A stretch of DNA of 64,000 bases, from NCBI GenBank assembly GCA_016415585.1, contig CP066552.1, forward strand, positions 3,782,001 to 3,846,000, given 5' to 3'. Positions 1 through 64,000 of this stretch are shown in pieces. Origin of the DNA: Pectobacterium carotovorum (GTDB taxonomy: Bacteria; Pseudomonadota; Gammaproteobacteria; Enterobacterales; Enterobacteriaceae). Position numbers and translations under genes: made by a program. Within the stretch, counting starts at the first letter, position 1; each line of letters starts with the position of its first letter. The notes under the pieces are model-generated. The model searched no databases. It was given only the letters and a program-made list of their open reading frames with translations, and was not told the origin of the DNA.

Positions 1-171
1 TGCCAACCCTACATCGACGATGGACGGCTGATCGAGATTAAGTTTGAACAACCGCCAGCCCCACTTCAATTGTTCGCACTTTATTCTGACAGGCGTTATT
101 TGCCAGCTAAAACGCGAGCACTCATTGATTACATACAGCAGAATTTGAGCAATACATCCTTAGCAACCTAA
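1..171 (+). CDS. LysR-family transcriptional regulator, C-terminal end only
   Basis: The window opens inside a reading frame in frame 1 that runs to a TAA at 169-171 and encodes about 56 residues. The segment (PLQLFALYSDRRYLP followed by a helix TRALIDYIQQNL) looks like the last strand and helix of a LysR effector-binding domain. The N-terminal helix-turn-helix lies outside the window, so target and effector cannot be inferred. It is probably the last gene before the accessory islet. Confidence 0.6.
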   Translation, partial: CQPYIDDGRLIEIKFEQPPAPLQLFALYSDRRYLPAKTRALIDYIQQNLSNTSLAT

Positions 172-342
172 GGCTACATTAAACAGCCACAGAGAGTCCT
201 GGTGTTACACTAGTCTCTAAATGCACAATGTCTGCTACTCACTCTTAACAGACGATCAGCGATTAACTCACACCAGCACAGAGAACGACATTCCAGCTAC
301 CACTGAGTAGCCACTTGCCTCTCTCTTCCCACCCCACTACAA

Positions 343-359
343 TGTATACAAAACATACA
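343..359. promoter_or_regulatory. Candidate operator of the ParDE-like module
   Basis: Inverted arms TGTAT and ATACA are separated by 7 bp and lie 18 bp before the antitoxin start. This suits a ribbon-helix-helix autorepressor. Binding is inferred from position and symmetry only. Confidence 0.45.
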
Positions 360-377
360 ACGTAGTGAGGTGAGAAT

Positions 378-623
378 ATGGGCGTCATGTCCGTTCGCTT
401 AAATGATGAAACAACCGCGCAACTTGATGCGCTGGCTAAAGCTACAGGGCGTACCCGCTCTTTTCTGGCTGGACAAGCCATTGAAGATTATCTTGCGCGG
501 GAAGCCTGGCAGATAGCAGAGATTGAGCAGGCCATTAAAGAAGCCGATGCGGGCGATTTTGTCTCATCAGATGAGATAAACAATCTATTTAAAAAGCTAG
601 GAACGGCAAGACATGGAAATTAA
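378..623 (+). CDS. Ribbon-helix-helix antitoxin (CopG/ParD-like)
   Basis: Encodes 81 residues. The N-terminus (SVRLNDETTAQLDALAKATG, then RTRSFLAGQAIEDYL) is a typical ribbon-helix-helix DNA-binding fold: a short strand and two helices. The acidic C-terminal tail would mask the toxin. The ATG at 378 is preceded by GAGGTGAG at good spacing; an in-frame ATG at 387 is an alternative. It overlaps the downstream toxin gene by 11 bp, the usual antitoxin-first coupled arrangement, and probably represses its own operon through the 343-359 palindrome. The family call is from sequence pattern; the exact subtype is uncertain. Confidence 0.85.
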   Translation: MGVMSVRLNDETTAQLDALAKATGRTRSFLAGQAIEDYLAREAWQIAEIEQAIKEADAGDFVSSDEINNLFKKLGTARHGN

Positions 624-897
624 ATGGCTGCGTAAAGCTGCGGCCAATTTAGAAGCCGAATACCTCTATATCGCGCAAGACGATCCACAGGCTGCCAGCC
701 AGTTCGTAGATGAAGTCCAAAGATTAACGGAATTACTACCGCAACAGCCAGCAATAGGAAGGCCAGGCCGTGTGCCAGGAACGCGTGAGCTGGTGTTAAC
801 GCATTATCCCTACATCATCCCCTACCGTGTGAAAGATAATATGTTCCAGATTCTGCGCGTCTTTCATACGCACAGACGTTTACCATCAAAATGGTGA
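613..897 (+). CDS. ParE/RelE-superfamily toxin
   Basis: Encodes 94 residues, the usual ParE length. The layout is typical: an N-terminal helical hairpin (WLRKAAANLEAEYLYIAQDDPQ), then PAIGRPGRVPGTRELVL and the strand PYIIPYRVKDNMFQILRVFHTHRR. ParE toxins poison DNA gyrase, whereas RelE relatives cleave mRNA; the GRPGRVPGTREL segment favours the ParE side. Translation is coupled to the antitoxin through the 11-bp overlap. The ORF looks complete, so it is probably functional. Confidence 0.85.
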   Translation: MEIKWLRKAAANLEAEYLYIAQDDPQAASQFVDEVQRLTELLPQQPAIGRPGRVPGTRELVLTHYPYIIPYRVKDNMFQILRVFHTHRRLPSKW

Positions 898-955
898 ATA
901 ACCACTTTCATGAATTTTAACGAACGCACATCCACCGGCTGACAGCTACACAACG

Positions 956-1315
956 ATGAAAGACGACAAAAAACATAGCCAACAATCAAGATCGTCCGGC
1001 TGGGGCGGGAAACGTACTGGTGCGGGCGCTCCCGTTGGTAACACCAATGCGGTGAAACATGGGGAACACAGCCGCCAGGCATTCTTTCCTTTGGCTGGTG
1101 ATAATGGGCGATTCACGCAGTTGCAATTGCTACGAGTAAGAAACCTACTACTTGCTGAACGTGTAGGCGAGTTGATGCACAGATCTCTTTCTTTGGGTAC
1201 AACCGAGTGGCGCGAGTTTATGTTGCTAGATGGGATTCTATGGCAACACACCCGAAAAATGATGGTGTTGGAGCGTCGTAAAGCAAAATTAAATTTACAT
1301 CGCACCCAGCACTAA
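956..1315 (+). CDS. GGxR/terminase-small-subunit-like small protein, copy 1 (intact)
   Basis: Encodes 119 residues of unknown function. The N-terminal half has SGWGGKRTGAGAPVGNTNAVKHG. A Gly-Arg-Gly-Ala-Gly-x-Pro stretch followed by NxxAxKHG occurs at the start of many phage terminase small subunits and small mobile-element proteins, so a nucleic-acid-binding role is plausible but unproven. The C-terminal half is helical and basic (RKMMVLERRKAKLNLHR). It lies 58 bp after the ParE-like toxin. A second copy of its first ~200 bp sits after another toxin at 5903, where it is truncated and fused to an integrase fragment. Confidence 0.5.
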   Translation: MKDDKKHSQQSRSSGWGGKRTGAGAPVGNTNAVKHGEHSRQAFFPLAGDNGRFTQLQLLRVRNLLLAERVGELMHRSLSLGTTEWREFMLLDGILWQHTRKMMVLERRKAKLNLHRTQH

Positions 1316-1457
1316 AAACCAGCACATCAAACGAGACTCTATCACCATACGAAGACTATTTTTTAGAGTGACTTTTTGTTTTAGTTATACGTTTAGTTAT
1401 ATGAACAAAAATAACAAAACTTTAAAATAAATTAAAACATACACTTATGGCTAAAAT
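1316..1457. other. AT-rich intergenic spacer
   Basis: This spacer lies between convergent genes and has no convincing ORF, repeat or strong hairpin. It is noticeably AT-rich from about 1355 onward. Confidence 0.4.
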
Positions 1458-1811
1458 TCAATTTCCCCCAGGGTATAACCATTTCCCTGCTTTAGCTGAC
1501 TCAATAATCATCCCGACAGTGAGCGGTTTTAACGCTTTCGATAGTGGTTTCTTTTGCCAGATTGGATACTCATATTCAAAATAATTTCTTCCATCAAAGT
1601 TTGAATGCTCAATATTAAAATGTCCGAATACATCAAGAAGGAAATCGTGAGCATCCTCTGGTAGAAACTGATAATCATCCTGTAACGTCCAGTCTTTAGT
1701 GACTTGTCTAATTCCGGATTTAAACCAATTTTTCCTAATCGGGTAACGTTCCATGAGATATTGAATAATCTCATTTTCGATATCTCTTTTGTTCATCAGA
1801 AATACGTCCAT
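1458..1811 (-). CDS. DUF1493 family protein
   Basis: Encodes 117 residues. The pattern LPEDAHDFLLDVFGHFNIEHSNF followed by NYFEYEYP matches DUF1493, an enterobacterial family of unknown function with an acyl-carrier-protein-like look. It overlaps the upstream gene at 1796-2266 by 16 bp, so the two are a translationally coupled pair. A molecular function cannot be assigned from sequence. Confidence 0.65.
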   Translation of the reverse strand: MDVFLMNKRDIENEIIQYLMERYPIRKNWFKSGIRQVTKDWTLQDDYQFLPEDAHDFLLDVFGHFNIEHSNFDGRNYFEYEYPIWQKKPLSKALKPLTVGMIIESAKAGKWLYPGGN

Positions 1812-2266
1812 TCAATGCGGTCTTCTGGCCTAGCGATCAGGTTATACTGTCGACGGGTGTCCCTTGCTACCGATTGCATTATAGCAATCAATTGGACGTA
1901 GCCTATCCATGGAATATAACGACCAGCAAAAGAGGCAATTTTATTCGTTGGAACCATCTTCAATGTCGCAAGATTTTTTCCCATAGGCGTAAGTGGCCTT
2001 AGCCCATAAGGGAAACGTAAATCTCTGAGCAATGCTCGTGATACTTTGGAAGCAACACTCGTTCCGGGTGTTGCTGTGGCGGCAGATAGTTTTCCTGACA
2101 CCTTTAGATAAGGTTGCCCTGAGAGGATCAGCGCCGCCGCTGTAATTTCCAAATCGGTACGAGAAGAAAAATTTTCAAGAAAGATCAGGTTAAATAACTC
2201 TCCGGCAGTTAAATTCCCATGCCCGTGATAGTAATACGTGCTATTAAGTTCCTCGGTAGTATCCAT
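1796..2266 (-). CDS. Conserved enterobacterial phage-type membrane-associated protein, partner of the DUF1493 gene
   Basis: Encodes 156 residues. Two moderately hydrophobic stretches are visible, around residues 38-55 and near residues 118-133 (YIPWIGYVQLIAIMQSVA), separated by a Ser/Thr/Ala-rich segment. From memory, similar proteins are annotated in Salmonella prophages as phage membrane proteins beside DUF1493 genes. No catalytic motif is visible. It starts divergently from the Phd-type antitoxin at 2396, with 129 bp between them. Confidence 0.5.
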   Translation of the reverse strand: MDTTEELNSTYYYHGHGNLTAGELFNLIFLENFSSRTDLEITAAALILSGQPYLKVSGKLSAATATPGTSVASKVSRALLRDLRFPYGLRPLTPMGKNLATLKMVPTNKIASFAGRYIPWIGYVQLIAIMQSVARDTRRQYNLIARPEDRIEWTYF

Positions 2267-2395
2267 TAAACCTCCCTGTTTTTAATGTATTTTCAATATT
2301 ATTTTATTTGGTGTCACATTTATACCGTGATGTTACTGCCTTTTTGGTTAAGCGCTAAATTCAGTATCAAATATCATACTTAAAAGGGGCTGATT

Positions 2396-2647
2396 ATGTC
2401 CGTACAACCTATCCTTGCAAATGCAGCCGTGAGTATCAGCGACTTTAAAAAGTCCCCTAATGCCGCGCTTAAAGAAGCTAACGGCGAACCTGTAGCCGTG
2501 CTAACCAATGGCCGTATCTCTGGCTACTATGTTTCTCCTGAAACATGGGAAGCGCTGGCCGACTATCAGGAAGATATCGAACTCGCCAAAATTGCCCGTT
2601 CCCGGATGAAGGGGAAACATGTGAAGGTCGATCTGGATGAGTTATAA
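2396..2647 (+). CDS. Phd/YefM-family antitoxin (StbD-like)
   Basis: Encodes 83 residues. The N-terminus (VSISDFKKSPNAALKEANGE, then PVAVLTNGRISGYYVSPETW) is the typical Phd/YefM dimerisation and DNA-binding fold, followed by an acidic toxin-binding tail ending DLDEL. The ATG at 2396 has AAGGGG upstream. It overlaps its partner toxin gene by 11 bp. The antitoxin looks intact although the toxin does not. Confidence 0.85.
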   Translation: MSVQPILANAAVSISDFKKSPNAALKEANGEPVAVLTNGRISGYYVSPETWEALADYQEDIELAKIARSRMKGKHVKVDLDEL

Positions 2648-2930
2648 GCTGGAGTTTGAAGAGCACGCACTGAAAGAATTTAAGAAGCTGGGCGCGCCCG
2701 TGCGGGAGCAGTTCACCAAAAAACTGAAAGAGTTTTTACAAAATCCCCACGTTCCCGCCAATCATCTTCACGGAATGGCTGACTGCTACAAGAAGTTTAT
2801 AAAGCAGCCAAAGACCGACTATAAGCGCGGACAGTTTTCAACTCGCGGCTATTTTGTTGTGCAACCTATCTATCAAGGTGATGAGTGGCTCATCATCTGT
2901 TCACCGACTCATCACCCAGCAATCTATTGA
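2637..2930 (+). pseudogene. RelE/StbE-type toxin with replaced C-terminus (decayed)
   Basis: The first ~50 codons (LEFEEHALKEFKKLGAPVRE, then FLQNPHVPANHLHGMADCYK) are clearly RelE/StbE. After DCYK the intact paralogue at 5597 continues KIKLRSAGYRLVYQV and ends with GKRERSE, carrying the conserved basic residues. Here the frame instead reads through unrelated residues into repeat copy 1 and stops inside it. The catalytic C-terminal half is therefore missing, probably by recombination at the repeat. It is very likely non-toxic. Confidence 0.75.
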
Positions 2931-2993
2931 TTAGTAGAAATAAAACTCTGTGATGAAGAGGGCGAACAGTTTCGTGAAAAATTTTTTATTGGA
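2877..2993 (+). repeat. ~115-bp dispersed repeat, copy 1 (P4-origin-like)
   Basis: Starts with an inverted repeat (GTGATGAG, 3-nt loop, CTCATCAT), then CTGTTCACC at 2897-2905, an AT-rich middle, and GGCGAACAGT at 2961-2970 followed by an A/T-rich tail. Copies 2 (4147) and 3 (7196) share this order and spacing in the same orientation. The decamer resembles GGTGAACAGT, remembered as the type I iteron bound by the phage P4 alpha replication protein. The 3' end of the decayed toxin runs into this copy. Confidence 0.7.
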
Positions 2994-2997
2994 GAGG

Positions 2998-3582
2998 TCA
3001 GAGAATACTTTTCTCAAAAATATCGGCTAATGGTTGAGTATTGCCGTGGTATCCGGCCACGTTAGCCGCTAACCATTTCTGAACACCGATATTTTCGAAA
3101 GAGACACCATAGCCACAATTGATAATCATATGCTCGAACAATAAACGCTGAGAACGTCCATTTCCTTCCCGAAACGGATGAATCACATTCAAATCTGAAT
3201 AGTATTCTGCTAACTGAGTGATTAGCGCTGGACGTTCAAGGCCTTGTAAAAAATCATCATTGGATAGTTGGGTAAAAATTTTATTGGCTTCAATTGCAAT
3301 ACGGGATACGGCGCAAAAACGTGTTTGACCTTTAGAAATATCGATACGCCGTATTTCTCCTGCCCATGCGAATAAATCCCCGAATATTTTCCCGTGCAGC
3401 CCACACCAGTAATGCAGGTCGTAAGGTGGTTCTTCAAATTCAATATCGAGAACAGCCAGTTCGGATAACCGACGCTCTGCATCGTCGAATTGACTGTCAT
3501 CGTTGATGCCGAGTTTGTTTATCAGAACATCGCTATCGGGGTAGGTATAAGGATCTTGCCCTGAGCCGTATTTATCAGACAT
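2998..3582 (-). CDS. fic: Fic-domain protein (AMPylating toxin)
   Basis: Encodes 194 residues from the ATG at 3582. The Fic motif HPFREGNGR is complete at residues 135-143; as I recall the E. coli K-12 Fic motif is degenerate, so this one looks more canonical. Family members transfer AMP from ATP to hydroxyl side chains of target proteins; FicT-type toxins modify topoisomerases. The start codon sits inside ATGTCTGA, giving an 8-bp overlap with the upstream antitoxin gene and favouring 3582 over the in-frame ATG at 3606. The cassette lies between repeat copies 1 and 2. Confidence 0.88.
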   Translation of the reverse strand: MSDKYGSGQDPYTYPDSDVLINKLGINDDSQFDDAERRLSELAVLDIEFEEPPYDLHYWCGLHGKIFGDLFAWAGEIRRIDISKGQTRFCAVSRIAIEANKIFTQLSNDDFLQGLERPALITQLAEYYSDLNVIHPFREGNGRSQRLLFEHMIINCGYGVSFENIGVQKWLAANVAGYHGNTQPLADIFEKSIL

Positions 3583-4066
3583 AGCCACCGGCTTTATACA
3601 TGGCAATCAGATTTTTTCTCAGCGCATCCCTTTCCTGCTTGTCAGCGGGAAGCGGCGTATCCTCAACGCTGAATCCTTCAAGACGCATACTGTCCCGATA
3701 GTTTTTGAGTTTCACCTGATTGTAATAATCGCGCTTTTCATCCAGCGTCACCATACGCGAGGATCGCGTTTTGTTTGGCAACACTTTTGTGGTGATTTTC
3801 CGATGCTGTCTAAATATCGACAGGTCGGTGTTTTTCAGTTTTTCGATCAGCCGTTCCCCGTCACCAAACACGCCCCATGACGAGATAGACAAGGCTTGCC
3901 GTTTGCCACTTTTTACGCGTGATATGCTGATATCCATCGTTGACTGGAGCGTGTTTAACACGTCCTGTACTTTTCTTTCAGAGATACCCGTAGCGGTGAC
4001 GATAGATTGCGTATTCGGGGAATCCTCTTGTACTAGAGCCGCGAGTACTGCCATTTCATAGCGCAT
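3575..4066 (-). CDS. Winged-helix-like domain fused to YhfG/FicA-type antitoxin
   Basis: Encodes 163 residues. The C-terminal ~55 residues match the short antitoxin YhfG (KRDYYNQVKLKNYRDSMRLEG). They contain S126-MRL-E130-G, fitting the Fic inhibitory motif (S/T)xxxE(G/N), whose glutamate blocks ATP binding in class I Fic systems. The N-terminal ~95 residues (NTQSIVTATGISERKVQDVL, then SISSWGVFGDGERLIEKL) look like a winged-helix DNA-binding domain. A standalone YhfG is only ~55 residues, so this is a fused form that could both inhibit Fic and repress the operon. RBS AAGGTG precedes the ATG at 4066. Confidence 0.72.
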   Translation of the reverse strand: MRYEMAVLAALVQEDSPNTQSIVTATGISERKVQDVLNTLQSTMDISISRVKSGKRQALSISSWGVFGDGERLIEKLKNTDLSIFRQHRKITTKVLPNKTRSSRMVTLDEKRDYYNQVKLKNYRDSMRLEGFSVEDTPLPADKQERDALRKNLIAMYKAGGYV

Positions 4067-4084
4067 GTGCTTTCACCTTTAATC

Positions 4085-4098
4085 CGCATATATATGCG
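4085..4098. promoter_or_regulatory. Perfect palindrome upstream of the fic operon
   Basis: CGCATATATATGCG is a perfect 14-bp palindrome 19 bp upstream of the antitoxin start. It is a plausible operator for the winged-helix half of the antitoxin. Inferred from symmetry and position only. Confidence 0.45.
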
Positions 4099-4146
4099 AT
4101 AAAGAGTACCACAATTACGGCCTAGGCATACCTTACCTGCAAGGGT

Positions 4147-4263
4147 GGTGAGTTACTCATCACCTGTTCATTCACTGTTCATCAATTAACTCACTAAAAA
4201 TAAAGATAAAAAACACAAGATGAAGAGGATGAACAGTTTTTCGCAAAATCATTTTATTTTGAG
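4147..4263 (+). repeat. ~115-bp dispersed repeat, copy 2 (P4-origin-like)
   Basis: Same order as copy 1: a left hairpin GGTGAG/CTCATCACC, CTGTTCA at 4164, CTGTTCATC at 4175-4183, an AT-rich middle, and GATGAACAGT at 4228-4237 with an A/T-rich tail. CTGTTCATC is the exact complement of GATGAACAG in this copy, while copy 3 pairs CTGTTCACC with GGTGAACAG. Pairing is thus kept through compensating changes. Confidence 0.7.
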
Positions 4264-4311
4264 ATAAGCACGCTCATCCTCAATGCAAATACTCAGACTA
4301 TCTTTTGATAT

Positions 4312-4326
4312 GTATCTTTTATATAC
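4312..4326. promoter_or_regulatory. Candidate operator/promoter of the first DUF1778-GNAT pair
   Basis: Arms GTAT (4312-4315) and ATAC (4323-4326) lie about 45 bp upstream of the antitoxin ATG. They resemble the TGTATA/TATACA site upstream of the second DUF1778-GNAT pair at 7119-7138. Functional assignment is inferred. Confidence 0.35.
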
Positions 4327-4369
4327 TACCTGTACGGCAATTTGCCGGAACAATGCATATGAGGTGGCT

Positions 4370-4636
4370 ATGCCTACCACCGCAAGACTGGAAGCGCGCA
4401 TCCCTTCGGAACTCCACGCCTTGATCAAACATGCCGCCGAGTTACAGGGTCGTACAATGACGGATTTTATTATCACAGCAACGCAGGAAGCCGCTAAAAG
4501 AGCCGTAGAGGAAACCGCAATCCTGAGACTGGCAATGGAAGACCAAAAGCAATTTGCTGACTCGCTACTGTCTGAATCACCGGTTTCCCCTGCATTACTA
4601 GGCGCAATGAAAAGGCGTAAAGCGCTGGGAAGATAA
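4370..4636 (+). CDS. DUF1778 antitoxin (TacA-like)
   Basis: Encodes 88 residues from ATG 4370, chosen because GAGGTGGC lies just upstream and the protein then begins MPTTARLEARIPSELHALIK, the usual DUF1778 start. It has a ribbon-helix-helix N-terminus (ARIPSELHALIKHAAELQGR, then TMTDFIITATQEAA). The longer reading frame back to 4283 would add an unusual leader. It stops 1 bp before the acetyltransferase toxin. TacA-like proteins neutralise the toxin and autorepress. Confidence 0.85.
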   Translation: MPTTARLEARIPSELHALIKHAAELQGRTMTDFIITATQEAAKRAVEETAILRLAMEDQKQFADSLLSESPVSPALLGAMKRRKALGR

Positions 4637-4637
4637 A

Positions 4638-5153
4638 ATGAGCTTATTGACCTACACGCTACTTGCCAAAAACCATAACAAGAAAGACTTTAATTGCGGC
4701 GTTCCTGAATTAAATACCTACCTGCAAAAGTATGCTGGGCAGGACAGCCTGGAACGCTTTACTAAATGTTATGCTGCCGTTGATGAAAACAATAACGTAG
4801 CAGGCTTTTATACGTTATCTTCCAGTGCGATCGACATCAGCGGCCTTCCCGATACGATTATCAAGAAACTCCCGCGTTATCCTTCTGTACCTGCAGCGTT
4901 ACTTGGCCGCCTTGCCGTTGATTCTCAATTTGCAGGAAAAGACATAGGCGGTTCATTACTCGTTGATACGATCCTCAATGTATCACGCTCGACGACAGGA
5001 ATATGGGCTTTGCATGTCGATGCCAAAGATCAGGCTGCGAAGGATTTTTATCTGAAGTATGGATTTGTTGCCTTTCAACGTAAGCCTAATTCGCTCTATC
5101 TTCCTATCACGAATACCCTGTTAAAAGAATTAGCTTCATTTGAACTGGCCTGA
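4638..5153 (+). CDS. GNAT-family toxin (TacT-like aminoacyl-tRNA acetyltransferase)
   Basis: Encodes 171 residues with GNAT architecture: FNCGVPELNTYLQKYA near the start, VAGFYTLSSSAI, ALLGRLAVDSQF, and DFYLKYGFVAF near the end. Pairing with a DUF1778 antitoxin places it with TacT/AtaT toxins, which acetylate charged tRNA and stop translation. The acetyl-CoA loop, usually (Q/R)xxGx(G/A), reads AGKDIG here, so the first Q/R and the first glycine are changed. Activity is therefore less certain than for the second copy at 6365. Confidence 0.8.
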   Translation: MSLLTYTLLAKNHNKKDFNCGVPELNTYLQKYAGQDSLERFTKCYAAVDENNNVAGFYTLSSSAIDISGLPDTIIKKLPRYPSVPAALLGRLAVDSQFAGKDIGGSLLVDTILNVSRSTTGIWALHVDAKDQAAKDFYLKYGFVAFQRKPNSLYLPITNTLLKELASFELA

Positions 5154-5357
5154 ATAGCATCTAAATAACTTCGCGCATTGATGCTTCACTTCTCATCTGA
5201 CGAGGCCAGAGCTGGGGGTGTGCCTCCTTCAACAAGTGTAGCGATATTATGCAAAGCTATTTAGAGTCCATTTGACAGGAACCTACTCACACCTTGCAAC
5301 TGAATAAAAAAAGAGCGAAACTACGTAAAGACAAATGTAACTGCAAAGGTGAGTATA

Positions 5358-5597
5358 ATGGGCAGCATTAATCTCCGTATCGATGATGATCTTAAAACAC
5401 GCTCCTACGCCGCACTCGAAAAACTGGGGGTTACACCTTCTGAAGCATTGCGCCTTACACTGGAATACATTGCTGAAAATGAACGACTTCCCTTTAAACA
5501 GGCATTACTTAGTGATGAAGATGCTGAATTGATTGAAATTGTTCGTGAACGTCTCCGCAATCCCAAACCAGTACGCGTGACGCTGGATGATCTTTAA
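5358..5597 (+). CDS. RelB/DinJ-family antitoxin
   Basis: Encodes 79 residues from ATG 5358 (MGSINLRIDDDLKTRSYAAL, then EKLGVTPSEALRLTLEYIAE), the ribbon-helix-helix N-terminus of RelB/DinJ. RBS AAAGGTGAG supports this start; a GTG at 5349 is also in frame. The tail ends RVTLDDL. The stop overlaps the toxin start by one base (TAATG). The spacer from 5154 to 5357 holds its promoter region and nothing else recognised. Confidence 0.85.
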   Translation: MGSINLRIDDDLKTRSYAALEKLGVTPSEALRLTLEYIAENERLPFKQALLSDEDAELIEIVRERLRNPKPVRVTLDDL

Positions 5598-5884
5598 TGT
5601 CGTACTTTCTGGATTTTGACGAACGCGCACTAAAGGAATGGCGCAAGCTGGGCGAGACTATTCGTAATCAATTCAAAAAGAAACTGGCCGACATTCTGGA
5701 TGCCCCACGTATCGAAGCCAACAAATTACGGAGTATGCCGGACTGCTACAAAATAAAGCTGCGCTCTGCCGGTTATCGGTTGGTTTATCAGGTTCAAGAT
5801 GAAAAAGTGGTGGTTTTTGTTGTGTCAGTTGGCAAACGTGAGCGCTCCGAAGCATATGACGATGCAATAAAAAGATTACGCTAG
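5597..5884 (+). CDS. RelE-family mRNA interferase toxin
   Basis: Encodes 95 residues, full RelE length. Conserved features are present: LDFDERALKEWRKLGETIRN, MPDCYKIKLRSAGYRLVYQV, and GKRERSEAY with the basic residues used for ribosome-dependent mRNA cleavage. Its N-terminal half closely matches the decayed toxin at 2637, so the two loci are paralogues. Coupled to the antitoxin through TAATG. Confidence 0.88.
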   Translation: MSYFLDFDERALKEWRKLGETIRNQFKKKLADILDAPRIEANKLRSMPDCYKIKLRSAGYRLVYQVQDEKVVVFVVSVGKRERSEAYDDAIKRLR

Positions 5885-5902
5885 TAAAGCCCTCACACAA
5901 CC

Positions 5903-6286
5903 ATGAAAGACAACAAAAAACACAACCAACAATCAAGATCGTCCGGTTGGGGAGGAAAACGTATCGGTGCAGGTGCTCCCGTTGGTAACACCAATGCAGT
6001 GAAACATGGGGAACGCAGCCGCCAGGCATTCTTTCCTTTGGCGGGTGATGATGGACGATTCACGACGTTGCAGCTGCTACGAGTAAGAAACCTGCTTCTT
6101 GCGAAAAAAGCTGTGGCGATTCCGTTACCAGAAACCAGTGACCGGCCAACGCACCATGATCGGATTTGGGGCTTACCCAGCATTATCGCTAGCCGACGCC
6201 CGCGCAATAAGGGACGAAAAACTATCTCTGTTAGCCAAAGGTATCGATCCACAGGAAAAAGTGATATTCCCTATATTCATCAATAA
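5903..6286 (+). pseudogene. GGxR-like ORF, copy 2, truncated and joined out of frame to integrase DNA
   Basis: Codons 1-~66 repeat the ORF at 956 nearly residue for residue (SGWGGKRIGAGAPVGNTNAV). At LLLAKK the match ends, near 6102. The rest is integrase DNA read in the wrong frame, so the C-terminal ~60 residues are almost certainly meaningless. The ORF is open by chance. Copy 1 shows what the intact protein looks like. Confidence 0.7.
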
Positions 6287-6290
6287 GTAG
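6102..6290 (+). pseudogene. Fragment of P4-type tyrosine integrase (N-terminal arm-binding domain)
   Basis: In the frame KKLWRFRYQKPVTGQRTMIG, then FGAYPALSLADARAIRDEK and LLAKGIDP, the fragment matches the middle of the DUF4102 arm-binding domain of P4-family integrases. The start of the domain and the whole catalytic core are missing. It shows that a P4-like element was once integrated here or recombined through the islet. Confidence 0.75.
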
Positions 6291-6364
6291 CATGGATAGA
6301 GATAGCGCGCTCCCCCCAACAGCAGAACAGGCTTCATCAAGTTTTTCACTATGCAAACATAGAC

Positions 6365-6835
6365 TTACCAGAGTGGTAGAAGCAATGCGCTAGGCTGGAT
6401 TTCCGAGGGCGTAAAGCCCCAATGCAGATAGAAATCTTTTGCTTCCTCAGACAGCGCATGAACTAATAACGCTTTCGTCCCTACCTGTTCAGCAACCTGC
6501 CGGGAACGCAAGGTCGCATCTTTTAATAGTCCCGCGCCAATTCCACGGCGCTGGTAACGTTCATCTACCGCCAGACGACCCAAGACTAATACGGGCAGCA
6601 GATCAGGCATATTGCGCCGTAACGCACCCGATACGGATTGGCGCTGCACGCTACCAGTTGCCAACGCGTAAAAGCCAATAACCTGATTCCCACCCGATTC
6701 ACACACGACAAAAGTGCGTGATGCACCAATGGTTTGATTCTTGAGCGCCTTACGCTTCAGCCAGTCGTCCAGTGACGGTTCTGAACTTCGGAAATCAACA
6801 ACGGCATGCTGAGGTAATAATAATTCAGGTGCCAT
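6365..6835 (-). CDS. GNAT-family toxin (TacT-like), second copy
   Basis: Encodes 156 residues from ATG 6835, which overlaps the antitoxin stop by one base (TAATG) and follows GGGA. The GNAT fold is clear: VLGRLAVDERYQRRGIGAGL carries the canonical acetyl-CoA loop QRRGIG, and DFYLHWGFTPSE closes the fold. It should acetylate aminoacyl-tRNA, as TacT does. It is only distantly related to the first GNAT toxin at 4638, so the two are separate acquisitions rather than a recent duplication. Confidence 0.87.
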   Translation of the reverse strand: MAPELLLPQHAVVDFRSSEPSLDDWLKRKALKNQTIGASRTFVVCESGGNQVIGFYALATGSVQRQSVSGALRRNMPDLLPVLVLGRLAVDERYQRRGIGAGLLKDATLRSRQVAEQVGTKALLVHALSEEAKDFYLHWGFTPSEIQPSALLLPLW

Positions 6836-7107
6836 TATTCCCACGGTGATTTCCTGTCTAATAACGCCTGTAACCGTTCATTGGTTGCGACAGGTTTTTC
6901 CAGCGCGGTAATAAAAGCATTAAATTGTGAGTCATCAACCAGAAACAGGCGTTGATCCAATAGCACCTCTTCTGCCTCACGACATGCAGCCTCAAGGATA
7001 AAATCAGTACGTGACTTTGAAAGCAGCTTCGCGGCAACGTCTATCAGTTCCCGTTGTGATGATTTAGCCCGAATGTTGATCGGCGCTTCTTTCGCTTCTG
7101 TTCTCAC
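6835..7107 (-). CDS. DUF1778 antitoxin (TacA-like), second copy
   Basis: Encodes 90 residues. The start is a GTG at 7107 preceded by a perfect AGGAGG (7113-7118). The N-terminus contains INIRAKSSQRELIDVAAKLL, then SKSRTDFILEAACREAEE, the DUF1778 ribbon-helix-helix. It overlaps the toxin start by one base. Likely autoregulated through the adjacent TGTATA/TATACA palindrome. Confidence 0.87.
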   Translation of the reverse strand: MRTEAKEAPINIRAKSSQRELIDVAAKLLSKSRTDFILEAACREAEEVLLDQRLFLVDDSQFNAFITALEKPVATNERLQALLDRKSPWE

Positions 7108-7118
7108 AACCGCCTCCT

Positions 7119-7138
7119 GTATAGCTAATCGTTATACA
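7119..7138. promoter_or_regulatory. Operator candidate of the second DUF1778-GNAT pair
   Basis: TGTATA and TATACA arms are separated by 8 bp directly upstream of the antitoxin RBS. A weaker related site (GTGTAG/CTATACAC) follows at 7155-7175. Such paired sites suit cooperative ribbon-helix-helix binding. Confidence 0.5.
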
Positions 7139-7195
7139 AAAATCATAATCAATTGTGTAGTAAATAGCTATACACTTCTTAAATCTCACTATAGA

Positions 7196-7313
7196 GTGAT
7201 GAGCGACTCATCACCTGTTCACCAACTCACCACCCATTAATCTGTTGATTATTAAAAATAAAAAACTTTGGTGAAGAGGGTGAACAGTTTTGTACAAAAT
7301 CTTTTTATTTTGG
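7196..7313 (+). repeat. ~115-bp dispersed repeat, copy 3 (P4-origin-like)
   Basis: The best-preserved copy. It has the perfect hairpin GTGATGAG/CTCATCAC (7196-7214), CCTGTTCACC at 7214-7223, and an exact GGTGAACAGT at 7279-7288, then an AT-rich tail. It closes the toxin-antitoxin islet on the right. Confidence 0.7.
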
Positions 7314-7409
7314 CTACTGACGGTTACATGACGAACGGCGCTTTACGTCACAGGGAATTTTATCGATCTAGCGGGCGGGAAATAAAACATCCCTCTTATC
7401 TTCGCTAAT

Positions 7410-7778
7410 TTCTTATACACAAATGCTGCCAATTATTACGGCTTTTGCCGTTATCCAGCGTAAAAATTATGCAGCGGTGGGCGTGACCGCCGAGTGAGCG
7501 GCATGGATGCCGCGAAAGTCAGTGCCGCGTCGGACAAAAACGTCAGGGACGTTTTTGAACAGCACTTGTGCTGGCCCGAAGGGCGAGCCACATTTATGGG
7601 GCGAGTAAACGCGTCACTGACGGCTCGAATCGCGGTCATGAACACCGATGGCACCGCGCAGCGGCATAATTTAGCCGGAAGCCTGGGTTCGCAGGGCGGC
7701 GGCGACTGAGCGCCCTGCGTCGGGCGCGTATACGGTATCGCATATGAATAGCGACGGTGTGGCGCACGAAACTGCCCC
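7410..7778 (+). repeat. Large intergenic repeat family A, copy A1, carrying the hairpin module
   Basis: This ~370-bp non-coding element is shared with 26568-26935 (reverse orientation) and, in shorter form, with 19660-19914. It contains stems that differ in sequence between copies but still pair, for example GTCAGTG with CACTGAC here. A ~73-bp hairpin module at 7534-7606 is inserted in the loop of that stem. Open reading frames across it are not conserved between copies. It fills most of the gap before rhiN; 7314-7409 shows nothing recognisable. Confidence 0.75.
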
Positions 7779-7828
7779 TTAGCCAGCATAACCGATATGA
7801 CTAAGAGGCAACGCTCGCGTTAATCCAG

Positions 7829-8974
7829 TTACAGATACACCCGCAGGTATTCCGCCAGACAGAGGATCGCCATCGCCTGACCGTAAGGCATGGAGGTCAG
7901 GGCGATGTTGCGGTAGAAATCCAGATCGTTGCCCATCGCGGTGCCGAATGACACCTGCGTCAGCTCACCGTCCTTATTGACGTGATTAATCACGCCACGA
8001 ATCGCTTTCTCCGCCACCTCAGCGTAGCTCGGGTCGACGTAGCGTTTGCGTACCGCTTTCAGGATACCGTAGGCAAAACCAGCGGTTGCCGAGCTTTCAA
8101 GGTATGAATTCGGATCGTCGATTAGCGTATGCCACAGGCCGCTGTCATCCTGATATTTTGCCAATGCTTCAATCTGGCTTTCCAGCACCTGCAACAGGAA
8201 GCGACGCGTCGCGTTGTGTTCTGGCAGATCCAGCAGTTCGATAAATTCAGGAATAACGATCGTCAACCAGCTGTTGCCACGCGCCCAGCGAGCCTTAGCG
8301 TAGTTGTGCTGCCCTTCGAACGTCCAGCCGTGGAACCACAGGCCGCTTTCGCGATCCATCAGGTATTGCACGTGCAGCAGGAACTGATACGTGGCTTCTT
8401 CTACAAATTCCGGTCGATTTAGCAGCTTGCCGATTTTCGCCAGCGGCAGCACGCTCATCATCAGCGTGTCGTCCCACAGCTGCTGGTGGTTTTCATTGTT
8501 ATAAACAATGTGCTGCAAGCCTTGCTTGTCCGTGCGCGGCATTTCATACATCACCCACTCCGCCCAGCGCTCCAGATACGGCAGCCAGCGGGCATCGCCC
8601 GTTTCTTCATAACGATAAGCCAGCGTCAGGAACGGGCATACGGTGTTCACGTTCTTCGTCGGCGTACCTTCCGCCAGACGCTCGGTAAACCAGTCGTCGA
8701 TGATGGCGCGCATCTGCTCATCACCCGTTTGCTGGTAATACTGATAAATCCCGTACAGCCCGATGCCGTGCGTCCATTCCCATCCCGCCCAGCCTTTGGT
8801 ATCAATCACACGACCATCGTCCAGCCGTAACAAGAACTCACCGGTTTTGTCCTCAATATTCACCAGATTGTCGGTGATACGGCAAATCAGCGCTTTCAGA
8901 TCCTCGCGGGAGATGAAGCGTTCTGGCTGACGTAAAAGCGGGCTATGTTTTACACTGAATACGGTCATAGTCAT
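7829..8974 (-). CDS. rhiN: Unsaturated rhamnogalacturonyl hydrolase, GH105
   Basis: Encodes 381 residues. The (alpha/alpha)6-barrel family signature is clear: WEWTHGIGLYGIYQYYQQTG, HQQLWDDTLMMSVLPLAKIG with the likely catalytic aspartate, and KARWARGNSWLTIVIPEFIE. No signal peptide, so it acts in the cytoplasm. GH105 enzymes remove the unsaturated galacturonyl residue left by lyases from rhamnogalacturonan oligomers. It sits 37 bp downstream of the transporter rhiT, forming a rhiTN operon as in Dickeya. ATG 8968 is an equally possible start. Confidence 0.9.
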   Translation of the reverse strand: MTMTVFSVKHSPLLRQPERFISREDLKALICRITDNLVNIEDKTGEFLLRLDDGRVIDTKGWAGWEWTHGIGLYGIYQYYQQTGDEQMRAIIDDWFTERLAEGTPTKNVNTVCPFLTLAYRYEETGDARWLPYLERWAEWVMYEMPRTDKQGLQHIVYNNENHQQLWDDTLMMSVLPLAKIGKLLNRPEFVEEATYQFLLHVQYLMDRESGLWFHGWTFEGQHNYAKARWARGNSWLTIVIPEFIELLDLPEHNATRRFLLQVLESQIEALAKYQDDSGLWHTLIDDPNSYLESSATAGFAYGILKAVRKRYVDPSYAEVAEKAIRGVINHVNKDGELTQVSFGTAMGNDLDFYRNIALTSMPYGQAMAILCLAEYLRVYL

Positions 8975-9011
8975 TCATCCAATTGAGTTATCAGTTAACA
9001 GTTCAATACAG

Positions 9012-10571
9012 TTACGGCTGTGTGGCGTGCGTGACCGGCTTGTCGCCTTTGTGGCGGTTCAGATAGCCGATATTGTTGTTGCCCCACAGCGATTCATACG
9101 GCATACCAGCCAGCATTTCGACCGTTGCGCGCGCCTGCGGCGTAATCTTCTCCGGCACAGGACGCCCGGCTTCACGCATTTTCAGCGTCTCTTCACGCAA
9201 CACGCTGTGCGTTTGCAGGTTGAGTTTAAAGCGCAGAGAAACCAGGAAGCCCAGCGCCAGCACGCCCACGGTGCCGAAGCTCAAAATCATCAGAATCGTG
9301 TGGCTGACGCCCGGTGCCTGTACGCTTTGCCCGGATACGAAGCCGGAGAGCTGTAACACCACGCCCACCAGCATCACCGCACCAGCCTGAGAGGCTTTGC
9401 GAGTCAGCGTCATAATCCCGGCGAAGATCCCTTCGCGACGCTGTGCGGTGATCACTTCATCCACATCCGCGATGTAAGTGTAGGTGTTCCACGGTACGTA
9501 GTTGATCCCGCCGCGCCCGATGCCCGCCAGCGCAGAAATCAACAGCAGCAGAGAGAAGGTGTCATGCAGACCGCTGTACCACAGGACCGCATAGGAAAGC
9601 GCACTCACGCCAAAAAGGCACACGACCAATCGGTAAGACGGGGCCGGCCCAAAGCGAATACACAGCGGAATCATGCCGATAACCGCGATAAATTGCAGAA
9701 TCGCCATCGTTCCCATCAGGTTCGACGCCATCGTCGGGCTTTGCATCAGCACAAAGACCACGTAGTAAGTGAACACGGCGTTAAACACGTCCTGCGCGAT
9801 ATACCCGCCCAGATACATTCCGAGATGCTGACGGAAAATACGAATACGCAGAGTGGAAACCAGCTCAACGTTCAGCCGTTTCAGGCTTTGGCCTAACGTC
9901 AGAGACTGACGCTCTTTCTCCGCCCGCAGCGACGCTTCCGACATCTGATCGCGCGGCCGTTCCCAGGTAAAGAAATAGACCAGCGTCAGCACCAGCGCAC
10001 AGATAACGGAGAACACCAGACTCGAATAGAAGAAGGACACCGCATTGTCTTTGCCAAAGTAGCCCAGCAGGATGCCCGGCAGAAACGCGGCCAAAATCGC
10101 AGACAGCTGCGCCAGCGCGATACGTGCGCCGGAGAACTTGGTCTTCTGTTTGAAGTCATCAGTCATTTCCGGCACCAGCGTTTCATACGGCACCAGCACC
10201 ATCGTATAAACGACATCGAACAGCAGGTACGTCAGCAGATAGTACCAATAGCCCATATCCCCGACCCACATGAAGCTGTAGCTGAACACGAAGGGAATAC
10301 CGAGCAGAATAAAGAACTTACGGCGGCCAAAGCGTTTGCCCAGCCAGGTTGAACCAAAGTTATCGGTCAGGAAGCCCATCAGCGGGCTGACGACGGCATC
10401 GAGCACGCGCGCCATCGCAAAAATAAACGTTGCCTCAATCGGCGTTAAGCCACAGAACGTGGTGTAAAAATAGAGTAACCAGGCAGCCGTCAGCGCGGTG
10501 GTACCCGCACCAAGAAAGTCCCCTGAACCGTAGGCTAAATAGTTAGCCAAACCGATCTTACGCGTTTTCAT
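9012..10571 (-). CDS. rhiT: Rhamnogalacturonide transporter, GPH/MFS family
   Basis: Encodes 519 residues from ATG 10571 (MKTRKIGLANYLAYGSGDF), chosen because GGGGAAGG precedes it at proper spacing. The frame stays open upstream to 10817, but that ~80-residue extension is Arg/Lys-rich and unlike the family. It has about twelve membrane segments with GPH-type loops (LGKRFGRRKFF). It imports oligogalacturonide-rhamnose fragments released outside the cell for RhiN to process. First gene of the rhiTN operon. Confidence 0.88.
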   Translation of the reverse strand: MKTRKIGLANYLAYGSGDFLGAGTTALTAAWLLYFYTTFCGLTPIEATFIFAMARVLDAVVSPLMGFLTDNFGSTWLGKRFGRRKFFILLGIPFVFSYSFMWVGDMGYWYYLLTYLLFDVVYTMVLVPYETLVPEMTDDFKQKTKFSGARIALAQLSAILAAFLPGILLGYFGKDNAVSFFYSSLVFSVICALVLTLVYFFTWERPRDQMSEASLRAEKERQSLTLGQSLKRLNVELVSTLRIRIFRQHLGMYLGGYIAQDVFNAVFTYYVVFVLMQSPTMASNLMGTMAILQFIAVIGMIPLCIRFGPAPSYRLVVCLFGVSALSYAVLWYSGLHDTFSLLLLISALAGIGRGGINYVPWNTYTYIADVDEVITAQRREGIFAGIMTLTRKASQAGAVMLVGVVLQLSGFVSGQSVQAPGVSHTILMILSFGTVGVLALGFLVSLRFKLNLQTHSVLREETLKMREAGRPVPEKITPQARATVEMLAGMPYESLWGNNNIGYLNRHKGDKPVTHATQP

Positions 10572-10739
10572 CGCCATCCTTCCCCGAACATTTTTAATTA
10601 TGAAGGTGTCACGCTGATACGGTAGCGCCCGGCGATCGTGAAAACCTTTGCGCTTTTGCCACCACGCGCCCCACGCTGGCAGCACAGGGAAGATTGGTGC
10701 GATCCGCTTCAAAGATTTTATAAAAAGCGATTTTAACTG

Positions 10740-10759
10740 AACGAAACTAGCAGTTCGTT
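10740..10759. promoter_or_regulatory. Near-palindromic site upstream of rhiT, possible KdgR-like operator
   Basis: AACGAAACTAGCAGTTCGTT is a near-perfect inverted repeat about 170 bp upstream of the rhiT start. KdgR, the pectinolysis repressor of soft-rot bacteria, binds palindromes with GAAAC/GTTTC cores. The match here is only partial, so the call is weak. The rest of 10572-10873 shows no gene. Confidence 0.3.
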
Positions 10760-10873
10760 TATGGCGATCACAGGATAGAAGATAGGAAGTCAGCGGGAAG
10801 AAGGGCAACGTCGCCAACGGACGTTGCCTTGTGATGTCTTGAAAAATGGCGTTTTTTTTAGCAGAGACTAGCG

Positions 10874-11764
10874 CTATTCAGCGTGCTGCAGTCGCCACAG
10901 GAAGGTTTGCCGCGCGTGGGCTAAACGCGGCTGGCGCAGAGCACCTGGCACCCAGGCCAGATAGTAATCCAGCTGCGTTGTGCCAACGGGAGGCGGAATA
11001 ATGGCAAGCTCCCCCGCATCCAGCAGGTCCTGACATAAATACACCGGCATCACCGTCCAGCCAAATCCACTGGTTAGCACGCGACGCAGCGCACGCAGAT
11101 CCTGACTCACCACGGCAGGCACCAGTCCCTTCTCCTCCATGCGGTTCTTCTTCAACCAGTGATCGATTAGAGGAAACTCAAGGTCATACGCCAGCATCGG
11201 TTCCTGCGCCATCGCCTGCGGCAGATCGCCCGTCTGCAATAGTCGTTCGACAATCGCAGGCGCCGCCACCGCCTGTAATGTCGCACTCTTCAACAGATCG
11301 CTTTTCAACCGCTTATCCGTCACCGGGTGCGCCGTTATGCCCAAATCACAGTGCCCTTCAAGCAGCATTTGTTTAATCAAATCGCCGTCGCCAGTATGCA
11401 TGTGCACCCGCACACCCGCTTCAAGCAGCGGTAACAGCTGTTCCGACACCACTTCGGCCATGAAATCCGCATGGCCAATGATATGCAGCGTCCCCGCGAC
11501 GTCCATCGATCTTGCGCGGGCGGAAGCCAGCGCCGCCTCGGCCTCATCGAGCTTGTCCCCCAGATCCGCCGCTAAGTCGTCTGCCGCCGACGTTGGCGTT
11601 ACGCCATTTGCCTGACGTTCAAAAAGCCGCCGCCCCACCGCCACCTCCAGCCCGGCAATATGCTGCGATACCGCAGGCTGAGTCAGATTGAGCGCGCGTG
11701 ACGCACCGCTAATTGAGCGCTGCCGATAGACTTCCACAAACGTGCGTAGACGGATAAGTGACAT
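10874..11764 (-). CDS. LysR-family transcriptional regulator
   Basis: Encodes 296 residues. The N-terminal helix-turn-helix is typical (LRTFVEVYRQRSISGASRAL, then NLTQPAVSQHIAGLE), followed by a periplasmic-binding-like effector domain from about residue 90. It is divergent from the aldehyde dehydrogenase at 12060, so it probably controls that gene and the DJ-1 protein after it. An ERIC element fills the shared promoter region, ending only 18 bp from this start codon. The effector is unknown. Confidence 0.85.
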   Translation of the reverse strand: MSLIRLRTFVEVYRQRSISGASRALNLTQPAVSQHIAGLEVAVGRRLFERQANGVTPTSAADDLAADLGDKLDEAEAALASARARSMDVAGTLHIIGHADFMAEVVSEQLLPLLEAGVRVHMHTGDGDLIKQMLLEGHCDLGITAHPVTDKRLKSDLLKSATLQAVAAPAIVERLLQTGDLPQAMAQEPMLAYDLEFPLIDHWLKKNRMEEKGLVPAVVSQDLRALRRVLTSGFGWTVMPVYLCQDLLDAGELAIIPPPVGTTQLDYYLAWVPGALRQPRLAHARQTFLWRLQHAE

Positions 11765-11782
11765 ACGATACCTATAGATATT

Positions 11783-11908
<126 letters not shown>

Positions 11909-12059
11909 GGGCCATAAAATTATTTATACCCCCCGAATAATAATCTTGTTGGCGGGCGGATCAACCCCTGCCGTATCCTTTACCCCATCTTGAGTGACCC
12001 GGAAAACCCGGCTAACTTTCTGTTTTCTCTGGTACTCGACGACGAAAAGGAGACAAAAC

Positions 12060-13478
12060 ATGTCGACACAACAATCCAAAAAGGATTTACACGCTATCCT
12101 GAATACGATGAAGCGCGCTCACATTGCCTCTGGCCCCGCCGATGCCTCACTGCGTCAAGATCGCTTACAGCGCAGCATCAACCTGCTCCGTGAAAACCAT
12201 GCGGCGCTCGCGCAGGCTATGAGTGACGATTTCGGCCATCGCAGCCTGTATCACTCTTTCGCCGCCGACATCGGCATCACGCTGAAAATACTCCAGAACG
12301 CCATCGACAACGTTGAACGCTGGATGCAGCCAGAACCCGTGGATGAGCCCGCTCCCAGCATGCAGGCATGGATTCAACATCAGCCTTTGGGCGTGATTGG
12401 CGTGATCAGCCCGTGGAACTTCCCGGTGAATCTGTCGTTCGGCCCGCTGGCTGACATTTTTGCTGCCGGTAATACCGCAATTCTGAAACCGTCAGAGCTC
12501 ACGCCGCGTACGTCTGAGCTGCTGGCGGAGTTGATTGCCCACTATTTTGATCCGCTGGAATTGGCCGTGGTGCTGGGTGATGCAGAAATCGGTCAAGCAT
12601 TCAGCGAGCTGCCGTTCGATCATCTGGTCTTCACCGGCAGCACCGCCGTTGGGAAACTGGTGATGCGCGCGGCGGCAGAGAATCTGGTGCCGGTCACGCT
12701 GGAGCTGGGTGGCAAATCACCGGTCGTAATTGATAGCAGCGCGGATATCACTGAAGCCGTTGAACGCACGCTGACGGTGAAAACCTTCAACGCCGGACAA
12801 ATCTGCCTGTCGCCGGACTATGTTCTGCTGCCCGAAGGTCAAGAGCAGGCTTTCCGCGATGCCGCAAAAGCCTTTATGCAGAAAAGCTTCCCGACGTTAC
12901 AGGCGAATCCAGATTACACGTCTATCATTGCTGACAGACATTACGATCGTTTGATCCGCATCCTGAAAGAGGCTGAGCAGCAAGGCGCGACGGTCGTCAG
13001 TCTGGCACCGGAAGGCGAAGCGCCCTACGACGCCAAAAGCCGTAAGATTGCCCCGCATCTGGTGTTCGGCGTAAGCGATGAGATGACGATCATGCAGGAA
13101 GAAATTTTCGGCCCGCTGCTGCCCATCAAAACCTATCAGGCCGCAGAGGAACCGATTCACTACATCAATGCGCATCCACGTCCGCTGGCGGCCTATCTGT
13201 TCAGCAACGATGAAGCCATGCAGCAACGCTTCGCCAGCAGAACGACATCAGGCGCGCTGGTCATCAACGATGTGATGACGCACGTATCGATCGACACACT
13301 TCCGTTCGGCGGCGTTGGCGCATCCGGCATCGGCGCGTATCACGGCGTTCACGGATTCCGCCGTTTCAGCCACGCCAAACCGATTGTCATACAAAGTGAA
13401 GATGGCGCGTCTAACCTGACACTGCGTGCGCCTTACCATGAGAAACAAGACGCGATTGTCGCCGCCCTGAAAGGGTAA
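12060..13478 (+). CDS. NAD(P)-dependent aldehyde dehydrogenase, coniferyl-aldehyde-dehydrogenase-like
   Basis: Encodes 472 residues from ATG 12060, which has AAAAGGAG upstream; the frame opens earlier at 11994 without support. Motifs include GVIGVISPWNFPVNLSFGPL, FTGSTAVGKLVM (cofactor), LELGGKSPVVI with the catalytic glutamate, and FNAGQICLSPDY with the active cysteine. The lack of an extended N-terminus and the QICLSPDY context match the coniferyl aldehyde dehydrogenase branch, which oxidises aromatic aldehydes. A role on plant phenolics is plausible but inferred. Followed 44 bp later by a DJ-1/PfpI gene, likely the same operon. Confidence 0.82.
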   Translation: MSTQQSKKDLHAILNTMKRAHIASGPADASLRQDRLQRSINLLRENHAALAQAMSDDFGHRSLYHSFAADIGITLKILQNAIDNVERWMQPEPVDEPAPSMQAWIQHQPLGVIGVISPWNFPVNLSFGPLADIFAAGNTAILKPSELTPRTSELLAELIAHYFDPLELAVVLGDAEIGQAFSELPFDHLVFTGSTAVGKLVMRAAAENLVPVTLELGGKSPVVIDSSADITEAVERTLTVKTFNAGQICLSPDYVLLPEGQEQAFRDAAKAFMQKSFPTLQANPDYTSIIADRHYDRLIRILKEAEQQGATVVSLAPEGEAPYDAKSRKIAPHLVFGVSDEMTIMQEEIFGPLLPIKTYQAAEEPIHYINAHPRPLAAYLFSNDEAMQQRFASRTTSGALVINDVMTHVSIDTLPFGGVGASGIGAYHGVHGFRRFSHAKPIVIQSEDGASNLTLRAPYHEKQDAIVAALKG

Positions 13479-13522
13479 CCAGCGTCTATTCACCCGATCA
13501 TCCTGCAACCCTAGAGAGAAAA

Positions 13523-14203
13523 ATGATGAAAATTTTAATGGTACTGACTTCTCACGACAAACTGGGCAACACGGGTAATAAAACCGGCTTCTGGCTGGAA
13601 GAGTTTGCCGCCCCTTATTACACCTTTAAAGACGCAGGTGCCGAGCTGGTGCTCGCCTCCCCTGCTGGCGGCCAGCCGCCTCTTGACCCGAAAAGCGATT
13701 TGGCCGATTTTCAAACCGAACTGACGCACCGTTTTAAAGCCGACCCGGCTGCGCAACAGGAACTGGCGAATACGGTAAAACTGGATACCGTCAGCGAACA
13801 GGATTTCGATGCGGTCTTCTATCCCGGTGGTCACGGCCCGTTGTGGGATCTGGCAGAATCGCCAGTCTCTATCGCGCTCATCGAAGCTTTTGTGCGCGCC
13901 AACAAGCCGACCGGTTTTGTCTGCCACGCTCCGGGCGTACTGATTCATGTAAAAGCAGAAAATGGCGATGCACTGATTAAAGGCCGCAAAGTGACAGGCT
14001 TCACCAACGGTGAAGAAGCGGCGGTTCAGTTGACGGACGTGGTGCCTTTCCTGATTGAAGATGAATTCAAGAAACTCGGCGGGCTCTACGAAAAAGGCCC
14101 AGATTGGGCACCGTACCTCGTTGAAGACGGCAAGCTGATCACCGGTCAGAACCCAGCCAGCTCGGAAGTGGTCGCTAAAGCGATTCTCAAACAGTTAGCT
14201 TAA
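13523..14203 (+). CDS. DJ-1/PfpI superfamily protein (Hsp31-like glyoxalase/chaperone)
   Basis: Encodes 226 residues. The nucleophile elbow GFVCHAPG places Cys134-His135, with Glu27 in WLEEFAAPY as partner and FYPGGHGPLWDL as the second conserved loop. Relatives act as glutathione-independent methylglyoxal glyoxalases or redox chaperones in the cytoplasm. Cotranscription with an aldehyde dehydrogenase suggests a shared role in reactive-aldehyde defence. Two adjacent ATGs (13523, 13526) follow AGAGAG. Confidence 0.85.
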   Translation: MMKILMVLTSHDKLGNTGNKTGFWLEEFAAPYYTFKDAGAELVLASPAGGQPPLDPKSDLADFQTELTHRFKADPAAQQELANTVKLDTVSEQDFDAVFYPGGHGPLWDLAESPVSIALIEAFVRANKPTGFVCHAPGVLIHVKAENGDALIKGRKVTGFTNGEEAAVQLTDVVPFLIEDEFKKLGGLYEKGPDWAPYLVEDGKLITGQNPASSEVVAKAILKQLA

Positions 14204-14280
14204 CCCGCGCTATACCCTACATCAATCAGGTGGCAAGAGAAGAAAAAATTCGTCGTGAATGAATTTGACCAGCCAACAGT

Positions 14281-14396
14281 TGGGCTTCAGTGGGAGACCG
14301 GATGTTTTTCACTGAAGCCCAAATCACTTACTCGAGTCAGTGATTTGGGCGACTGGCAAATTTTTCTGGGACAGATTTGAACGAGATTTGCAGTGT
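14281..14396. repeat. Overlapping hairpins; probable decayed ERIC/module fragment
   Basis: TGGGCTTCAGTG (14281-14292) pairs perfectly with CACTGAAGCCCA (14310-14321). CCCAAATCACT (14318-14328) pairs perfectly with AGTGATTTGGG (14339-14349). The two stems share CCCA and cannot both form fully. The stretch from 14323 resembles the ERIC centre followed by the start of the hairpin module (GACAGATTTGAACGAGATTTGC). The rest of 14204-14583 is AT-rich with no gene. Confidence 0.5.
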
Positions 14397-14583
14397 ATCC
14401 ACAGGGTGAGGCGCACTGAGTAACACTGCCAATATACATGTAACTAAAATATTACGAATATAAATATTTACATATGCATATGATACAAATATGAATTTAA
14501 GAAAATAAAGCATTTTTTTACAGCCACAAATAAATAAACCGGTCAATAATACTAATTACACACATTAACGTAATTAGGTATAT

Positions 14584-15387
14584 ATGGTGAAAGCATCAAT
14601 GTCCTCACGTCAAAATCTTCCAGCCCCTTTAGCCTCCGGCACTTCACCTAATAATCAAGAATATCGTACTGTTATAGATGAAACGACCATCGAGAAAATC
14701 AGCTTCATTATTAATTCAGAAGTCACCACATCACCAGGTAAAAGCAGAGGAGAAATTATCGGTCAGGTATCATCAGCCTTCCTCAATACGCCCTACAAAG
14801 CAGGCACACTAATTGGTTCTCCTGAAGAAGCTGAGGCATTGGTTGCTGATTTCAACGGCGTAGACTGTTTCACGCTCGCAGATTACGTTGAAGCACTCAG
14901 TCAGAGCCAAGATCAAACATCATTTCTGAAAAATCTCGTCAAGACACGCTATATCGACTGTCGTGTCACCTACCTTACCCGCCGCCACTTTTTTACTGAC
15001 TGGAGTACCAAGAATCCACATAACGCTCTGGATATAACCGCAGATATCAGTCCAAATTATGACACTGTCAATAAACGACTTAATTATAACCCGCAGGGCG
15101 GGGAATATGTTAAAGGATTAGGAATTATCCCGCGGGCAATAAATTTCATCCCAGGCAATTTAATTGATGCGCAGGTAATCAGCCATCTGAAAACAGGCGA
15201 TTACGTAGGTGTTTATTCACCGCTTGAAGGACTGGATGTTTCACACGTAGGGATCGCCATCCATCAGGATAACACCCTATGGTTCAGAAACGCTTCTTCG
15301 CTCGAAACAAACAGAAAAGTTGTCGACTCGCCATTTCTTGAATATATGCGCTCAAAACCGGGAATGGTTGTTCTTCGAACCTTGTAG
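14584..15387 (+). CDS. DUF1460 protein (NlpC/P60-like amidase fold), no signal peptide
   Basis: Encodes 267 residues. FNGVDCFTLADYVEAL places a likely catalytic Cys95 and LDVSHVGIAIHQ a His221, the papain-like pair of the DUF1460 family, annotated as N-acetylmuramoyl-L-alanine amidase-like. The first ~25 residues are Ser/Pro/Thr-rich and polar with no signal peptide, unlike a periplasmic wall hydrolase. It stands alone after an AT-rich leader, which suggests horizontal acquisition. An effector exported by another route is possible but unsupported; no hrp-box was seen upstream. Confidence 0.7.
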   Translation: MVKASMSSRQNLPAPLASGTSPNNQEYRTVIDETTIEKISFIINSEVTTSPGKSRGEIIGQVSSAFLNTPYKAGTLIGSPEEAEALVADFNGVDCFTLADYVEALSQSQDQTSFLKNLVKTRYIDCRVTYLTRRHFFTDWSTKNPHNALDITADISPNYDTVNKRLNYNPQGGEYVKGLGIIPRAINFIPGNLIDAQVISHLKTGDYVGVYSPLEGLDVSHVGIAIHQDNTLWFRNASSLETNRKVVDSPFLEYMRSKPGMVVLRTL

Positions 15388-15406
15388 TGATACGCAGTCG
15401 AAAAAA

Positions 15407-15434
15407 ATCCAGAAACGTTTTCACGCTTCTGGAT
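15407..15434. terminator. Bidirectional terminator between the DUF1460 gene and eno
   Basis: ATCCAGAA and TTCTGGAT form the stem, flanked by A-runs on the left and T-runs on the right, so it can serve both convergent genes. A second, weaker hairpin (ATCAGG/CCTGAT) lies at 15462-15488, nearer eno. Confidence 0.75.
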
Positions 15435-15504
15435 TTTTATAGTTAATCACGCTGGGCGCGTATCAGGCCGCTTTCTCAGCGACCTGATAACGCCAGAGGC
15501 GTAA

Positions 15505-16833
<1,329 letters not shown>

Positions 16834-16859
16834 TTAGATAGAACTAAAACCCTAGACGA

Positions 16860-16885
16860 GCAACGCGCGATAGATCGCGCGTTGC
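16860..16885. promoter_or_regulatory. Perfect hairpin in the pyrG-eno spacer
   Basis: GCAACGCGCGAT and ATCGCGCGTTGC form a perfect 12-bp stem with a 2-nt loop. There is no T-run on the minus strand, so it is more likely an mRNA-stabilising or processing hairpin than a rho-independent terminator. Confidence 0.5.
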
Positions 16886-16896
16886 TGATATAACTC

Positions 16897-18549
<1,653 letters not shown>

Positions 18550-18588
18550 TTAGGTTTAAAGACGATGGAGGTACCAAGACGGGAAAGT

Positions 18589-18617
18589 AGTATACCTGAA
18601 CCTGATGAACGCCACAA
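18589..18617 (-). promoter_or_regulatory. Sigma-70 promoter of pyrG
   Basis: On the minus strand TTGTGG (18612-18617) and TATACT (18589-18594) are separated by exactly 17 bp, about 55 bp before the pyrG start. Confidence 0.6.
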
Positions 18618-18760
18618 ATGTTCGTTTTACACAATGTGGCGATTCCAACACCCTCGAAGGTGAAGTAAAACCGCTCTCACCACAACCAATAATTACCTTT
18701 AATAACAATAGAATAAATTAATTAAAATCGATAAAAACAGGGTTTGTGATTAAAAACGGA

Positions 18761-19573
18761 TTAATGGCCTATTTCCTGTTTTTTCACCTGCTGCCATGCG
18801 GCTTCCATTTCATCCAGCGTCGCCTGTTCCAGCGTTTTTCCCGATGCCGTAACGATTTGTTCTACCTCGCGAAAACGACGAGTGAACTTGCGATTTGCCG
18901 CCTGTAATGCATTCTCAGCCTTGTGCCCCAGATGACGAGAGAGATTGACTGTGGAGAACAATAAATCACCTATCTCTTCACCTAATTTTTCTTCATCGAC
19001 AACGGCTTGCCGCGCCTCAAACATCACCTCGTCGATCTCTTCGTAAACTTTATCGAGCACCGGCCCCAGGCTGTCCCAATCGAAGCCAACAGAGGCACAA
19101 CGCTGCTGAATTTTTTGCGCTTTCATTAAGGCAGGCAGCGCATCAGGAATGTCGTCCAACGGCGAATGACGATCTTTCTCCGCCCGCTCCTGCGCTTTGG
19201 TCTGCTCCCAGTTTGCCAGCACGGCATCGCTGTCCGTCAGCGTCAAATCGCCGAAAATATGCGGGTGCCGACGTTCCAGCTTGTCGCTGATGGCGTTACA
19301 GACATCGGAGAAATCGAACAAGCCCTTTTCCTGCGCCATTTGCGCGTAAAACACCACCTGAAACAGCAAATCCCCTAACTCACCGCGCAGATCATCAAAA
19401 TCCTGACGGCTGATGGCATCCAGCACTTCATACGTTTCTTCCAGCGTATAAGGCGCGATGGTGTCAAACGTCTGTTTCTTATCCCACGGACAACCATTTT
19501 CAGGATCGCGCAGGGTTTTCATGATGGCGAGCAGGCGCTCGACGGAGGATAAATTCGTCAAAGATACGGTCAT
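18761..19573 (-). CDS. mazG: Nucleoside triphosphate pyrophosphohydrolase
   Basis: Encodes 270 residues from ATG 19573 (MTVSLTNLSSVERLLAIMK), preceded by AGGAAT; an upstream extension to 19621 is unlikely. Two MazG domains are present, each with the metal-binding EExxE-type helices (TLEETYEVLDAI; EEIDEVMFEARQAV). It hydrolyses NTPs and in E. coli modulates the ppGpp response. Located between relA and pyrG, the conserved enterobacterial order. Confidence 0.96.
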   Translation of the reverse strand: MTVSLTNLSSVERLLAIMKTLRDPENGCPWDKKQTFDTIAPYTLEETYEVLDAISRQDFDDLRGELGDLLFQVVFYAQMAQEKGLFDFSDVCNAISDKLERRHPHIFGDLTLTDSDAVLANWEQTKAQERAEKDRHSPLDDIPDALPALMKAQKIQQRCASVGFDWDSLGPVLDKVYEEIDEVMFEARQAVVDEEKLGEEIGDLLFSTVNLSRHLGHKAENALQAANRKFTRRFREVEQIVTASGKTLEQATLDEMEAAWQQVKKQEIGH

Positions 19574-19659
19574 AATATTCCTGAAAAAATGTGTATAAAA
19601 ATAGCAAAACACGGCAGCCAACTTCGGCTAAAAAGCGCAAAGACATCACTATTTTCATT

Positions 19660-19914
19660 TCAACGGCGTAAAAAATTGTGCTGAGATGCACATGACCGCC
19701 GAGTGAGCCGCATGGACGCGGCGAAAGCCTGTGCCGCGTATGGAACGCGTCACAGGCGGCTCGACAGCGGGCATGTTCATCGAAGGAACCGCATCGCGGC
19801 ACAATTCTCGCCAAAAGCCTGGGTTCTGAGGGATGCGGCGTCTGAGCATCCCTCAGTCGGGCGTGGCAATGGTGCCACAAAGAACAATATGGCTAATCAC
19901 GCACGAAACTGTTC
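19660..19914 (+). repeat. Large intergenic repeat family A, copy A2 (no module: empty site)
   Basis: Colinear with A1 and A3 but ~75 bp shorter in the middle. The stem CCTGTGCCGCGT / ACGCGTCACAGG (about 19727-19754) closes on a 4-5-nt loop exactly where A1 and A3 carry the hairpin module. A second stem CTGAGGGATG / CATCCCTCAG at about 19825-19857 has a different sequence from its counterparts in A1 and A3 but pairs equally well. It fills the mazG-relA spacer. Confidence 0.75.
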
Positions 19915-19960
19915 ACCACACCCGCCAAGGTTTTCAACTGGCAGATGGTGAAACCACCAT

Positions 19961-22198
19961 TTACGCCCCCTGTTGGCGCCGCGCGTCGATCACATCTGGA
20001 AGTTGGTTGAGCTTCGCCAGAATGCGGCTCAACACTTGCAGATTGTAGATCTCGATATCCATATCAATCGTGGCCAGTTGCTGCTTGGTATCGCTGCGGC
20101 TGGCGACGCCCAGTACATTAACCTTCTCGTTCGCCAGAATCGTGGTGATATCCCGCAGCAGGCCGCTACGATCGTTGGCAATCACCCTCACCACCAGCGA
20201 ATAGCCGCTGGAATAGCTTTCGCCCCATACTGCATCAACAATGCGCTCCGGCGAACTGGCGCGCAGTTCGTCCAACTGTTCACAGTCGGCGCGGTGAATT
20301 GAAATGCCCCGTCCGCGCGTGATAAACCCGGTGATCTCATCACCCGGAATCGGCTGGCAGCAGCGGGCAATGTGGTGCATCAGATTGCCTACACCTTCCA
20401 CCACCACGCGGCCGTTATCCTTATTATTACTGCGTACCGGCGGCTGATGTGACTTCTGCGTCAACTGGCGCAACGCTTCACGATCCAGCTCTTCCGCAGT
20501 AGGCTGTTTTAACTGCGATTGCAGGAAATTCACCATCTGATTCAGACGGACATCACCGCCGCCGATAGCGGCCAGTAATTCATCCAGTGAATTCACGTTA
20601 TAACGCGGCAACAGCAATTTTTCCGCCGCTTTCAGGCTGACGCCTAGGTGTGCCAGTTCATCATCCAGAATCTGCCGACCTGCCAGAATATTTTTGTCAC
20701 GATCCTGCTTACGGAACCAGTTCTGAATCTTAGAACGCCCACGGCTGGTGGTGATATATCCCAGATTCGGGTTCAGCCAGTCACGGCTCGGGTTCGGTTG
20801 CTTCTGGGTGATGATTTCAATCTGATCGCCCATTTGCAGTTGGTAGGTAAACGGCACAATACGTCCGCCGATTTTCGCCCCGATGCAGCGGTGCCCAATA
20901 TCGCTGTGGATGTGATAAGCAAAATCCAACGGCGTGGAGCCCGTGGGGAGATCCACCACGTCACCTTTCGGCGTAAAGACATAGACGCGGTCGTCAAACA
21001 CCTGACTGCGGACTTCGTCCAGTACATCATTCGAATCCGCCACTTCTTCCTGCCAGGCAAGCAGTTTCCGCAGCCAGGCAATGCGGCCTTCGTAGCCGGA
21101 ACGCCCGCCCACGGAGGAGCCTTCTTTGTATTTCCAGTGTGCTGCAACGCCCAGTTCGGCATCTTCATGCATCTGTCGCGTACGAATCTGGATTTCGAGC
21201 GTCTTTCCACCCGGCCCTAACACCACCGTGTGAATGGACTGATAACCGTTTGGTTTGGGGTTAGCGACGTAGTCGTCAAACTCGTCCGGCAGATGGCGAT
21301 AGTGGGTATGCACGATACCGAGCGCCCCGTAGCAGTCCTGCAAACGCTCAACGACAATGCGTACCGCACGGACATCGAACAGCTCATCGAACGACAATGC
21401 TTTCTTCTGCATCTTGCGCCAGATGCTGTAGATATGCTTAGGACGACCGTAGATCTCCGCCTGCACGCCCTCTTCTTTCATCGCGTTGCGCAGCGTTTTG
21501 ACAAAATCGTCAATGTACTGCGCACGATCGATACGGCGCTCATGCAGCAGCTTAGCGATTTTTTTATATTCATCAGGGTGCAGATAGCGAAAGCAGAAAT
21601 CTTCCAGCTCCCACTTTAACTGGCCGATACCTAAGCGGTTAGCCAGTGGCGCATAGATATTGGTACATTCTTTGGCCGCCAATACCCGTTCTTCTTCCGG
21701 GGCATCCTTCACTTCACGCAGGTGCGCAATCCGCTCAGCGAGTTTGATGACCACGCAGCGGAAATCTTCCACCATCGCCAGCAGCATGCGGCGGATGTTA
21801 TCGACCTGCTCAGACGCGCCGGAATCATTCTGCGTGGCTTTGAGCTGGCGGATTGCATCCATATCGCGCACGCCATGCACCAAATCAACGATGTTTTTAC
21901 CAAACGCGGCTTCCAGCGTCGCCTCATCAACCACGTTCGCGTCTGCCAGCGGAAAGAGCAGCGCTGCGCACATGCTATCATTGTCCATGCTCAGCGTGGA
22001 CAGGATTTCCACCATTTCAATGCCGCGCCACAGCAATAACGACGCATCGGCGTGATCTTGCGTTTGCTGCTCACAGTAACGCCAGGTTTCGGCTAAACGT
22101 TCACACGATTGCTGGCTGGAAATACCCAGTGAAGCAATCCACGCATCAGGGACAAACTCACCTGCCGTATTCAAATGCGCACTTCTTACCGCAACCAT
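19961..22198 (-). CDS. relA: (p)ppGpp synthetase I / GTP pyrophosphokinase
   Basis: Encodes 745 residues, full RelA length. Order: degenerate hydrolase domain (FPLADANVVDEATLEAAFG), synthetase domain with YGRPKHIYSIWRKMQ, TGS domain (VYVFTPKGDVVDLPTGSTPL), a helical/zinc-finger-like region (HHIARCCQPIPGDEI), and a C-terminal ACT domain. It senses uncharged tRNA on the ribosome and makes (p)ppGpp. Follows rlmD on the same strand with 53 bp between. Confidence 0.98.
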   Translation of the reverse strand: MVAVRSAHLNTAGEFVPDAWIASLGISSQQSCERLAETWRYCEQQTQDHADASLLLWRGIEMVEILSTLSMDNDSMCAALLFPLADANVVDEATLEAAFGKNIVDLVHGVRDMDAIRQLKATQNDSGASEQVDNIRRMLLAMVEDFRCVVIKLAERIAHLREVKDAPEEERVLAAKECTNIYAPLANRLGIGQLKWELEDFCFRYLHPDEYKKIAKLLHERRIDRAQYIDDFVKTLRNAMKEEGVQAEIYGRPKHIYSIWRKMQKKALSFDELFDVRAVRIVVERLQDCYGALGIVHTHYRHLPDEFDDYVANPKPNGYQSIHTVVLGPGGKTLEIQIRTRQMHEDAELGVAAHWKYKEGSSVGGRSGYEGRIAWLRKLLAWQEEVADSNDVLDEVRSQVFDDRVYVFTPKGDVVDLPTGSTPLDFAYHIHSDIGHRCIGAKIGGRIVPFTYQLQMGDQIEIITQKQPNPSRDWLNPNLGYITTSRGRSKIQNWFRKQDRDKNILAGRQILDDELAHLGVSLKAAEKLLLPRYNVNSLDELLAAIGGGDVRLNQMVNFLQSQLKQPTAEELDREALRQLTQKSHQPPVRSNNKDNGRVVVEGVGNLMHHIARCCQPIPGDEITGFITRGRGISIHRADCEQLDELRASSPERIVDAVWGESYSSGYSLVVRVIANDRSGLLRDITTILANEKVNVLGVASRSDTKQQLATIDMDIEIYNLQVLSRILAKLNQLPDVIDARRQQGA

Positions 22199-22251
22199 AA
22201 TTTCTCCCTACGTTACCCTTCACCCTGCAAACGACGCCGCTTTGCTGCCTA

Positions 22252-23601
22252 TTACGCCTTTCGCGTGCCGGTATCGTGCAAAAACAGTGCCATCGATTCA
22301 AGGTGACCGGTATGTGGAAACATATCCAGCATCGCAACATTCGCCAGCCTGAAACCCGCTGCCAGTAATACTTTGCTATCGCGCGCTAACGTCGTGGCAT
22401 TACAGGAGACATACACCACCCGTTCAGGTGCCAGTCTGGTTATCTGCTCCATCACGCCTGCCGCGCCCGCACGTGCCGGATCAAGTAATATCTTATCAAA
22501 ACCTTGAGCCGCCCACGGCTGCTGCGTGACGTCATCTTCAAGATTTTGGTGAAAAAATGTGACATTGGGCAGCCCATTGCGTCGGGCATTCTCGCGTCCT
22601 TTCTCAACTAACGCGGCCACCCCTTCTACACCAACGACGCTGGCGGCACGCTGTGCCAGCGGTAGCGTGAAGTTACCCATGCCACAAAACAGATCTAATA
22701 TTCTATCCTGCGGTTGCACATCCAGCCATGCCAGCGCCTGCGCGACCATCTGCTGATTCACCGCATCATTAACCTGAATAAAATCGCGCGGGCTAAAGGC
22801 CAGCGTCAGCCCAGCAACGTGATAAACCGGCTCTTCACCCTGTAGACACGTCAGCGAATCGGCATCCGGAGCCAGATAAACCGAAACGCCCTGCTGCTGC
22901 GCAAAATCACACAGCGCCTGCTGATCCGATGAATGGAGTGGATCAAGGTGCCTCAGCACCAGTAGCGGACCGTTCTCCGCCTGCACCAACTCCACATGCC
23001 CAAGGCGCTTCACCGCCTTTAATCGACTCAGGCAATCGCGTAGCGGTTGCAGCAGCGCTTCAAGCTCGGGGCGCAACACCGGACAGACTTTGATATCCAC
23101 CAGATCGTGAGAATTTGACTGCCGATAGCCCATCAACAGACGCTGCTCTTTTGCCTGAAAGTATAACGCAAGCCGCGCGCGCCTCCGATAGGCATAAGGT
23201 GTGCCAGCAATCAGCGAGGCTTCAGGCAGCTCAGCGCCCGTTTCCCGCGTCATCAGATGCATCAATGCAGCCGATTTACTGCTCTGTTGCAGCGCGATAT
23301 CCGCGTGCTGCTGTTGACAACCGCCACAGCCGGTAAAATGCGGGCACGGCGGCGAAACGCGCTGCGGGCTAGGCGTCAGCAGGCGTTTAAGTTTTGCATG
23401 CGAAAACTGACGTTTCTCTTCTGTCAGTTGGACCTCGGCCTGCTCTCCCGGCAGTACACCCGTGACAAACACCGTCTTGCCTTCGTGACGCGCCACCCCC
23501 TGCCCAAACGGATCAAGCGACGTGACCGTAACAGTGAGGTTCTTAGCAGGAATTGCTTTCCGGGTCGTCACACGCCGGTTTGGAGAGTAGAATTGCGCCA
23601 T
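22252..23601 (-). CDS. rlmD: 23S rRNA (uracil-1939-C5)-methyltransferase
   Basis: Encodes 449 residues. The N-terminal TRAM domain binds RNA. The iron-sulfur cysteines lie in [14 protein letters not shown], the S-adenosylmethionine motif is [14 protein letters not shown], and the catalytic cysteine is in [13 protein letters not shown]. Formerly rumA. Divergent from barA with 117 bp between, as in E. coli. Confidence 0.97.
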
Positions 23602-23718
23602 AATGTACTATCGATTGATCTCTTGGGTTGAACGGCTGTAACCGGTACATGCAGTACCCGATAACTAATTACATCATTGGGTGCTCAGCATCCTCTAATT
23701 CTCCCACATTGGAACCCC

Positions 23719-26514
23719 ATGACCAAATACAGTCTTCGTGCACGGATGTTGATACTGATTTTGGCACCGACGTTGATGATCGGGCTGCTGCTTAGTTCGT
23801 TCTTCGTCATCCATCGTTACAATCAGTTGCAGTCGCAATTGGCCGATTCGGGCACCAGCATCATTGAGCCGCTGGCGACCATCAGCGCTTATGCCATTAC
23901 TCATCGCCAGATGGACACAATTCCCGCGTTAATCAATACGCTTCATCGCCGTCACTCCGCGATTATTCGTACCATTAGCGTGTTCGATGCGCGTAATCAG
24001 CTCCTCGCCACCACCAACGTCCGCAACAACGTGACATTACAGTCGCTCAGCAGCGATGCGCTTGCACACAATAAGCTGCACCTGCACCACACGAATGACG
24101 CGCTGATTCTGCACATGCCGATCGTCACTGACAGCGAATTCATGCAGGGCGGAACAACGCCCGTGCTGCCCGGCACCGCGACACCTCTCGGCTATCTGGT
24201 GATCGAGCTGGATACCAGCACCATTCAGCTTCAGCAGTATCAGGAAATTTTCATTGCCGCGCTCCTACTGCTGTTATCTTTGGGTGCCGCCGTCCTTTTT
24301 GCTTATCGTCTGATGCGGGATGTCACCACCCCGATTCGTAATATGGTTGATACCGTCGATCGTATTCGTCGTGGGCAGTTGGATAGCCGGGTCGAAGGTT
24401 ACATGCTCGGCGAACTGGATATGCTGAAAAACGGCATCAACTCCATGGCGATGTCGCTGACCGCCTACCACGAAGAAATGCAGCAAAATATCGATCAGGC
24501 GACCTACGATCTGCGGGAAACGCTGGAGCAGATGGAGATCCAAAACGTCGAGCTGGATCTGGCTAAAAAGCGCGCGCAGGAAGCCGCCCGCATCAAGTCT
24601 GAGTTTCTGGCAAATATGTCGCACGAACTGAGAACGCCGCTGAATGGCGTGATCGGTTTCACCCGCCAGACGTTGAAAACACCGCTGAACGCGACACAGA
24701 CAGACTATCTGCTCACCATCGAGCGGTCCGCCAATAACTTGCTGAATATTATTAACGATGTGCTGGATTTCTCGAAGCTAGAAGCCGGAAAGCTGGTGCT
24801 GGAGGATATTCCGTTCTCCCTGCACAACACGCTGGACGACGTTGTGATGCTGCTGGCGCACACGGCACATGAAAAAGGGCTGGAGCTGACGCTCAGTATT
24901 CAGAATGACGTTCCCGAACAGTTTGTCGGCGATCCGCTGCGGATACAACAAATCATCACCAACCTGCTGGGTAACGCGATTAAATTTACTGAACAGGGCA
25001 ATATTGATATCCGGGTTGAAAAGCGTCGGCAGGAACATCATCAGGTCCAGCTTGAAGTGCAAATACGCGACACTGGCATCGGTATTGCCGAGTTGCAACA
25101 ATCGCAGCTATTCCAGGCCTTCCGTCAGGCTGACACCAGTATTTCACGCCGTCATGGCGGCACGGGGCTTGGGCTGGTCATCACCCAGCGTCTGGTCAAA
25201 GAAATGGGTGGCAACATCAGCTTCCAGAGCCAGCTTAACAAGGGTTCGACTTTCTGGTTCCATATCACGTTACCGCTCAATCCCCACGCCATGCCGACGG
25301 GACCCGCCAACACGATGCTACAAGGTAAACATCTGGCCTACGTCGAGTACCATCCCACCGCCGCGCAAGCCACGCTGGATATCCTGAGCCAAACGCCGCT
25401 AATCGTGAGTTACAGCCCGACGTTTGAGCAACTGCCAGAGGGAGAGTTTGATATCCTGCTACTTGGTATTCCCGTGCAATATCGCAATACACTGCTCGAT
25501 TACACGCCCAGACTGCGCGATATCTGCCGCCGTGCTCCCCGCGTCATTCTGGCGCTACCTAGCCTGGCGCAAATGGATGCCGAACAGTTGAAAACTTTCG
25601 GCGTACATGCCTGCCTGAGCAAACCGCTCGCGGCGTCACGCCTGCTGCCACTGTTACAGGACAGCACGCTGTTCCAACTCTCTTTTCTGCCAGATGACAC
25701 GGTATCGCAATCAAGTACCGCACGCCGCCCAGCTCGTCTGCCGCTGAGCGTGATGGCGGTGGATGACAATCCAGCTAATCTGAAACTGATCGGCACGCTG
25801 CTGGAAGAGCAGGTCGAGACGATTATCCTGTGCGAAAGCGGACAAGATGCGATTGCACAGGCAGAACTGAATCAGTGCGATATTATTCTCATGGATATTC
25901 AGATGCCGGGTATGGACGGCATTTGCGCCAGCGAATTGATCCGTCAGATCCCTCACCATGCCACCACGCCTATCATCGCGGTGACGGCGCAGACTATGAC
26001 GGGTGAACGTGAGCATCTGCTGCGTTCGGGTATGGATGACTATCTGGCGAAACCGATAGACGAACAGATGCTGAAAAGCGTGTTGACGCGTCATGCACGG
26101 CGAGATCCGTTGAAGCGCAATCGGGGCGAGATGACGGGATTACTGAACGAGCACGACGATAGCCAGCTATCACTCGACTGGGCGCTGGCGCAGCAACAGG
26201 CGGCCAACAAGCCGGAACTGGCGCGCGACCTGCTGCAAATGCTGTTGGATTTCTTGCCAGAGGTTCAGCGGAAGATAGAAAACGTGCTGAAGGGGCAGAC
26301 GGATGATGACATCATCGAGCTGGTTCATAAACTGCACGGCAGTTGCAGCTACAGCGGCGTTCCGCGTCTGCAACGCCTCTGCCGCTATCTGGAACAACAG
26401 CTGCGTAAAGGCATTCACGCCAGCGATCTGGAACCCGAATGGCTAGAGTTGCTGGACGAAATCGACAACGTCCGCAAAGCCGCCCAGCCGCATATCAAAC
26501 CTATGCATTCGTAA
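23719..26514 (+). CDS. barA: Hybrid sensor histidine kinase BarA (GacS/ExpS)
   Basis: Encodes 931 residues from ATG 23719 ([20 protein letters not shown]). Transmembrane segments lie near residues 11-31 and 177-197 around a periplasmic loop. Next come HAMP, a HisKA domain with H302 in [14 protein letters not shown], HATPase ([27 protein letters not shown]), a receiver with [10 protein letters not shown], and a C-terminal HPt ([11 protein letters not shown]). With UvrY/GacA it drives CsrB-type sRNAs and, in soft-rot bacteria, exoenzyme and virulence control. Confidence 0.97.
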
Positions 26515-26567
26515 TCAATATCCCCAGCATAGCCCTGTCTCTTCGTCATATTTTATGTGGCTGTGGA

Positions 26568-26935
26568 GACAGTTTCGTGCGCTTACAATATGGCTATTCC
26601 ATGCTCCTCCGCAGCACGCGCCCGACACGGGACGGCTCAAACGCCGCTCGCCCCGTGACCCCAGGCTTTTTGGCGGAAATTATGCCGCTAACGCGGGGCC
26701 TTCGTCGGTATCTGGCTTTACGGACCGCTTGCGACACGATTACTCACCCCATAAATGGGGCTCGCCCTCCGGGCCAGCACACGTGCTGTTCAAAAACGTC
26801 TCTGACGTTTTTGTCCGGCGTGGCGCAAGCTTTCGCCGCGTCCTGCGGCTCATCCGAAGCCAGCTATCTCCTCAGCATAATTTTTTACGCCGGATAACGG
26901 CAAAACCCACAATGTCGCTGCATTCGTATAAGAAA
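26568..26935 (-). repeat. Large intergenic repeat family A, copy A3, carrying the hairpin module
   Basis: Reverse-strand counterpart of A1 across its whole length, including the ends (GCGCACGAAACTG-type and TTGCCGTTATCC-type). It contains the module at 26742-26814. Its host stem (GCTTGCG/CGCAAGC) differs from A1 and A2 but still pairs. The plus-strand reading frames covering it are not shared with the other copies. 26936-27058 shows nothing else. Confidence 0.75.
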
Positions 26936-27058
26936 CAGCAGACTGACAGAGGGAGAACCTAACGCTGAACGTTTAAGGGACGAGCGCACGAAACCGCCTC
27001 CGCATCTGCATAAAAACGTGTAGATAAAAGGCGCTGATTAACCGCATCACGATAGCGC

Positions 27059-28204
27059 TCAGCGCGACACAGACTGCGCCAGTCGGATCGTGGCGGCGAT
27101 ATTACGTGCCGTCATCCGCACATTCTCTGCCGCATTATCCAGCGCTTCTTCTAGTGAGCAGATGTTGTAAAGCACGCTAAATACTGCATCCAGGCCATGT
27201 TCATGCACCACCCCGACATCTGCCGTCAGGCTGCCAGCAATGCCAATCACCGGTTTGTTATACTGTTTGGCGATCCGCGCCACGCCAATCGGCACTTTAC
27301 CGTGGATTGTCTGACTGTCGATGCGCCCTTCCCCGGTAATCACCAGCGTGGCATCTCGTACCAGCGCATCCAACCCCAACGCTTCTGTAACAATCTCAAT
27401 GCCCTGACGCAGCTCAGCGCCGCAAAAAGCCTGTAGCGCCGCCCCCATACCGCCCGCCGCCCCCGCACCGGGAACGTGTTCCACGTCCATATCCAGATCG
27501 TGGCGAATCACCGCCGCATAATGCTTCAGCCCATTATCCAGCTGTTCAATCATCTCCGGCGTTGCCCCTTTCTGGGGGCCAAAAATCGCCGACGCACCCT
27601 GTTTCCCCGTCAACGGGTTGGTCACATCACAGGCCACTTCAAAGCGACAATTTTTAATACGCTCATCCAGCTCACTGATATCAATGCGAGCGAGTTTGTC
27701 GAGTTCCCCCCCGCCAAAACCGATCTGCTCGCCCTGCTTATCCAGCAACTTCGCGCCCAGCGCCTGCACCATGCCCGATCCGCCGTCATTGGTTGCGCTC
27801 CCGCCAATGCCGATGATGCAGTGTCGAACACCATGATCTAACGCGCAGCGAATCAACTCGCCCGTGCCATAGCTGGTCGTTTTTAACGGATTACGCAGTT
27901 GCGAAGGCACTCGTTCCAGGCCGCTCGCCGCCGCCATCTCAATAAAAGCCGTTTTTTCATCGCCAGACAGGCCAAAGAACGCGTCGATGCTATCGCCTAA
28001 CGGTCCTGTCACCTTAACATTCACAATCTTGCCATCGGTCGCAGCGACCATGGCTTCTACGGTGCCTTCCCCACCATCTGCAACGGGCAATTTGACATAG
28101 CAGGCATCGGGAAATATTTCACGAAATCCCTTTTCAATCTGCGTAGCAACCTCTTGTGCAGACAGGCTTTCTTTATAAGAATCCGGTGCGATCACTATTT
28201 TCAT
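27059..28204 (-). CDS. garK: Glycerate 2-kinase
   Basis: Encodes 381 residues of the GarK/GlxK glycerate kinase family (MKIVIAPDSYKESLSAQEVA; GGEGTVEAM; CIIGIGGSATNDGGSGMVQA; VITGEGRIDSQTIHGK). It phosphorylates D-glycerate to 2-phosphoglycerate, which enters glycolysis at the enolase step. Last gene of the gudX-gudD-garL-garR-garK run, separated from garR by 177 bp. Confidence 0.95.
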   Translation of the reverse strand: MKIVIAPDSYKESLSAQEVATQIEKGFREIFPDACYVKLPVADGGEGTVEAMVAATDGKIVNVKVTGPLGDSIDAFFGLSGDEKTAFIEMAAASGLERVPSQLRNPLKTTSYGTGELIRCALDHGVRHCIIGIGGSATNDGGSGMVQALGAKLLDKQGEQIGFGGGELDKLARIDISELDERIKNCRFEVACDVTNPLTGKQGASAIFGPQKGATPEMIEQLDNGLKHYAAVIRHDLDMDVEHVPGAGAAGGMGAALQAFCGAELRQGIEIVTEALGLDALVRDATLVITGEGRIDSQTIHGKVPIGVARIAKQYNKPVIGIAGSLTADVGVVHEHGLDAVFSVLYNICSLEEALDNAAENVRMTARNIAATIRLAQSVSR

Positions 28205-28381
28205 AAACGATCCGATTTCATCAACGTTCCGATTGCATCAATAATCCGCGCGCTCATGAAACGGCGCTTATACCTGCCAACGTTCAGGGCAGCAGATCCT
28301 GAAATCCAGTAGGTAGATCAGAGTGATTATCTGCCAGTCGGCTGGCATCCTGTGCCAGCCTCGTGACTATCGCTTCACGGC

Positions 28382-29266
28382 TTATCGCGTAACTTCAACT
28401 TTGGCCAGCTTCTCGTAGTAACACGCCAGCGCACTGTGGTCGGCCGATCCCAGATCGTCCGCTTTCAGCGCCTGCATCATTTCCATCACCGCCGCCGTTA
28501 ATGGCAGCTGTGCGCCGACGCCGTGTGAGGTATCCAGCGCGTTCGCCAAATCTTTGATATGCAGATCGATGCGGAAACCCGGCTTAAAGTTACGATCCAT
28601 CACCATCGGCGCTTTCGCATCCAGCACGGTGCTGCCTGCCAATCCACCGCGGATCGCCTGATAAACCAGATCCGGGTTAACCCCAGCTTTCGTCGCCAGC
28701 ACCAGCGCTTCAGACATGGCGGCAATGTTCAGCGCCACAATCACCTGGTTCGCCAGTTTGGTCACGTTGCCCGCGCCGATATCACCGGTATGTACAACAG
28801 AACCCGCCATGGATTTCAGAATCTCAAAGCAGCGGTCAAACTGGGCTTTGTCACCACCGACCATCACGGACAGCGTGCCGTCGATCGCTTTCGGCTCACC
28901 GCCGCTGACTGGCGCGTCCAGCATAGCGATCTCTTTCGCCGCCAGTGCGGTAGCAATTTCACGGCTGGCAAGCGGGGCGATTGAACTCATATCCACCACA
29001 ATGCTTCCGGCACGCGCACCGCCGATGACGCCGTTTTCACCCAGCACCACTTCTTTAACGTGTGGAGAGTTAGGCAGCATAGTGATGATGACATCGCACT
29101 GCTCCGCAACCTGTTTCGGCGTTTCAGCCGCCGTAGCGCCCGCCGCAACCACTTCCGCGACCGCGTCCAGATTTCGATCCATCACGACTAATGAGTAACC
29201 TGCTTTCAGCAGATTTTTACTCATCGGTTTTCCCATGATGCCCAATCCAATAAAACCAATTTTCAT
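28382..29266 (-). CDS. garR: 2-hydroxy-3-oxopropionate (tartronate semialdehyde) reductase
   Basis: Encodes 294 residues from ATG 29266 (MKIGFIGLGIMGKPMSKNLL), preceded by GAGGTTAGGG; the frame opens earlier to 29299. It has the Rossmann motif GLGIMG, the substrate segment LDAPVSGGEPKAIDGTLS, and the catalytic lysine in GNVTKLANQVIVALN. Reduces tartronate semialdehyde to D-glycerate for GarK. Confidence 0.96.
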   Translation of the reverse strand: MKIGFIGLGIMGKPMSKNLLKAGYSLVVMDRNLDAVAEVVAAGATAAETPKQVAEQCDVIITMLPNSPHVKEVVLGENGVIGGARAGSIVVDMSSIAPLASREIATALAAKEIAMLDAPVSGGEPKAIDGTLSVMVGGDKAQFDRCFEILKSMAGSVVHTGDIGAGNVTKLANQVIVALNIAAMSEALVLATKAGVNPDLVYQAIRGGLAGSTVLDAKAPMVMDRNFKPGFRIDLHIKDLANALDTSHGVGAQLPLTAAVMEMMQALKADDLGSADHSALACYYEKLAKVEVTR

Positions 29267-29355
29267 CGCCCTAACCTCATTGTCTGATGTAGATATCACT
29301 TCAATTCACGATGAACCCGCCTCATGGCGGATCCGATTCGCACGGAATGACTGAA

Positions 29356-30126
29356 TTACTTCTTGTACTTGTCGCTCAGCGCCTGTGTTGCGCTGCGGAA
29401 CACGCCCAGATCGCTACCGACCGCAACGAAGCTTGCGCCCCATTCCAGATAGCGACGCGCATCGGCTTCAACCGGAGCCAAAATGCCGCACGGCTTGTTA
29501 TGCGCAGCAGTACGATCGAAGATGTGGCGGATCGCTTTCTGCACGTCAGGATGATTAGGCTGACCGAGGTAGCCCAGCGCCGCAGACAGGTCGCTCGGAC
29601 CAACAAACACGCCGTCTACGCCGTCTACGGCAATAATTTCATCCAGATTGTCGAGGCCGTCCTGACTTTCGATTTGCACTACGACGGTAATGTTGTCGTT
29701 AATGTTGGCAAAATAGTTCGGTTCGGTGCCATAACAGTTGCTACGGTGCGCCACGGAAACGCCGCGGATACCCGCTGGCGGATAACGGGTTGACGCGACC
29801 GCACGTGCAGCTTCTTCCGCCGTTTCCACGAAAGGAATCAGGAAGTTATTGAACCCGATATCCAGCAGTCGCTTGATGATGATTGGCTCATTGCACGGCG
29901 GACGGACGACAGGCGCGCTGTGGCTGCCTTTCAGCGCCATGAGCTGAGGAATAAACGTCACGATATCGTTAGGCGCATGCTCTCCATCCAGCACCAGCCA
30001 GTCGAATCCCGCCAGCCCCAGCACTTCAGTTGAAATCGGGTTGCCCAGCGCACACCAGCAGCCAATCAACGTTTTCCCCTGCAGCAAATCTTGGCGAAAA
30101 CGGTTAGGTAACAGCGGAGTCTTCAT
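29356..30126 (-). CDS. garL: 5-keto-4-deoxy-D-glucarate aldolase
   Basis: Encodes 256 residues of the HpcH/HpaI class II aldolase family: [34 protein letters not shown], and [17 protein letters not shown] with metal-binding Glu and Asp. It splits 5-keto-4-deoxyglucarate into pyruvate and tartronate semialdehyde, linking the dehydratases to GarR. Confidence 0.96.
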
Positions 30127-30195
30127 TTTTTATCCTCGGTCATTCCAGCGCCGCTTGCCTGAAGCGGCGCGCTCAAAAAACGGAAAATCAGAACG

Positions 30196-31536
30196 TTAGC
30201 GAACCAGACACGGACGTTTATTATCAAACGTCCACTCAGGAATAAGGTACTGCATTCCCATGGCGTCGTTACGTGCGCCTAATCCCATGTTTTTATACAG
30301 TTCGTGTGCTTTCATCACCTGATCCATATCCAGCTCAACGCCCAGACCCGGTTTCTTCGGCACTTCCACCATGCCGCCAACAATCTGCAACGGTTCTTTC
30401 GTCAGGCGTTGGTTACCTTCCTGCCAGATCCAATGCGTATCAATCGCCGTAATCTTGCCCGGAGCCGCCGCAGCGACCTGAGTAAACATGGCCAGTGAAA
30501 TATCAAAGTGGTTATTGGAGTGAGAACCCCAGGTTAAGCCCCATTCGTGGCACATCTGCGCCACACGTACGGAACCTTGCATCGTCCAGAAGTGCGGATC
30601 GGCCAACGGGATATCGACCGATTGCAGCGAAATAGTGTGACCCATCTGCCGCCAGTCGGTGGCGATCATGTTGGTCGCGGTAGGCAGCCCCGTCGCACGG
30701 CGGAATTCCGCCATCACTTCACGACCGGAGAAGCCTTGTTCCGCGCCGCACGGATCTTCTGCATACGCCAGCACGCCGCGTAGCTGTTTACCCAGGCCGA
30801 TAGCTTCATCCAGCGACCAGGCACCGTTCGGATCCAGCGTGATGCGAGCCTGTGGGAAACGTTTCGCCAGCGCGGTCACCGCTTCGGCCTCTTCGCTACC
30901 GGCCAGTACGCCGCCTTTCAGTTTGAAATCGTTGAAACCGTATTTTTCATACGCGGCTTCAGCCAGACGCACGATGGTTTCTGGCGTCAGCGCTTCTTCG
31001 TGACGCAGGCGATACCAGTCGCATTTCTCGTTAGCCTGACTCTGGTAAGGCAGATCGGTTTTATTACGATCGCCGATGTAGAACAGATAACCCAGCATCT
31101 CGACGGCATCACGCTGTTGACCATCGCCTAGCAGCGAGGCCACGCTGACGTTGAGGAATTGCCCCAGCAGATCGAGCATGGCGGCTTCGATCCCCGTGAC
31201 GACATGGATAGTGGTACGTAGATCGAATGTCTGCAAACCGCGCCCGGAAGAATCGCGGTCGGCGAACTGCACACGCACCGCCGTCATAACGTTTTTGTAT
31301 TCGCCCAGCGTTTTGCCTACCACCAGCGCGGCAGCATCTTCCAGCGTCTGACGGATTTTCTCACCGCCGGGAATTTCTCCGACGCCGGTATTCCCGGCGT
31401 TATCTTTCAGAATCACAATGTTGCGAGTGAAATAAGGTGCATGTGCACCACTCAGGTTGAGCAGCATACTGTCGTGACCTGCAACCGGAATAACCTGCAT
31501 GTGGGTAATCACCGGAGTTGAACTTTGCAATGTCAT
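30196..31536 (-). CDS. gudD: D-glucarate dehydratase
   Basis: Encodes 446 residues of the enolase superfamily, mandelate-racemase subgroup. The KxK-type base lies in [11 protein letters not shown], metal ligands in [15 protein letters not shown] and [18 protein letters not shown], and the catalytic histidine in [14 protein letters not shown]. Dehydrates D-glucarate to 5-keto-4-deoxyglucarate. Directly follows its paralogue gudX, 36 bp apart. Confidence 0.96.
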
Positions 31537-31572
31537 TTTCTTATCCTTTCTCTCTAATTTTTCTATGTAGGG

Positions 31573-32910
31573 TTAGCGGCCAAAAACCGGGCGTTTACGA
31601 TCAAATTTCCAACCAGGAATCAGGTACTGCATGGCGACGGCATCATTACGTGCCCCGCTCGGTAATTTTTTGTACAGATCGTGGGCTTTCATGACCTGTT
31701 CCATATCCAGCTCAATTCCCAGACCGGGACGATCCGGCACCTTAATCTTGCCGTTGACGATTTGCAGTGGCTCTTTGGTCAGATGCTGCCCTTCTTGCCA
31801 AATCCAGTGCGTATCAATCGCCGTCGGGTTACCCGGTGCCGCCGCCCCTACGTGCGTGAACATCGCTAGAGAAATATCGAAGTGGTTATTGGAATGGCAG
31901 CCCCACGTCAGGCCCCATTCATCACACAGTTGGGCGACGCGCACCGCACCGTGCATCGTCCAGAAATGGGGATCGGCCAGCGGAATATCGACCGCTTGTA
32001 GCATCACAGCATGGTTCATTTCGCGCCAGTTGGTCGCAATCATGTTGGTCGCGACCGGTAGCCCGGTGGCACGACGGAATTCCGCCATTACTTCACGACC
32101 GGAGAAACCTTGTTCAGCACCGCACGGGTCTTCTGCGTAGGTCAGAATGCCCTTCATGTCTTTGCACAACTCAATCGCTTCATCCAGCAGCCAGGCACCG
32201 TTTGGATCGACGGTAATACGCGCATCCGGGAAACGCTTTTTCAGCGCTTTCACGGCATCAATTTCCTGCTCGCCGGGCAGTACACCACCTTTGAGTTTGA
32301 AATCTTTAAATCCGTAGCGGTCAGTTGTGGCTTCGGCCAAACGCACAATCGCGTCGCTGTCCATCGCCTGCTGGTGACGCAGGTGATACCACTCGTGCTT
32401 GCCTTTTTCGCCAGTTAAATAAGGTAGATCCGTCTTAGTGCGATCGCCGATATAGAACAGATAACCGAGCACGGTGACTTCATCACGCTGTTTACCCGGC
32501 CCCAGCAGTTCGGCAACGGGGACACCCATGAATTGCCCCAGCAGATCGAGCAGCGCCGCTTCGAGTGCTGCCACCGCATTCACGCGCAGCTCAAACGTCC
32601 AGGCGCCTTTGCCGAAGGAATCAAAATCAGAAGATTGGTTGCCGACATGAATGTCATGAACCAGACGGTTCATGCGGGCGATTTGTTCGCCTTTCACACG
32701 AGGAATGGCTTCAACCAGCGTGTTGTAAATGACTTCACCACCGGGCGCTTCGCCGACACCGGTATGCCCGGCGCTGTCGGTTAGAATGACGAGATTACGC
32801 GTGAAGTAAGCACCGTGTGCACCACCGATGTTCAGCAGCATGCTGTCATAACCCGCAACGGGAATGACTTTCATGTCGGTAATCACAGGCGTCGCTGAAA
32901 AGTTTGTCAT
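31573..32910 (-). CDS. gudX: Glucarate dehydratase-related protein
   Basis: Encodes 445 residues and is a close paralogue of gudD throughout, with the same active-site segments ([40 protein letters not shown]). GudX proteins are known as weak glucarate/idarate dehydratases. First gene of the gudX-garK run; its long upstream region holds two ERIC elements and motifs shared with the gudP promoter region. Confidence 0.93.
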
Positions 32911-33116
32911 GACAGGCTCCCGTCATGAATGGAGCGCACAGGATTGACGCTTAGGTTTCCGATAGTTGCCACAACGCAGGGGCGCGCAGAGGCGGATGAA
33001 AATAATTCAGTCATACAGAAATAAAAAACAGATGGTGCACCAGTAGATAATTTCATGTTGTTTTCCTACTTTATTAGCGCGACCTTGTTTTTACTCTGAT
33101 TTGAACTGAACACTGC

Positions 33117-33466
33117 TTGTAGGGTTATCAGAATAAAAACAGGTTATATACCCGTAATACTTCAAGTTGCATGTGCGTTGGCTTCCCTTACTCACCCCAG
33201 TCACTTACTGATGTAAGCTCCTGGGATTCCCGCGGTTGCCGCCTTCCCGCAACTCGAATTATTTGAGGTATAACTGTCCCGATACCGAAATAAACCAGTC
33301 AGGAAAACGATGTTGTAATCCGTACCGCCTTACCAACCTCAGTAAAAAGTATAAGTTTTCTTATTTCACAACTCATTGGGCAATAGCACAGCATTCCCTG
33401 TCGAAATGCAGATTAAATATGTCATTATCACAGGCCAATGGGAGGTGTTTCACGAAAACCGTGAAA
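33117..33466. promoter_or_regulatory. gudX upstream regulatory region, paralogous to that of gudP
   Basis: Three motifs recur in the same order upstream of gudP: GTAGGGTTATCAGAAT (about 33118-33134), AGCACA-CATT (about 33387), and GAGGTGTTTCACGAAAA (about 33443-33458). The last extends here into the inverted repeat TTTCACG/CGTGAAA (33448-33466). The distance from the second to the third motif is 57 bp in both regions. ERIC element E2 is inserted between the first and second motifs. A likely binding region for the diacid regulator CdaR, though the regulator is inferred. Confidence 0.5.
33147..33272. repeat. ERIC element E2 (no insert)
   Basis: 126-bp ERIC in reverse orientation with ends TATACCCGTAATACTTCAAG and AACTCGAATTATTTGAGGTA, and the centre CACTTACTGATGTAAGCTCC. 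It splits the gudX regulatory region. Confidence 0.9.
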
Positions 33467-33565
33467 AGCGAATTTCCGTCTTATAAACACCGAAATACGC
33501 CCCTTTGGCACCCAATTTCGAAGAGGTAAAACCCGACGTTAAAGGGCATGAATAAATGACAAATT

Positions 33566-33732
<167 letters not shown>

Positions 33733-33775
33733 TGTGTTATTGCCTATATCTAGACTAATACGGTAACGACTGGCC

Positions 33776-35128
33776 TTAATTCTTAACGAACGGCTTCAAT
33801 TCGATACGTTTAATATCTTGTACGATGAACAGGTAGCTGACGATGGCAACCAACGCATGAATCCCGACATACACCAGACCGCCATTGAACGAACCGGTCA
33901 TGCCGATAATGTAGCCAATCGCAATCGGCGTCACGATACCAGACGCGTTACCGAACATATTGAACAGCCCGCCGCTTAACCCGCTGATTTCTTTCGGTGC
34001 AGTATCCGCCATAACCGCCCAGCCCAGCGCACCAATGCCTTTGCCGAAGAAGGCTGCAGACATCACCGCAATAACCACCCATTCGGTTTCAACGTAGTTA
34101 CAAATCACCATCGACATGGAGAGCAACATACCGAGAACGATAGGCGTTTTACGGGCAAAGGTCAGGGAGTTAGTCCGACGCATCAGATAATCGGAAATGA
34201 TGCCACCCAGAACGCCTCCGACAAAACCACAGATAGCAGGAACCGAGGCGACAAATCCCGCTTTGAGGATCGACATACCGCGAGCTTGAACCAGATAAAG
34301 CGGGAACCAGGTAATGAAGAAGTAGGTCAGTGCGTTAATACAGTATTGGCCGATATACACACCCAGCATCATACGGGACTGCATTAATTGCTTGATTTGG
34401 TGCCATTTCTCCCCTTTAACGACCTCTTTCTTCGTCCCTTTGGCATCCATATTAATCAGTGCACCACCGGCCTCAATGTAATCCAGCTCGGCCTGATTCA
34501 CACTCGGGTGATCTTTTGGATCGTGGATCACTTTCAGCCAGACAAAGCTCAGAATGATCCCCAACCCGCCCATGAACCAGAACACATGTGCCCAACCCAC
34601 GGCGTGCACCAGCCAGCCCATGATAGGAGCAAAAATCACAGTAGCGAAGTATTGCGCCGAGTTGAATATCGCGACGGCAGTACCACGTTCTTGTGCAGGG
34701 AACCAGGCCGCTACAATTCGGCTATTCCCCGGGAAGGAGGGTGATTCACACAAACCAACCATAAAGCGCAGCAAGAACAGGGAAATGACAATGCCAGCGC
34801 CGCTGAAGATATCGACAAAACCTTGTAATAAGGTAAAAATCGACCAGGTAAAAATACTATAGAAGTAGACTTTCTTTGAACCAAAGCGATCGAGCAGCCA
34901 GCCTCCGGGTATTTGCCCAATAACATATGCCCAGGAGAACGCTGAGAAGATATAGCCCATCCCCACCGCATCCAGCCCAATTTCCTTAGACATTGCTGAA
35001 CCAGCAATGGACAAGGTTGCGCGGTCCCCATAGTTAAATGACGTGACAATAAACAACATCACGACAATCCAGTAGCGGGCGTTTGTTCTCTTTTGTATCG
35101 CGCCAGCTGCTGAGCTTACTGTATTCAT
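33776..35128 (-). CDS. gudP: Glucarate/galactarate MFS transporter
   Basis: Encodes 450 residues from ATG 35128 (MNTVSSAAGAIQKRTNARYW), preceded by AGGAG; the frame opens earlier to 35161. It has about twelve membrane segments of the anion:cation symporter branch (FNYGDRATLSIAGSAMSKEI; GGWLLDRFGSKKVYF). Imports glucarate and galactarate into the cytoplasm. In E. coli it is followed closely by gudX; here the two are 865 bp apart. Confidence 0.94.
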   Translation of the reverse strand: MNTVSSAAGAIQKRTNARYWIVVMLFIVTSFNYGDRATLSIAGSAMSKEIGLDAVGMGYIFSAFSWAYVIGQIPGGWLLDRFGSKKVYFYSIFTWSIFTLLQGFVDIFSGAGIVISLFLLRFMVGLCESPSFPGNSRIVAAWFPAQERGTAVAIFNSAQYFATVIFAPIMGWLVHAVGWAHVFWFMGGLGIILSFVWLKVIHDPKDHPSVNQAELDYIEAGGALINMDAKGTKKEVVKGEKWHQIKQLMQSRMMLGVYIGQYCINALTYFFITWFPLYLVQARGMSILKAGFVASVPAICGFVGGVLGGIISDYLMRRTNSLTFARKTPIVLGMLLSMSMVICNYVETEWVVIAVMSAAFFGKGIGALGWAVMADTAPKEISGLSGGLFNMFGNASGIVTPIAIGYIIGMTGSFNGGLVYVGIHALVAIVSYLFIVQDIKRIELKPFVKN

Positions 35129-35183
35129 GATGAACTCCTGCTTCAATCGCGGTTCGCTCATTCATTCCGAATAACAGATAACG

Positions 35184-35416
35184 GTGTAGGGTTATCAGAA
35201 TGAAGATCAGTGGATAGTTAACATTCCCATTTTTATTTTTTTTGCGAATAGCCAGGCTATATAGCATCAGAGTAATTAGCTGACATCTTCAACTCGCAGG
35301 AACATTATAATTTTTACCCACTGGCTGCTCACTAGCTAAAAGCACAACATTAAAAATGTCCTTTTGAATATGTTGGGGCACTTGCCCTATATAGTGCGAG
35401 GTGTTTCACGAAAAAT
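35184..35416. promoter_or_regulatory. gudP upstream regulatory region, paralogous to that of gudX
   Basis: Contains GTAGGGTTATCAGAAT at about 35185-35201, AGCACA-CATT at about 35341, and GAGGTGTTTCACGAAAA at about 35398-35414. All are shared in order with the region upstream of gudX, without an ERIC insertion. It also lies upstream of the divergent garD, so one regulator may serve all three transcription units. Confidence 0.5.
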
Positions 35417-35618
35417 GCCGCTATTCTCTTTTTACATTCATACACATTATTTTCATTTCTGACTTAAAAACCGTGCGCCGGAAGAATGTGATCAAACTCA
35501 CCAAAAATTGGATCTTCGCCTGATAAATCAGAAACAAAAAGCGCTGGCTTAGGTCAATTGCATAATGTACGAGAAGGGAACCTCACGTATACTCATTAGC
35601 GAGCAGTGAAGTAATAGC

Positions 35619-35635
35619 GTGGTAATCGTTACCAC
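35619..35635. promoter_or_regulatory. Perfect palindrome upstream of garD
   Basis: GTGGTAA and TTACCAC flank a central TCG, 37 bp before the garD start. The symmetry suggests a dimeric repressor or activator site, possibly LacI/GntR-like. The regulator is unknown. Confidence 0.45.
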
Positions 35636-35671
35636 CGTGTTTCTGATAAACCAATAATAAAGGCTTGCATC

Positions 35672-37246
35672 ATGTCAGATAAATCAGAAAGTAATGCTGC
35701 ACAAGAGCAGCCACTTTATATTAAGGTCCACGATTCTGATAATGTTGCCATTGTTGTTAATAATAATGGCTTACGTGCCGGAATCCGTTTTAATGATGAT
35801 CTGGAATTAATTGAGCATGTTCCGCAAGGTCACAAAGTGGCCCTTGTGGATATCGCCAAATCAGGCGCCATCATCCGCTATGGTGAAATTATCGGGTATG
35901 CGCTGCGTGATATTGCCAAAGGAAGCTGGATCGATGAATCTCTGGTCGAGTTGCCTCAGGCTCCCGCGCTGGAAACCCTGCCGCTGGCGACCAAAATCCC
36001 CCCCACGTTGCCTGCGTTGGAAGGCTACACCTTTGAAGGTTACCGCAACGCCGATGGCAGCGTAGGTACGAAAAACCTGTTGGGCATTACCACCAGCGTG
36101 CACTGCGTCGCGGGCGTGGTGGACTATGTCGTCAAGATTATCGAGCGAGACTTATTGCCGAGATATCCCAATGTGGATGGCGTGGTCGCACTCAACCATC
36201 TTTATGGCTGTGGCGTGGCAATCAATGCCCCTGCTGCGGTGGTTCCCATCCGTACCATTCACAATCTGGCGCTGAACCCGAATTTTGGCGGCGAAATACT
36301 GGTGGTCGGCCTGGGCTGTGAAAAATTGCAGCCGGAGCGTCTGCTGGAAGGGACGCCTGATGTACAAGCCATCTCCCTCGACGACACCAGCATTGTCCGC
36401 TTGCAGGATGAACACCATGTTGGTTTCAGATCGATGGTGGATGACATTCTGACGATGGCAGACAAACACCTGCAACGGTTGAACAAACGTCAGCGTGAAA
36501 CCTGTCCGGCCTCTGAGCTGGTTGTCGGCATGCAGTGTGGCGGCAGCGATGCGTTCTCTGGCGTCACCGCGAATCCTGCCGTTGGTTTTGCCTCCGACCT
36601 GTTGGTACGCTGCGGTGCGACCGTCATGTTCTCCGAAGTGACCGAAGTGCGCGACGCCATTCATCTGTTGACGCCGCGCGTCATCAATGAAGAAGTCGGT
36701 AAACGCCTGCTGGAAGAAATGGCCTGGTACGATAACTACCTCGACAGCGGCCAGACCGATCGTAGCGCCAACCCATCGCCGGGCAACAAAAAAGGTGGCC
36801 TCGCGAACGTGGTGGAAAAAGCGCTCGGCTCCATCGCCAAATCCGGCACCAGCGCGATTGTCGAAGTCCTGTCCCCCGGTCAGCGTCCAACCAAACGCGG
36901 CTTGATTTACGCCGCAACACCGGCCAGCGACTTCGTGTGCGGCACCCAGCAGCTTGCTTCCGGTATCACCGTGCAAGTCTTCACCACCGGTCGTGGCACA
37001 CCCTATGGCCTGCTGGCTGTCCCTGTGATCAAAATGGCGACCCGAACCGCATTGGCAAACCGCTGGCACGATCTGATGGATATTGATGCCGGAACCATTG
37101 CTACCGGAGAGGCCACGATCGAAGACGTAGGCTGGCAGCTTTTCCACTTCATTTTGGATATCGCCAGCGGCAGGAAAAAAACCTGGTCCGATCAGTGGGG
37201 CCTGCATAACGCACTGGCCGTTTTCAATCCGGCGCCAGTAACCTGA
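35672..37246 (+). CDS. garD: Galactarate dehydratase
   Basis: Encodes 524 residues. It has an N-terminal SAF domain ([20 protein letters not shown]) and a C-terminal UxaA-type dehydratase region ([40 protein letters not shown]). Iron-dependent dehydration of galactarate (meso) gives the same 5-keto-4-deoxyglucarate intermediate that GarL cleaves. Divergent from gudP. Confidence 0.96.
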
Positions 37247-37256
37247 TTATCTTTCT

Positions 37257-37287
37257 CCGCAGGCCAGAATCATTATCTGGTCTGCGG
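37257..37287 (+). terminator. Hairpin downstream of garD
   Basis: CCGCAGGCCAGA pairs with TCTGGTCTGCGG, allowing one G-U pair. No clear T-run follows. The rest of 37288-37914 is AT-rich with no ORF, ERIC or sigma-28 promoter seen; it should hold the promoter of the chemoreceptor. Confidence 0.5.
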
Positions 37288-37914
37288 ATAGCGTTATTTG
37301 ATCTGCAATAAATTCAGCGTCAATAAAAATGGAAGAAAGGCCGTAATTAAAAGAATAAACAGCAGGGCAGCAACATTTAATTTCATTCACGCAAAGAAAA
37401 GACATAAAAAAATTAACAAATAATTTTTCTTATTGTCAATTTCATCCACACCAAATAAATCTTTTAAGAAAAAACCCTATATGTTCCCATCTATTTTTAA
37501 TCATTTTTTTACCGATTATTTATTGCTAATAAAATGAATCAATTGACAGATAATCGTCCTCATCATAAATTTACGCGTGCTGAAAAAGCGTGCTAACACT
37601 GATGACATATTTGTTACAAAAATACAGTTACAAAATCTCCATCACGCACAATATAGGGTTAATAGCCCGCCCATTACAAATAGTGTCAGGCACTACTTTA
37701 TATAAGCGAGCAAGTCACCCAAAAAATTTCAGTATACCCATTTGAATAACTTGAATATTTACACAGCAATATGCCTGACAGATTTCACGGGACGAACCAT
37801 TCGGCAGCGACACTGCGTTTCAGCCTCTGTAATAACCAGAGCGTCTGAGGCGAGAAAAGCGGCCAGCGTGTCTGAACCTGGAAACTGAGCGGGATACGTA
37901 CGCCGGGGTTTCTA

Positions 37915-39450
37915 ATGAGATTGAATACACCTGTCACACAGCAGGAGTATCTGTTAGACATGGACACCATATTGATGTCCACGACAAATATTCACAGCCA
38001 CATTACCTATGCCAATTCTGCCTTCATTACGGTTAGCGGTTTTTCCGAAGAGCAGCTCATCAACCAGCCTCACAATATTGTGCGCCATCCCGACATGCCC
38101 GTGGAAGCCTATGCCGACATGTGGTTTACGCTGAAACAAGGCGATAGCTGGACCGGATTAGTGAAAAACCGTCGCAACAACGGTGACCACTACTGGGTTC
38201 GCGCCAACGTTACACCGGTCTACCAGCAGGAGCAGCTCGCAGGCTATATTTCGGTACGCAACACGCCCAGTGCCGAAGAAATCAAGTATGCCGAAACGCT
38301 GTATAGCGCCGTGCAGAAAAAACAGGCGGGCAGCCGTAAGTTCTACAAAGGATTAGTCGTTCGCACCGGACTCTTTTCGCCACTGTCGCTCTTGCAGAAA
38401 TTGTCAGTCCGCTGGCGCTTGCGCCTGGCAGTACTGGCGGTGGGCCTCATTCCCGCACTGCTTGCTTTCAGCGGCATGAATCCGCTGTGGCTGCTGGCAC
38501 TGACGCTGTTACTCATCGTCATCATGGATCAGTTTCTGCAAAAGCAAATTGCACAGCCAATCAGGATGATACTCAAACAGGCTCAGCATGTGGTATCAGG
38601 CCGTAAAGTCAAGCATGTCCACCTGAACCGGGTCGACGAAATTGGCTTGCTTCTCCGCTCTGTTAACCAGTTTGCCCTGAACCTGCATTCGCTTGTCGAC
38701 GACGTCAGTACACAGGTAAACGGCATCACCAACGTCAGCCATAAGCTGGCGGAAAACAATGTCGACCTGAATACCCGCACGGAAGAGACATCGGCCAATC
38801 TGCAACAAACTGCCGCCGCCATTGAAGAAATTACCGTTGCCGTACAGCAGAGTGCAGAAACGGCGGCACAGGCCACCACCATGGCAGAAGCCGCCAGCAA
38901 CACCGCGTTTAAAGGTGGCAATATCATGAAGGAAACCATCGGTATGATGGATTCCATCTCCAGCGCCAGCGATAAAATCGTTGATATCATTGGCGTGATA
39001 GACAGTATTGCCTTCCAGACCAACATCCTTGCGCTGAATGCGGCCGTTGAAGCCGCTCGTGCGGGCGTACAAGGGCGCGGATTTGCGGTGGTAGCCGCCG
39101 AGGTTCGCAATCTGGCACAGCATTCGGCCTCTGCGGCCAAAGAGATTAAAACGTTGATCGACGCCAACGTCGAAAGTGTAAAACAGGGCAGCACAATGGT
39201 CGAAAACGCGGGCAAACATATCAGCGATATCGTTGATGAAGTCTTGCAGGTCTCCACCATGATCAAAGAGATCAGCAACGCAACGCATGAGCAAACCTCG
39301 GCATTGGGCCTGATCAATACCTCTATTGCACAGATAGAACAAATGACACAGCGCAACACCGATATGGTTACGCACTCTACAGAAGCCGCTGAAGGGCTCA
39401 ACCTTCAGGCCAGACGACTGAATAGCGCAATTAACGTGTACGGCAGTTAA
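37915..39450 (+). CDS. PAS-domain methyl-accepting chemotaxis protein (Aer-like)
   Basis: Encodes 511 residues. It has an N-terminal PAS domain (residues ~15-120; ITYANSAFITVSGFSEEQLI, NIVRHPDMP), a hydrophobic stretch near residues 170-205 that anchors it without a periplasmic domain, HAMP (~210-265), and a signalling hairpin with NILALNAAVEAARAG. The layout matches Aer, which senses redox/oxygen through PAS-bound FAD and signals to CheA. The ligand here is inferred. Confidence 0.9.
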   Translation: MRLNTPVTQQEYLLDMDTILMSTTNIHSHITYANSAFITVSGFSEEQLINQPHNIVRHPDMPVEAYADMWFTLKQGDSWTGLVKNRRNNGDHYWVRANVTPVYQQEQLAGYISVRNTPSAEEIKYAETLYSAVQKKQAGSRKFYKGLVVRTGLFSPLSLLQKLSVRWRLRLAVLAVGLIPALLAFSGMNPLWLLALTLLLIVIMDQFLQKQIAQPIRMILKQAQHVVSGRKVKHVHLNRVDEIGLLLRSVNQFALNLHSLVDDVSTQVNGITNVSHKLAENNVDLNTRTEETSANLQQTAAAIEEITVAVQQSAETAAQATTMAEAASNTAFKGGNIMKETIGMMDSISSASDKIVDIIGVIDSIAFQTNILALNAAVEAARAGVQGRGFAVVAAEVRNLAQHSASAAKEIKTLIDANVESVKQGSTMVENAGKHISDIVDEVLQVSTMIKEISNATHEQTSALGLINTSIAQIEQMTQRNTDMVTHSTEAAEGLNLQARRLNSAINVYGS

Positions 39451-39559
39451 CGAGCATCATCTCTTCAACTGTGGCAAGGGAGTAGGACAGCGCCCTTGCC
39501 AGCAGCTTTTTTTCCTTCCAGCAAACGCATATCGTCCTCGTAGTTTTGTAAATTTTTCG

Positions 39560-39586
39560 TAAAGAAAAACACGACACAGCCGATAA
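39560..39586 (+). promoter_or_regulatory. Sigma-28 (FliA) promoter of the flxA-like pair
   Basis: TAAAGAAA (39560-39567), an 11-bp spacer, and GCCGATAA (39579-39586) match the flagellar sigma-28 consensus with a perfect -10. It lies 34 bp before the first flxA-like ATG. Confidence 0.85.
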
Positions 39587-39620
39587 TAGTCGGAGAATTG
39601 ACTTATTTCAGGAGGAAGTG

Positions 39621-40031
39621 ATGTCCATTACAATGAATACGGTGTCAAACGTAACAGCGACGGCCGCTGCAGCCAATAAGCCTGCAGCGAATAAGGCTTC
39701 ATCTGATACAGAGAGTAAAGCTGCCTCTACCGCCAATACGGGTAGTGGTGCTCAACAAAAAATCGCTGCAATACAAAATCAAATCAAGCAACTGACTAAC
39801 AAGCTAAAAGAGCTGGGTACATCCGCCCAAAAAGCGGAAAGCGAAGCCGAGCGTAAACTCATCAAACAACAGCAGCAGATGATTCAGGCGCAGATCCAAG
39901 CGCTCTATGCCGAAATTGCCCGCATCCAAAAAGAAGAAGCGGAAAAGAAAGCGATGGAAGAAGCATCAAAAACAACATCACAACAAACTGAAAATAAAGA
40001 CAAAAAAGGCGGTGTTGATATCTACGTCTAA
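39621..40031 (+). CDS. FlxA-like protein, first copy
   Basis: Encodes 136 residues from ATG 39621, with GGAGG 5 bp upstream; a GTG at 39618 is in frame. It has an Ala/Ser/Thr-rich N-terminus, then a coiled coil (AIQNQIKQLTNKLKELG; QQQMIQAQIQALYAEIARIQ), and ends VDIYV. FlxA of E. coli is a sigma-28-dependent protein of unknown role; the sigma-28 promoter here supports membership in the flagellar regulon. Confidence 0.82.
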   Translation: MSITMNTVSNVTATAAAANKPAANKASSDTESKAASTANTGSGAQQKIAAIQNQIKQLTNKLKELGTSAQKAESEAERKLIKQQQQMIQAQIQALYAEIARIQKEEAEKKAMEEASKTTSQQTENKDKKGGVDIYV

Positions 40032-40229
40032 CAGCAATATCTGACGCATTCCCTTCTTTCTTTCTCTCTCTTTCCTGATTGATACATTTTGTTACATGAG
40101 CTATCAGGAAAGTGAGTATTTCATGTTTCATTGCCAACAATATCCCCTTCGAGAAAGTGCTTAAATTACCGATATAACGGCTTGTACCCCGAATAATTCG
40201 GGTATATCGGCATCTTTTCAGGAGGGAAA

Positions 40230-40586
40230 ATGTCAAACACCATCAGCAGTATCAGCGTATCGACAACAACAGCAAGCAGCAGTAAAAGCAGCAACACCTC
40301 AGAGCAGCAGATTGCGCAGCTCACCAAGCAGGTTCAGGCGCTTACCAAACAGGTCACTAAACTGACCGAATCCGCTTCCAGCGCAGAAAGCGACGAAGAA
40401 CGTAAGCTGATCGAACAACAACAACAGGCAATTCAGGCACAGATTCAGGCGTTACAAGCACAAATTGCCCGCTTGCAGAGTGAAAAACCAGAACAGCAGT
40501 CTGATTCCTCTGCTCCGACTCAAAGTGCTAAACAAGAAGGCGTTAACCGCCCGACAGAAGACAACCAGATTAATATCTACGTGTAG
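40230..40586 (+). CDS. FlxA-like protein, second copy
   Basis: Encodes 118 residues with the same design as its neighbour: Ser/Thr-rich N-terminus, coiled coil (QIAQLTKQVQALTKQVTKL; AIQAQIQALQAQIARLQ), and the matching end INIYV. RBS CAGGAGGG precedes the ATG. No separate sigma-28 site is clear, so it may be read from the 39560 promoter. The copies conserve the coiled coil and last residues but differ in the N-terminus, suggesting an old tandem duplication. Confidence 0.82.
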   Translation: MSNTISSISVSTTTASSSKSSNTSEQQIAQLTKQVQALTKQVTKLTESASSAESDEERKLIEQQQQAIQAQIQALQAQIARLQSEKPEQQSDSSAPTQSAKQEGVNRPTEDNQINIYV

Positions 40587-40620
40587 TCTGCGTCAGGGAT
40601 GGGGTAGCCAGTAAACGTGA

Positions 40621-40645
40621 AAGGTCGCTTCATTGAAGCGACCTT
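40621..40645 (+). terminator. Rho-independent terminator after the flxA-like pair
   Basis: AAGGTCGCTTC and GAAGCGACCTT form a perfect 11-bp stem with a 3-nt loop, followed by a T-run. Confidence 0.9.
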
Positions 40646-40678
40646 TTTTCATCGAGGGTTACGACAGGAAATGGATAA

Positions 40679-40900
40679 TCAGGGACGGGGCCGTTTCAGC
40701 GGCGTGACCAACCCTTGCAGACCTTCTATCTTGATTGCCAACGTAATTTGCATCAATTCCCCTAAGCGACCTTTAGGAAATTCATCCTTGCGGGAGAACC
40801 ACAGCAGGTACTCTTCCGGTAAATCAATCAGCACTCGCCCTTTGTATTTACCAAACGGCATCTGCATCCTAGCAATGTCTATCAGGTCTTCTTTTTCCAT
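40679..40900 (-). CDS. ypeB: DUF3820 family protein (YpeB-like)
   Basis: Encodes 73 residues with MPFGKYKGRVLIDLPEEYLL, the core of DUF3820, a small family of unknown function whose nucleic-acid link is suggested by fusions in other bacteria. It lies 4 bp downstream of ligA, as in E. coli where ypeB follows ligA. Confidence 0.85.
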   Translation of the reverse strand: MEKEDLIDIARMQMPFGKYKGRVLIDLPEEYLLWFSRKDEFPKGRLGELMQITLAIKIEGLQGLVTPLKRPRP

Positions 40901-40904
40901 CCGT

Positions 40905-43001
<2,097 letters not shown>

Positions 43002-43095
43002 TTATGATTCTCGCCCGTGATGTGCCAGAGCGAGAATCATTAGCTTGCGGACTAACGGCCTCATGATGATTCGAGCACCGTCAGTTTTATTTCAT

Positions 43096-44532
43096 TTAAG
43101 ATTTAGACGTGTTGGCTTTAATTGTGTTGATGATGTTCGTCGTGGAGCAGCCATCCTCAAAGTTCAGGACTTTCACTTCACCGCCGTTGGCCCAGACTTC
43201 TTCACTACCAGCGATTTCATGTGGCTGGTAGTCGCCACCTTTAACCAGAATGTCCGGCAGAATGCTGGCAATCAGACGCTGCGGCGTATCTTCTTCAAAC
43301 GGCACAACCCAATCGACAGCTTCCAACGCACCCAGCACGATCATCCGCTGAGGCAGCGGGTTGACGGGACGGGTCGGCCCCTTCAGACGCTTGGTTGAGG
43401 CATCGCTGTTTACCGCAACGATTAACCGGTCGCCAAGTTTGCGAGCGTTTGCCAAGTAAGACACATGTCCGGCGTGCAGAATATCGAAGCAGCCGTTAGT
43501 CATCACAATCTTTTCGCCACGCTGACGCGCCAGTTCAACAGCATGTTTCAGCTGCTCTTCGGTCATCACACCAAATCCGGTTTCGGCACGACCGCGGATA
43601 GCATTTTCCAATTCAATCGGCGTGACCGTTGACGTACCCAGCTTGCCAACGACGACGCCTGCGGCGGCATTCGCCAGAAAGCAGGCCTCTTCCAGCGGAT
43701 TACCCGCCGCCAGCGCAGCGGCCAACACACCAATAACAGTATCGCCCGCACCGGTCACGTCATACACTTCCTGCGCCTGCGTCGGCAAATGCAATGGCGC
43801 TTTGCCCGGCTGTAGCAATGTCATCCCTTGCTCGGAACGGGTGACCAGTAACGCGGACAGATCGTAATCAGCCACCAGTTGCATACCGCGCTCAACCAGC
43901 TCTTCTTCCGTTTTGCAACGTCCTGCTACTGCTTCAAACTCAGACAGGTTCGGCGTCAGCAATGTCGCGCCACGGTAGCGGGAAAAATCCGTGCCTTTCG
44001 GGTCGATCAACACCGGAACACCAGCCGCTTTTGCCGTCTGAATCATGGTTTGCACATGCGCTAACGCGCCTTTTGCATAGTCAGACAGCACCAGCGCGCC
44101 AATTTTTGGCAGCGCTAGTTGAATACGCTCGATAATCGGCTGAGGATCAATCCCCTCAAAGCCCTCTTCGAAATCCAGTCGGATCAACTGCTGATTGCGC
44201 GACAGCACGCGCAGCTTGGTGATCGTCGGGTGCGTAGGAACAGCGACAAAGTCACACTTCACATTCACTTCACCAAGTTTGGCATTCAGTGCGCGAGCAG
44301 CATCGTCAATGCCCGTTAACCCCACCAGACGCGAGCCTGCGCCCAATGCAGCAATGTTCATGGCGACGTTCGCCGCGCCGCCAGGGCGCTCTTCGATCGT
44401 ATCAACCTTGACCACAGGCACCGGTGCCTCTGGTGAAATTCGGCTGGTCGGCCCATACCAGTAACGATCCAGCATGACATCACCCACCACTAACACACCC
44501 GCTTGACGGAAATCAGGCAGCGTCACTTTCAT
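43096..44532 (-). CDS. hldE: Bifunctional heptose-7-phosphate kinase / heptose-1-phosphate adenylyltransferase
   Basis: Encodes 478 residues. The N-terminal ribokinase-like domain (~1-318; [39 protein letters not shown]) makes heptose-1,7-bisphosphate. The C-terminal nucleotidyltransferase ([20 protein letters not shown]) makes ADP-heptose for lipopolysaccharide core. Follows glnE in the conserved order, separated by an ERIC element. Confidence 0.97.
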
Positions 44533-44637
44533 CCTCTACTCCAGGCTTATTTCGCATAATGCGCGTAATAATATCATAGGCACGTATCATTACACGTCAC
44601 TGCCGCACGGCTCTTCACCGCACAACACATTTTGAGA

Positions 44638-44773
44638 TATACCCTAAATAATTCGAGTTGCATGACAAAACGTTAACGTTTTGAACAACGCAAAGCGTTG
44701 GCCCGCAGGGGCGAGGCTTAGAAATGAGCCGAGTATCGCCAACGCGCATGCAGCTTGAAGTATGACGGGTATA
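44638..44773. repeat. ERIC element E4 with the hairpin module replacing its centre
   Basis: Both ERIC ends are present (TATACCCTAAATAATTCGAG; CTTGAAGTATGACGGGTATA), but the usual central hairpin is gone. In its place at 44665-44735 is the module: AAAACGTT/AACGTTTT, GAAC, AACGC/GCGTT, GGCCC..GGGGC, GGCTTAG/TGAGCC. Confidence 0.8.
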
Positions 44774-44778
44774 GGAAC

Positions 44779-47634
44779 TTACGCCCCCACTAACCACTTA
44801 TTCCAACTCACCAGTACCTGCTCCCGCTCAGCAACAAACCGATCTTTGCTGACCCGACCGGACAGTTCCTGCAAGGCCAGATGGTGCAATTCATTGCGCA
44901 TGGTGACGTAGGCCAGCTTGAGCGCGTTGGCTTCACTCTCTTCCATCACGCCATATTGCGCCATCAGCTCCAGAATACGCACATTGTCTGACCAACGGGT
45001 CAAACGCGGTTCCTGAGCGGCGTAACGTAGCATCAGATACTGGGCAATGAATTCAATGTCCGTAATGCCGCCCGCATCCGTTTTGATATCAAAGAGTGCT
45101 TTATCTTTGTTCGCCAGATGCTGACGCATTTTTTCCCGCATTTCTCGCACTTCGGTTCGCAAAGTCTCCGCGTCACGCTCAGCACATAGAATATTGCGGC
45201 GGATAGACTCAAAGGTCTGCTGCACGCCGCTTTCGCCGTACACCATACGCGCGCGTACCAGCGCCTGATGCTCCCACGTCCATGCCTCATTGCGCTGATA
45301 GTCATCAAACGCTTCTACTGTACTCACCAACATACCCGCAGCGCCCGATGGCCGCAGACGGGCATCCACTTCATACAAAATGCCTGATGACGTCCGGGTG
45401 CTAAACAGATGCATCACCCGCTGTGCGAGGCGCAGATAAAACTGGCGACCATCAATACTGCGTTCACCATCCGTCATCACGTCCGATGGACAGTCCAACA
45501 AGAACACCAAATCCAGATCGGAGCTGTATCCCAGCTCCCAGCCGCCGAGTTTGCCATAGGCAATCACGGCAAACCCACGGCCTTCACGATGCTGCAAATG
45601 CGACGGCTGACCATAGCGTGCCACCATCTGCCCCCACGCCTGTTGAACCACAGCCGCGATAATCGCTTCCGCCAAATACGTTAAGTGATCGCTCACTTTC
45701 ATCACGGGCAGTACGCCGCCGATATCTCCAGCGGCGATACGCAGTTGCTGCGACTGCTTGAACTGGCGAACCGCTTCCAACTGCTGTTCTTCGTCATCCT
45801 CAGGGACGCGCATCAAATACTGACGTAGCTCATCGGCATACGCGCCCGGTGCCGTCGGCTGATACAGCGTTGACGCATCGAGCAATTCATCCAGCAGCAA
45901 GGGATAGCGTGCCAGTTGGCTGGCAACCATTGGCGACGCCGCACACAGGCGAATCAGTTGGCCGAGCGCAGCGCGAGACTCCAGCAGCAGTTCGAGATAG
46001 GTGGTGCGTGTGACTATCCCCAGCAGCAGAGGTGTCAGACGAGACAGCACCGTATCCGCTTCCTGACGAGCGCAGACTTCCGCCAGCAAACACGGCATGA
46101 GCTGATCCAGCACGTCTCGCCCGCGCGGCCCTATCGTGCGTTTCGCTACATCGTGACGGAATTCCACAATCGTCCGCATCAGCTTTTCACGCACGCTTTC
46201 CGAGAGATGCGGCGTCAGCGGAGCCAGTTCGCCGTCATCCAGCGTGTCCTGCCATAGACTGCTATAGCTGCCATGTTCGGGGATATCATTATTGTCCGGC
46301 ACATCATCGCCAATCAGGTCATCAAAGACGTGTCGCACCGCCTGCATATGCTGTTCCAGCATGGATTGCAGCGCGTCCCAGTTGTCGAAACCCATTCCCC
46401 ATGCCAGCCGCTGCTGATTCAGCTCATCACCCGGCAAGGTTTGCGTCTGCTCATCGGCAATGGCCTGCAACAGGTTCTCCAGACGGCGCAGAAACAGATA
46501 AGAGTTACTGAGATCGAGCACCTGCTGCGGGGTCAGTAACCCCAAAGTTCCGACATGCTGGAGCGTAGGCAGCAGCGAACGCCCTTGTAATCCCGGTTCA
46601 CGTCCACCACGAATCAGTTGGAAAACCTGCGTGATAAATTCGATTTCACGAATACCGCCCGCACCCAGCTTGATGTTATTGTGCAGATCTCGGCGACGCA
46701 CTTCGCGGGCAATCATGCCTTTCATATTCCGCAGCGACTGGATCACACTGAAATCGATATAGCGACGGAAGACAAAGGGCTTCAGCGTACGGCGCAGTTC
46801 CTGACTGTAAGCATCGTCCATTCCCCCCATCAGGCGCGCTTTGACCATTGCATAGCGTTCCCAGTCGCGGCCTTGTTCCTGATAATAATCTTCCATCGCC
46901 GCAAAGCTGAGCACCAAGGGGCCACTGTCACCAAAGGGACGTAGCCGCATATCCACACGGTACACAAAACCATCGACAGTCGGCTGATCCAGCACCTTAA
47001 TGAGCCGCTGCCCCAGACGCGTGAAGAACTGCGCGTTATCCAGCTCGCGCCGCCCGCCTTGCGTATGACCATTTTCGGGATAGACGAAGATCAGGTCGAT
47101 ATCCGAAGAGAAGTTAAGCTCTCCCCCACCCAATTTTCCCATGCCAAGAATCAGCAGAGGCTGAGCCACACTCTGTGCATTGCAAGGTGTACCCCACTCG
47201 CGACAACAGGCCTGATATAGCCAGCTTCTAGCCGCTACAATCATCACCTCAGCCAGTTCACTAAGCTGACGCAGCGTGTGTTCTGTCGTACTGGTTTGCA
47301 GCGCCTGTGACCACGCAATTCGTGTCAACATATGTCGGCGAAACCGTCGCAATGCGGCCATCAACGCATTTTCATCGTTAACATCGGCCAATGCATTGCT
47401 CAACCAGTCGGCGTAGTGCTGCCACTCTTCGGGCTGCGGCGGTTGCTGATGAATCCCTTGCCACCAGTCAGGATGCAGCGCAAGCGCATCGCTGACAAAA
47501 TCGCTCAATGCCAGAACAGCGGCATCGCTGTCCGTTATCGGTTCATCAGGTGCGGCTTCCCGCAAACGCGACAGAGCACGCTGAGAGTGTTCCGTCAGAA
47601 GCACAGGTAAAGCGGGCAAAGGAAGTATCGACAT
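44779..47634 (-). CDS. glnE: Glutamine synthetase adenylyltransferase / adenylyl-removing enzyme
   Basis: Encodes 951 residues with two nucleotidyltransferase domains: [20 protein letters not shown] (N-terminal, adenylyl removing) and [20 protein letters not shown] (C-terminal, adenylylating). It adjusts glutamine synthetase activity to nitrogen supply under control of PII. Between ygiF and hldE, as in E. coli. Confidence 0.97.
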
Positions 47635-47686
47635 GGGGGTTCCCTTGATGCGCCGCCTATCTTCACTGACAAGCGGCAGTTAACGG

Positions 47687-49033
47687 TTACTGTGATGGTC
47701 CGCCGCTATGTAGCCAGAACGGAGACAGGGTTAGTACCTCTTTACGGTAGGCTTCCAGATACACAGAAGGCGCCTTCCCGGCAGCAAGCTGCTCAATTTC
47801 GTGCAGTAGTGCCTGCCAGTGTTTAACGTAGGCTTCCACTTGCTCCGCCGGATAGGCACCGGATAAGAGAAGAAAAGCGTAGATATTACGTTGCAGGCGA
47901 GGAATCTGCTGTTCGTACTGCGCTTCCGTCAATTTAGAAGAAAAGGCACTTTTCAGCTCCGCAGTGCTGCGGCTTAGCATAATGTCGGCAAAGCGTTTGA
48001 ACGATCCCTGTAGCTTAATGCGATCTTTATTATCCATATAATCCCGCCAGCCAGACTCGACCAACCAGGAAGTCAGTACTAACTTACTTTGCAGGTAGTC
48101 GGTGCTGTAACAGACGTCTGCACCGCTGGAGCTTTGTAACCGAGACTCCAAAGTAGCGAGAGCCGAACGAAAAAGCGTGGTGACTTTGCGTAATACGACT
48201 CCACTCACCAGCACCAGCATTTCCCGCATCAACGCGCTGGCCTGTGGCAACGCTTCACGAGCAGAAGGATCCCCTCTGACCCACAGTTCTTCATGGTATT
48301 GCCAGTGGTTCAACGCCAGTTCCAGCGCCGCACGGATGGCCTGATCGATAGTGGCTTTTGGATTGACAACTAATCTATTTAGAGGAAGGCACTCGCGAAC
48401 CGGGTTACCTTTAGCCAGATGGTATCCGCGCGCGGCCTTACTGAGGCTACCCTGCCGCATACCGCCAAACTCCGCAATTTCCTTTGCCAGTTCCAACAGA
48501 TGGGTAGTCTGCCCCAGCTTAAGCTCCATCTCTAGCTCGCACAGCGGTTCGCTCAGATCCCCGGCGCGAATCTCGCCGCGATCTAACGCAACCTCAATCA
48601 CGCTTTGGTAGTAAGTAAACACCCACTTCTCTCGCGTAAAATCCGTACTAAACAGCGGTTTGAGTGACGGTTGTAACAAGGCAACATCACACTCTTCCGG
48701 CCAGATTTCCGTCGGAAACAGGCTGAGATCCAGCTCGGCTTTCTCCAGTTCAACGTTATATTCAGGGTGTTGATGTAGCCCGCCAATCGCCTTACCAGCC
48801 GTCTTCGCCGTCATTTCGTAGCGTTCATTTTCACCGCGAATACGCAGACCGATGCCGTTGCAGCGCAGATAGTTATCCGCCGTTTCATAATAGGTATTGC
48901 TCAGGCGCTGAGCGCGCATGTGCTCATACTGGCTGTAATCACTCTCCCAGTCAGTCAGTTGCGTCAGCAGCGATTCAACGCTGTCGGGATGAACAATAAA
49001 CTTCAGTTCAATTTCTTCACTCATAGCATTCAT
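47687..49033 (-). CDS. ygiF: Inorganic triphosphatase, CYTH-CHAD protein
   Basis: Encodes 448 residues. The N-terminal CYTH domain has the tunnel motif EIELKF and GLRIRGENERYEMTAKTAG. The C-terminal CHAD domain is helical and histidine-containing (LNHWQYHEELWVRGDPSARE). Hydrolyses inorganic tripolyphosphate. ATG 49024 (MSEEIELKF) is an alternative start closer to the E. coli protein; GGTG before 49033 favours the longer form. Confidence 0.93.
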   Translation of the reverse strand: MNAMSEEIELKFIVHPDSVESLLTQLTDWESDYSQYEHMRAQRLSNTYYETADNYLRCNGIGLRIRGENERYEMTAKTAGKAIGGLHQHPEYNVELEKAELDLSLFPTEIWPEECDVALLQPSLKPLFSTDFTREKWVFTYYQSVIEVALDRGEIRAGDLSEPLCELEMELKLGQTTHLLELAKEIAEFGGMRQGSLSKAARGYHLAKGNPVRECLPLNRLVVNPKATIDQAIRAALELALNHWQYHEELWVRGDPSAREALPQASALMREMLVLVSGVVLRKVTTLFRSALATLESRLQSSSGADVCYSTDYLQSKLVLTSWLVESGWRDYMDNKDRIKLQGSFKRFADIMLSRSTAELKSAFSSKLTEAQYEQQIPRLQRNIYAFLLLSGAYPAEQVEAYVKHWQALLHEIEQLAAGKAPSVYLEAYRKEVLTLSPFWLHSGGPSQ

Positions 49034-49200
49034 AACACCAAGACCGCGTTCATTATCATGTCAGTAAATAACATTTTACTTCACCTTACTACTCTTACCG
49101 CACACACTCTTTTTCACCTGCGAACAAGCGCGCATTTCTTATGCAAATCTGTCATCAGCTGCGCGGTTTTACCCCGCTTAAACACGCTGCACGCCGCCTT

Positions 49201-49262
49201 CTAAGAACCTATCCAAGTAGGCGCTATTGGGGCAAAATAGCCCTAATGAGACAGGTTCTAAG
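49201..49262. repeat. Long imperfect inverted repeat upstream of ygiM
   Basis: Outer arms CTAAGAACCT and AGGTTCTAAG (one mismatch) enclose TAGGCGCTATT and AATAGCCCTA arms around GGGGCA, giving a ~60-nt stem-loop. It does not match ERIC or the hairpin module. The rest of the 49034-49346 gap holds the divergent promoters and no gene. Confidence 0.5.
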
Positions 49263-49346
49263 ACTGTTCTCATTTCGGTTTATACATTGCCTCGTCAGAC
49301 TTAAGCCTCTACTATCGGACCACCATTAACGCAACATGATGATCTT

Positions 49347-49967
49347 ATGCAGAAATTAGGCTTACTCTGTTTTACTTTATTTTCTCTCACGCTGAGCTGG
49401 ACCGCACAGGCGGAAGAAAAACGCTACATTTCCGATGAGTTATTGACATATGTCCACAGTGGGCCGGGCAATCAATATCGTATCGTCGGGACAGTGAATG
49501 CTGGCACTGAGGTTACGCTACTCAGCGTTAATGAAAGCGCTGGCTATGCACAGATCCGTGACGATAAAAACCGTACAACCTGGATTCCTCTCGACCAGCT
49601 TAGCAATACGCCGAGCCTGCGCACGCGGGTGCCGGAGCTGGAAAATCAGGTTAAAGACCTGACTGACAAACTGAATAATATCGATCAGACCTGGAACCAA
49701 CGCACCGCTGATATGCAGCAGAAAGTCGCTGCTAGCGATAGTGTTATCAATGGATTACGCCAGGAAAATCAGGATCTGAAAACTCAGCTTATCGTCGCAC
49801 AGAAGAAAGTCAGCGCGGCGAATGTCCAGCTTGATGATAAGCAGCGCACCATCATTCTACAGTGGTTTATGTACGGTGGCGGCGTTGCTGGCATAGGCTT
49901 GCTGCTGGGTCTGCTGTTGCCGCATATCATCCCGCGTAAAAAGAAAAATGACCGCTGGATGAGCTAA
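49347..49967 (+). CDS. ygiM: SH3-domain membrane protein YgiM
   Basis: Encodes 206 residues (TIGR04211 type). It has a signal peptide (MQKLGLLCFTLFSLTLSWTA, cut after AQA), a bacterial SH3 domain (YVHSGPGNQYRIVGTVNAGT), a coiled coil around residues 95-170, and a C-terminal membrane helix (GVAGIGLLLGLLLP) before a basic tail. The cell-envelope role is not established. Upstream of cca, as in E. coli. Confidence 0.9.
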   Translation: MQKLGLLCFTLFSLTLSWTAQAEEKRYISDELLTYVHSGPGNQYRIVGTVNAGTEVTLLSVNESAGYAQIRDDKNRTTWIPLDQLSNTPSLRTRVPELENQVKDLTDKLNNIDQTWNQRTADMQQKVAASDSVINGLRQENQDLKTQLIVAQKKVSAANVQLDDKQRTIILQWFMYGGGVAGIGLLLGLLLPHIIPRKKKNDRWMS

Positions 49968-50089
49968 TCGGAATACGTGCCTGCGAGACGCAGGCATGAG
50001 GTTGCTGACAAAGTCCGTAGAGCGGGAGCAACGGATAGACCGTAAAGACGCTGTAAACACATCCCTGTGCGCTCGGCTTGCGCAGATAT

Positions 50090-50163
50090 GAATCTCATCC
50101 ATGAGATTCACCCTTTCAGGGCCGTCGCAAGCGACGTTCAAAAGCGTTCCTGACGCTTTTGTC
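50090..50163 (-). repeat. Hairpin module, stand-alone copy
   Basis: On the minus strand it reads ACAAAAGCGTC, ACGCTTTTGAAC, then CGCTTGCG, GGCCC..GGG, and AATCTCAT/ATGAGATT, the same hairpin order as the module in ERIC E4-E6 and repeat family A. It lies in the ygiM-cca spacer (49968-50337) without recognisable ERIC ends. A short hairpin TGCCTGCG/CGCAGGCA at 49978-49996 follows ygiM. Confidence 0.65.
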
Positions 50164-50337
50164 CCTGGCGCAAACGCTTTACTCTTCTATTCCGTTACTC
50201 CCGTTTTCGCTCGACAAATTAGGTTTGTTAACGGTCCGGCGCCTGCTTCTTGCAGGCATTTTTCTTTGCGGCCAACGCAGCGGCGCAAAGATGATAGTAT
50301 GTGGTGAAGTATTGGTTATTGATTCAGGAGCCCGACA

Positions 50338-51582
50338 TTGAAGATCTACCTTGTCGGCGGCGCTGTTCGGGACAGCCTGCTGGGTTTACCCGTCACCGAG
50401 AAAGATTGGGTGGTGGTCGGCGCAACGCCGGAGAATCTGCTTACGCAGGGTTACCAGCAGGTTGGAAAGGATTTTCCCGTCTTCTTACACCCCGTTAGCC
50501 GCGATGAATACGCTCTCGCACGTACCGAACGCAAATCTGGCAAAGGCTATACCGGGTTTGTCTGCCATGCTGCACCCGATGTCACGTTAGAGCAGGATTT
50601 GCTGCGCCGCGATTTGACCATCAATGCCATTGCCCGCACCGAGCGGGGCGACCTTATCGATCCCTATCACGGCCGTCGCGATCTTGAGAATCGCCTGCTG
50701 CGTCACGTTTCCGACGCATTCAGCGAAGATCCGTTACGGGTGCTGCGCGTCGCCCGTTTTGCCGCGCGTTTTGCTCATCTCGGCTTCCAGATTGCCGAAG
50801 AAACCATGGCGCTGATGCAAAAAATGGCGCATGAGGGCGAGCTGGCCTACCTGACACCAGAGCGCGTCTGGAAAGAGACGGAAAAAGCGCTCGGCACGTC
50901 ATCGCCAGATGTCTATTTTCAGGTGCTGCGAGACTGCGGCGCGCTGGCCGTGCTGTTCCCTGAAATCGATAACCTGTACGGCGTGCCAGCTCCCGCCAAA
51001 TGGCACCCGGAAATCGATACCGGCATTCATACGATGATGACAGTGGCGATGGCCGCTCGCCTCAGCCCTGAGATTGATGTACGTTTTGCCACGCTGTGCC
51101 ACGATTTAGGGAAAGGGCTGACGCCCCCTGAACTCTGGCCGCGTCATCACGGTCATGGCCCCGCGGGTGTCAAACTGGTTGAAGCACTGTGCCAGCGCCT
51201 GCGTGTGCCTAACCCGATTCGCGATCTGGCAAAGCTGGTTGCGGAATATCATGACCTGGTTCATACCGTGCAGGTGCTGCAACCCAAAACCCTGCTGAAG
51301 TTATTTGATGCGATTGACGTCTGGCGTAAACCACAGCGTCTGGAGCAGTTAGCGCTCACGAGCGAGGCCGATGCCAGAGGCCGTGCCGGTTTTGAAGAAA
51401 ACCCTTATCCACAAGGTGATTACCTGCGTGAAGCCTTCCGCGTCGCCAGTCAGGTCAGCAGTGCGGCCGTCGTCGCCGATGGTTTTAAAGGGATTGACGT
51501 GCGTAACGAACTGGCACGTCGTCGCATTCATGCACTGGCAGACTGGAAAGCACAGCAGCCGGATAGCTCGGGCACGTCCTGA
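50338..51582 (+). CDS. cca: Multifunctional CCA-adding enzyme
   Basis: Encodes 414 residues from a TTG start at 50338 with CAGGAG upstream; the protein then begins [18 protein letters not shown] exactly as expected. It has the nucleotidyltransferase head, the [10 protein letters not shown] segment, and a C-terminal HD domain ([20 protein letters not shown]) with phosphatase/phosphodiesterase activity. Adds and repairs the 3' CCA of tRNA. Confidence 0.97.
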
Positions 51583-51586
51583 AACA

Positions 51587-51614
51587 AAGAGGCCACGCTA
51601 ATGCGTGGCCTCTT
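51587..51614. terminator. Bidirectional terminator between cca and uppP
   Basis: AAGAGGCCACGC and GCGTGGCCTCTT form a perfect 12-bp stem with loop TAAT between convergent genes. Confidence 0.85.
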
Positions 51615-51653
51615 CTCTCTATAACGGTCGACCTAAAATCAACGTTCTCAGTC

Positions 51654-52472
51654 TTACATAAACACCATGTAAACCACGCCCGCGACGATAAAACGATAAA
51701 TCGCGAACGGGACAAACGAGATGCGTTTGATGATTTTCAGGAAGGTTTTAATCGCAATCAGCGCCACAACAAACGCCGTCACGAAGCCCACGGCAAACAT
51801 CGGCACATCGGCCAGCGACAGGAAATGCCAGCTTTTATACAGATCCAGAACAGTCGCGCCCATCATCATGGGAACCGCCAGAATAAAAGAGAACTCAGAA
51901 GCCGCATAGCGGCTGACGCCCATCAGCATCCCGCCGGAAATGGTTGCCCCCGAGCGTGAAAAGCCGGGCCACAGCGCCAGACATTGAAAACAGCCAATCA
52001 TAAATGCCTGACGATGCGTGATGTCATCCAGCCCGACAGCACGCGGCTGTTTTGGCTTGAACCATTCCGCCGCTAACAGCAGGAAGCCGCCGATCACCAG
52101 CGCATACATCACGTTCTGTGGATAAAACAGCGACTTGATGAAGTCATGAAAAATCAGCCCAAGCACCACTGCGGGAATCATTGCCAGTAAGATGTGCGTC
52201 AGTTTCAGACGCCCGGAGGTTTTCCCCTCGTGCGGAACTTCGCCGAAGTGAATCCCTATCAGACCAAAGAGGCGACGCCAGAACATCACGACAACAGCCA
52301 GAATCGAGCCAAGCTGAATGATCACTTCAAATGTCTTGGCTTTCTCATCAGCAAACCCTAACCAATGACCAACGATAATCATATGCCCCGTAGACGATAC
52401 GGGCAAAAACTCGGTCAGTCCTTCGACCACGCCAAGAATAAATGCGATTAGCAATGAATGCAGGTCAGTCAT
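51654..52472 (-). CDS. uppP: Undecaprenyl-diphosphatase
   Basis: Encodes 272 residues, a multi-spanning membrane protein with the two family motifs [16 protein letters not shown] and [17 protein letters not shown]. Recycles the lipid carrier for cell-wall synthesis; also called bacA for bacitracin resistance. Same strand as folB, but separated by an ERIC element. Confidence 0.97.
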
Positions 52473-52514
52473 CTAAAAATCCTTGCCTCTAATAAAAACG
52501 AAAATGCAGCGCAC

Positions 52515-52546
52515 AAAAAAGCGGCTGCGTACTTCCGCGAGCCGCT
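52515..52546 (-). terminator. Rho-independent terminator downstream of folB
   Basis: On the minus strand AGCGGCT...AGCCGCT forms a 7-bp stem (52520-52546) followed by a six-T run (52515-52520). Confidence 0.65.
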
Positions 52547-52547
52547 A

Positions 52548-52751
<204 letters not shown>

Positions 52752-52821
52752 ACTGGCTTATAGACTATTTGGGTTACGGTTTAGTTGCACGTAAAGCCGT
52801 ATTTATTCTGTTAAATCAGAT

Positions 52822-53175
52822 TTATCGCGTGCCGCGCTCAATAATGACGCCAACCTGACGCGCCTGCGCGACGGCGCCCGGCTTGCTGAGCTTGATCCGC
52901 AGCCAGGGAATCGAGAAGCGCTGCATCAGCATGCGCGCAACTTCTTCAGCAACGCGTTCCACCAGCGCAAAACGCTGGTTTGCCACGTGGGCAATCACCG
53001 CCTCGCTGACATCGGCATAGCTCAGGCAGTCATTAACATCGTCACTAGCGGCTGCCTGACGGTTGTCCCAGCCCATTTCGATATCGAACACCAGTTTCTG
53101 CTGGATGGCCTGTTCCCAATCGTAAACACCAATAGTAGTGATTACAGTAAGTTCTTCAATAAATACGATATCCAT
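52822..53175 (-). CDS. folB: Dihydroneopterin aldolase
   Basis: Encodes 117 residues from ATG 53175 ([20 protein letters not shown]), the conserved FolB start; a GTG codon directly before it is also in frame. It retains the pterin-binding glutamate region ([30 protein letters not shown]). Cleaves dihydroneopterin in folate synthesis. Divergent from plsY, as in E. coli. Confidence 0.96.
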
Positions 53176-53303
53176 CACGCCATTCTCTGTTTTTGTCGCT
53201 GTCGGATACCACTTCCGACGGAATATGCGTATTATCCACAGATGAGAAGAGTAAAACGACCCTTATTAAACGTCTCTCTATACAAACTAAACGGAATAGC
53301 GTT

Positions 53304-53939
53304 ATGAGTGTTACCGCGCTTGGTATGATGTTAATCGCGTATCTGTGTGGCTCTATTTCCAGTGCGATTTTGTTTTGCAGAATTGCTGGGCTACCCGACC
53401 CGCGTCAGCATGGTTCTGGGAACCCCGGAGCCACTAACGTATTGCGTATTGGCGGCAAAGCGGCCGCTGCAACCGTATTGGTGTTTGATGTCCTGAAAGG
53501 CATGCTGCCAGTCTGGGCCGCTTACGAGCTGGGCGTTCCCCCGCTGTATCTCGGGTTAACCGCTATCGCCGCCTGTCTCGGCCATATCTATCCGGTCTTT
53601 TTCCACTTTCGCGGTGGCAAAGGTGTAGCAACCGCTTTTGGCGCTATCGCCCCAATCGGCTGGGATCTGACAGGCCTGATGACCGGCACCTGGCTACTGA
53701 CCGTGCTGCTGAGCGGCTATTCCTCGCTTGGCGCGATTGTCAGTGCGCTCATCGCGCCGTTTTATGTCTGGTGGTTCAAGCCACAGTTTACCTTCCCCGT
53801 CGCGATGCTCTCTTGCCTGATACTGATGCGTCATCATGACAATATCCAACGCCTCTGGCGCGGACAGGAAAGTAAAATCTGGAATAAGCTGCGTAAGAAG
53901 AAACAACCGGAAGACGAACAAACCTCCCCCGAAGAGTAA
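53304..53939 (+). CDS. plsY: Acyl-phosphate:glycerol-3-phosphate acyltransferase
   Basis: Encodes 211 residues from ATG 53304, where similarity to the E. coli protein begins ([20 protein letters not shown]); the upstream frame from 53193 is not supported. It is a multi-spanning membrane protein with [15 protein letters not shown] and [12 protein letters not shown]. First acyl transfer of phospholipid synthesis. In E. coli the other neighbour is tsaD; here a chemoreceptor follows instead. Confidence 0.96.
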
Positions 53940-53947
53940 GGCAAAAA

Positions 53948-53975
53948 AATTCCCGTTTTCACGGGAATTTTTTTA
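53948..53975 (+). terminator. Rho-independent terminator of plsY
   Basis: AATTCCCG and CGGGAATT form the stem with a 6-nt loop, flanked by A-runs and followed by seven T residues. Confidence 0.9.
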
Positions 53976-53980
53976 TGAAG

Positions 53981-54180
53981 TATATCCCTAAATAATTCGA
54001 GTTGCAGGCAGGCGGCAACGCAGTGAATCCCTAGGAGCTTACTCAAGTAAGTGACTGGGGTGAGCGAGGACAAATCGGCTTAGTCGATTTGAACGCCGCT
54101 TGCGGTGGCCCTTCAGGGCGAGGCTCAGAGAGGAGCCGAGTATTGCCAATGCACATGCAGCTTGAAGTATGACGGCGATA
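53981..54180. repeat. ERIC element E6 with hairpin module insert
   Basis: A complete ERIC with the classic centre CTTACTCAAGTAAGTGACTG and the module at 54070-54142 (AAATCG/CGATTT, GAAC, CCGC/GCGG, GGCCC..GGGC, GGCTC/GAGCC). Its right end abuts the stop codon of the chemoreceptor gene on the opposite strand. Confidence 0.85.
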
Positions 54181-55767
54181 TTAGAATCGGCCGATGGCGG
54201 CAAACTCCTGCGACTGCACTTTAAACTGTGACATACTTTCTGCCAGCAGGCGCGCCTGATCTTCCAGTGAGCGCGTGGCCGCGGCGGACTCTTCTACCAG
54301 AGACGCATTTTGCTGTGCGACTTCATCCATCTGCGATACCGCCAGATTTACCTGCCCAATGCCATTACTCTGCTCACGCGTTGCCGTTGAGATCTCACGC
54401 ATCAGGGACGTCACGCGGGCCACAGCGTCAGAAACGTCATTCATCGTTTCGCCCGCCATTTTCGCCATAACGGTGCCTTCACTGACGCGACTTTGAGATT
54501 CTTCCATCAGCATTTTGATCTCTTTGGCCGATTGCGCGCTGCGCTGTGCCAGACTGCGGACTTCCCCCGCCACCACGGCAAATCCACGCCCCTGCTCACC
54601 CGCACGTGCCGCTTCAACTGCCGCATTCAGCGCCAGAATATTGGTCTGGAACGCGATGCCGTCGATCACCGCCAGAATATCGCCAATGCGTGCTGAACTG
54701 CTGGAGATCATCTGCATTTTCTCAATCATGCTCCCCACGGTTTCACTGCCTTTATTGGCAATGTCGGACACATTTTGCGCCAGCGAATGCGCTTGCTCTG
54801 CACTCTCCGCGTTCAGCGTCACCGTAGCGGTCAACTGCTCCATGCTGGCTGCGGTTTCTTCCAGCGAGGAGGCTGACTCTTCCGTACGCGCGGCTAAATG
54901 GGTATTGCCGGAAGACAGTTCGCGCGCACCGACGTCAATCTGCATACCGGCATCACGGACGCGGCCCACGGCGGTTGCCAGCGAATGCTGCATGGCCTTC
55001 ATCGCCTGAATCAGGCGGCCAATTTCATTATTGCCGCCATCGGCGATGCGCTGAGTCAGGTCGCCGCGGGCAATAAACTCCAGTTGGCCGACCGTCTCTT
55101 CAAGCGGAGATAAAATGGAACGCTTCAGTGCGATCCAAGCAGCTAACACCAGCAGCAGAACGAATACACAGGCAATACCGATAATCGTCAAACGCTCGAA
55201 CGCAAAGCTTTCAGCTTCTGCGAGCATGCTTTCACCCACTTCAAGGCCAAAGTCGCGGAATTCGTTCGCCACCTTATCCATCTTAACGCTGAGCGGCGGT
55301 AGCACATCCTGTAACAGCACGTAATAGGCTGCAATATCACCACGTTTCAGCGCATCCACCATCGGCTGAACGCCAAGATTCATATACTGTTCGTAATTGG
55401 TTTCAACCTCTTCCGCCATTTTGGCGCCACGTTCCGTTACGGTGCCATAGGAAAGAAAACGCGCCATTTCTTTGTGGGAGAGCGCCGTATAAGCCTCTGC
55501 TCGTACTACCGACGCATTCGCGAGATCGATCAGTCCGTTTTCCATCTGACGGGCAGCCAATGCCGATACCGTTCTTGCACGCAGCGAAGCGGTATAGCTC
55601 CCCGCCAGCGCTGTAACTTCTTTACCCTGAATCTTGTCGATTGTCGTCAGCGAAATGATTCCCTGATTGATTGAGGTGATACCGATTCCGCACACCAGCA
55701 ATAAAAGCAGCACCATCGTTCCCAACAAAGCAATCAAGCTCGTCTTGATTGTGATATTTCTTAACAT
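54181..55767 (-). CDS. Methyl-accepting chemotaxis protein, Tsr/Tar-like
   Basis: Encodes 528 residues from ATG 55767 (MLRNITIKTSLIALLGTMVL), preceded by AGGGAAA. It has a first membrane helix (~11-31), a periplasmic four-helix-type sensor (~32-190), a second membrane helix (~195-215; IIGIACVFVLLLVLAAWIAL), HAMP, and a signalling hairpin with NILALNAAVEAARAG and flanking methylation helices. It lacks the C-terminal NWETF pentapeptide, so it is a low-abundance-type receptor relying on others for CheR docking. Ligand unknown. Confidence 0.92.
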   Translation of the reverse strand: MLRNITIKTSLIALLGTMVLLLLLVCGIGITSINQGIISLTTIDKIQGKEVTALAGSYTASLRARTVSALAARQMENGLIDLANASVVRAEAYTALSHKEMARFLSYGTVTERGAKMAEEVETNYEQYMNLGVQPMVDALKRGDIAAYYVLLQDVLPPLSVKMDKVANEFRDFGLEVGESMLAEAESFAFERLTIIGIACVFVLLLVLAAWIALKRSILSPLEETVGQLEFIARGDLTQRIADGGNNEIGRLIQAMKAMQHSLATAVGRVRDAGMQIDVGARELSSGNTHLAARTEESASSLEETAASMEQLTATVTLNAESAEQAHSLAQNVSDIANKGSETVGSMIEKMQMISSSSARIGDILAVIDGIAFQTNILALNAAVEAARAGEQGRGFAVVAGEVRSLAQRSAQSAKEIKMLMEESQSRVSEGTVMAKMAGETMNDVSDAVARVTSLMREISTATREQSNGIGQVNLAVSQMDEVAQQNASLVEESAAATRSLEDQARLLAESMSQFKVQSQEFAAIGRF

Positions 55768-55843
55768 TTTCGTTTCCCTGGAATTACAAATGATAAATAA
55801 ATGCGGAGAAAAGCTCTGCATAACGTGATCTTGATCATGTTCC

Positions 55844-55870
55844 CTATCGGTAACAAACCTGCTTTCTTTA
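55844..55870 (-). promoter_or_regulatory. Sigma-28 (FliA)-type promoter of the chemoreceptor gene
   Basis: On the minus strand TAAAGAAA (55863-55870), an 11-bp spacer, and ACCGATAG (55844-55851) fit the sigma-28 pattern with two changes in the -10. It lies about 77 bp upstream of the start at 55767. Confidence 0.7.
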
Positions 55871-56015
55871 AAGAAACTTTAGTAACGAAAGTATTTTTAG
55901 TTAAACGACTCACACAGGCGCATAGCACCTCGGTACGCTAAAAATCGGCGACATCAAACACTTTTTGGCTATAATGACGACCACGCTATTTCAGGTTTAA
56001 GAGAAGGAAACCGAC

Positions 56016-56546
56016 ATGAGTCTGAACAATGTCCCGGCGGGTAAAGATCTGCCGGAAGATATCTATGTAGTGATTGAAATTCCCGCGAACGCCGATCCGA
56101 TCAAATATGAAATTGATAAAGATACCGGTGCACTGTTTGTAGACCGTTTTATGTCTACAGCCATGTTCTACCCATGCAACTACGGCTACATCAACCACAC
56201 GCTGTCTCTGGATGGCGACCCGGTTGACGTTCTGGTTCCGACCCCATATCCGTTGCAACCAGGCTCAGTGATCCGTTGCCGTCCTGTTGGCGTGCTGAAA
56301 ATGACTGACGAAGCGGGCGAAGATGCCAAGCTGGTTGCCGTTCCGCACAGCAAGCTGACTAAAGAATACGATCACATTAAAGACGTTAACGACCTGCCTG
56401 AACTGCTGCGTGCGCAGATCGGCCACTTCTTTGAACACTACAAAGATCTGGAAAAAGGCAAGTGGGTGAAAGTTGAAGGTTGGGATAACGCTGCTGCGGC
56501 AAAAGCCGAGATCGTTGCTTCCTTCGAGCGCGCGAAAAACAAATAA
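56016..56546 (+). CDS. ppa: Inorganic pyrophosphatase
   Basis: Encodes 176 residues, standard for the family I enzyme. [14 protein letters not shown] carries the metal-binding aspartates and [13 protein letters not shown] the third site. Hydrolyses pyrophosphate and drives biosynthesis forward. RBS AGAAGGAAAC precedes the ATG. Confidence 0.98.
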
Positions 56547-56582
56547 GCGCCACGCATTACTCACTCAAGATATAGCACGATC

Positions 56583-56609
56583 AAAAACACCGCCTTACGC
56601 GGTGTTTTT
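56583..56609. terminator. Terminator of ppa (bidirectional with ytfP)
   Basis: AAAAACACCGC and GCGGTGTTTTT form a perfect 11-bp stem with a 5-nt loop between convergent ppa and ytfP. Confidence 0.9.
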
Positions 56610-56645
56610 ATTTATGGCGACCATGACTTGATTGGCTACTCGGCC

Positions 56646-57005
56646 TCAAGCCTCTTCTTCATCTTCTTCGCTGCGCTTTAGCCAGTCACCGCTGGCAATA
56701 CGCGTCAGCCCTACAACAGGGTGTTTGTACAGATAGATCCAGGCACTGCCCAGAGGAGTACGAATCAGCTCACGTTGGTATTCGTGGCCGTCTCGCTTTA
56801 AGGCATCCAGCTCTGTCAAAATCGACGAACTAATGCGATAGACCTCACAATGGATTTCTCCATCACCGGGCACGACTGCCGGATAATGGCCGAGATCGTA
56901 CAGCTCGAAACCCGCAAGCTGACAGTCCCCTAACCATTGCGCATTTGTCATCCAATGACTGTTTCCCTGTTTGCGTCGTAAACTGCCGTAAACAATAATT
57001 CGCAT
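56646..57005 (-). CDS. ytfP: Gamma-glutamylcyclotransferase-like protein YtfP
   Basis: Encodes 119 residues with the family start MRIIVYGSLRRKQGNSHW and the Glu/Asp-containing LDALKRDGHEYQRELIRTPL. The cyclotransferase-like fold is clear; the substrate is not established. It starts 2 bp after tamB and completes the tamA-tamB-ytfP operon. Confidence 0.92.
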   Translation of the reverse strand: MRIIVYGSLRRKQGNSHWMTNAQWLGDCQLAGFELYDLGHYPAVVPGDGEIHCEVYRISSSILTELDALKRDGHEYQRELIRTPLGSAWIYLYKHPVVGLTRIASGDWLKRSEEDEEEA

Positions 57006-57007
57006 CG

Positions 57008-60000
57008 CTAGAACTCAAACTGATAGAGCACATCTAATGCCTGGCTAATTCCAGACACCGCTTCCAAGTATAGTTTTGGCATCAGGCGATAACGTAGCGT
57101 TAACGTTGCCAAAGAATCGAATATGCCAACACCATATTTTACTTGCAGACCCGGAAGGACGTAGCCGCTGACGACAACTTGAGAATTATCGCCAACACCC
57201 TGTGTATCCAGAGCTAAATTACTTACGCCAAAGGCCTCGCCGATTTTACCCACAACTTGACCACTTTGTGCAACCCCTAAACCGACTAACATTGAGGTCA
57301 TTGCCGAGCTATCTGCTCCGCCGCTGTCCAAACCCTGCCCACGCAGCAGATAAGAGAGCGCTTCCTGCTGTGACATGGCCGGATCGGAGAAGACTTCCAG
57401 CTTCGGTATCGCGGCCATGCCAGTGACGCGCACGCCGGCAATGACGTCATTCGCCGTGTTGTCTGGGTTACGAATGGCTTCGATATTCAGGATCGGCTGA
57501 TCCGGTGGTCCAGAGAACAGAATCAATCCTTTGCGGACGATCAGATCCTGCCCGTAGGCTTTAAAGCGGCCAGACGGAATGTCGATCTGGCCGTTCAGCC
57601 CTAATCCACGCTCGTCCTGAACCATTTTCAGGTCGCCCTGTAGGCGAGCCGACAGCCCGAACGCATCCAGTTGCACATCATTACCAACGCGGATCGTCAG
57701 GTTGCTGTTAATCGGAATCGCGGCGCTAGCTTTCTTCAGCGGCTGACGTTGGGCATCCAGCATCACTTCATCCGATGATACCGCCACCGCACTTTCCGGC
57801 ATGTCTTTAACGACAATGCGCGCCCACGGAATACTGACCGATCCGTTTAGCGCAAACAGCTGCGGCGTGGCCTCGAAGACAATATCCGGCGAGACATCCA
57901 GCCGCGCCATCGGCGGAATCGTCACCCGCAGTTTCTGGCCTTTCGCGGCAATTCGCGCACGCCAGGCATCTGGCCGCGACCAGTCTGCGTTCCCGCCGAG
58001 GTTCAACTGCCCGTTATTCGTTTTCAGGAAGCCTTGCAGCGTTGACGACATCCCACTGAAATTCACCGCCAGCCGCCCGTTGGTCAGATCGATCGGCATC
58101 CAGTTGCCATCAATATCTAACCGCTCCAGCACCATTTGACCGAAGAGTTGAGGGCGCGCCGCATCCCCCGCCAGACGCAGGTTCGCATTCAGTATCCCCG
58201 CCGCTTTTTCTCCTTTACTCAACGCAGGGTTGAGCAACGCCAGCGAAATAGTATTGATCGTGACATTGCCGCCGAGATTGCGCCGTCCCTGCGGATCGGT
58301 TACCTGAATATCACCGCTGAAACGCCCGTTTTCGCGAATCGCCATCAGCCAACCAAGCTGCGCCCGCCCGCGGTCGAGCCCGGCATTCAGTGTAAAGGTA
58401 TCAAAATCAATCGGTAGCGTGTTGCCCTGCATCTGCTGGCGAACGCTCACGCCGTTACCTACCAGCGATACTTTCGCCTGCGGTAAACCTTGTCCCGCCT
58501 GCCAGCTAACATCAGCACCACCGGTAAACGTTCCGGCCAGTACCGTATCCGCCGTCAGAAATGGCTTTAACATCGCGAGATCGAAGCGGTTCAGTCGAAT
58601 ACTCGCCTGCCCACTCGGCCCGGCTTCAATCGCCTTCGGTACGCAAAGCTCAGCATTCGGATTACGCCAGCAGTGCGTGCCGATAGTGATTTTCTGCTGT
58701 GTATTCAGGTAATCCAGCGCCATATCCTGCGTCAGACGCCATTCCCCCACGGGGGTATCAAAACGGGTATTGTTTAACGTGCCGCGCCAGCGCTGCTCCT
58801 GACGATCGAAGCTGCCTGAAAGCGCCAGTTGCCCCGCGACCGGCTCACCTTGCATATTCAGCCGAAGCTGATGCTGTTTCTCATTCCCACTGGCATCCAG
58901 CGTTAGCAGCGTAATACTCAGGTCATCCTGCTTCAGAGATTCTAGACGTACGGCCAGTTTGCCCTGAATCTGCTGCTCAGAACGTACATCGCCTTCCACT
59001 CTCACCCGGCTAATCGTCATCGCCTGCCAACGCAGACCGGAAGCGGTGATATCCGCCAGTATCTGCGGTTCACGCAGATTACCGCGCAGTTTGAGTGTAC
59101 CGATGGCGCGTCCTGCCAAACCGGGCAACATGCCGTCCAGCGATGGTGCATTGATATCTGCATCCAACTGCCACTTGTCGCTCAGGTCACCTTTGACGTT
59201 CAACTGGTTGCGGCCTAATGCCAGATTCAGCGCGGGTATTGTCCACTGCCCCGCCGCATTGCCGCGCAGTTCGCCTCTGGCCGTGAGCTTATTCGCTTTC
59301 ACGTTGCCATCTAGCCGCAGTTCTGACACCTGTAATTGCCAGCTTCCGCCATAGACACTGCCTCGCGTCGTTATCTTGCCGTCTATTTTCGCAGGCCATT
59401 CAGGCCACTGCTGCGCGGTATTAATCCCGTTCAGCAGCAGCTCACTACGCCAGCTTATGGCTTTGCTCCAGTCGATAAGCGCACTCAGGTCAGCATTTCC
59501 CTGCAACGCCGCCAGCCGCAGACGACTCAGCGTAAACTGCTGTTCGTTACCTTTGCCATCCAGCAACAGCGTTGCGGGAGGCATATCCGCCCCAGTCAGA
59601 TCGCCGCGCAGCGACAGCGCGTAGTCCGTCGCCTTGCCATTAAAACGCAGCCTGACGTTATCAGCCTGATACTGTGTTGCGCCCGTCAACGGCCAACGAA
59701 CGCGTTCGGTTTGCAGCGTCAACGCCAGCGGCAGCCCGGCTTCCGCCAGCTGAGTTTGCAGCTCCAACTGCGCACGCTGCGGCCCCGACAGGTTCAGCGC
59801 CACATTCAGCTGTTCGCGCAGGCCGCCATCAACCGTCAGTTTCAGCTTCTCGCCTTTGAGCGGATCAATGTTTAGCACGCCGTTTGCTGTCAGCGAGACA
59901 GGCCAGTTATCGCTCAGTGTCGCTTCACCGCGCACATTCAATCCACCCTGTGGCGATTGCACGATCAACTTGTCCAGACGCAAATGCTGTTGCAGGGTCG

Positions 60001-61036
60001 ATGCCTGTACGAAAAGGTTATTAATCAAAATGTCCTGATCGCCCGTCAACCGCAGCTGTTCACCGTGAATCTCGACAATGTTCAGATCCAACGGCAGCGT
60101 GAACTGCGGTAAATCCGGTAACAGCGGTTTGGAGAATAGCTCACTCAGGCGTTCACCCAGCGGCTGTTCTGGGACTGTCGGCTTATCAGAGGCGCTTTCC
60201 GTTTTTGACGTCAGTATCGGCGTCGTCGTTGTCGCAGCCGCGACCGTATTATTTGCCTCGAGTACTTTATCGATCTTAAGCGTTTGCGATGAGCCTTGTT
60301 CGGCCGCTTCACGCACGCTCTGCGCCGTTTCTTTAATAACGGACGTCATTTCCGCCGCGGTCACTTTGCCATCTTCAAACACATCGACAGGGGTTTTCGG
60401 CAAGGCCACCAGCAGCGCGCTGATTTTGGTCGGCAGCAGCGTTAAGGAGCGGCCTTCCCACTGCATTCCGGTGCGGAATTCACCCAGAGAAATCGCCGTG
60501 TCATCCACGGTAACCTGAACATTGCTGAGCGTGAGCTGGCTCAGTGAAATCGGGAAGGGTGTTGAAATTTCCGTTACTGGCTCTGAAGGCGGCGGTGGCT
60601 CTGCCGCCACAGGCAAGGCTTTGGTATCCACAACCACATCGACACGGTTTGCCGACAGGTCATTGATGCACAACTGGCTTTTACGCAGACAACCCAGCGC
60701 AAGCGACAAGTGAAATTCATCGCTCTTTATCGTCACGCCCGGCATCTCGTAGCTGACATTCTTCAGTGTTAAATCACGCCAGCCGCCGCTCACGCTGGCA
60801 ATATCCAGCCCCGGCACCCCCCGTGCAACGGTGTTCAGCAACAGGTGCAGGCCTGGCGTGGTGCCCACCAGCAGTCCCAACCCAACGATTAGCAGCAGTA
60901 AGAAGGCGACGATGCCAATACCCACTTTTTTCCACCAGCGCCCTTTGCGCGCTGGCGTCGTCGGCGCGTTATCCTGCGCAGCGTTTTCTTCCGCTACCGA
61001 ATCCTGGGTTTTTTTTTCGTTTTTCTCATCCATCAT
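57008..61036 (-). CDS. tamB: Translocation and assembly module subunit TamB
   Basis: Encodes 1342 residues, about 80 longer than E. coli TamB. A single N-terminal membrane anchor ([20 protein letters not shown]) is followed by a long beta-rich AsmA-like periplasmic region, with a Ser/Thr/Pro/Glu-rich stretch near residues 225-295 that accounts for part of the extra length. The C-terminal DUF490 domain ends in a phenylalanine. The start overlaps the tamA stop by 4 bp (ATGA). With TamA it supports outer-membrane protein and lipid transport. Confidence 0.96.
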
Positions 61037-62874
61037 AATTCAGGCCCCAGTGCGATATAGAACTGAACATCGTTCTTCTTCTCTGCATCGCCGATCGGCA
61101 TAGCAACATCGAGTTTCACCGGGCCAATCGGCGAGGCCCAGCGTACACCGACGCCCGTACCGGTCTTGAAGTTACTCCGTTTGATGTCATTCACTGCTTC
61201 ACCTGAATCAACAAAAACCGCGCCCCACCATTTTCCCGTCACGTTGTATTGGTATTCGAGCGAGCCAGTCGCCAGCTTGGACGCACCGGTCAGTTTGCCG
61301 TCGCTGTCGCGCGGCGAAATAGATTTGTACTTATACCCGCGAATGCTGCGATCGCCACCGGCAAAGAAACGCAGTGAAGGCGGAACGCGGGAGAAATTAT
61401 TGGTCTCAATCCAGCCCAGATTGCCACGCGCCACAAAACGGTGTTTATCCGCCAGCGTACGAATCCAGACGTTTTGTGCCTGAACCACGGCAAAGTCGAT
61501 ATCCGATCCCCAAGTGGTGTCAGAAATATCGATAGAATAGCGCTGCGTATCGCCCCACACCGGCATCAGACCGCCGCGTTGGCGGGTTCGGTTAATGCTC
61601 ACGCCCGGATAGATCAGCATCGTGGTATCCGTCACGCTTGCCTGCGTAAAGTGGTCGAGGCTCCAGCGCAAGTTAATCGCGCGTTGCCAACCGCTGGAGA
61701 GATCCCAGTAGCGCGCCACGTTCAGCGTGGTGCCATCGGATTTAGTATCGTTGAGATCTTCGCGCTTGAAACCACCTTGCAGCAGGTAATACTGCTCAAG
61801 TGGGTTCTTCAACAAGGGAATTTTGTAGCTAAAATCGAGCGATTGCTCCGGCGCAGACACGCTCAGGCTGCTTTCCAGACTGTGGCCCCGTGAATTCACC
61901 CAAGGCTTATTCCAGGTCGTTTTAAAACGGGGGCCAACATCCGTGGCATAGCCAACCCCGGTTTCAATCCGGTTACGGGTTCGCGGCGTCACCACGGCTT
62001 CTAACGGCAGCACCTTGGTGCTTTTCGACTGGTCGAAATCGGGTGATACCACGACGGAATTAAACCACCCCGTCGCAGAAAGACGGCGGTTTAACTCACC
62101 GAGGTCTTCGCTGGTATACACATCGCCTTCATGAAACGGCACCAGATTTTGCAGATAATCTTCGCGGATTTGCGCGCCCTGAAAACGTACAGCACCAAAG
62201 CGATAGCGTTCACCGCTATCAAAATCGATATCCCAAAACGCTTCTCTCTTTTCCTGCATCACGCCCAGCTGGCTTTGCAGGAAACGCGCATCGAAATAGC
62301 CTTTGCGTAATGACAAACCGTTCAGCCCGCTTTTAAAGCGATCGAAATCGCCATGGTTCAGCACAGAACCGATTTCCGGGCGATCGTCTTTAACCAGCTG
62401 TTGGTAGTCTTTATCGTTGTGTGCGCCGCCGCGCAAAGTGATGTTCACCCCGGCAATTTTTACCGGTTCACCGGGAGTGACGGTGGCAATCAATACGGGT
62501 CGTCCGCCATTAACGGCAGGCCGGAATTCGAAACCAATCTGTGGATCGTAGTAGCCGAGCGCGCGCAATCCCTGACGGATCGCTTCATCGACGCGTGAGC
62601 GGAAACGCCCGTCGGCATTAACCTCATCGACCGCAATGGTAGATAAGCGCGCCCGTACATTCTTTTGTAACTGCCCTTCCAGCCCCATGACTTGCAGACG
62701 CACATTCGCCGCCTGGCTCTCTGGGGCCAGCATAAGCAGCGCGCACATCAGGCCAAGAACCCGGTATCGTGGCGCACCGCAGCCAGCAAAGCTATTTTTT
62801 TGTCCTGCGATGCCTTTTTGCCCGGTAACGCTTTTTTTTCCAATGAAACTTTTCGTTGAGATGAAAATAGTCAC
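61033..62874 (-). CDS. tamA: Translocation and assembly module subunit TamA
   Basis: Encodes 613 residues. From [20 protein letters not shown] onward it is a standard TamA: POTRA domains, then an Omp85-type 16-strand barrel ending [10 protein letters not shown]. The GTG start at 62874 has a strong AGGGAG upstream. It gives a ~54-residue leader in which a Lys/Gly-rich stretch of about 35 residues precedes the hydrophobic core ([13 protein letters not shown]) and the AQA-type cleavage site, much longer than usual. A shorter start is possible but no better codon was seen. Confidence 0.95.
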
Positions 62875-63207
62875 TGAGCTCCCTGATAAAATCGGTCTGT
62901 CGCCTAAAACCTATAGCATGGCTTTTATCACTTCGCCCGCCGCATTGACGGCCGTCGTTGTACGCTTACCTGACAATCCGCCACGCAGCGCCGAAATCTC
63001 CTACCAACTTTGCATGATATTAGTGATAAATACTAATTTTCCACCTTAAGAATAGATTTTCACCTGCAAACATCAATATGCGGCATTACAGATAAACATT
63101 ACCTTAACATTAAACACCATGAAGATATAAAGACAGCCCCCTGCTTCTTGGTTATGCTTTCCATGAAAGCGGGTTATTTACCCAGTCTAGCTGGAGTTAA
63201 CAACGTG

Positions 63208-63846
63208 ATGAGTTCAATTGATAAAACACAGCGGATTACGCAATCCGATGCTCTACCGGGGCGTTCCACCCCCATGCCCGTCGCCAGGCTGCATGTCGTT
63301 CATGAACATTCCATGACGCATGTGCCGGACCCGATGTCTGTCGCTATTTTCGCGATGGGCTGTTTCTGGGGCGCGGAGCGTTTGTTCTGGCAACAGCCGG
63401 GCGTCTACAGCACCGCAGCAGGTTATATCGGGGGCTACACGCCTAACCCGACCTACCGTGAAGTATGCAGCGGGCAAACTGACCACGCCGAAGCCGTGCG
63501 CGTCGTTTTCGATCCTGCGGTGATCAACTATGAGCAGTTGCTGCGGCTGTTCTGGGAAAATCATGACCCCGCGCAGGGTATGCGTCAGGGTGGCGATATC
63601 GGTAGCCAATACCGCTCTGCTATCTATACGCTCACGCCCGAGCAGGAACAGGCGGCACAGGAAAGCCTTCAACGCTTTCAGCAGGCGATGAGGGAGAGCG
63701 GCGACGGCCGTGCTATCAGCACAGAAATCGAGCCTGCGGGCCCGTTCTATTATGCGGAAGACGACCACCAGCAATACCTGCATAAGAACCCGAACGGCTA
63801 CTGTGGGTTAGGTGGCATCAGCATCTGTCTGCCGCCTCCGCGTTGA
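63208..63846 (+). CDS. msrA: Peptide methionine sulfoxide reductase A
   Basis: Encodes 212 residues from ATG 63208 ([20 protein letters not shown]). The active cysteine is Cys52 in [12 protein letters not shown], and the C-terminal [16 protein letters not shown] carries a resolving cysteine. Repairs oxidised methionine (S form). A GTG at 63205 is an alternative start. Divergent from tamA, as in E. coli. The 62875-63207 spacer holds both promoters and no gene. Confidence 0.97.
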
Positions 63847-64000
63847 CTGCTGGCGGTAATTTCACCGCTCCTGCTATAATGCCCCCGAACCGGGCTAATC
63901 CTCGCCCGGTTATGACCTTCAATAATGATCATAATGTGTTCACTTTTATGTGCTCACCTTTCTGAGGATCGCTGCGTCAATCTCGGCTCATGCGAAAACT
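63847..64000 (+). other. Window end: promoter-like and hairpin sequence after msrA
   Basis: GGCGGT/ACCGCT forms a short hairpin just after msrA. A TATAAT lies at 63875-63880, and AACCGGGC/GCCCGGTT at 63888-63911 forms an 8-bp stem. No ORF of the next gene is recognisable before the end. Confidence 0.4.

Follow-up and report, generated by a model that had tools for sequence, protein, structure and literature searches.

REP and REPIN sequences are short, non-autonomous hairpin repeats, with each REP forming a single hairpin. Inserts of approximately 70 bp within ERIC elements were reportedly described by Wilson and Sharp in 2006. The module characterized here resembles REP/REPIN sequences in being a short and apparently non-autonomous hairpin repeat, and differs from these single hairpins in consisting of a chain of four. 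It shares its length and an ERIC host with the inserts but occupies three ERIC sites as well as unrelated hosts and is distributed class-wide. RtT RNA (RF00391, an E. coli tyrT sRNA) shares stems 2 to 4 and its end with the module, and differs in that it appears to be a tRNA-like host carrying a decayed module. The RF00391 model misses the copies of the window, none of which was identified in an Rfam scan, where only Rev72 attained its threshold. CsrB/RsmZ-type sRNAs likewise carry GGA in hairpin loops and bind CsrA, whereas the module is only a putative sRNA and CsrA ligand. The element at 49997-50241 resembles YPAL/RU-2 (168 bp) in sequence and, like it, interrupts a dyad, here a terminator-like hairpin with a short direct repeat; PMC2229807 describes dyad targets with duplications of 3-26 bp for YPAL. 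YPAL/RU-2 is a host rather than the module, which the published RU-2 sequence lacks. No module common to ERIC, YPAL, and RtT was described in the titles and abstracts retrieved from an open-access library; PMC2759123, PMC2267715, and PMC10969869 were also drawn on.

The window analyzed was a stretch of 64,000 nucleotides of Pectobacterium carotovorum DNA (contig CP066552.1), for which the original prediction had listed six copies of a multi-hairpin module. All six were confirmed with offsets of a few bases. Folding revealed a module of approximately 74 nt with four consecutive hairpins in every copy, with folding energy z-scores of -5.1 to -7.2 in five copies and -2.6 in the 54070 copy. The expected order of stem 1, GAAC, stem 2, a GGCCC/GGG stem 3, stem 4, and a CGAGTA-like end was present in 6/6, and the family A copies too end in GAGTA once the next base is included. 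In a MAFFT alignment of the six copies, standard pairs comprised 98.0% of 153 pair cells, both-sided changes were found in 12 of 26 pairs, and 0 of 500 shuffled controls attained either value, so that the stems differ and still pair well above chance, as had been proposed. Pairing fell to 33-40% when the structure was slid. A covariance model built from these copies (R1) recovered all six at 72.6-90.1 bits, together with one weak extra match in the window. On folding, each end of the module formed a hairpin of its own and the two ends did not pair, so that terminal inverted repeats of the MITE type were not found.

Table 1. Module copies and host elements within the window.
Feature	Positions	Strand	Remarks
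Module copy	7534..7607	+	Apical loop of family A element; 90.1 bits with R1; four hairpins
Module copy	26741..26814	-	Second family A element; 88.3 bits; flanks matched family A
Module copy	44665..44735	+	ERIC, 5' end at site b, 3' end at site a; 72.6 bits
Module copy	50087..50162	-	Apical loop of YPAL/RU-2-like element; 78.9 bits; GGA in both outer loops
Module copy	52633..52710	+	ERIC site a; 83.9 bits
Module copy	54070..54142	+	ERIC site a; 82 bits
Degenerate module, weak match	14356..14422	+	17.3 bits with R1 (E 0.014); 20.3 bits with R2
Host ERIC of 44665 copy	44632..44773	+	Approximate edges, from synteny breakpoints
Host ERIC of 52633 copy	52547..52748	+	Approximate
Host ERIC of 54070 copy	53983..54181	+	Approximate; aligned to published RU-1
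Host YPAL/RU-2-like element with module	49997..50241	-	Alignment to published RU-2
Host family A element with module	7450..7740	+	Approximate; compared with empty copy 19660-19870
Family A element without module	19660..19870	+	Empty site: apical loop ATGGA

The copies had been assigned to ERIC elements and to an unrelated family A, with the copy at 50090 standing alone. Both hosts were recovered, but a third had been missed, as alignment placed the 50090 copy in the loop of a YPAL/RU-2-like element, and none of the six stands alone. This host aligned with the published 168-nt RU-2 with the module as a gap (one copy aligned). It carries the direct repeat GCCTGC at its ends, lies inside a terminator-like hairpin, and was missing in 22 of 23 readable relatives. 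The host ERIC of the 54070 copy aligned with the published 127-bp ERIC/RU-1. ERIC elements were occupied at three separate sites (a, b, and c), with some carrying more than one module, and a filled family A element had no match in E. coli.

We then compared filled and empty sites among relatives. Two orthologous ERICs (genomes G003 and G021) differed by exactly 74 bp, with the other 206/206 bases identical and no target duplication except for one ambiguous A. An ERIC without the module was found at the 52633 site in five relatives, and the relatives hold a, a+b, or a+c modules at the 54070 site. Judged by these comparisons, the module appears to come and go cleanly, as one unit; what looks like an exact 74-bp gain could instead reflect precise loss, or conversion by the sequence of another ERIC. 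With several unrelated hosts, strong covariation, and orthologous sites that either hold the whole module or cleanly lack it, neither chance pairing nor a single ancestral host repeat accounts for the copies, and the claim of unrelated host families was upheld. The whole unit is exactly present or absent in otherwise identical hosts. We lean, somewhat beyond even, towards a reading in which the module is a non-autonomous structured mobile DNA unit of approximately 74 nt, conserved in its four-hairpin fold. Such a module would enter or leave as single-stranded DNA in its folded state. Its target would be G|A, either within an exposed loop or beside a terminator hairpin, and a putative enzyme supplied in trans would recognize both outer hairpins together with the GGA loops they carry. 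After rare insertions it would spread mostly with its host repeat or by tandem duplication. Against this reading, neither an autonomous relative nor ongoing transposition came to light.

Searches scored 132-140 module copies in the Pectobacterium genome and at least one copy in 124 of 274 sampled Gammaproteobacteria. Seven kinds of site were recognized: ERIC a, b, and c, family A, YPAL, tRNA-like T-loops, and terminators. Beyond the repeats described above, some copies lay next to genes, solo copies flanked terminators, and others formed tandem arrays or occupied the loops of tRNA-like repeats, of which RtT RNA is one. The solo copies are located elsewhere in the genome, outside the window. 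Among 22 genomes read at a solo site (3 of 25 were unreadable), 8 were filled, source genome included, and 14 were empty, while an array locus held 0, 1, 2, or 4 head-to-tail copies across the genus. At two terminator sites, direct repeats of 7 and 11 bases bordered the solo copies; these repeats may belong to the module itself or may be duplications of the target. In RF00391, stems 2 to 4 and a GAGUA-AUCC end lie at the T-loop position. The own-genome RtT copy scored 104.6 bits with RF00391 and 45.3 with the R2 model, and five E. coli RtT copies scored 23.7-27.0 bits with the R3 model. Of 12 tRNA-like loci chosen for comparison, 5 reached the RF00391 gathering score (L074, L108, L123, L186, and L189), and L165 and L171 matched below it. 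When one module was used as the query, no match was found in a plasmid collection and two partial matches were found in a phage collection. For 118 of 124 copies, the nearest neighbour shared their host class (shuffled mean 23.7), and with such host-specific lineages independent insertions seem to have been few, with most copies spreading with the host repeat.

The junctions were examined for target preference. A.G|A junction was found in 47% of 207 cases compared to 6.7% of the background, and in family A and YPAL the junction was GG|A. Position -1 was G in 134/207 and position -2 was C in 78/207, with -3 and -4 mixed. IS200/IS605-type elements have a fixed tetra- or pentanucleotide target on the left flank; no such target was observed among the 207 junctions, where positions -2 to -4 varied. 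Flanking stems of at least 7 bp were present at 22/207 junctions compared to 43/935 random positions (Fisher exact test in a wider-offset test; p = 0.0015), while stems of 5 bp or more near the junction showed no enrichment (0.10 vs 0.081 permuted). When the joined flanks were folded, the junction fell in a hairpin loop in 139/207 cases compared to 336/573 random positions at w = 12 and in 125/207 compared to 309/588 at w = 16. From w = 20 to 38 the junctions did not exceed random positions, and general hairpin-loop targeting was dropped on this basis. As the loop-fold excess is small and the near 5-bp stem is not enriched, loop targeting is seen in the named hosts and is unproved as a general rule.

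A further question is whether the GGA loops point to a function in RNA. GGA was found in 84/96 and 90/96 outer loops among the rows of A5, compared to 4/96 and 9/96 inner loops. The R3 model was built from GGA-type copies, so its GGA counts are biased; counts from solo and YPAL copies found with R1 are less so, and there both outer loops kept GGA in 8/8 solo copies (of 13, those whose optimal fold had four hairpins) and in 8/9 YPAL copies (10 in all). The GGA-type copies, represented in the window by the YPAL copy, present GGA in hairpin loops, as CsrA/RsmA-binding RNAs do. Under an alternative that we regard as unlikely, the top strand would be transcribed and its GGA loops would bind CsrA/RsmA, so that modules located in 3' regions or within tRNA operons would titrate CsrA or bring mRNAs under CsrA control. 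The outer loops, mostly CANGGAT and NNGGA, are indeed close to the CsrA SELEX consensus RUACARGGAUGU and the loop ANGGAN given in PMC7652899, and the published RU-2/YPAL has two same-strand GGA loops, a number attained by 0/60 shuffles. Among modules with a tRNA within 300 bp upstream (48/218), 62 tRNA-module pairs were on the same strand and 3 were antisense, and a co-oriented ORF precedes 9/9 YPAL and 4/4 family A copies (window copies left out). However, modules of other genomes that lie apart from tRNAs were oriented without bias relative to the upstream ORF (36 vs 27; p = 0.31), and the family A GGA loops were not unusual, with shuffles as high in 4/60 for the empty copy and in 27/60 and 25/60 for filled copies. 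CsrA was found in 69/75 module-positive and 111/224 module-negative genomes of the phylum sample (Fisher exact test, which ignores phylogeny; p = 5e-12) but in 110/124 and 125/150 of the class sample (p = 0.23), and this co-occurrence was set aside as support. GGA loops also persist in six module-positive genomes lacking detected CsrA (17/22 first and 13/22 last loops, with 22 of 38 matches folded), although some of these genomes are fragmented and CsrA may have been missed. A csrA gene lay at 2/29 class, 4/118 pattern, 0/30 order, 0/25 phylum, and 0/106 own loci; a neighbourhood link was rejected, since tRNA-Ser and tRNA-Arg also lie at the csrA-bearing loci and offer a simpler reason. G-U pairs were rarer in module stems (1.1-1.8%) than in tRNA stems (5.6%), and with the missing orientation bias this leaves the earlier suggestion of a mobile or RNA-structured unit under selection for its fold standing as to structure and covariation and unsupported as to selection at the RNA level. 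A broader synthesis can be offered tentatively and with considerable doubt, in which the module is a new kind of mobile DNA guided by structure: a 74-nt folded cassette with GGA-hairpin ends that enters hairpin loops at G|A. In doing so it would spread putative docking sites of the CsrA type among repeats, and to tRNA operons, throughout Gammaproteobacteria, and the ERIC inserts and RtT would be its decayed descendants.

The rarity of G-U intermediates is also what templated correction predicts, and the module may be a passive passenger whose stems covary through inverted-repeat correction in replication while its fold is unselected. We consider this improbable. Its prediction extends to the ERIC-embedded copies, in which GGA loops are mostly lost and the stems are still paired, with 94.2% of cells paired in the own-genome set composed mostly of these copies. 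Correction would leave unexplained the outer loops and the single-stranded GAAC and GAGTA conserved among families of the class, and one-sided G-T intermediates occur in orthologues, as in the 54070 copy of G000 vs G003 (sequences compared by eye). It is far less probable that a small transcript of the bottom strand, ending in a terminator-like hairpin and T-run, was processed and copied back at other terminators. At two sites compared among relatives, solo copies directly follow a T-run and end in their own T-run, with a head-to-tail array at one, as such retroposition would produce, but insertion in ERIC, T-loops, and YPAL loops would be left unexplained.

One structured module ties ERIC inserts, YPAL, and RtT RNA to repeats, so far without a name, from many Gammaproteobacteria, linking repeat families that were previously described separately, and its filled and empty sites allow its movement to be tested. 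If CsrA does read the GGA loops, many genomes would hold dispersed docking sites that are uncounted today; if a recombinase reads them, this would represent an undescribed way to move short folded DNA. Within the window, the 44665 copy is probably a recombinant formed from two modules with loss of the centre of the ERIC, because its two ends lie at different ERIC sites. The stretch giving the weak extra match was found to be a 70% repeat of part of the ERIC at 52604-52683.

The coordinates and the order of elements originally predicted for six copies of a module of about 74 nt were confirmed by reading the window sequence, and four consecutive hairpins were found in each copy when the six were folded alone. 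The predicted covariation of the stems was also observed. In a MAFFT alignment of the six copies that made no use of structure, 98.0% of 153 pair cells were standard and 12 of 26 pairs had changed on both sides. None of 500 shuffles matched the pairing or the two-sided-change figure, and pairing fell to 33-40% when the partner strand was slid; the fold is therefore not a product of chance.

We assessed the abundance of the module in its own genome, a chromosome of 4.74 Mb on which the window occupies 3,782,001-3,846,000. The covariance search suggested by the original prediction, using the six copies, returned at least 132 matches from 150 scored among 788 candidates, and at least 140 were obtained with a model built on GGA-type copies (150 scored among 882). 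When the window and 99 loci were searched locally, 141 matches were obtained; these were grouped by their flanks into host classes, with the published RU-1 used to recognise ERIC hosts (sites a, b and c). Modules carried by ERIC showed a strand bias that differs between the chromosome halves: below 2.37 Mb 11 were plus and 30 minus, whereas above it 33 were plus and 11 minus. Their next downstream ORF was co-oriented in 54 cases versus 24.

Module host classes in the own genome and positions of associated features
Feature	Position	Matches or detail
Module copies, starts	window 7534, 26741, 44665, 50087, 52633, 54070	six copies
ERIC site a		33/141
ERIC site b		32/141
ERIC site c		15/141
Spanning ERIC b to a		5/141
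Family A (~200-bp repeat family without assigned name)	window 7450-7740, 19660-19870, 26741-26814	6/141
YPAL-like family		10/141
Solo, then A-run		13/141
Fitting no flank rule		27/141
RtT copy	genome 2,613,959	RF00391, 104.6 bits
TACTAC-TGTA-type host	genome 2684519, 4221637
Rev72 antisense RNA	window 33097-33782	overlaps two inverted ERIC-like copies
Three repeat pairs	window 30290-32564	spacing 1374-1377
Direct repeat, 208 nt	window 948-1155, 5895-6102	89% identity

The element around the copy at 50087-50162 aligns with the 168-nt RU-2/YPAL of Yersinia, as sequenced in the table of PMC2759123, with a gap in RU-2 where the module sits. The threshold of the RtT RNA model was passed by 5 of 12 loci submitted (the own-genome copy, L108, L123, L186 and L189), and in the RtT alignment a core resembling the module occupies the T-loop position of a tRNA-like stem. 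Five E. coli RtT copies scored 23.7-27.0 bits with the model of GGA-type copies. The module is thus common to three described repeat families and family A.

Junctions were examined in 207 copies with non-redundant flanks, drawn from 280 aligned. The preceding base was G in 134/207 and the following base A in 153/207; G before and A after were combined at 47% of junctions versus 6.7% in nearby sequence. Empty loops read ATGGA in a family A copy lacking the module and AAGGAT in published RU-2, and by eye both loops appear to have been entered between GG and A of a GGA loop. Stems of at least 7 bp spanned 22/207 junctions versus 43/935 random positions (p 0.0015), while a fold-based test of the joined flanks for a junction in a hairpin loop gave no clear excess over random positions.

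The proposed count of filled and empty sites was carried out among relatives in the genus, such as G003 and G021. At the solo site 1,604,595, 8 genomes were filled (own included), 14 were empty and 3 of 25 were unreadable. At 54070, the ERICs of G003 and G021 differ by exactly 74 bases that are present in G003; the remaining 206/206 bases, an identical second module included, are the same. G004 has a b-site module instead. The ERIC at 52633 carries the module in G006, G007, G012, G015 and G017, lacks it in G003, G014, G020, G021 and G024, is partly deleted in G002 and G023, and is absent from 12 relatives. The YPAL-like composite at 50090 was found in G023 and was absent from 22 other relatives, G024 being unreadable there. 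An array at 2,883,111 holds 0, 1, 2 or 4 module copies among relatives, with other insertions inside some. Such filled and empty sites may reflect gain or loss, in either direction.

After removal of 2 matches longer than 85 nt and 15 without a host class, 124 of the 141 remained for a neighbour test. The nearest module neighbour belonged to the same host class in 118/124, versus 23.7 with shuffled labels; insertions thus look few, with amplification along with the host as the rule. The b-to-a forms, together with a b/c chimeric module read by eye in G007, suggest recombination between modules within one ERIC.

The scan of Pectobacterium proposed earlier found the module in all 25 genomes, own included (34 to 82 among the best 82 candidates per genome). 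Beyond the genus, it was found in 124/274 genomes and 103/222 genera of an even sample of the class Gammaproteobacteria, and in 75/299 genomes of a phylum sample, some outside the class. A DNA-pattern search gave at least 118 stretches, the matches listed including Serratia, Citrobacter, Methylomonas, Rheinheimera and Halomonas records. A 3.8-kb contig titled Desulfosporosinus sp. PR, from outside the phylum, also fits the pattern (L295). Composite repeats that are nearly identical and hold the module at the same place are numerous in two genomes, G304 and G180 (L192-L204, L205-L211). A host sequence containing a TACTAC-TGTA-type palindrome and CTCCGGTT was noted 3' of the module at L131, L133 and L135 as well as in the own genome; these occurrences span two families of the order.

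GGA is concentrated in the outer loops: among 96 distinct rows of one alignment (A5), it occurred in 84 first and 90 fourth loops, and in 4 and 9 inner loops. In another (A6), whose search pattern left the fourth loop free, that loop had GGA in 103/118. Among own-genome copies with a four-hairpin optimum, both outer loops had GGA in solo (8/8) and YPAL (8/9) copies, and it was missing from both in all 23 copies at ERIC site b, all 5 at site c and all 5 in family A; ERIC-a copies had it in the first loop in 6/29 and in the fourth in 0/29.

The fourth loop is similar to the CsrA consensus as quoted from PMC7652899, and an alternative reading is that the GGA loops dock CsrA as RNA. The strand of neighbouring tRNAs is consistent with this: within 300 bp upstream of modules, 62 tRNA-module pairs were same-strand and 3 antisense (27 and 7 downstream), and 48/218 modules had a same-strand tRNA upstream. 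However, for modules of other genomes that are not near tRNAs, 36 upstream ORFs were on the same strand and 27 on the opposite one. CsrA was detected in 69/75 module-positive versus 111/224 module-negative genomes of the phylum sample, but co-occurrence in the class sample was not significant (110/124 versus 125/150), and GGA loops persist in genomes without detected CsrA, some of these assemblies being fragmented. G-U pairs made up 1.1-1.8% of module pairs in A4-A6, one stem 3 position excluded, and 3.0% in alignment A2; in 70 tRNAs their share was 5.6% of the pairs in the acceptor and T stems. Taken together, these results make mobile DNA the likelier reading, ahead of CsrA docking; the two may also hold together.

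In some genomes, modules were also noted near csrA and its neighbouring tRNA-Ser and tRNA-Arg genes (loci L169, L168, L199, L241, L314, L321, L334). Across the window, Rev72 was the only Rfam match, and the spacing of the three repeat pairs suggests adjacent duplicated genes.
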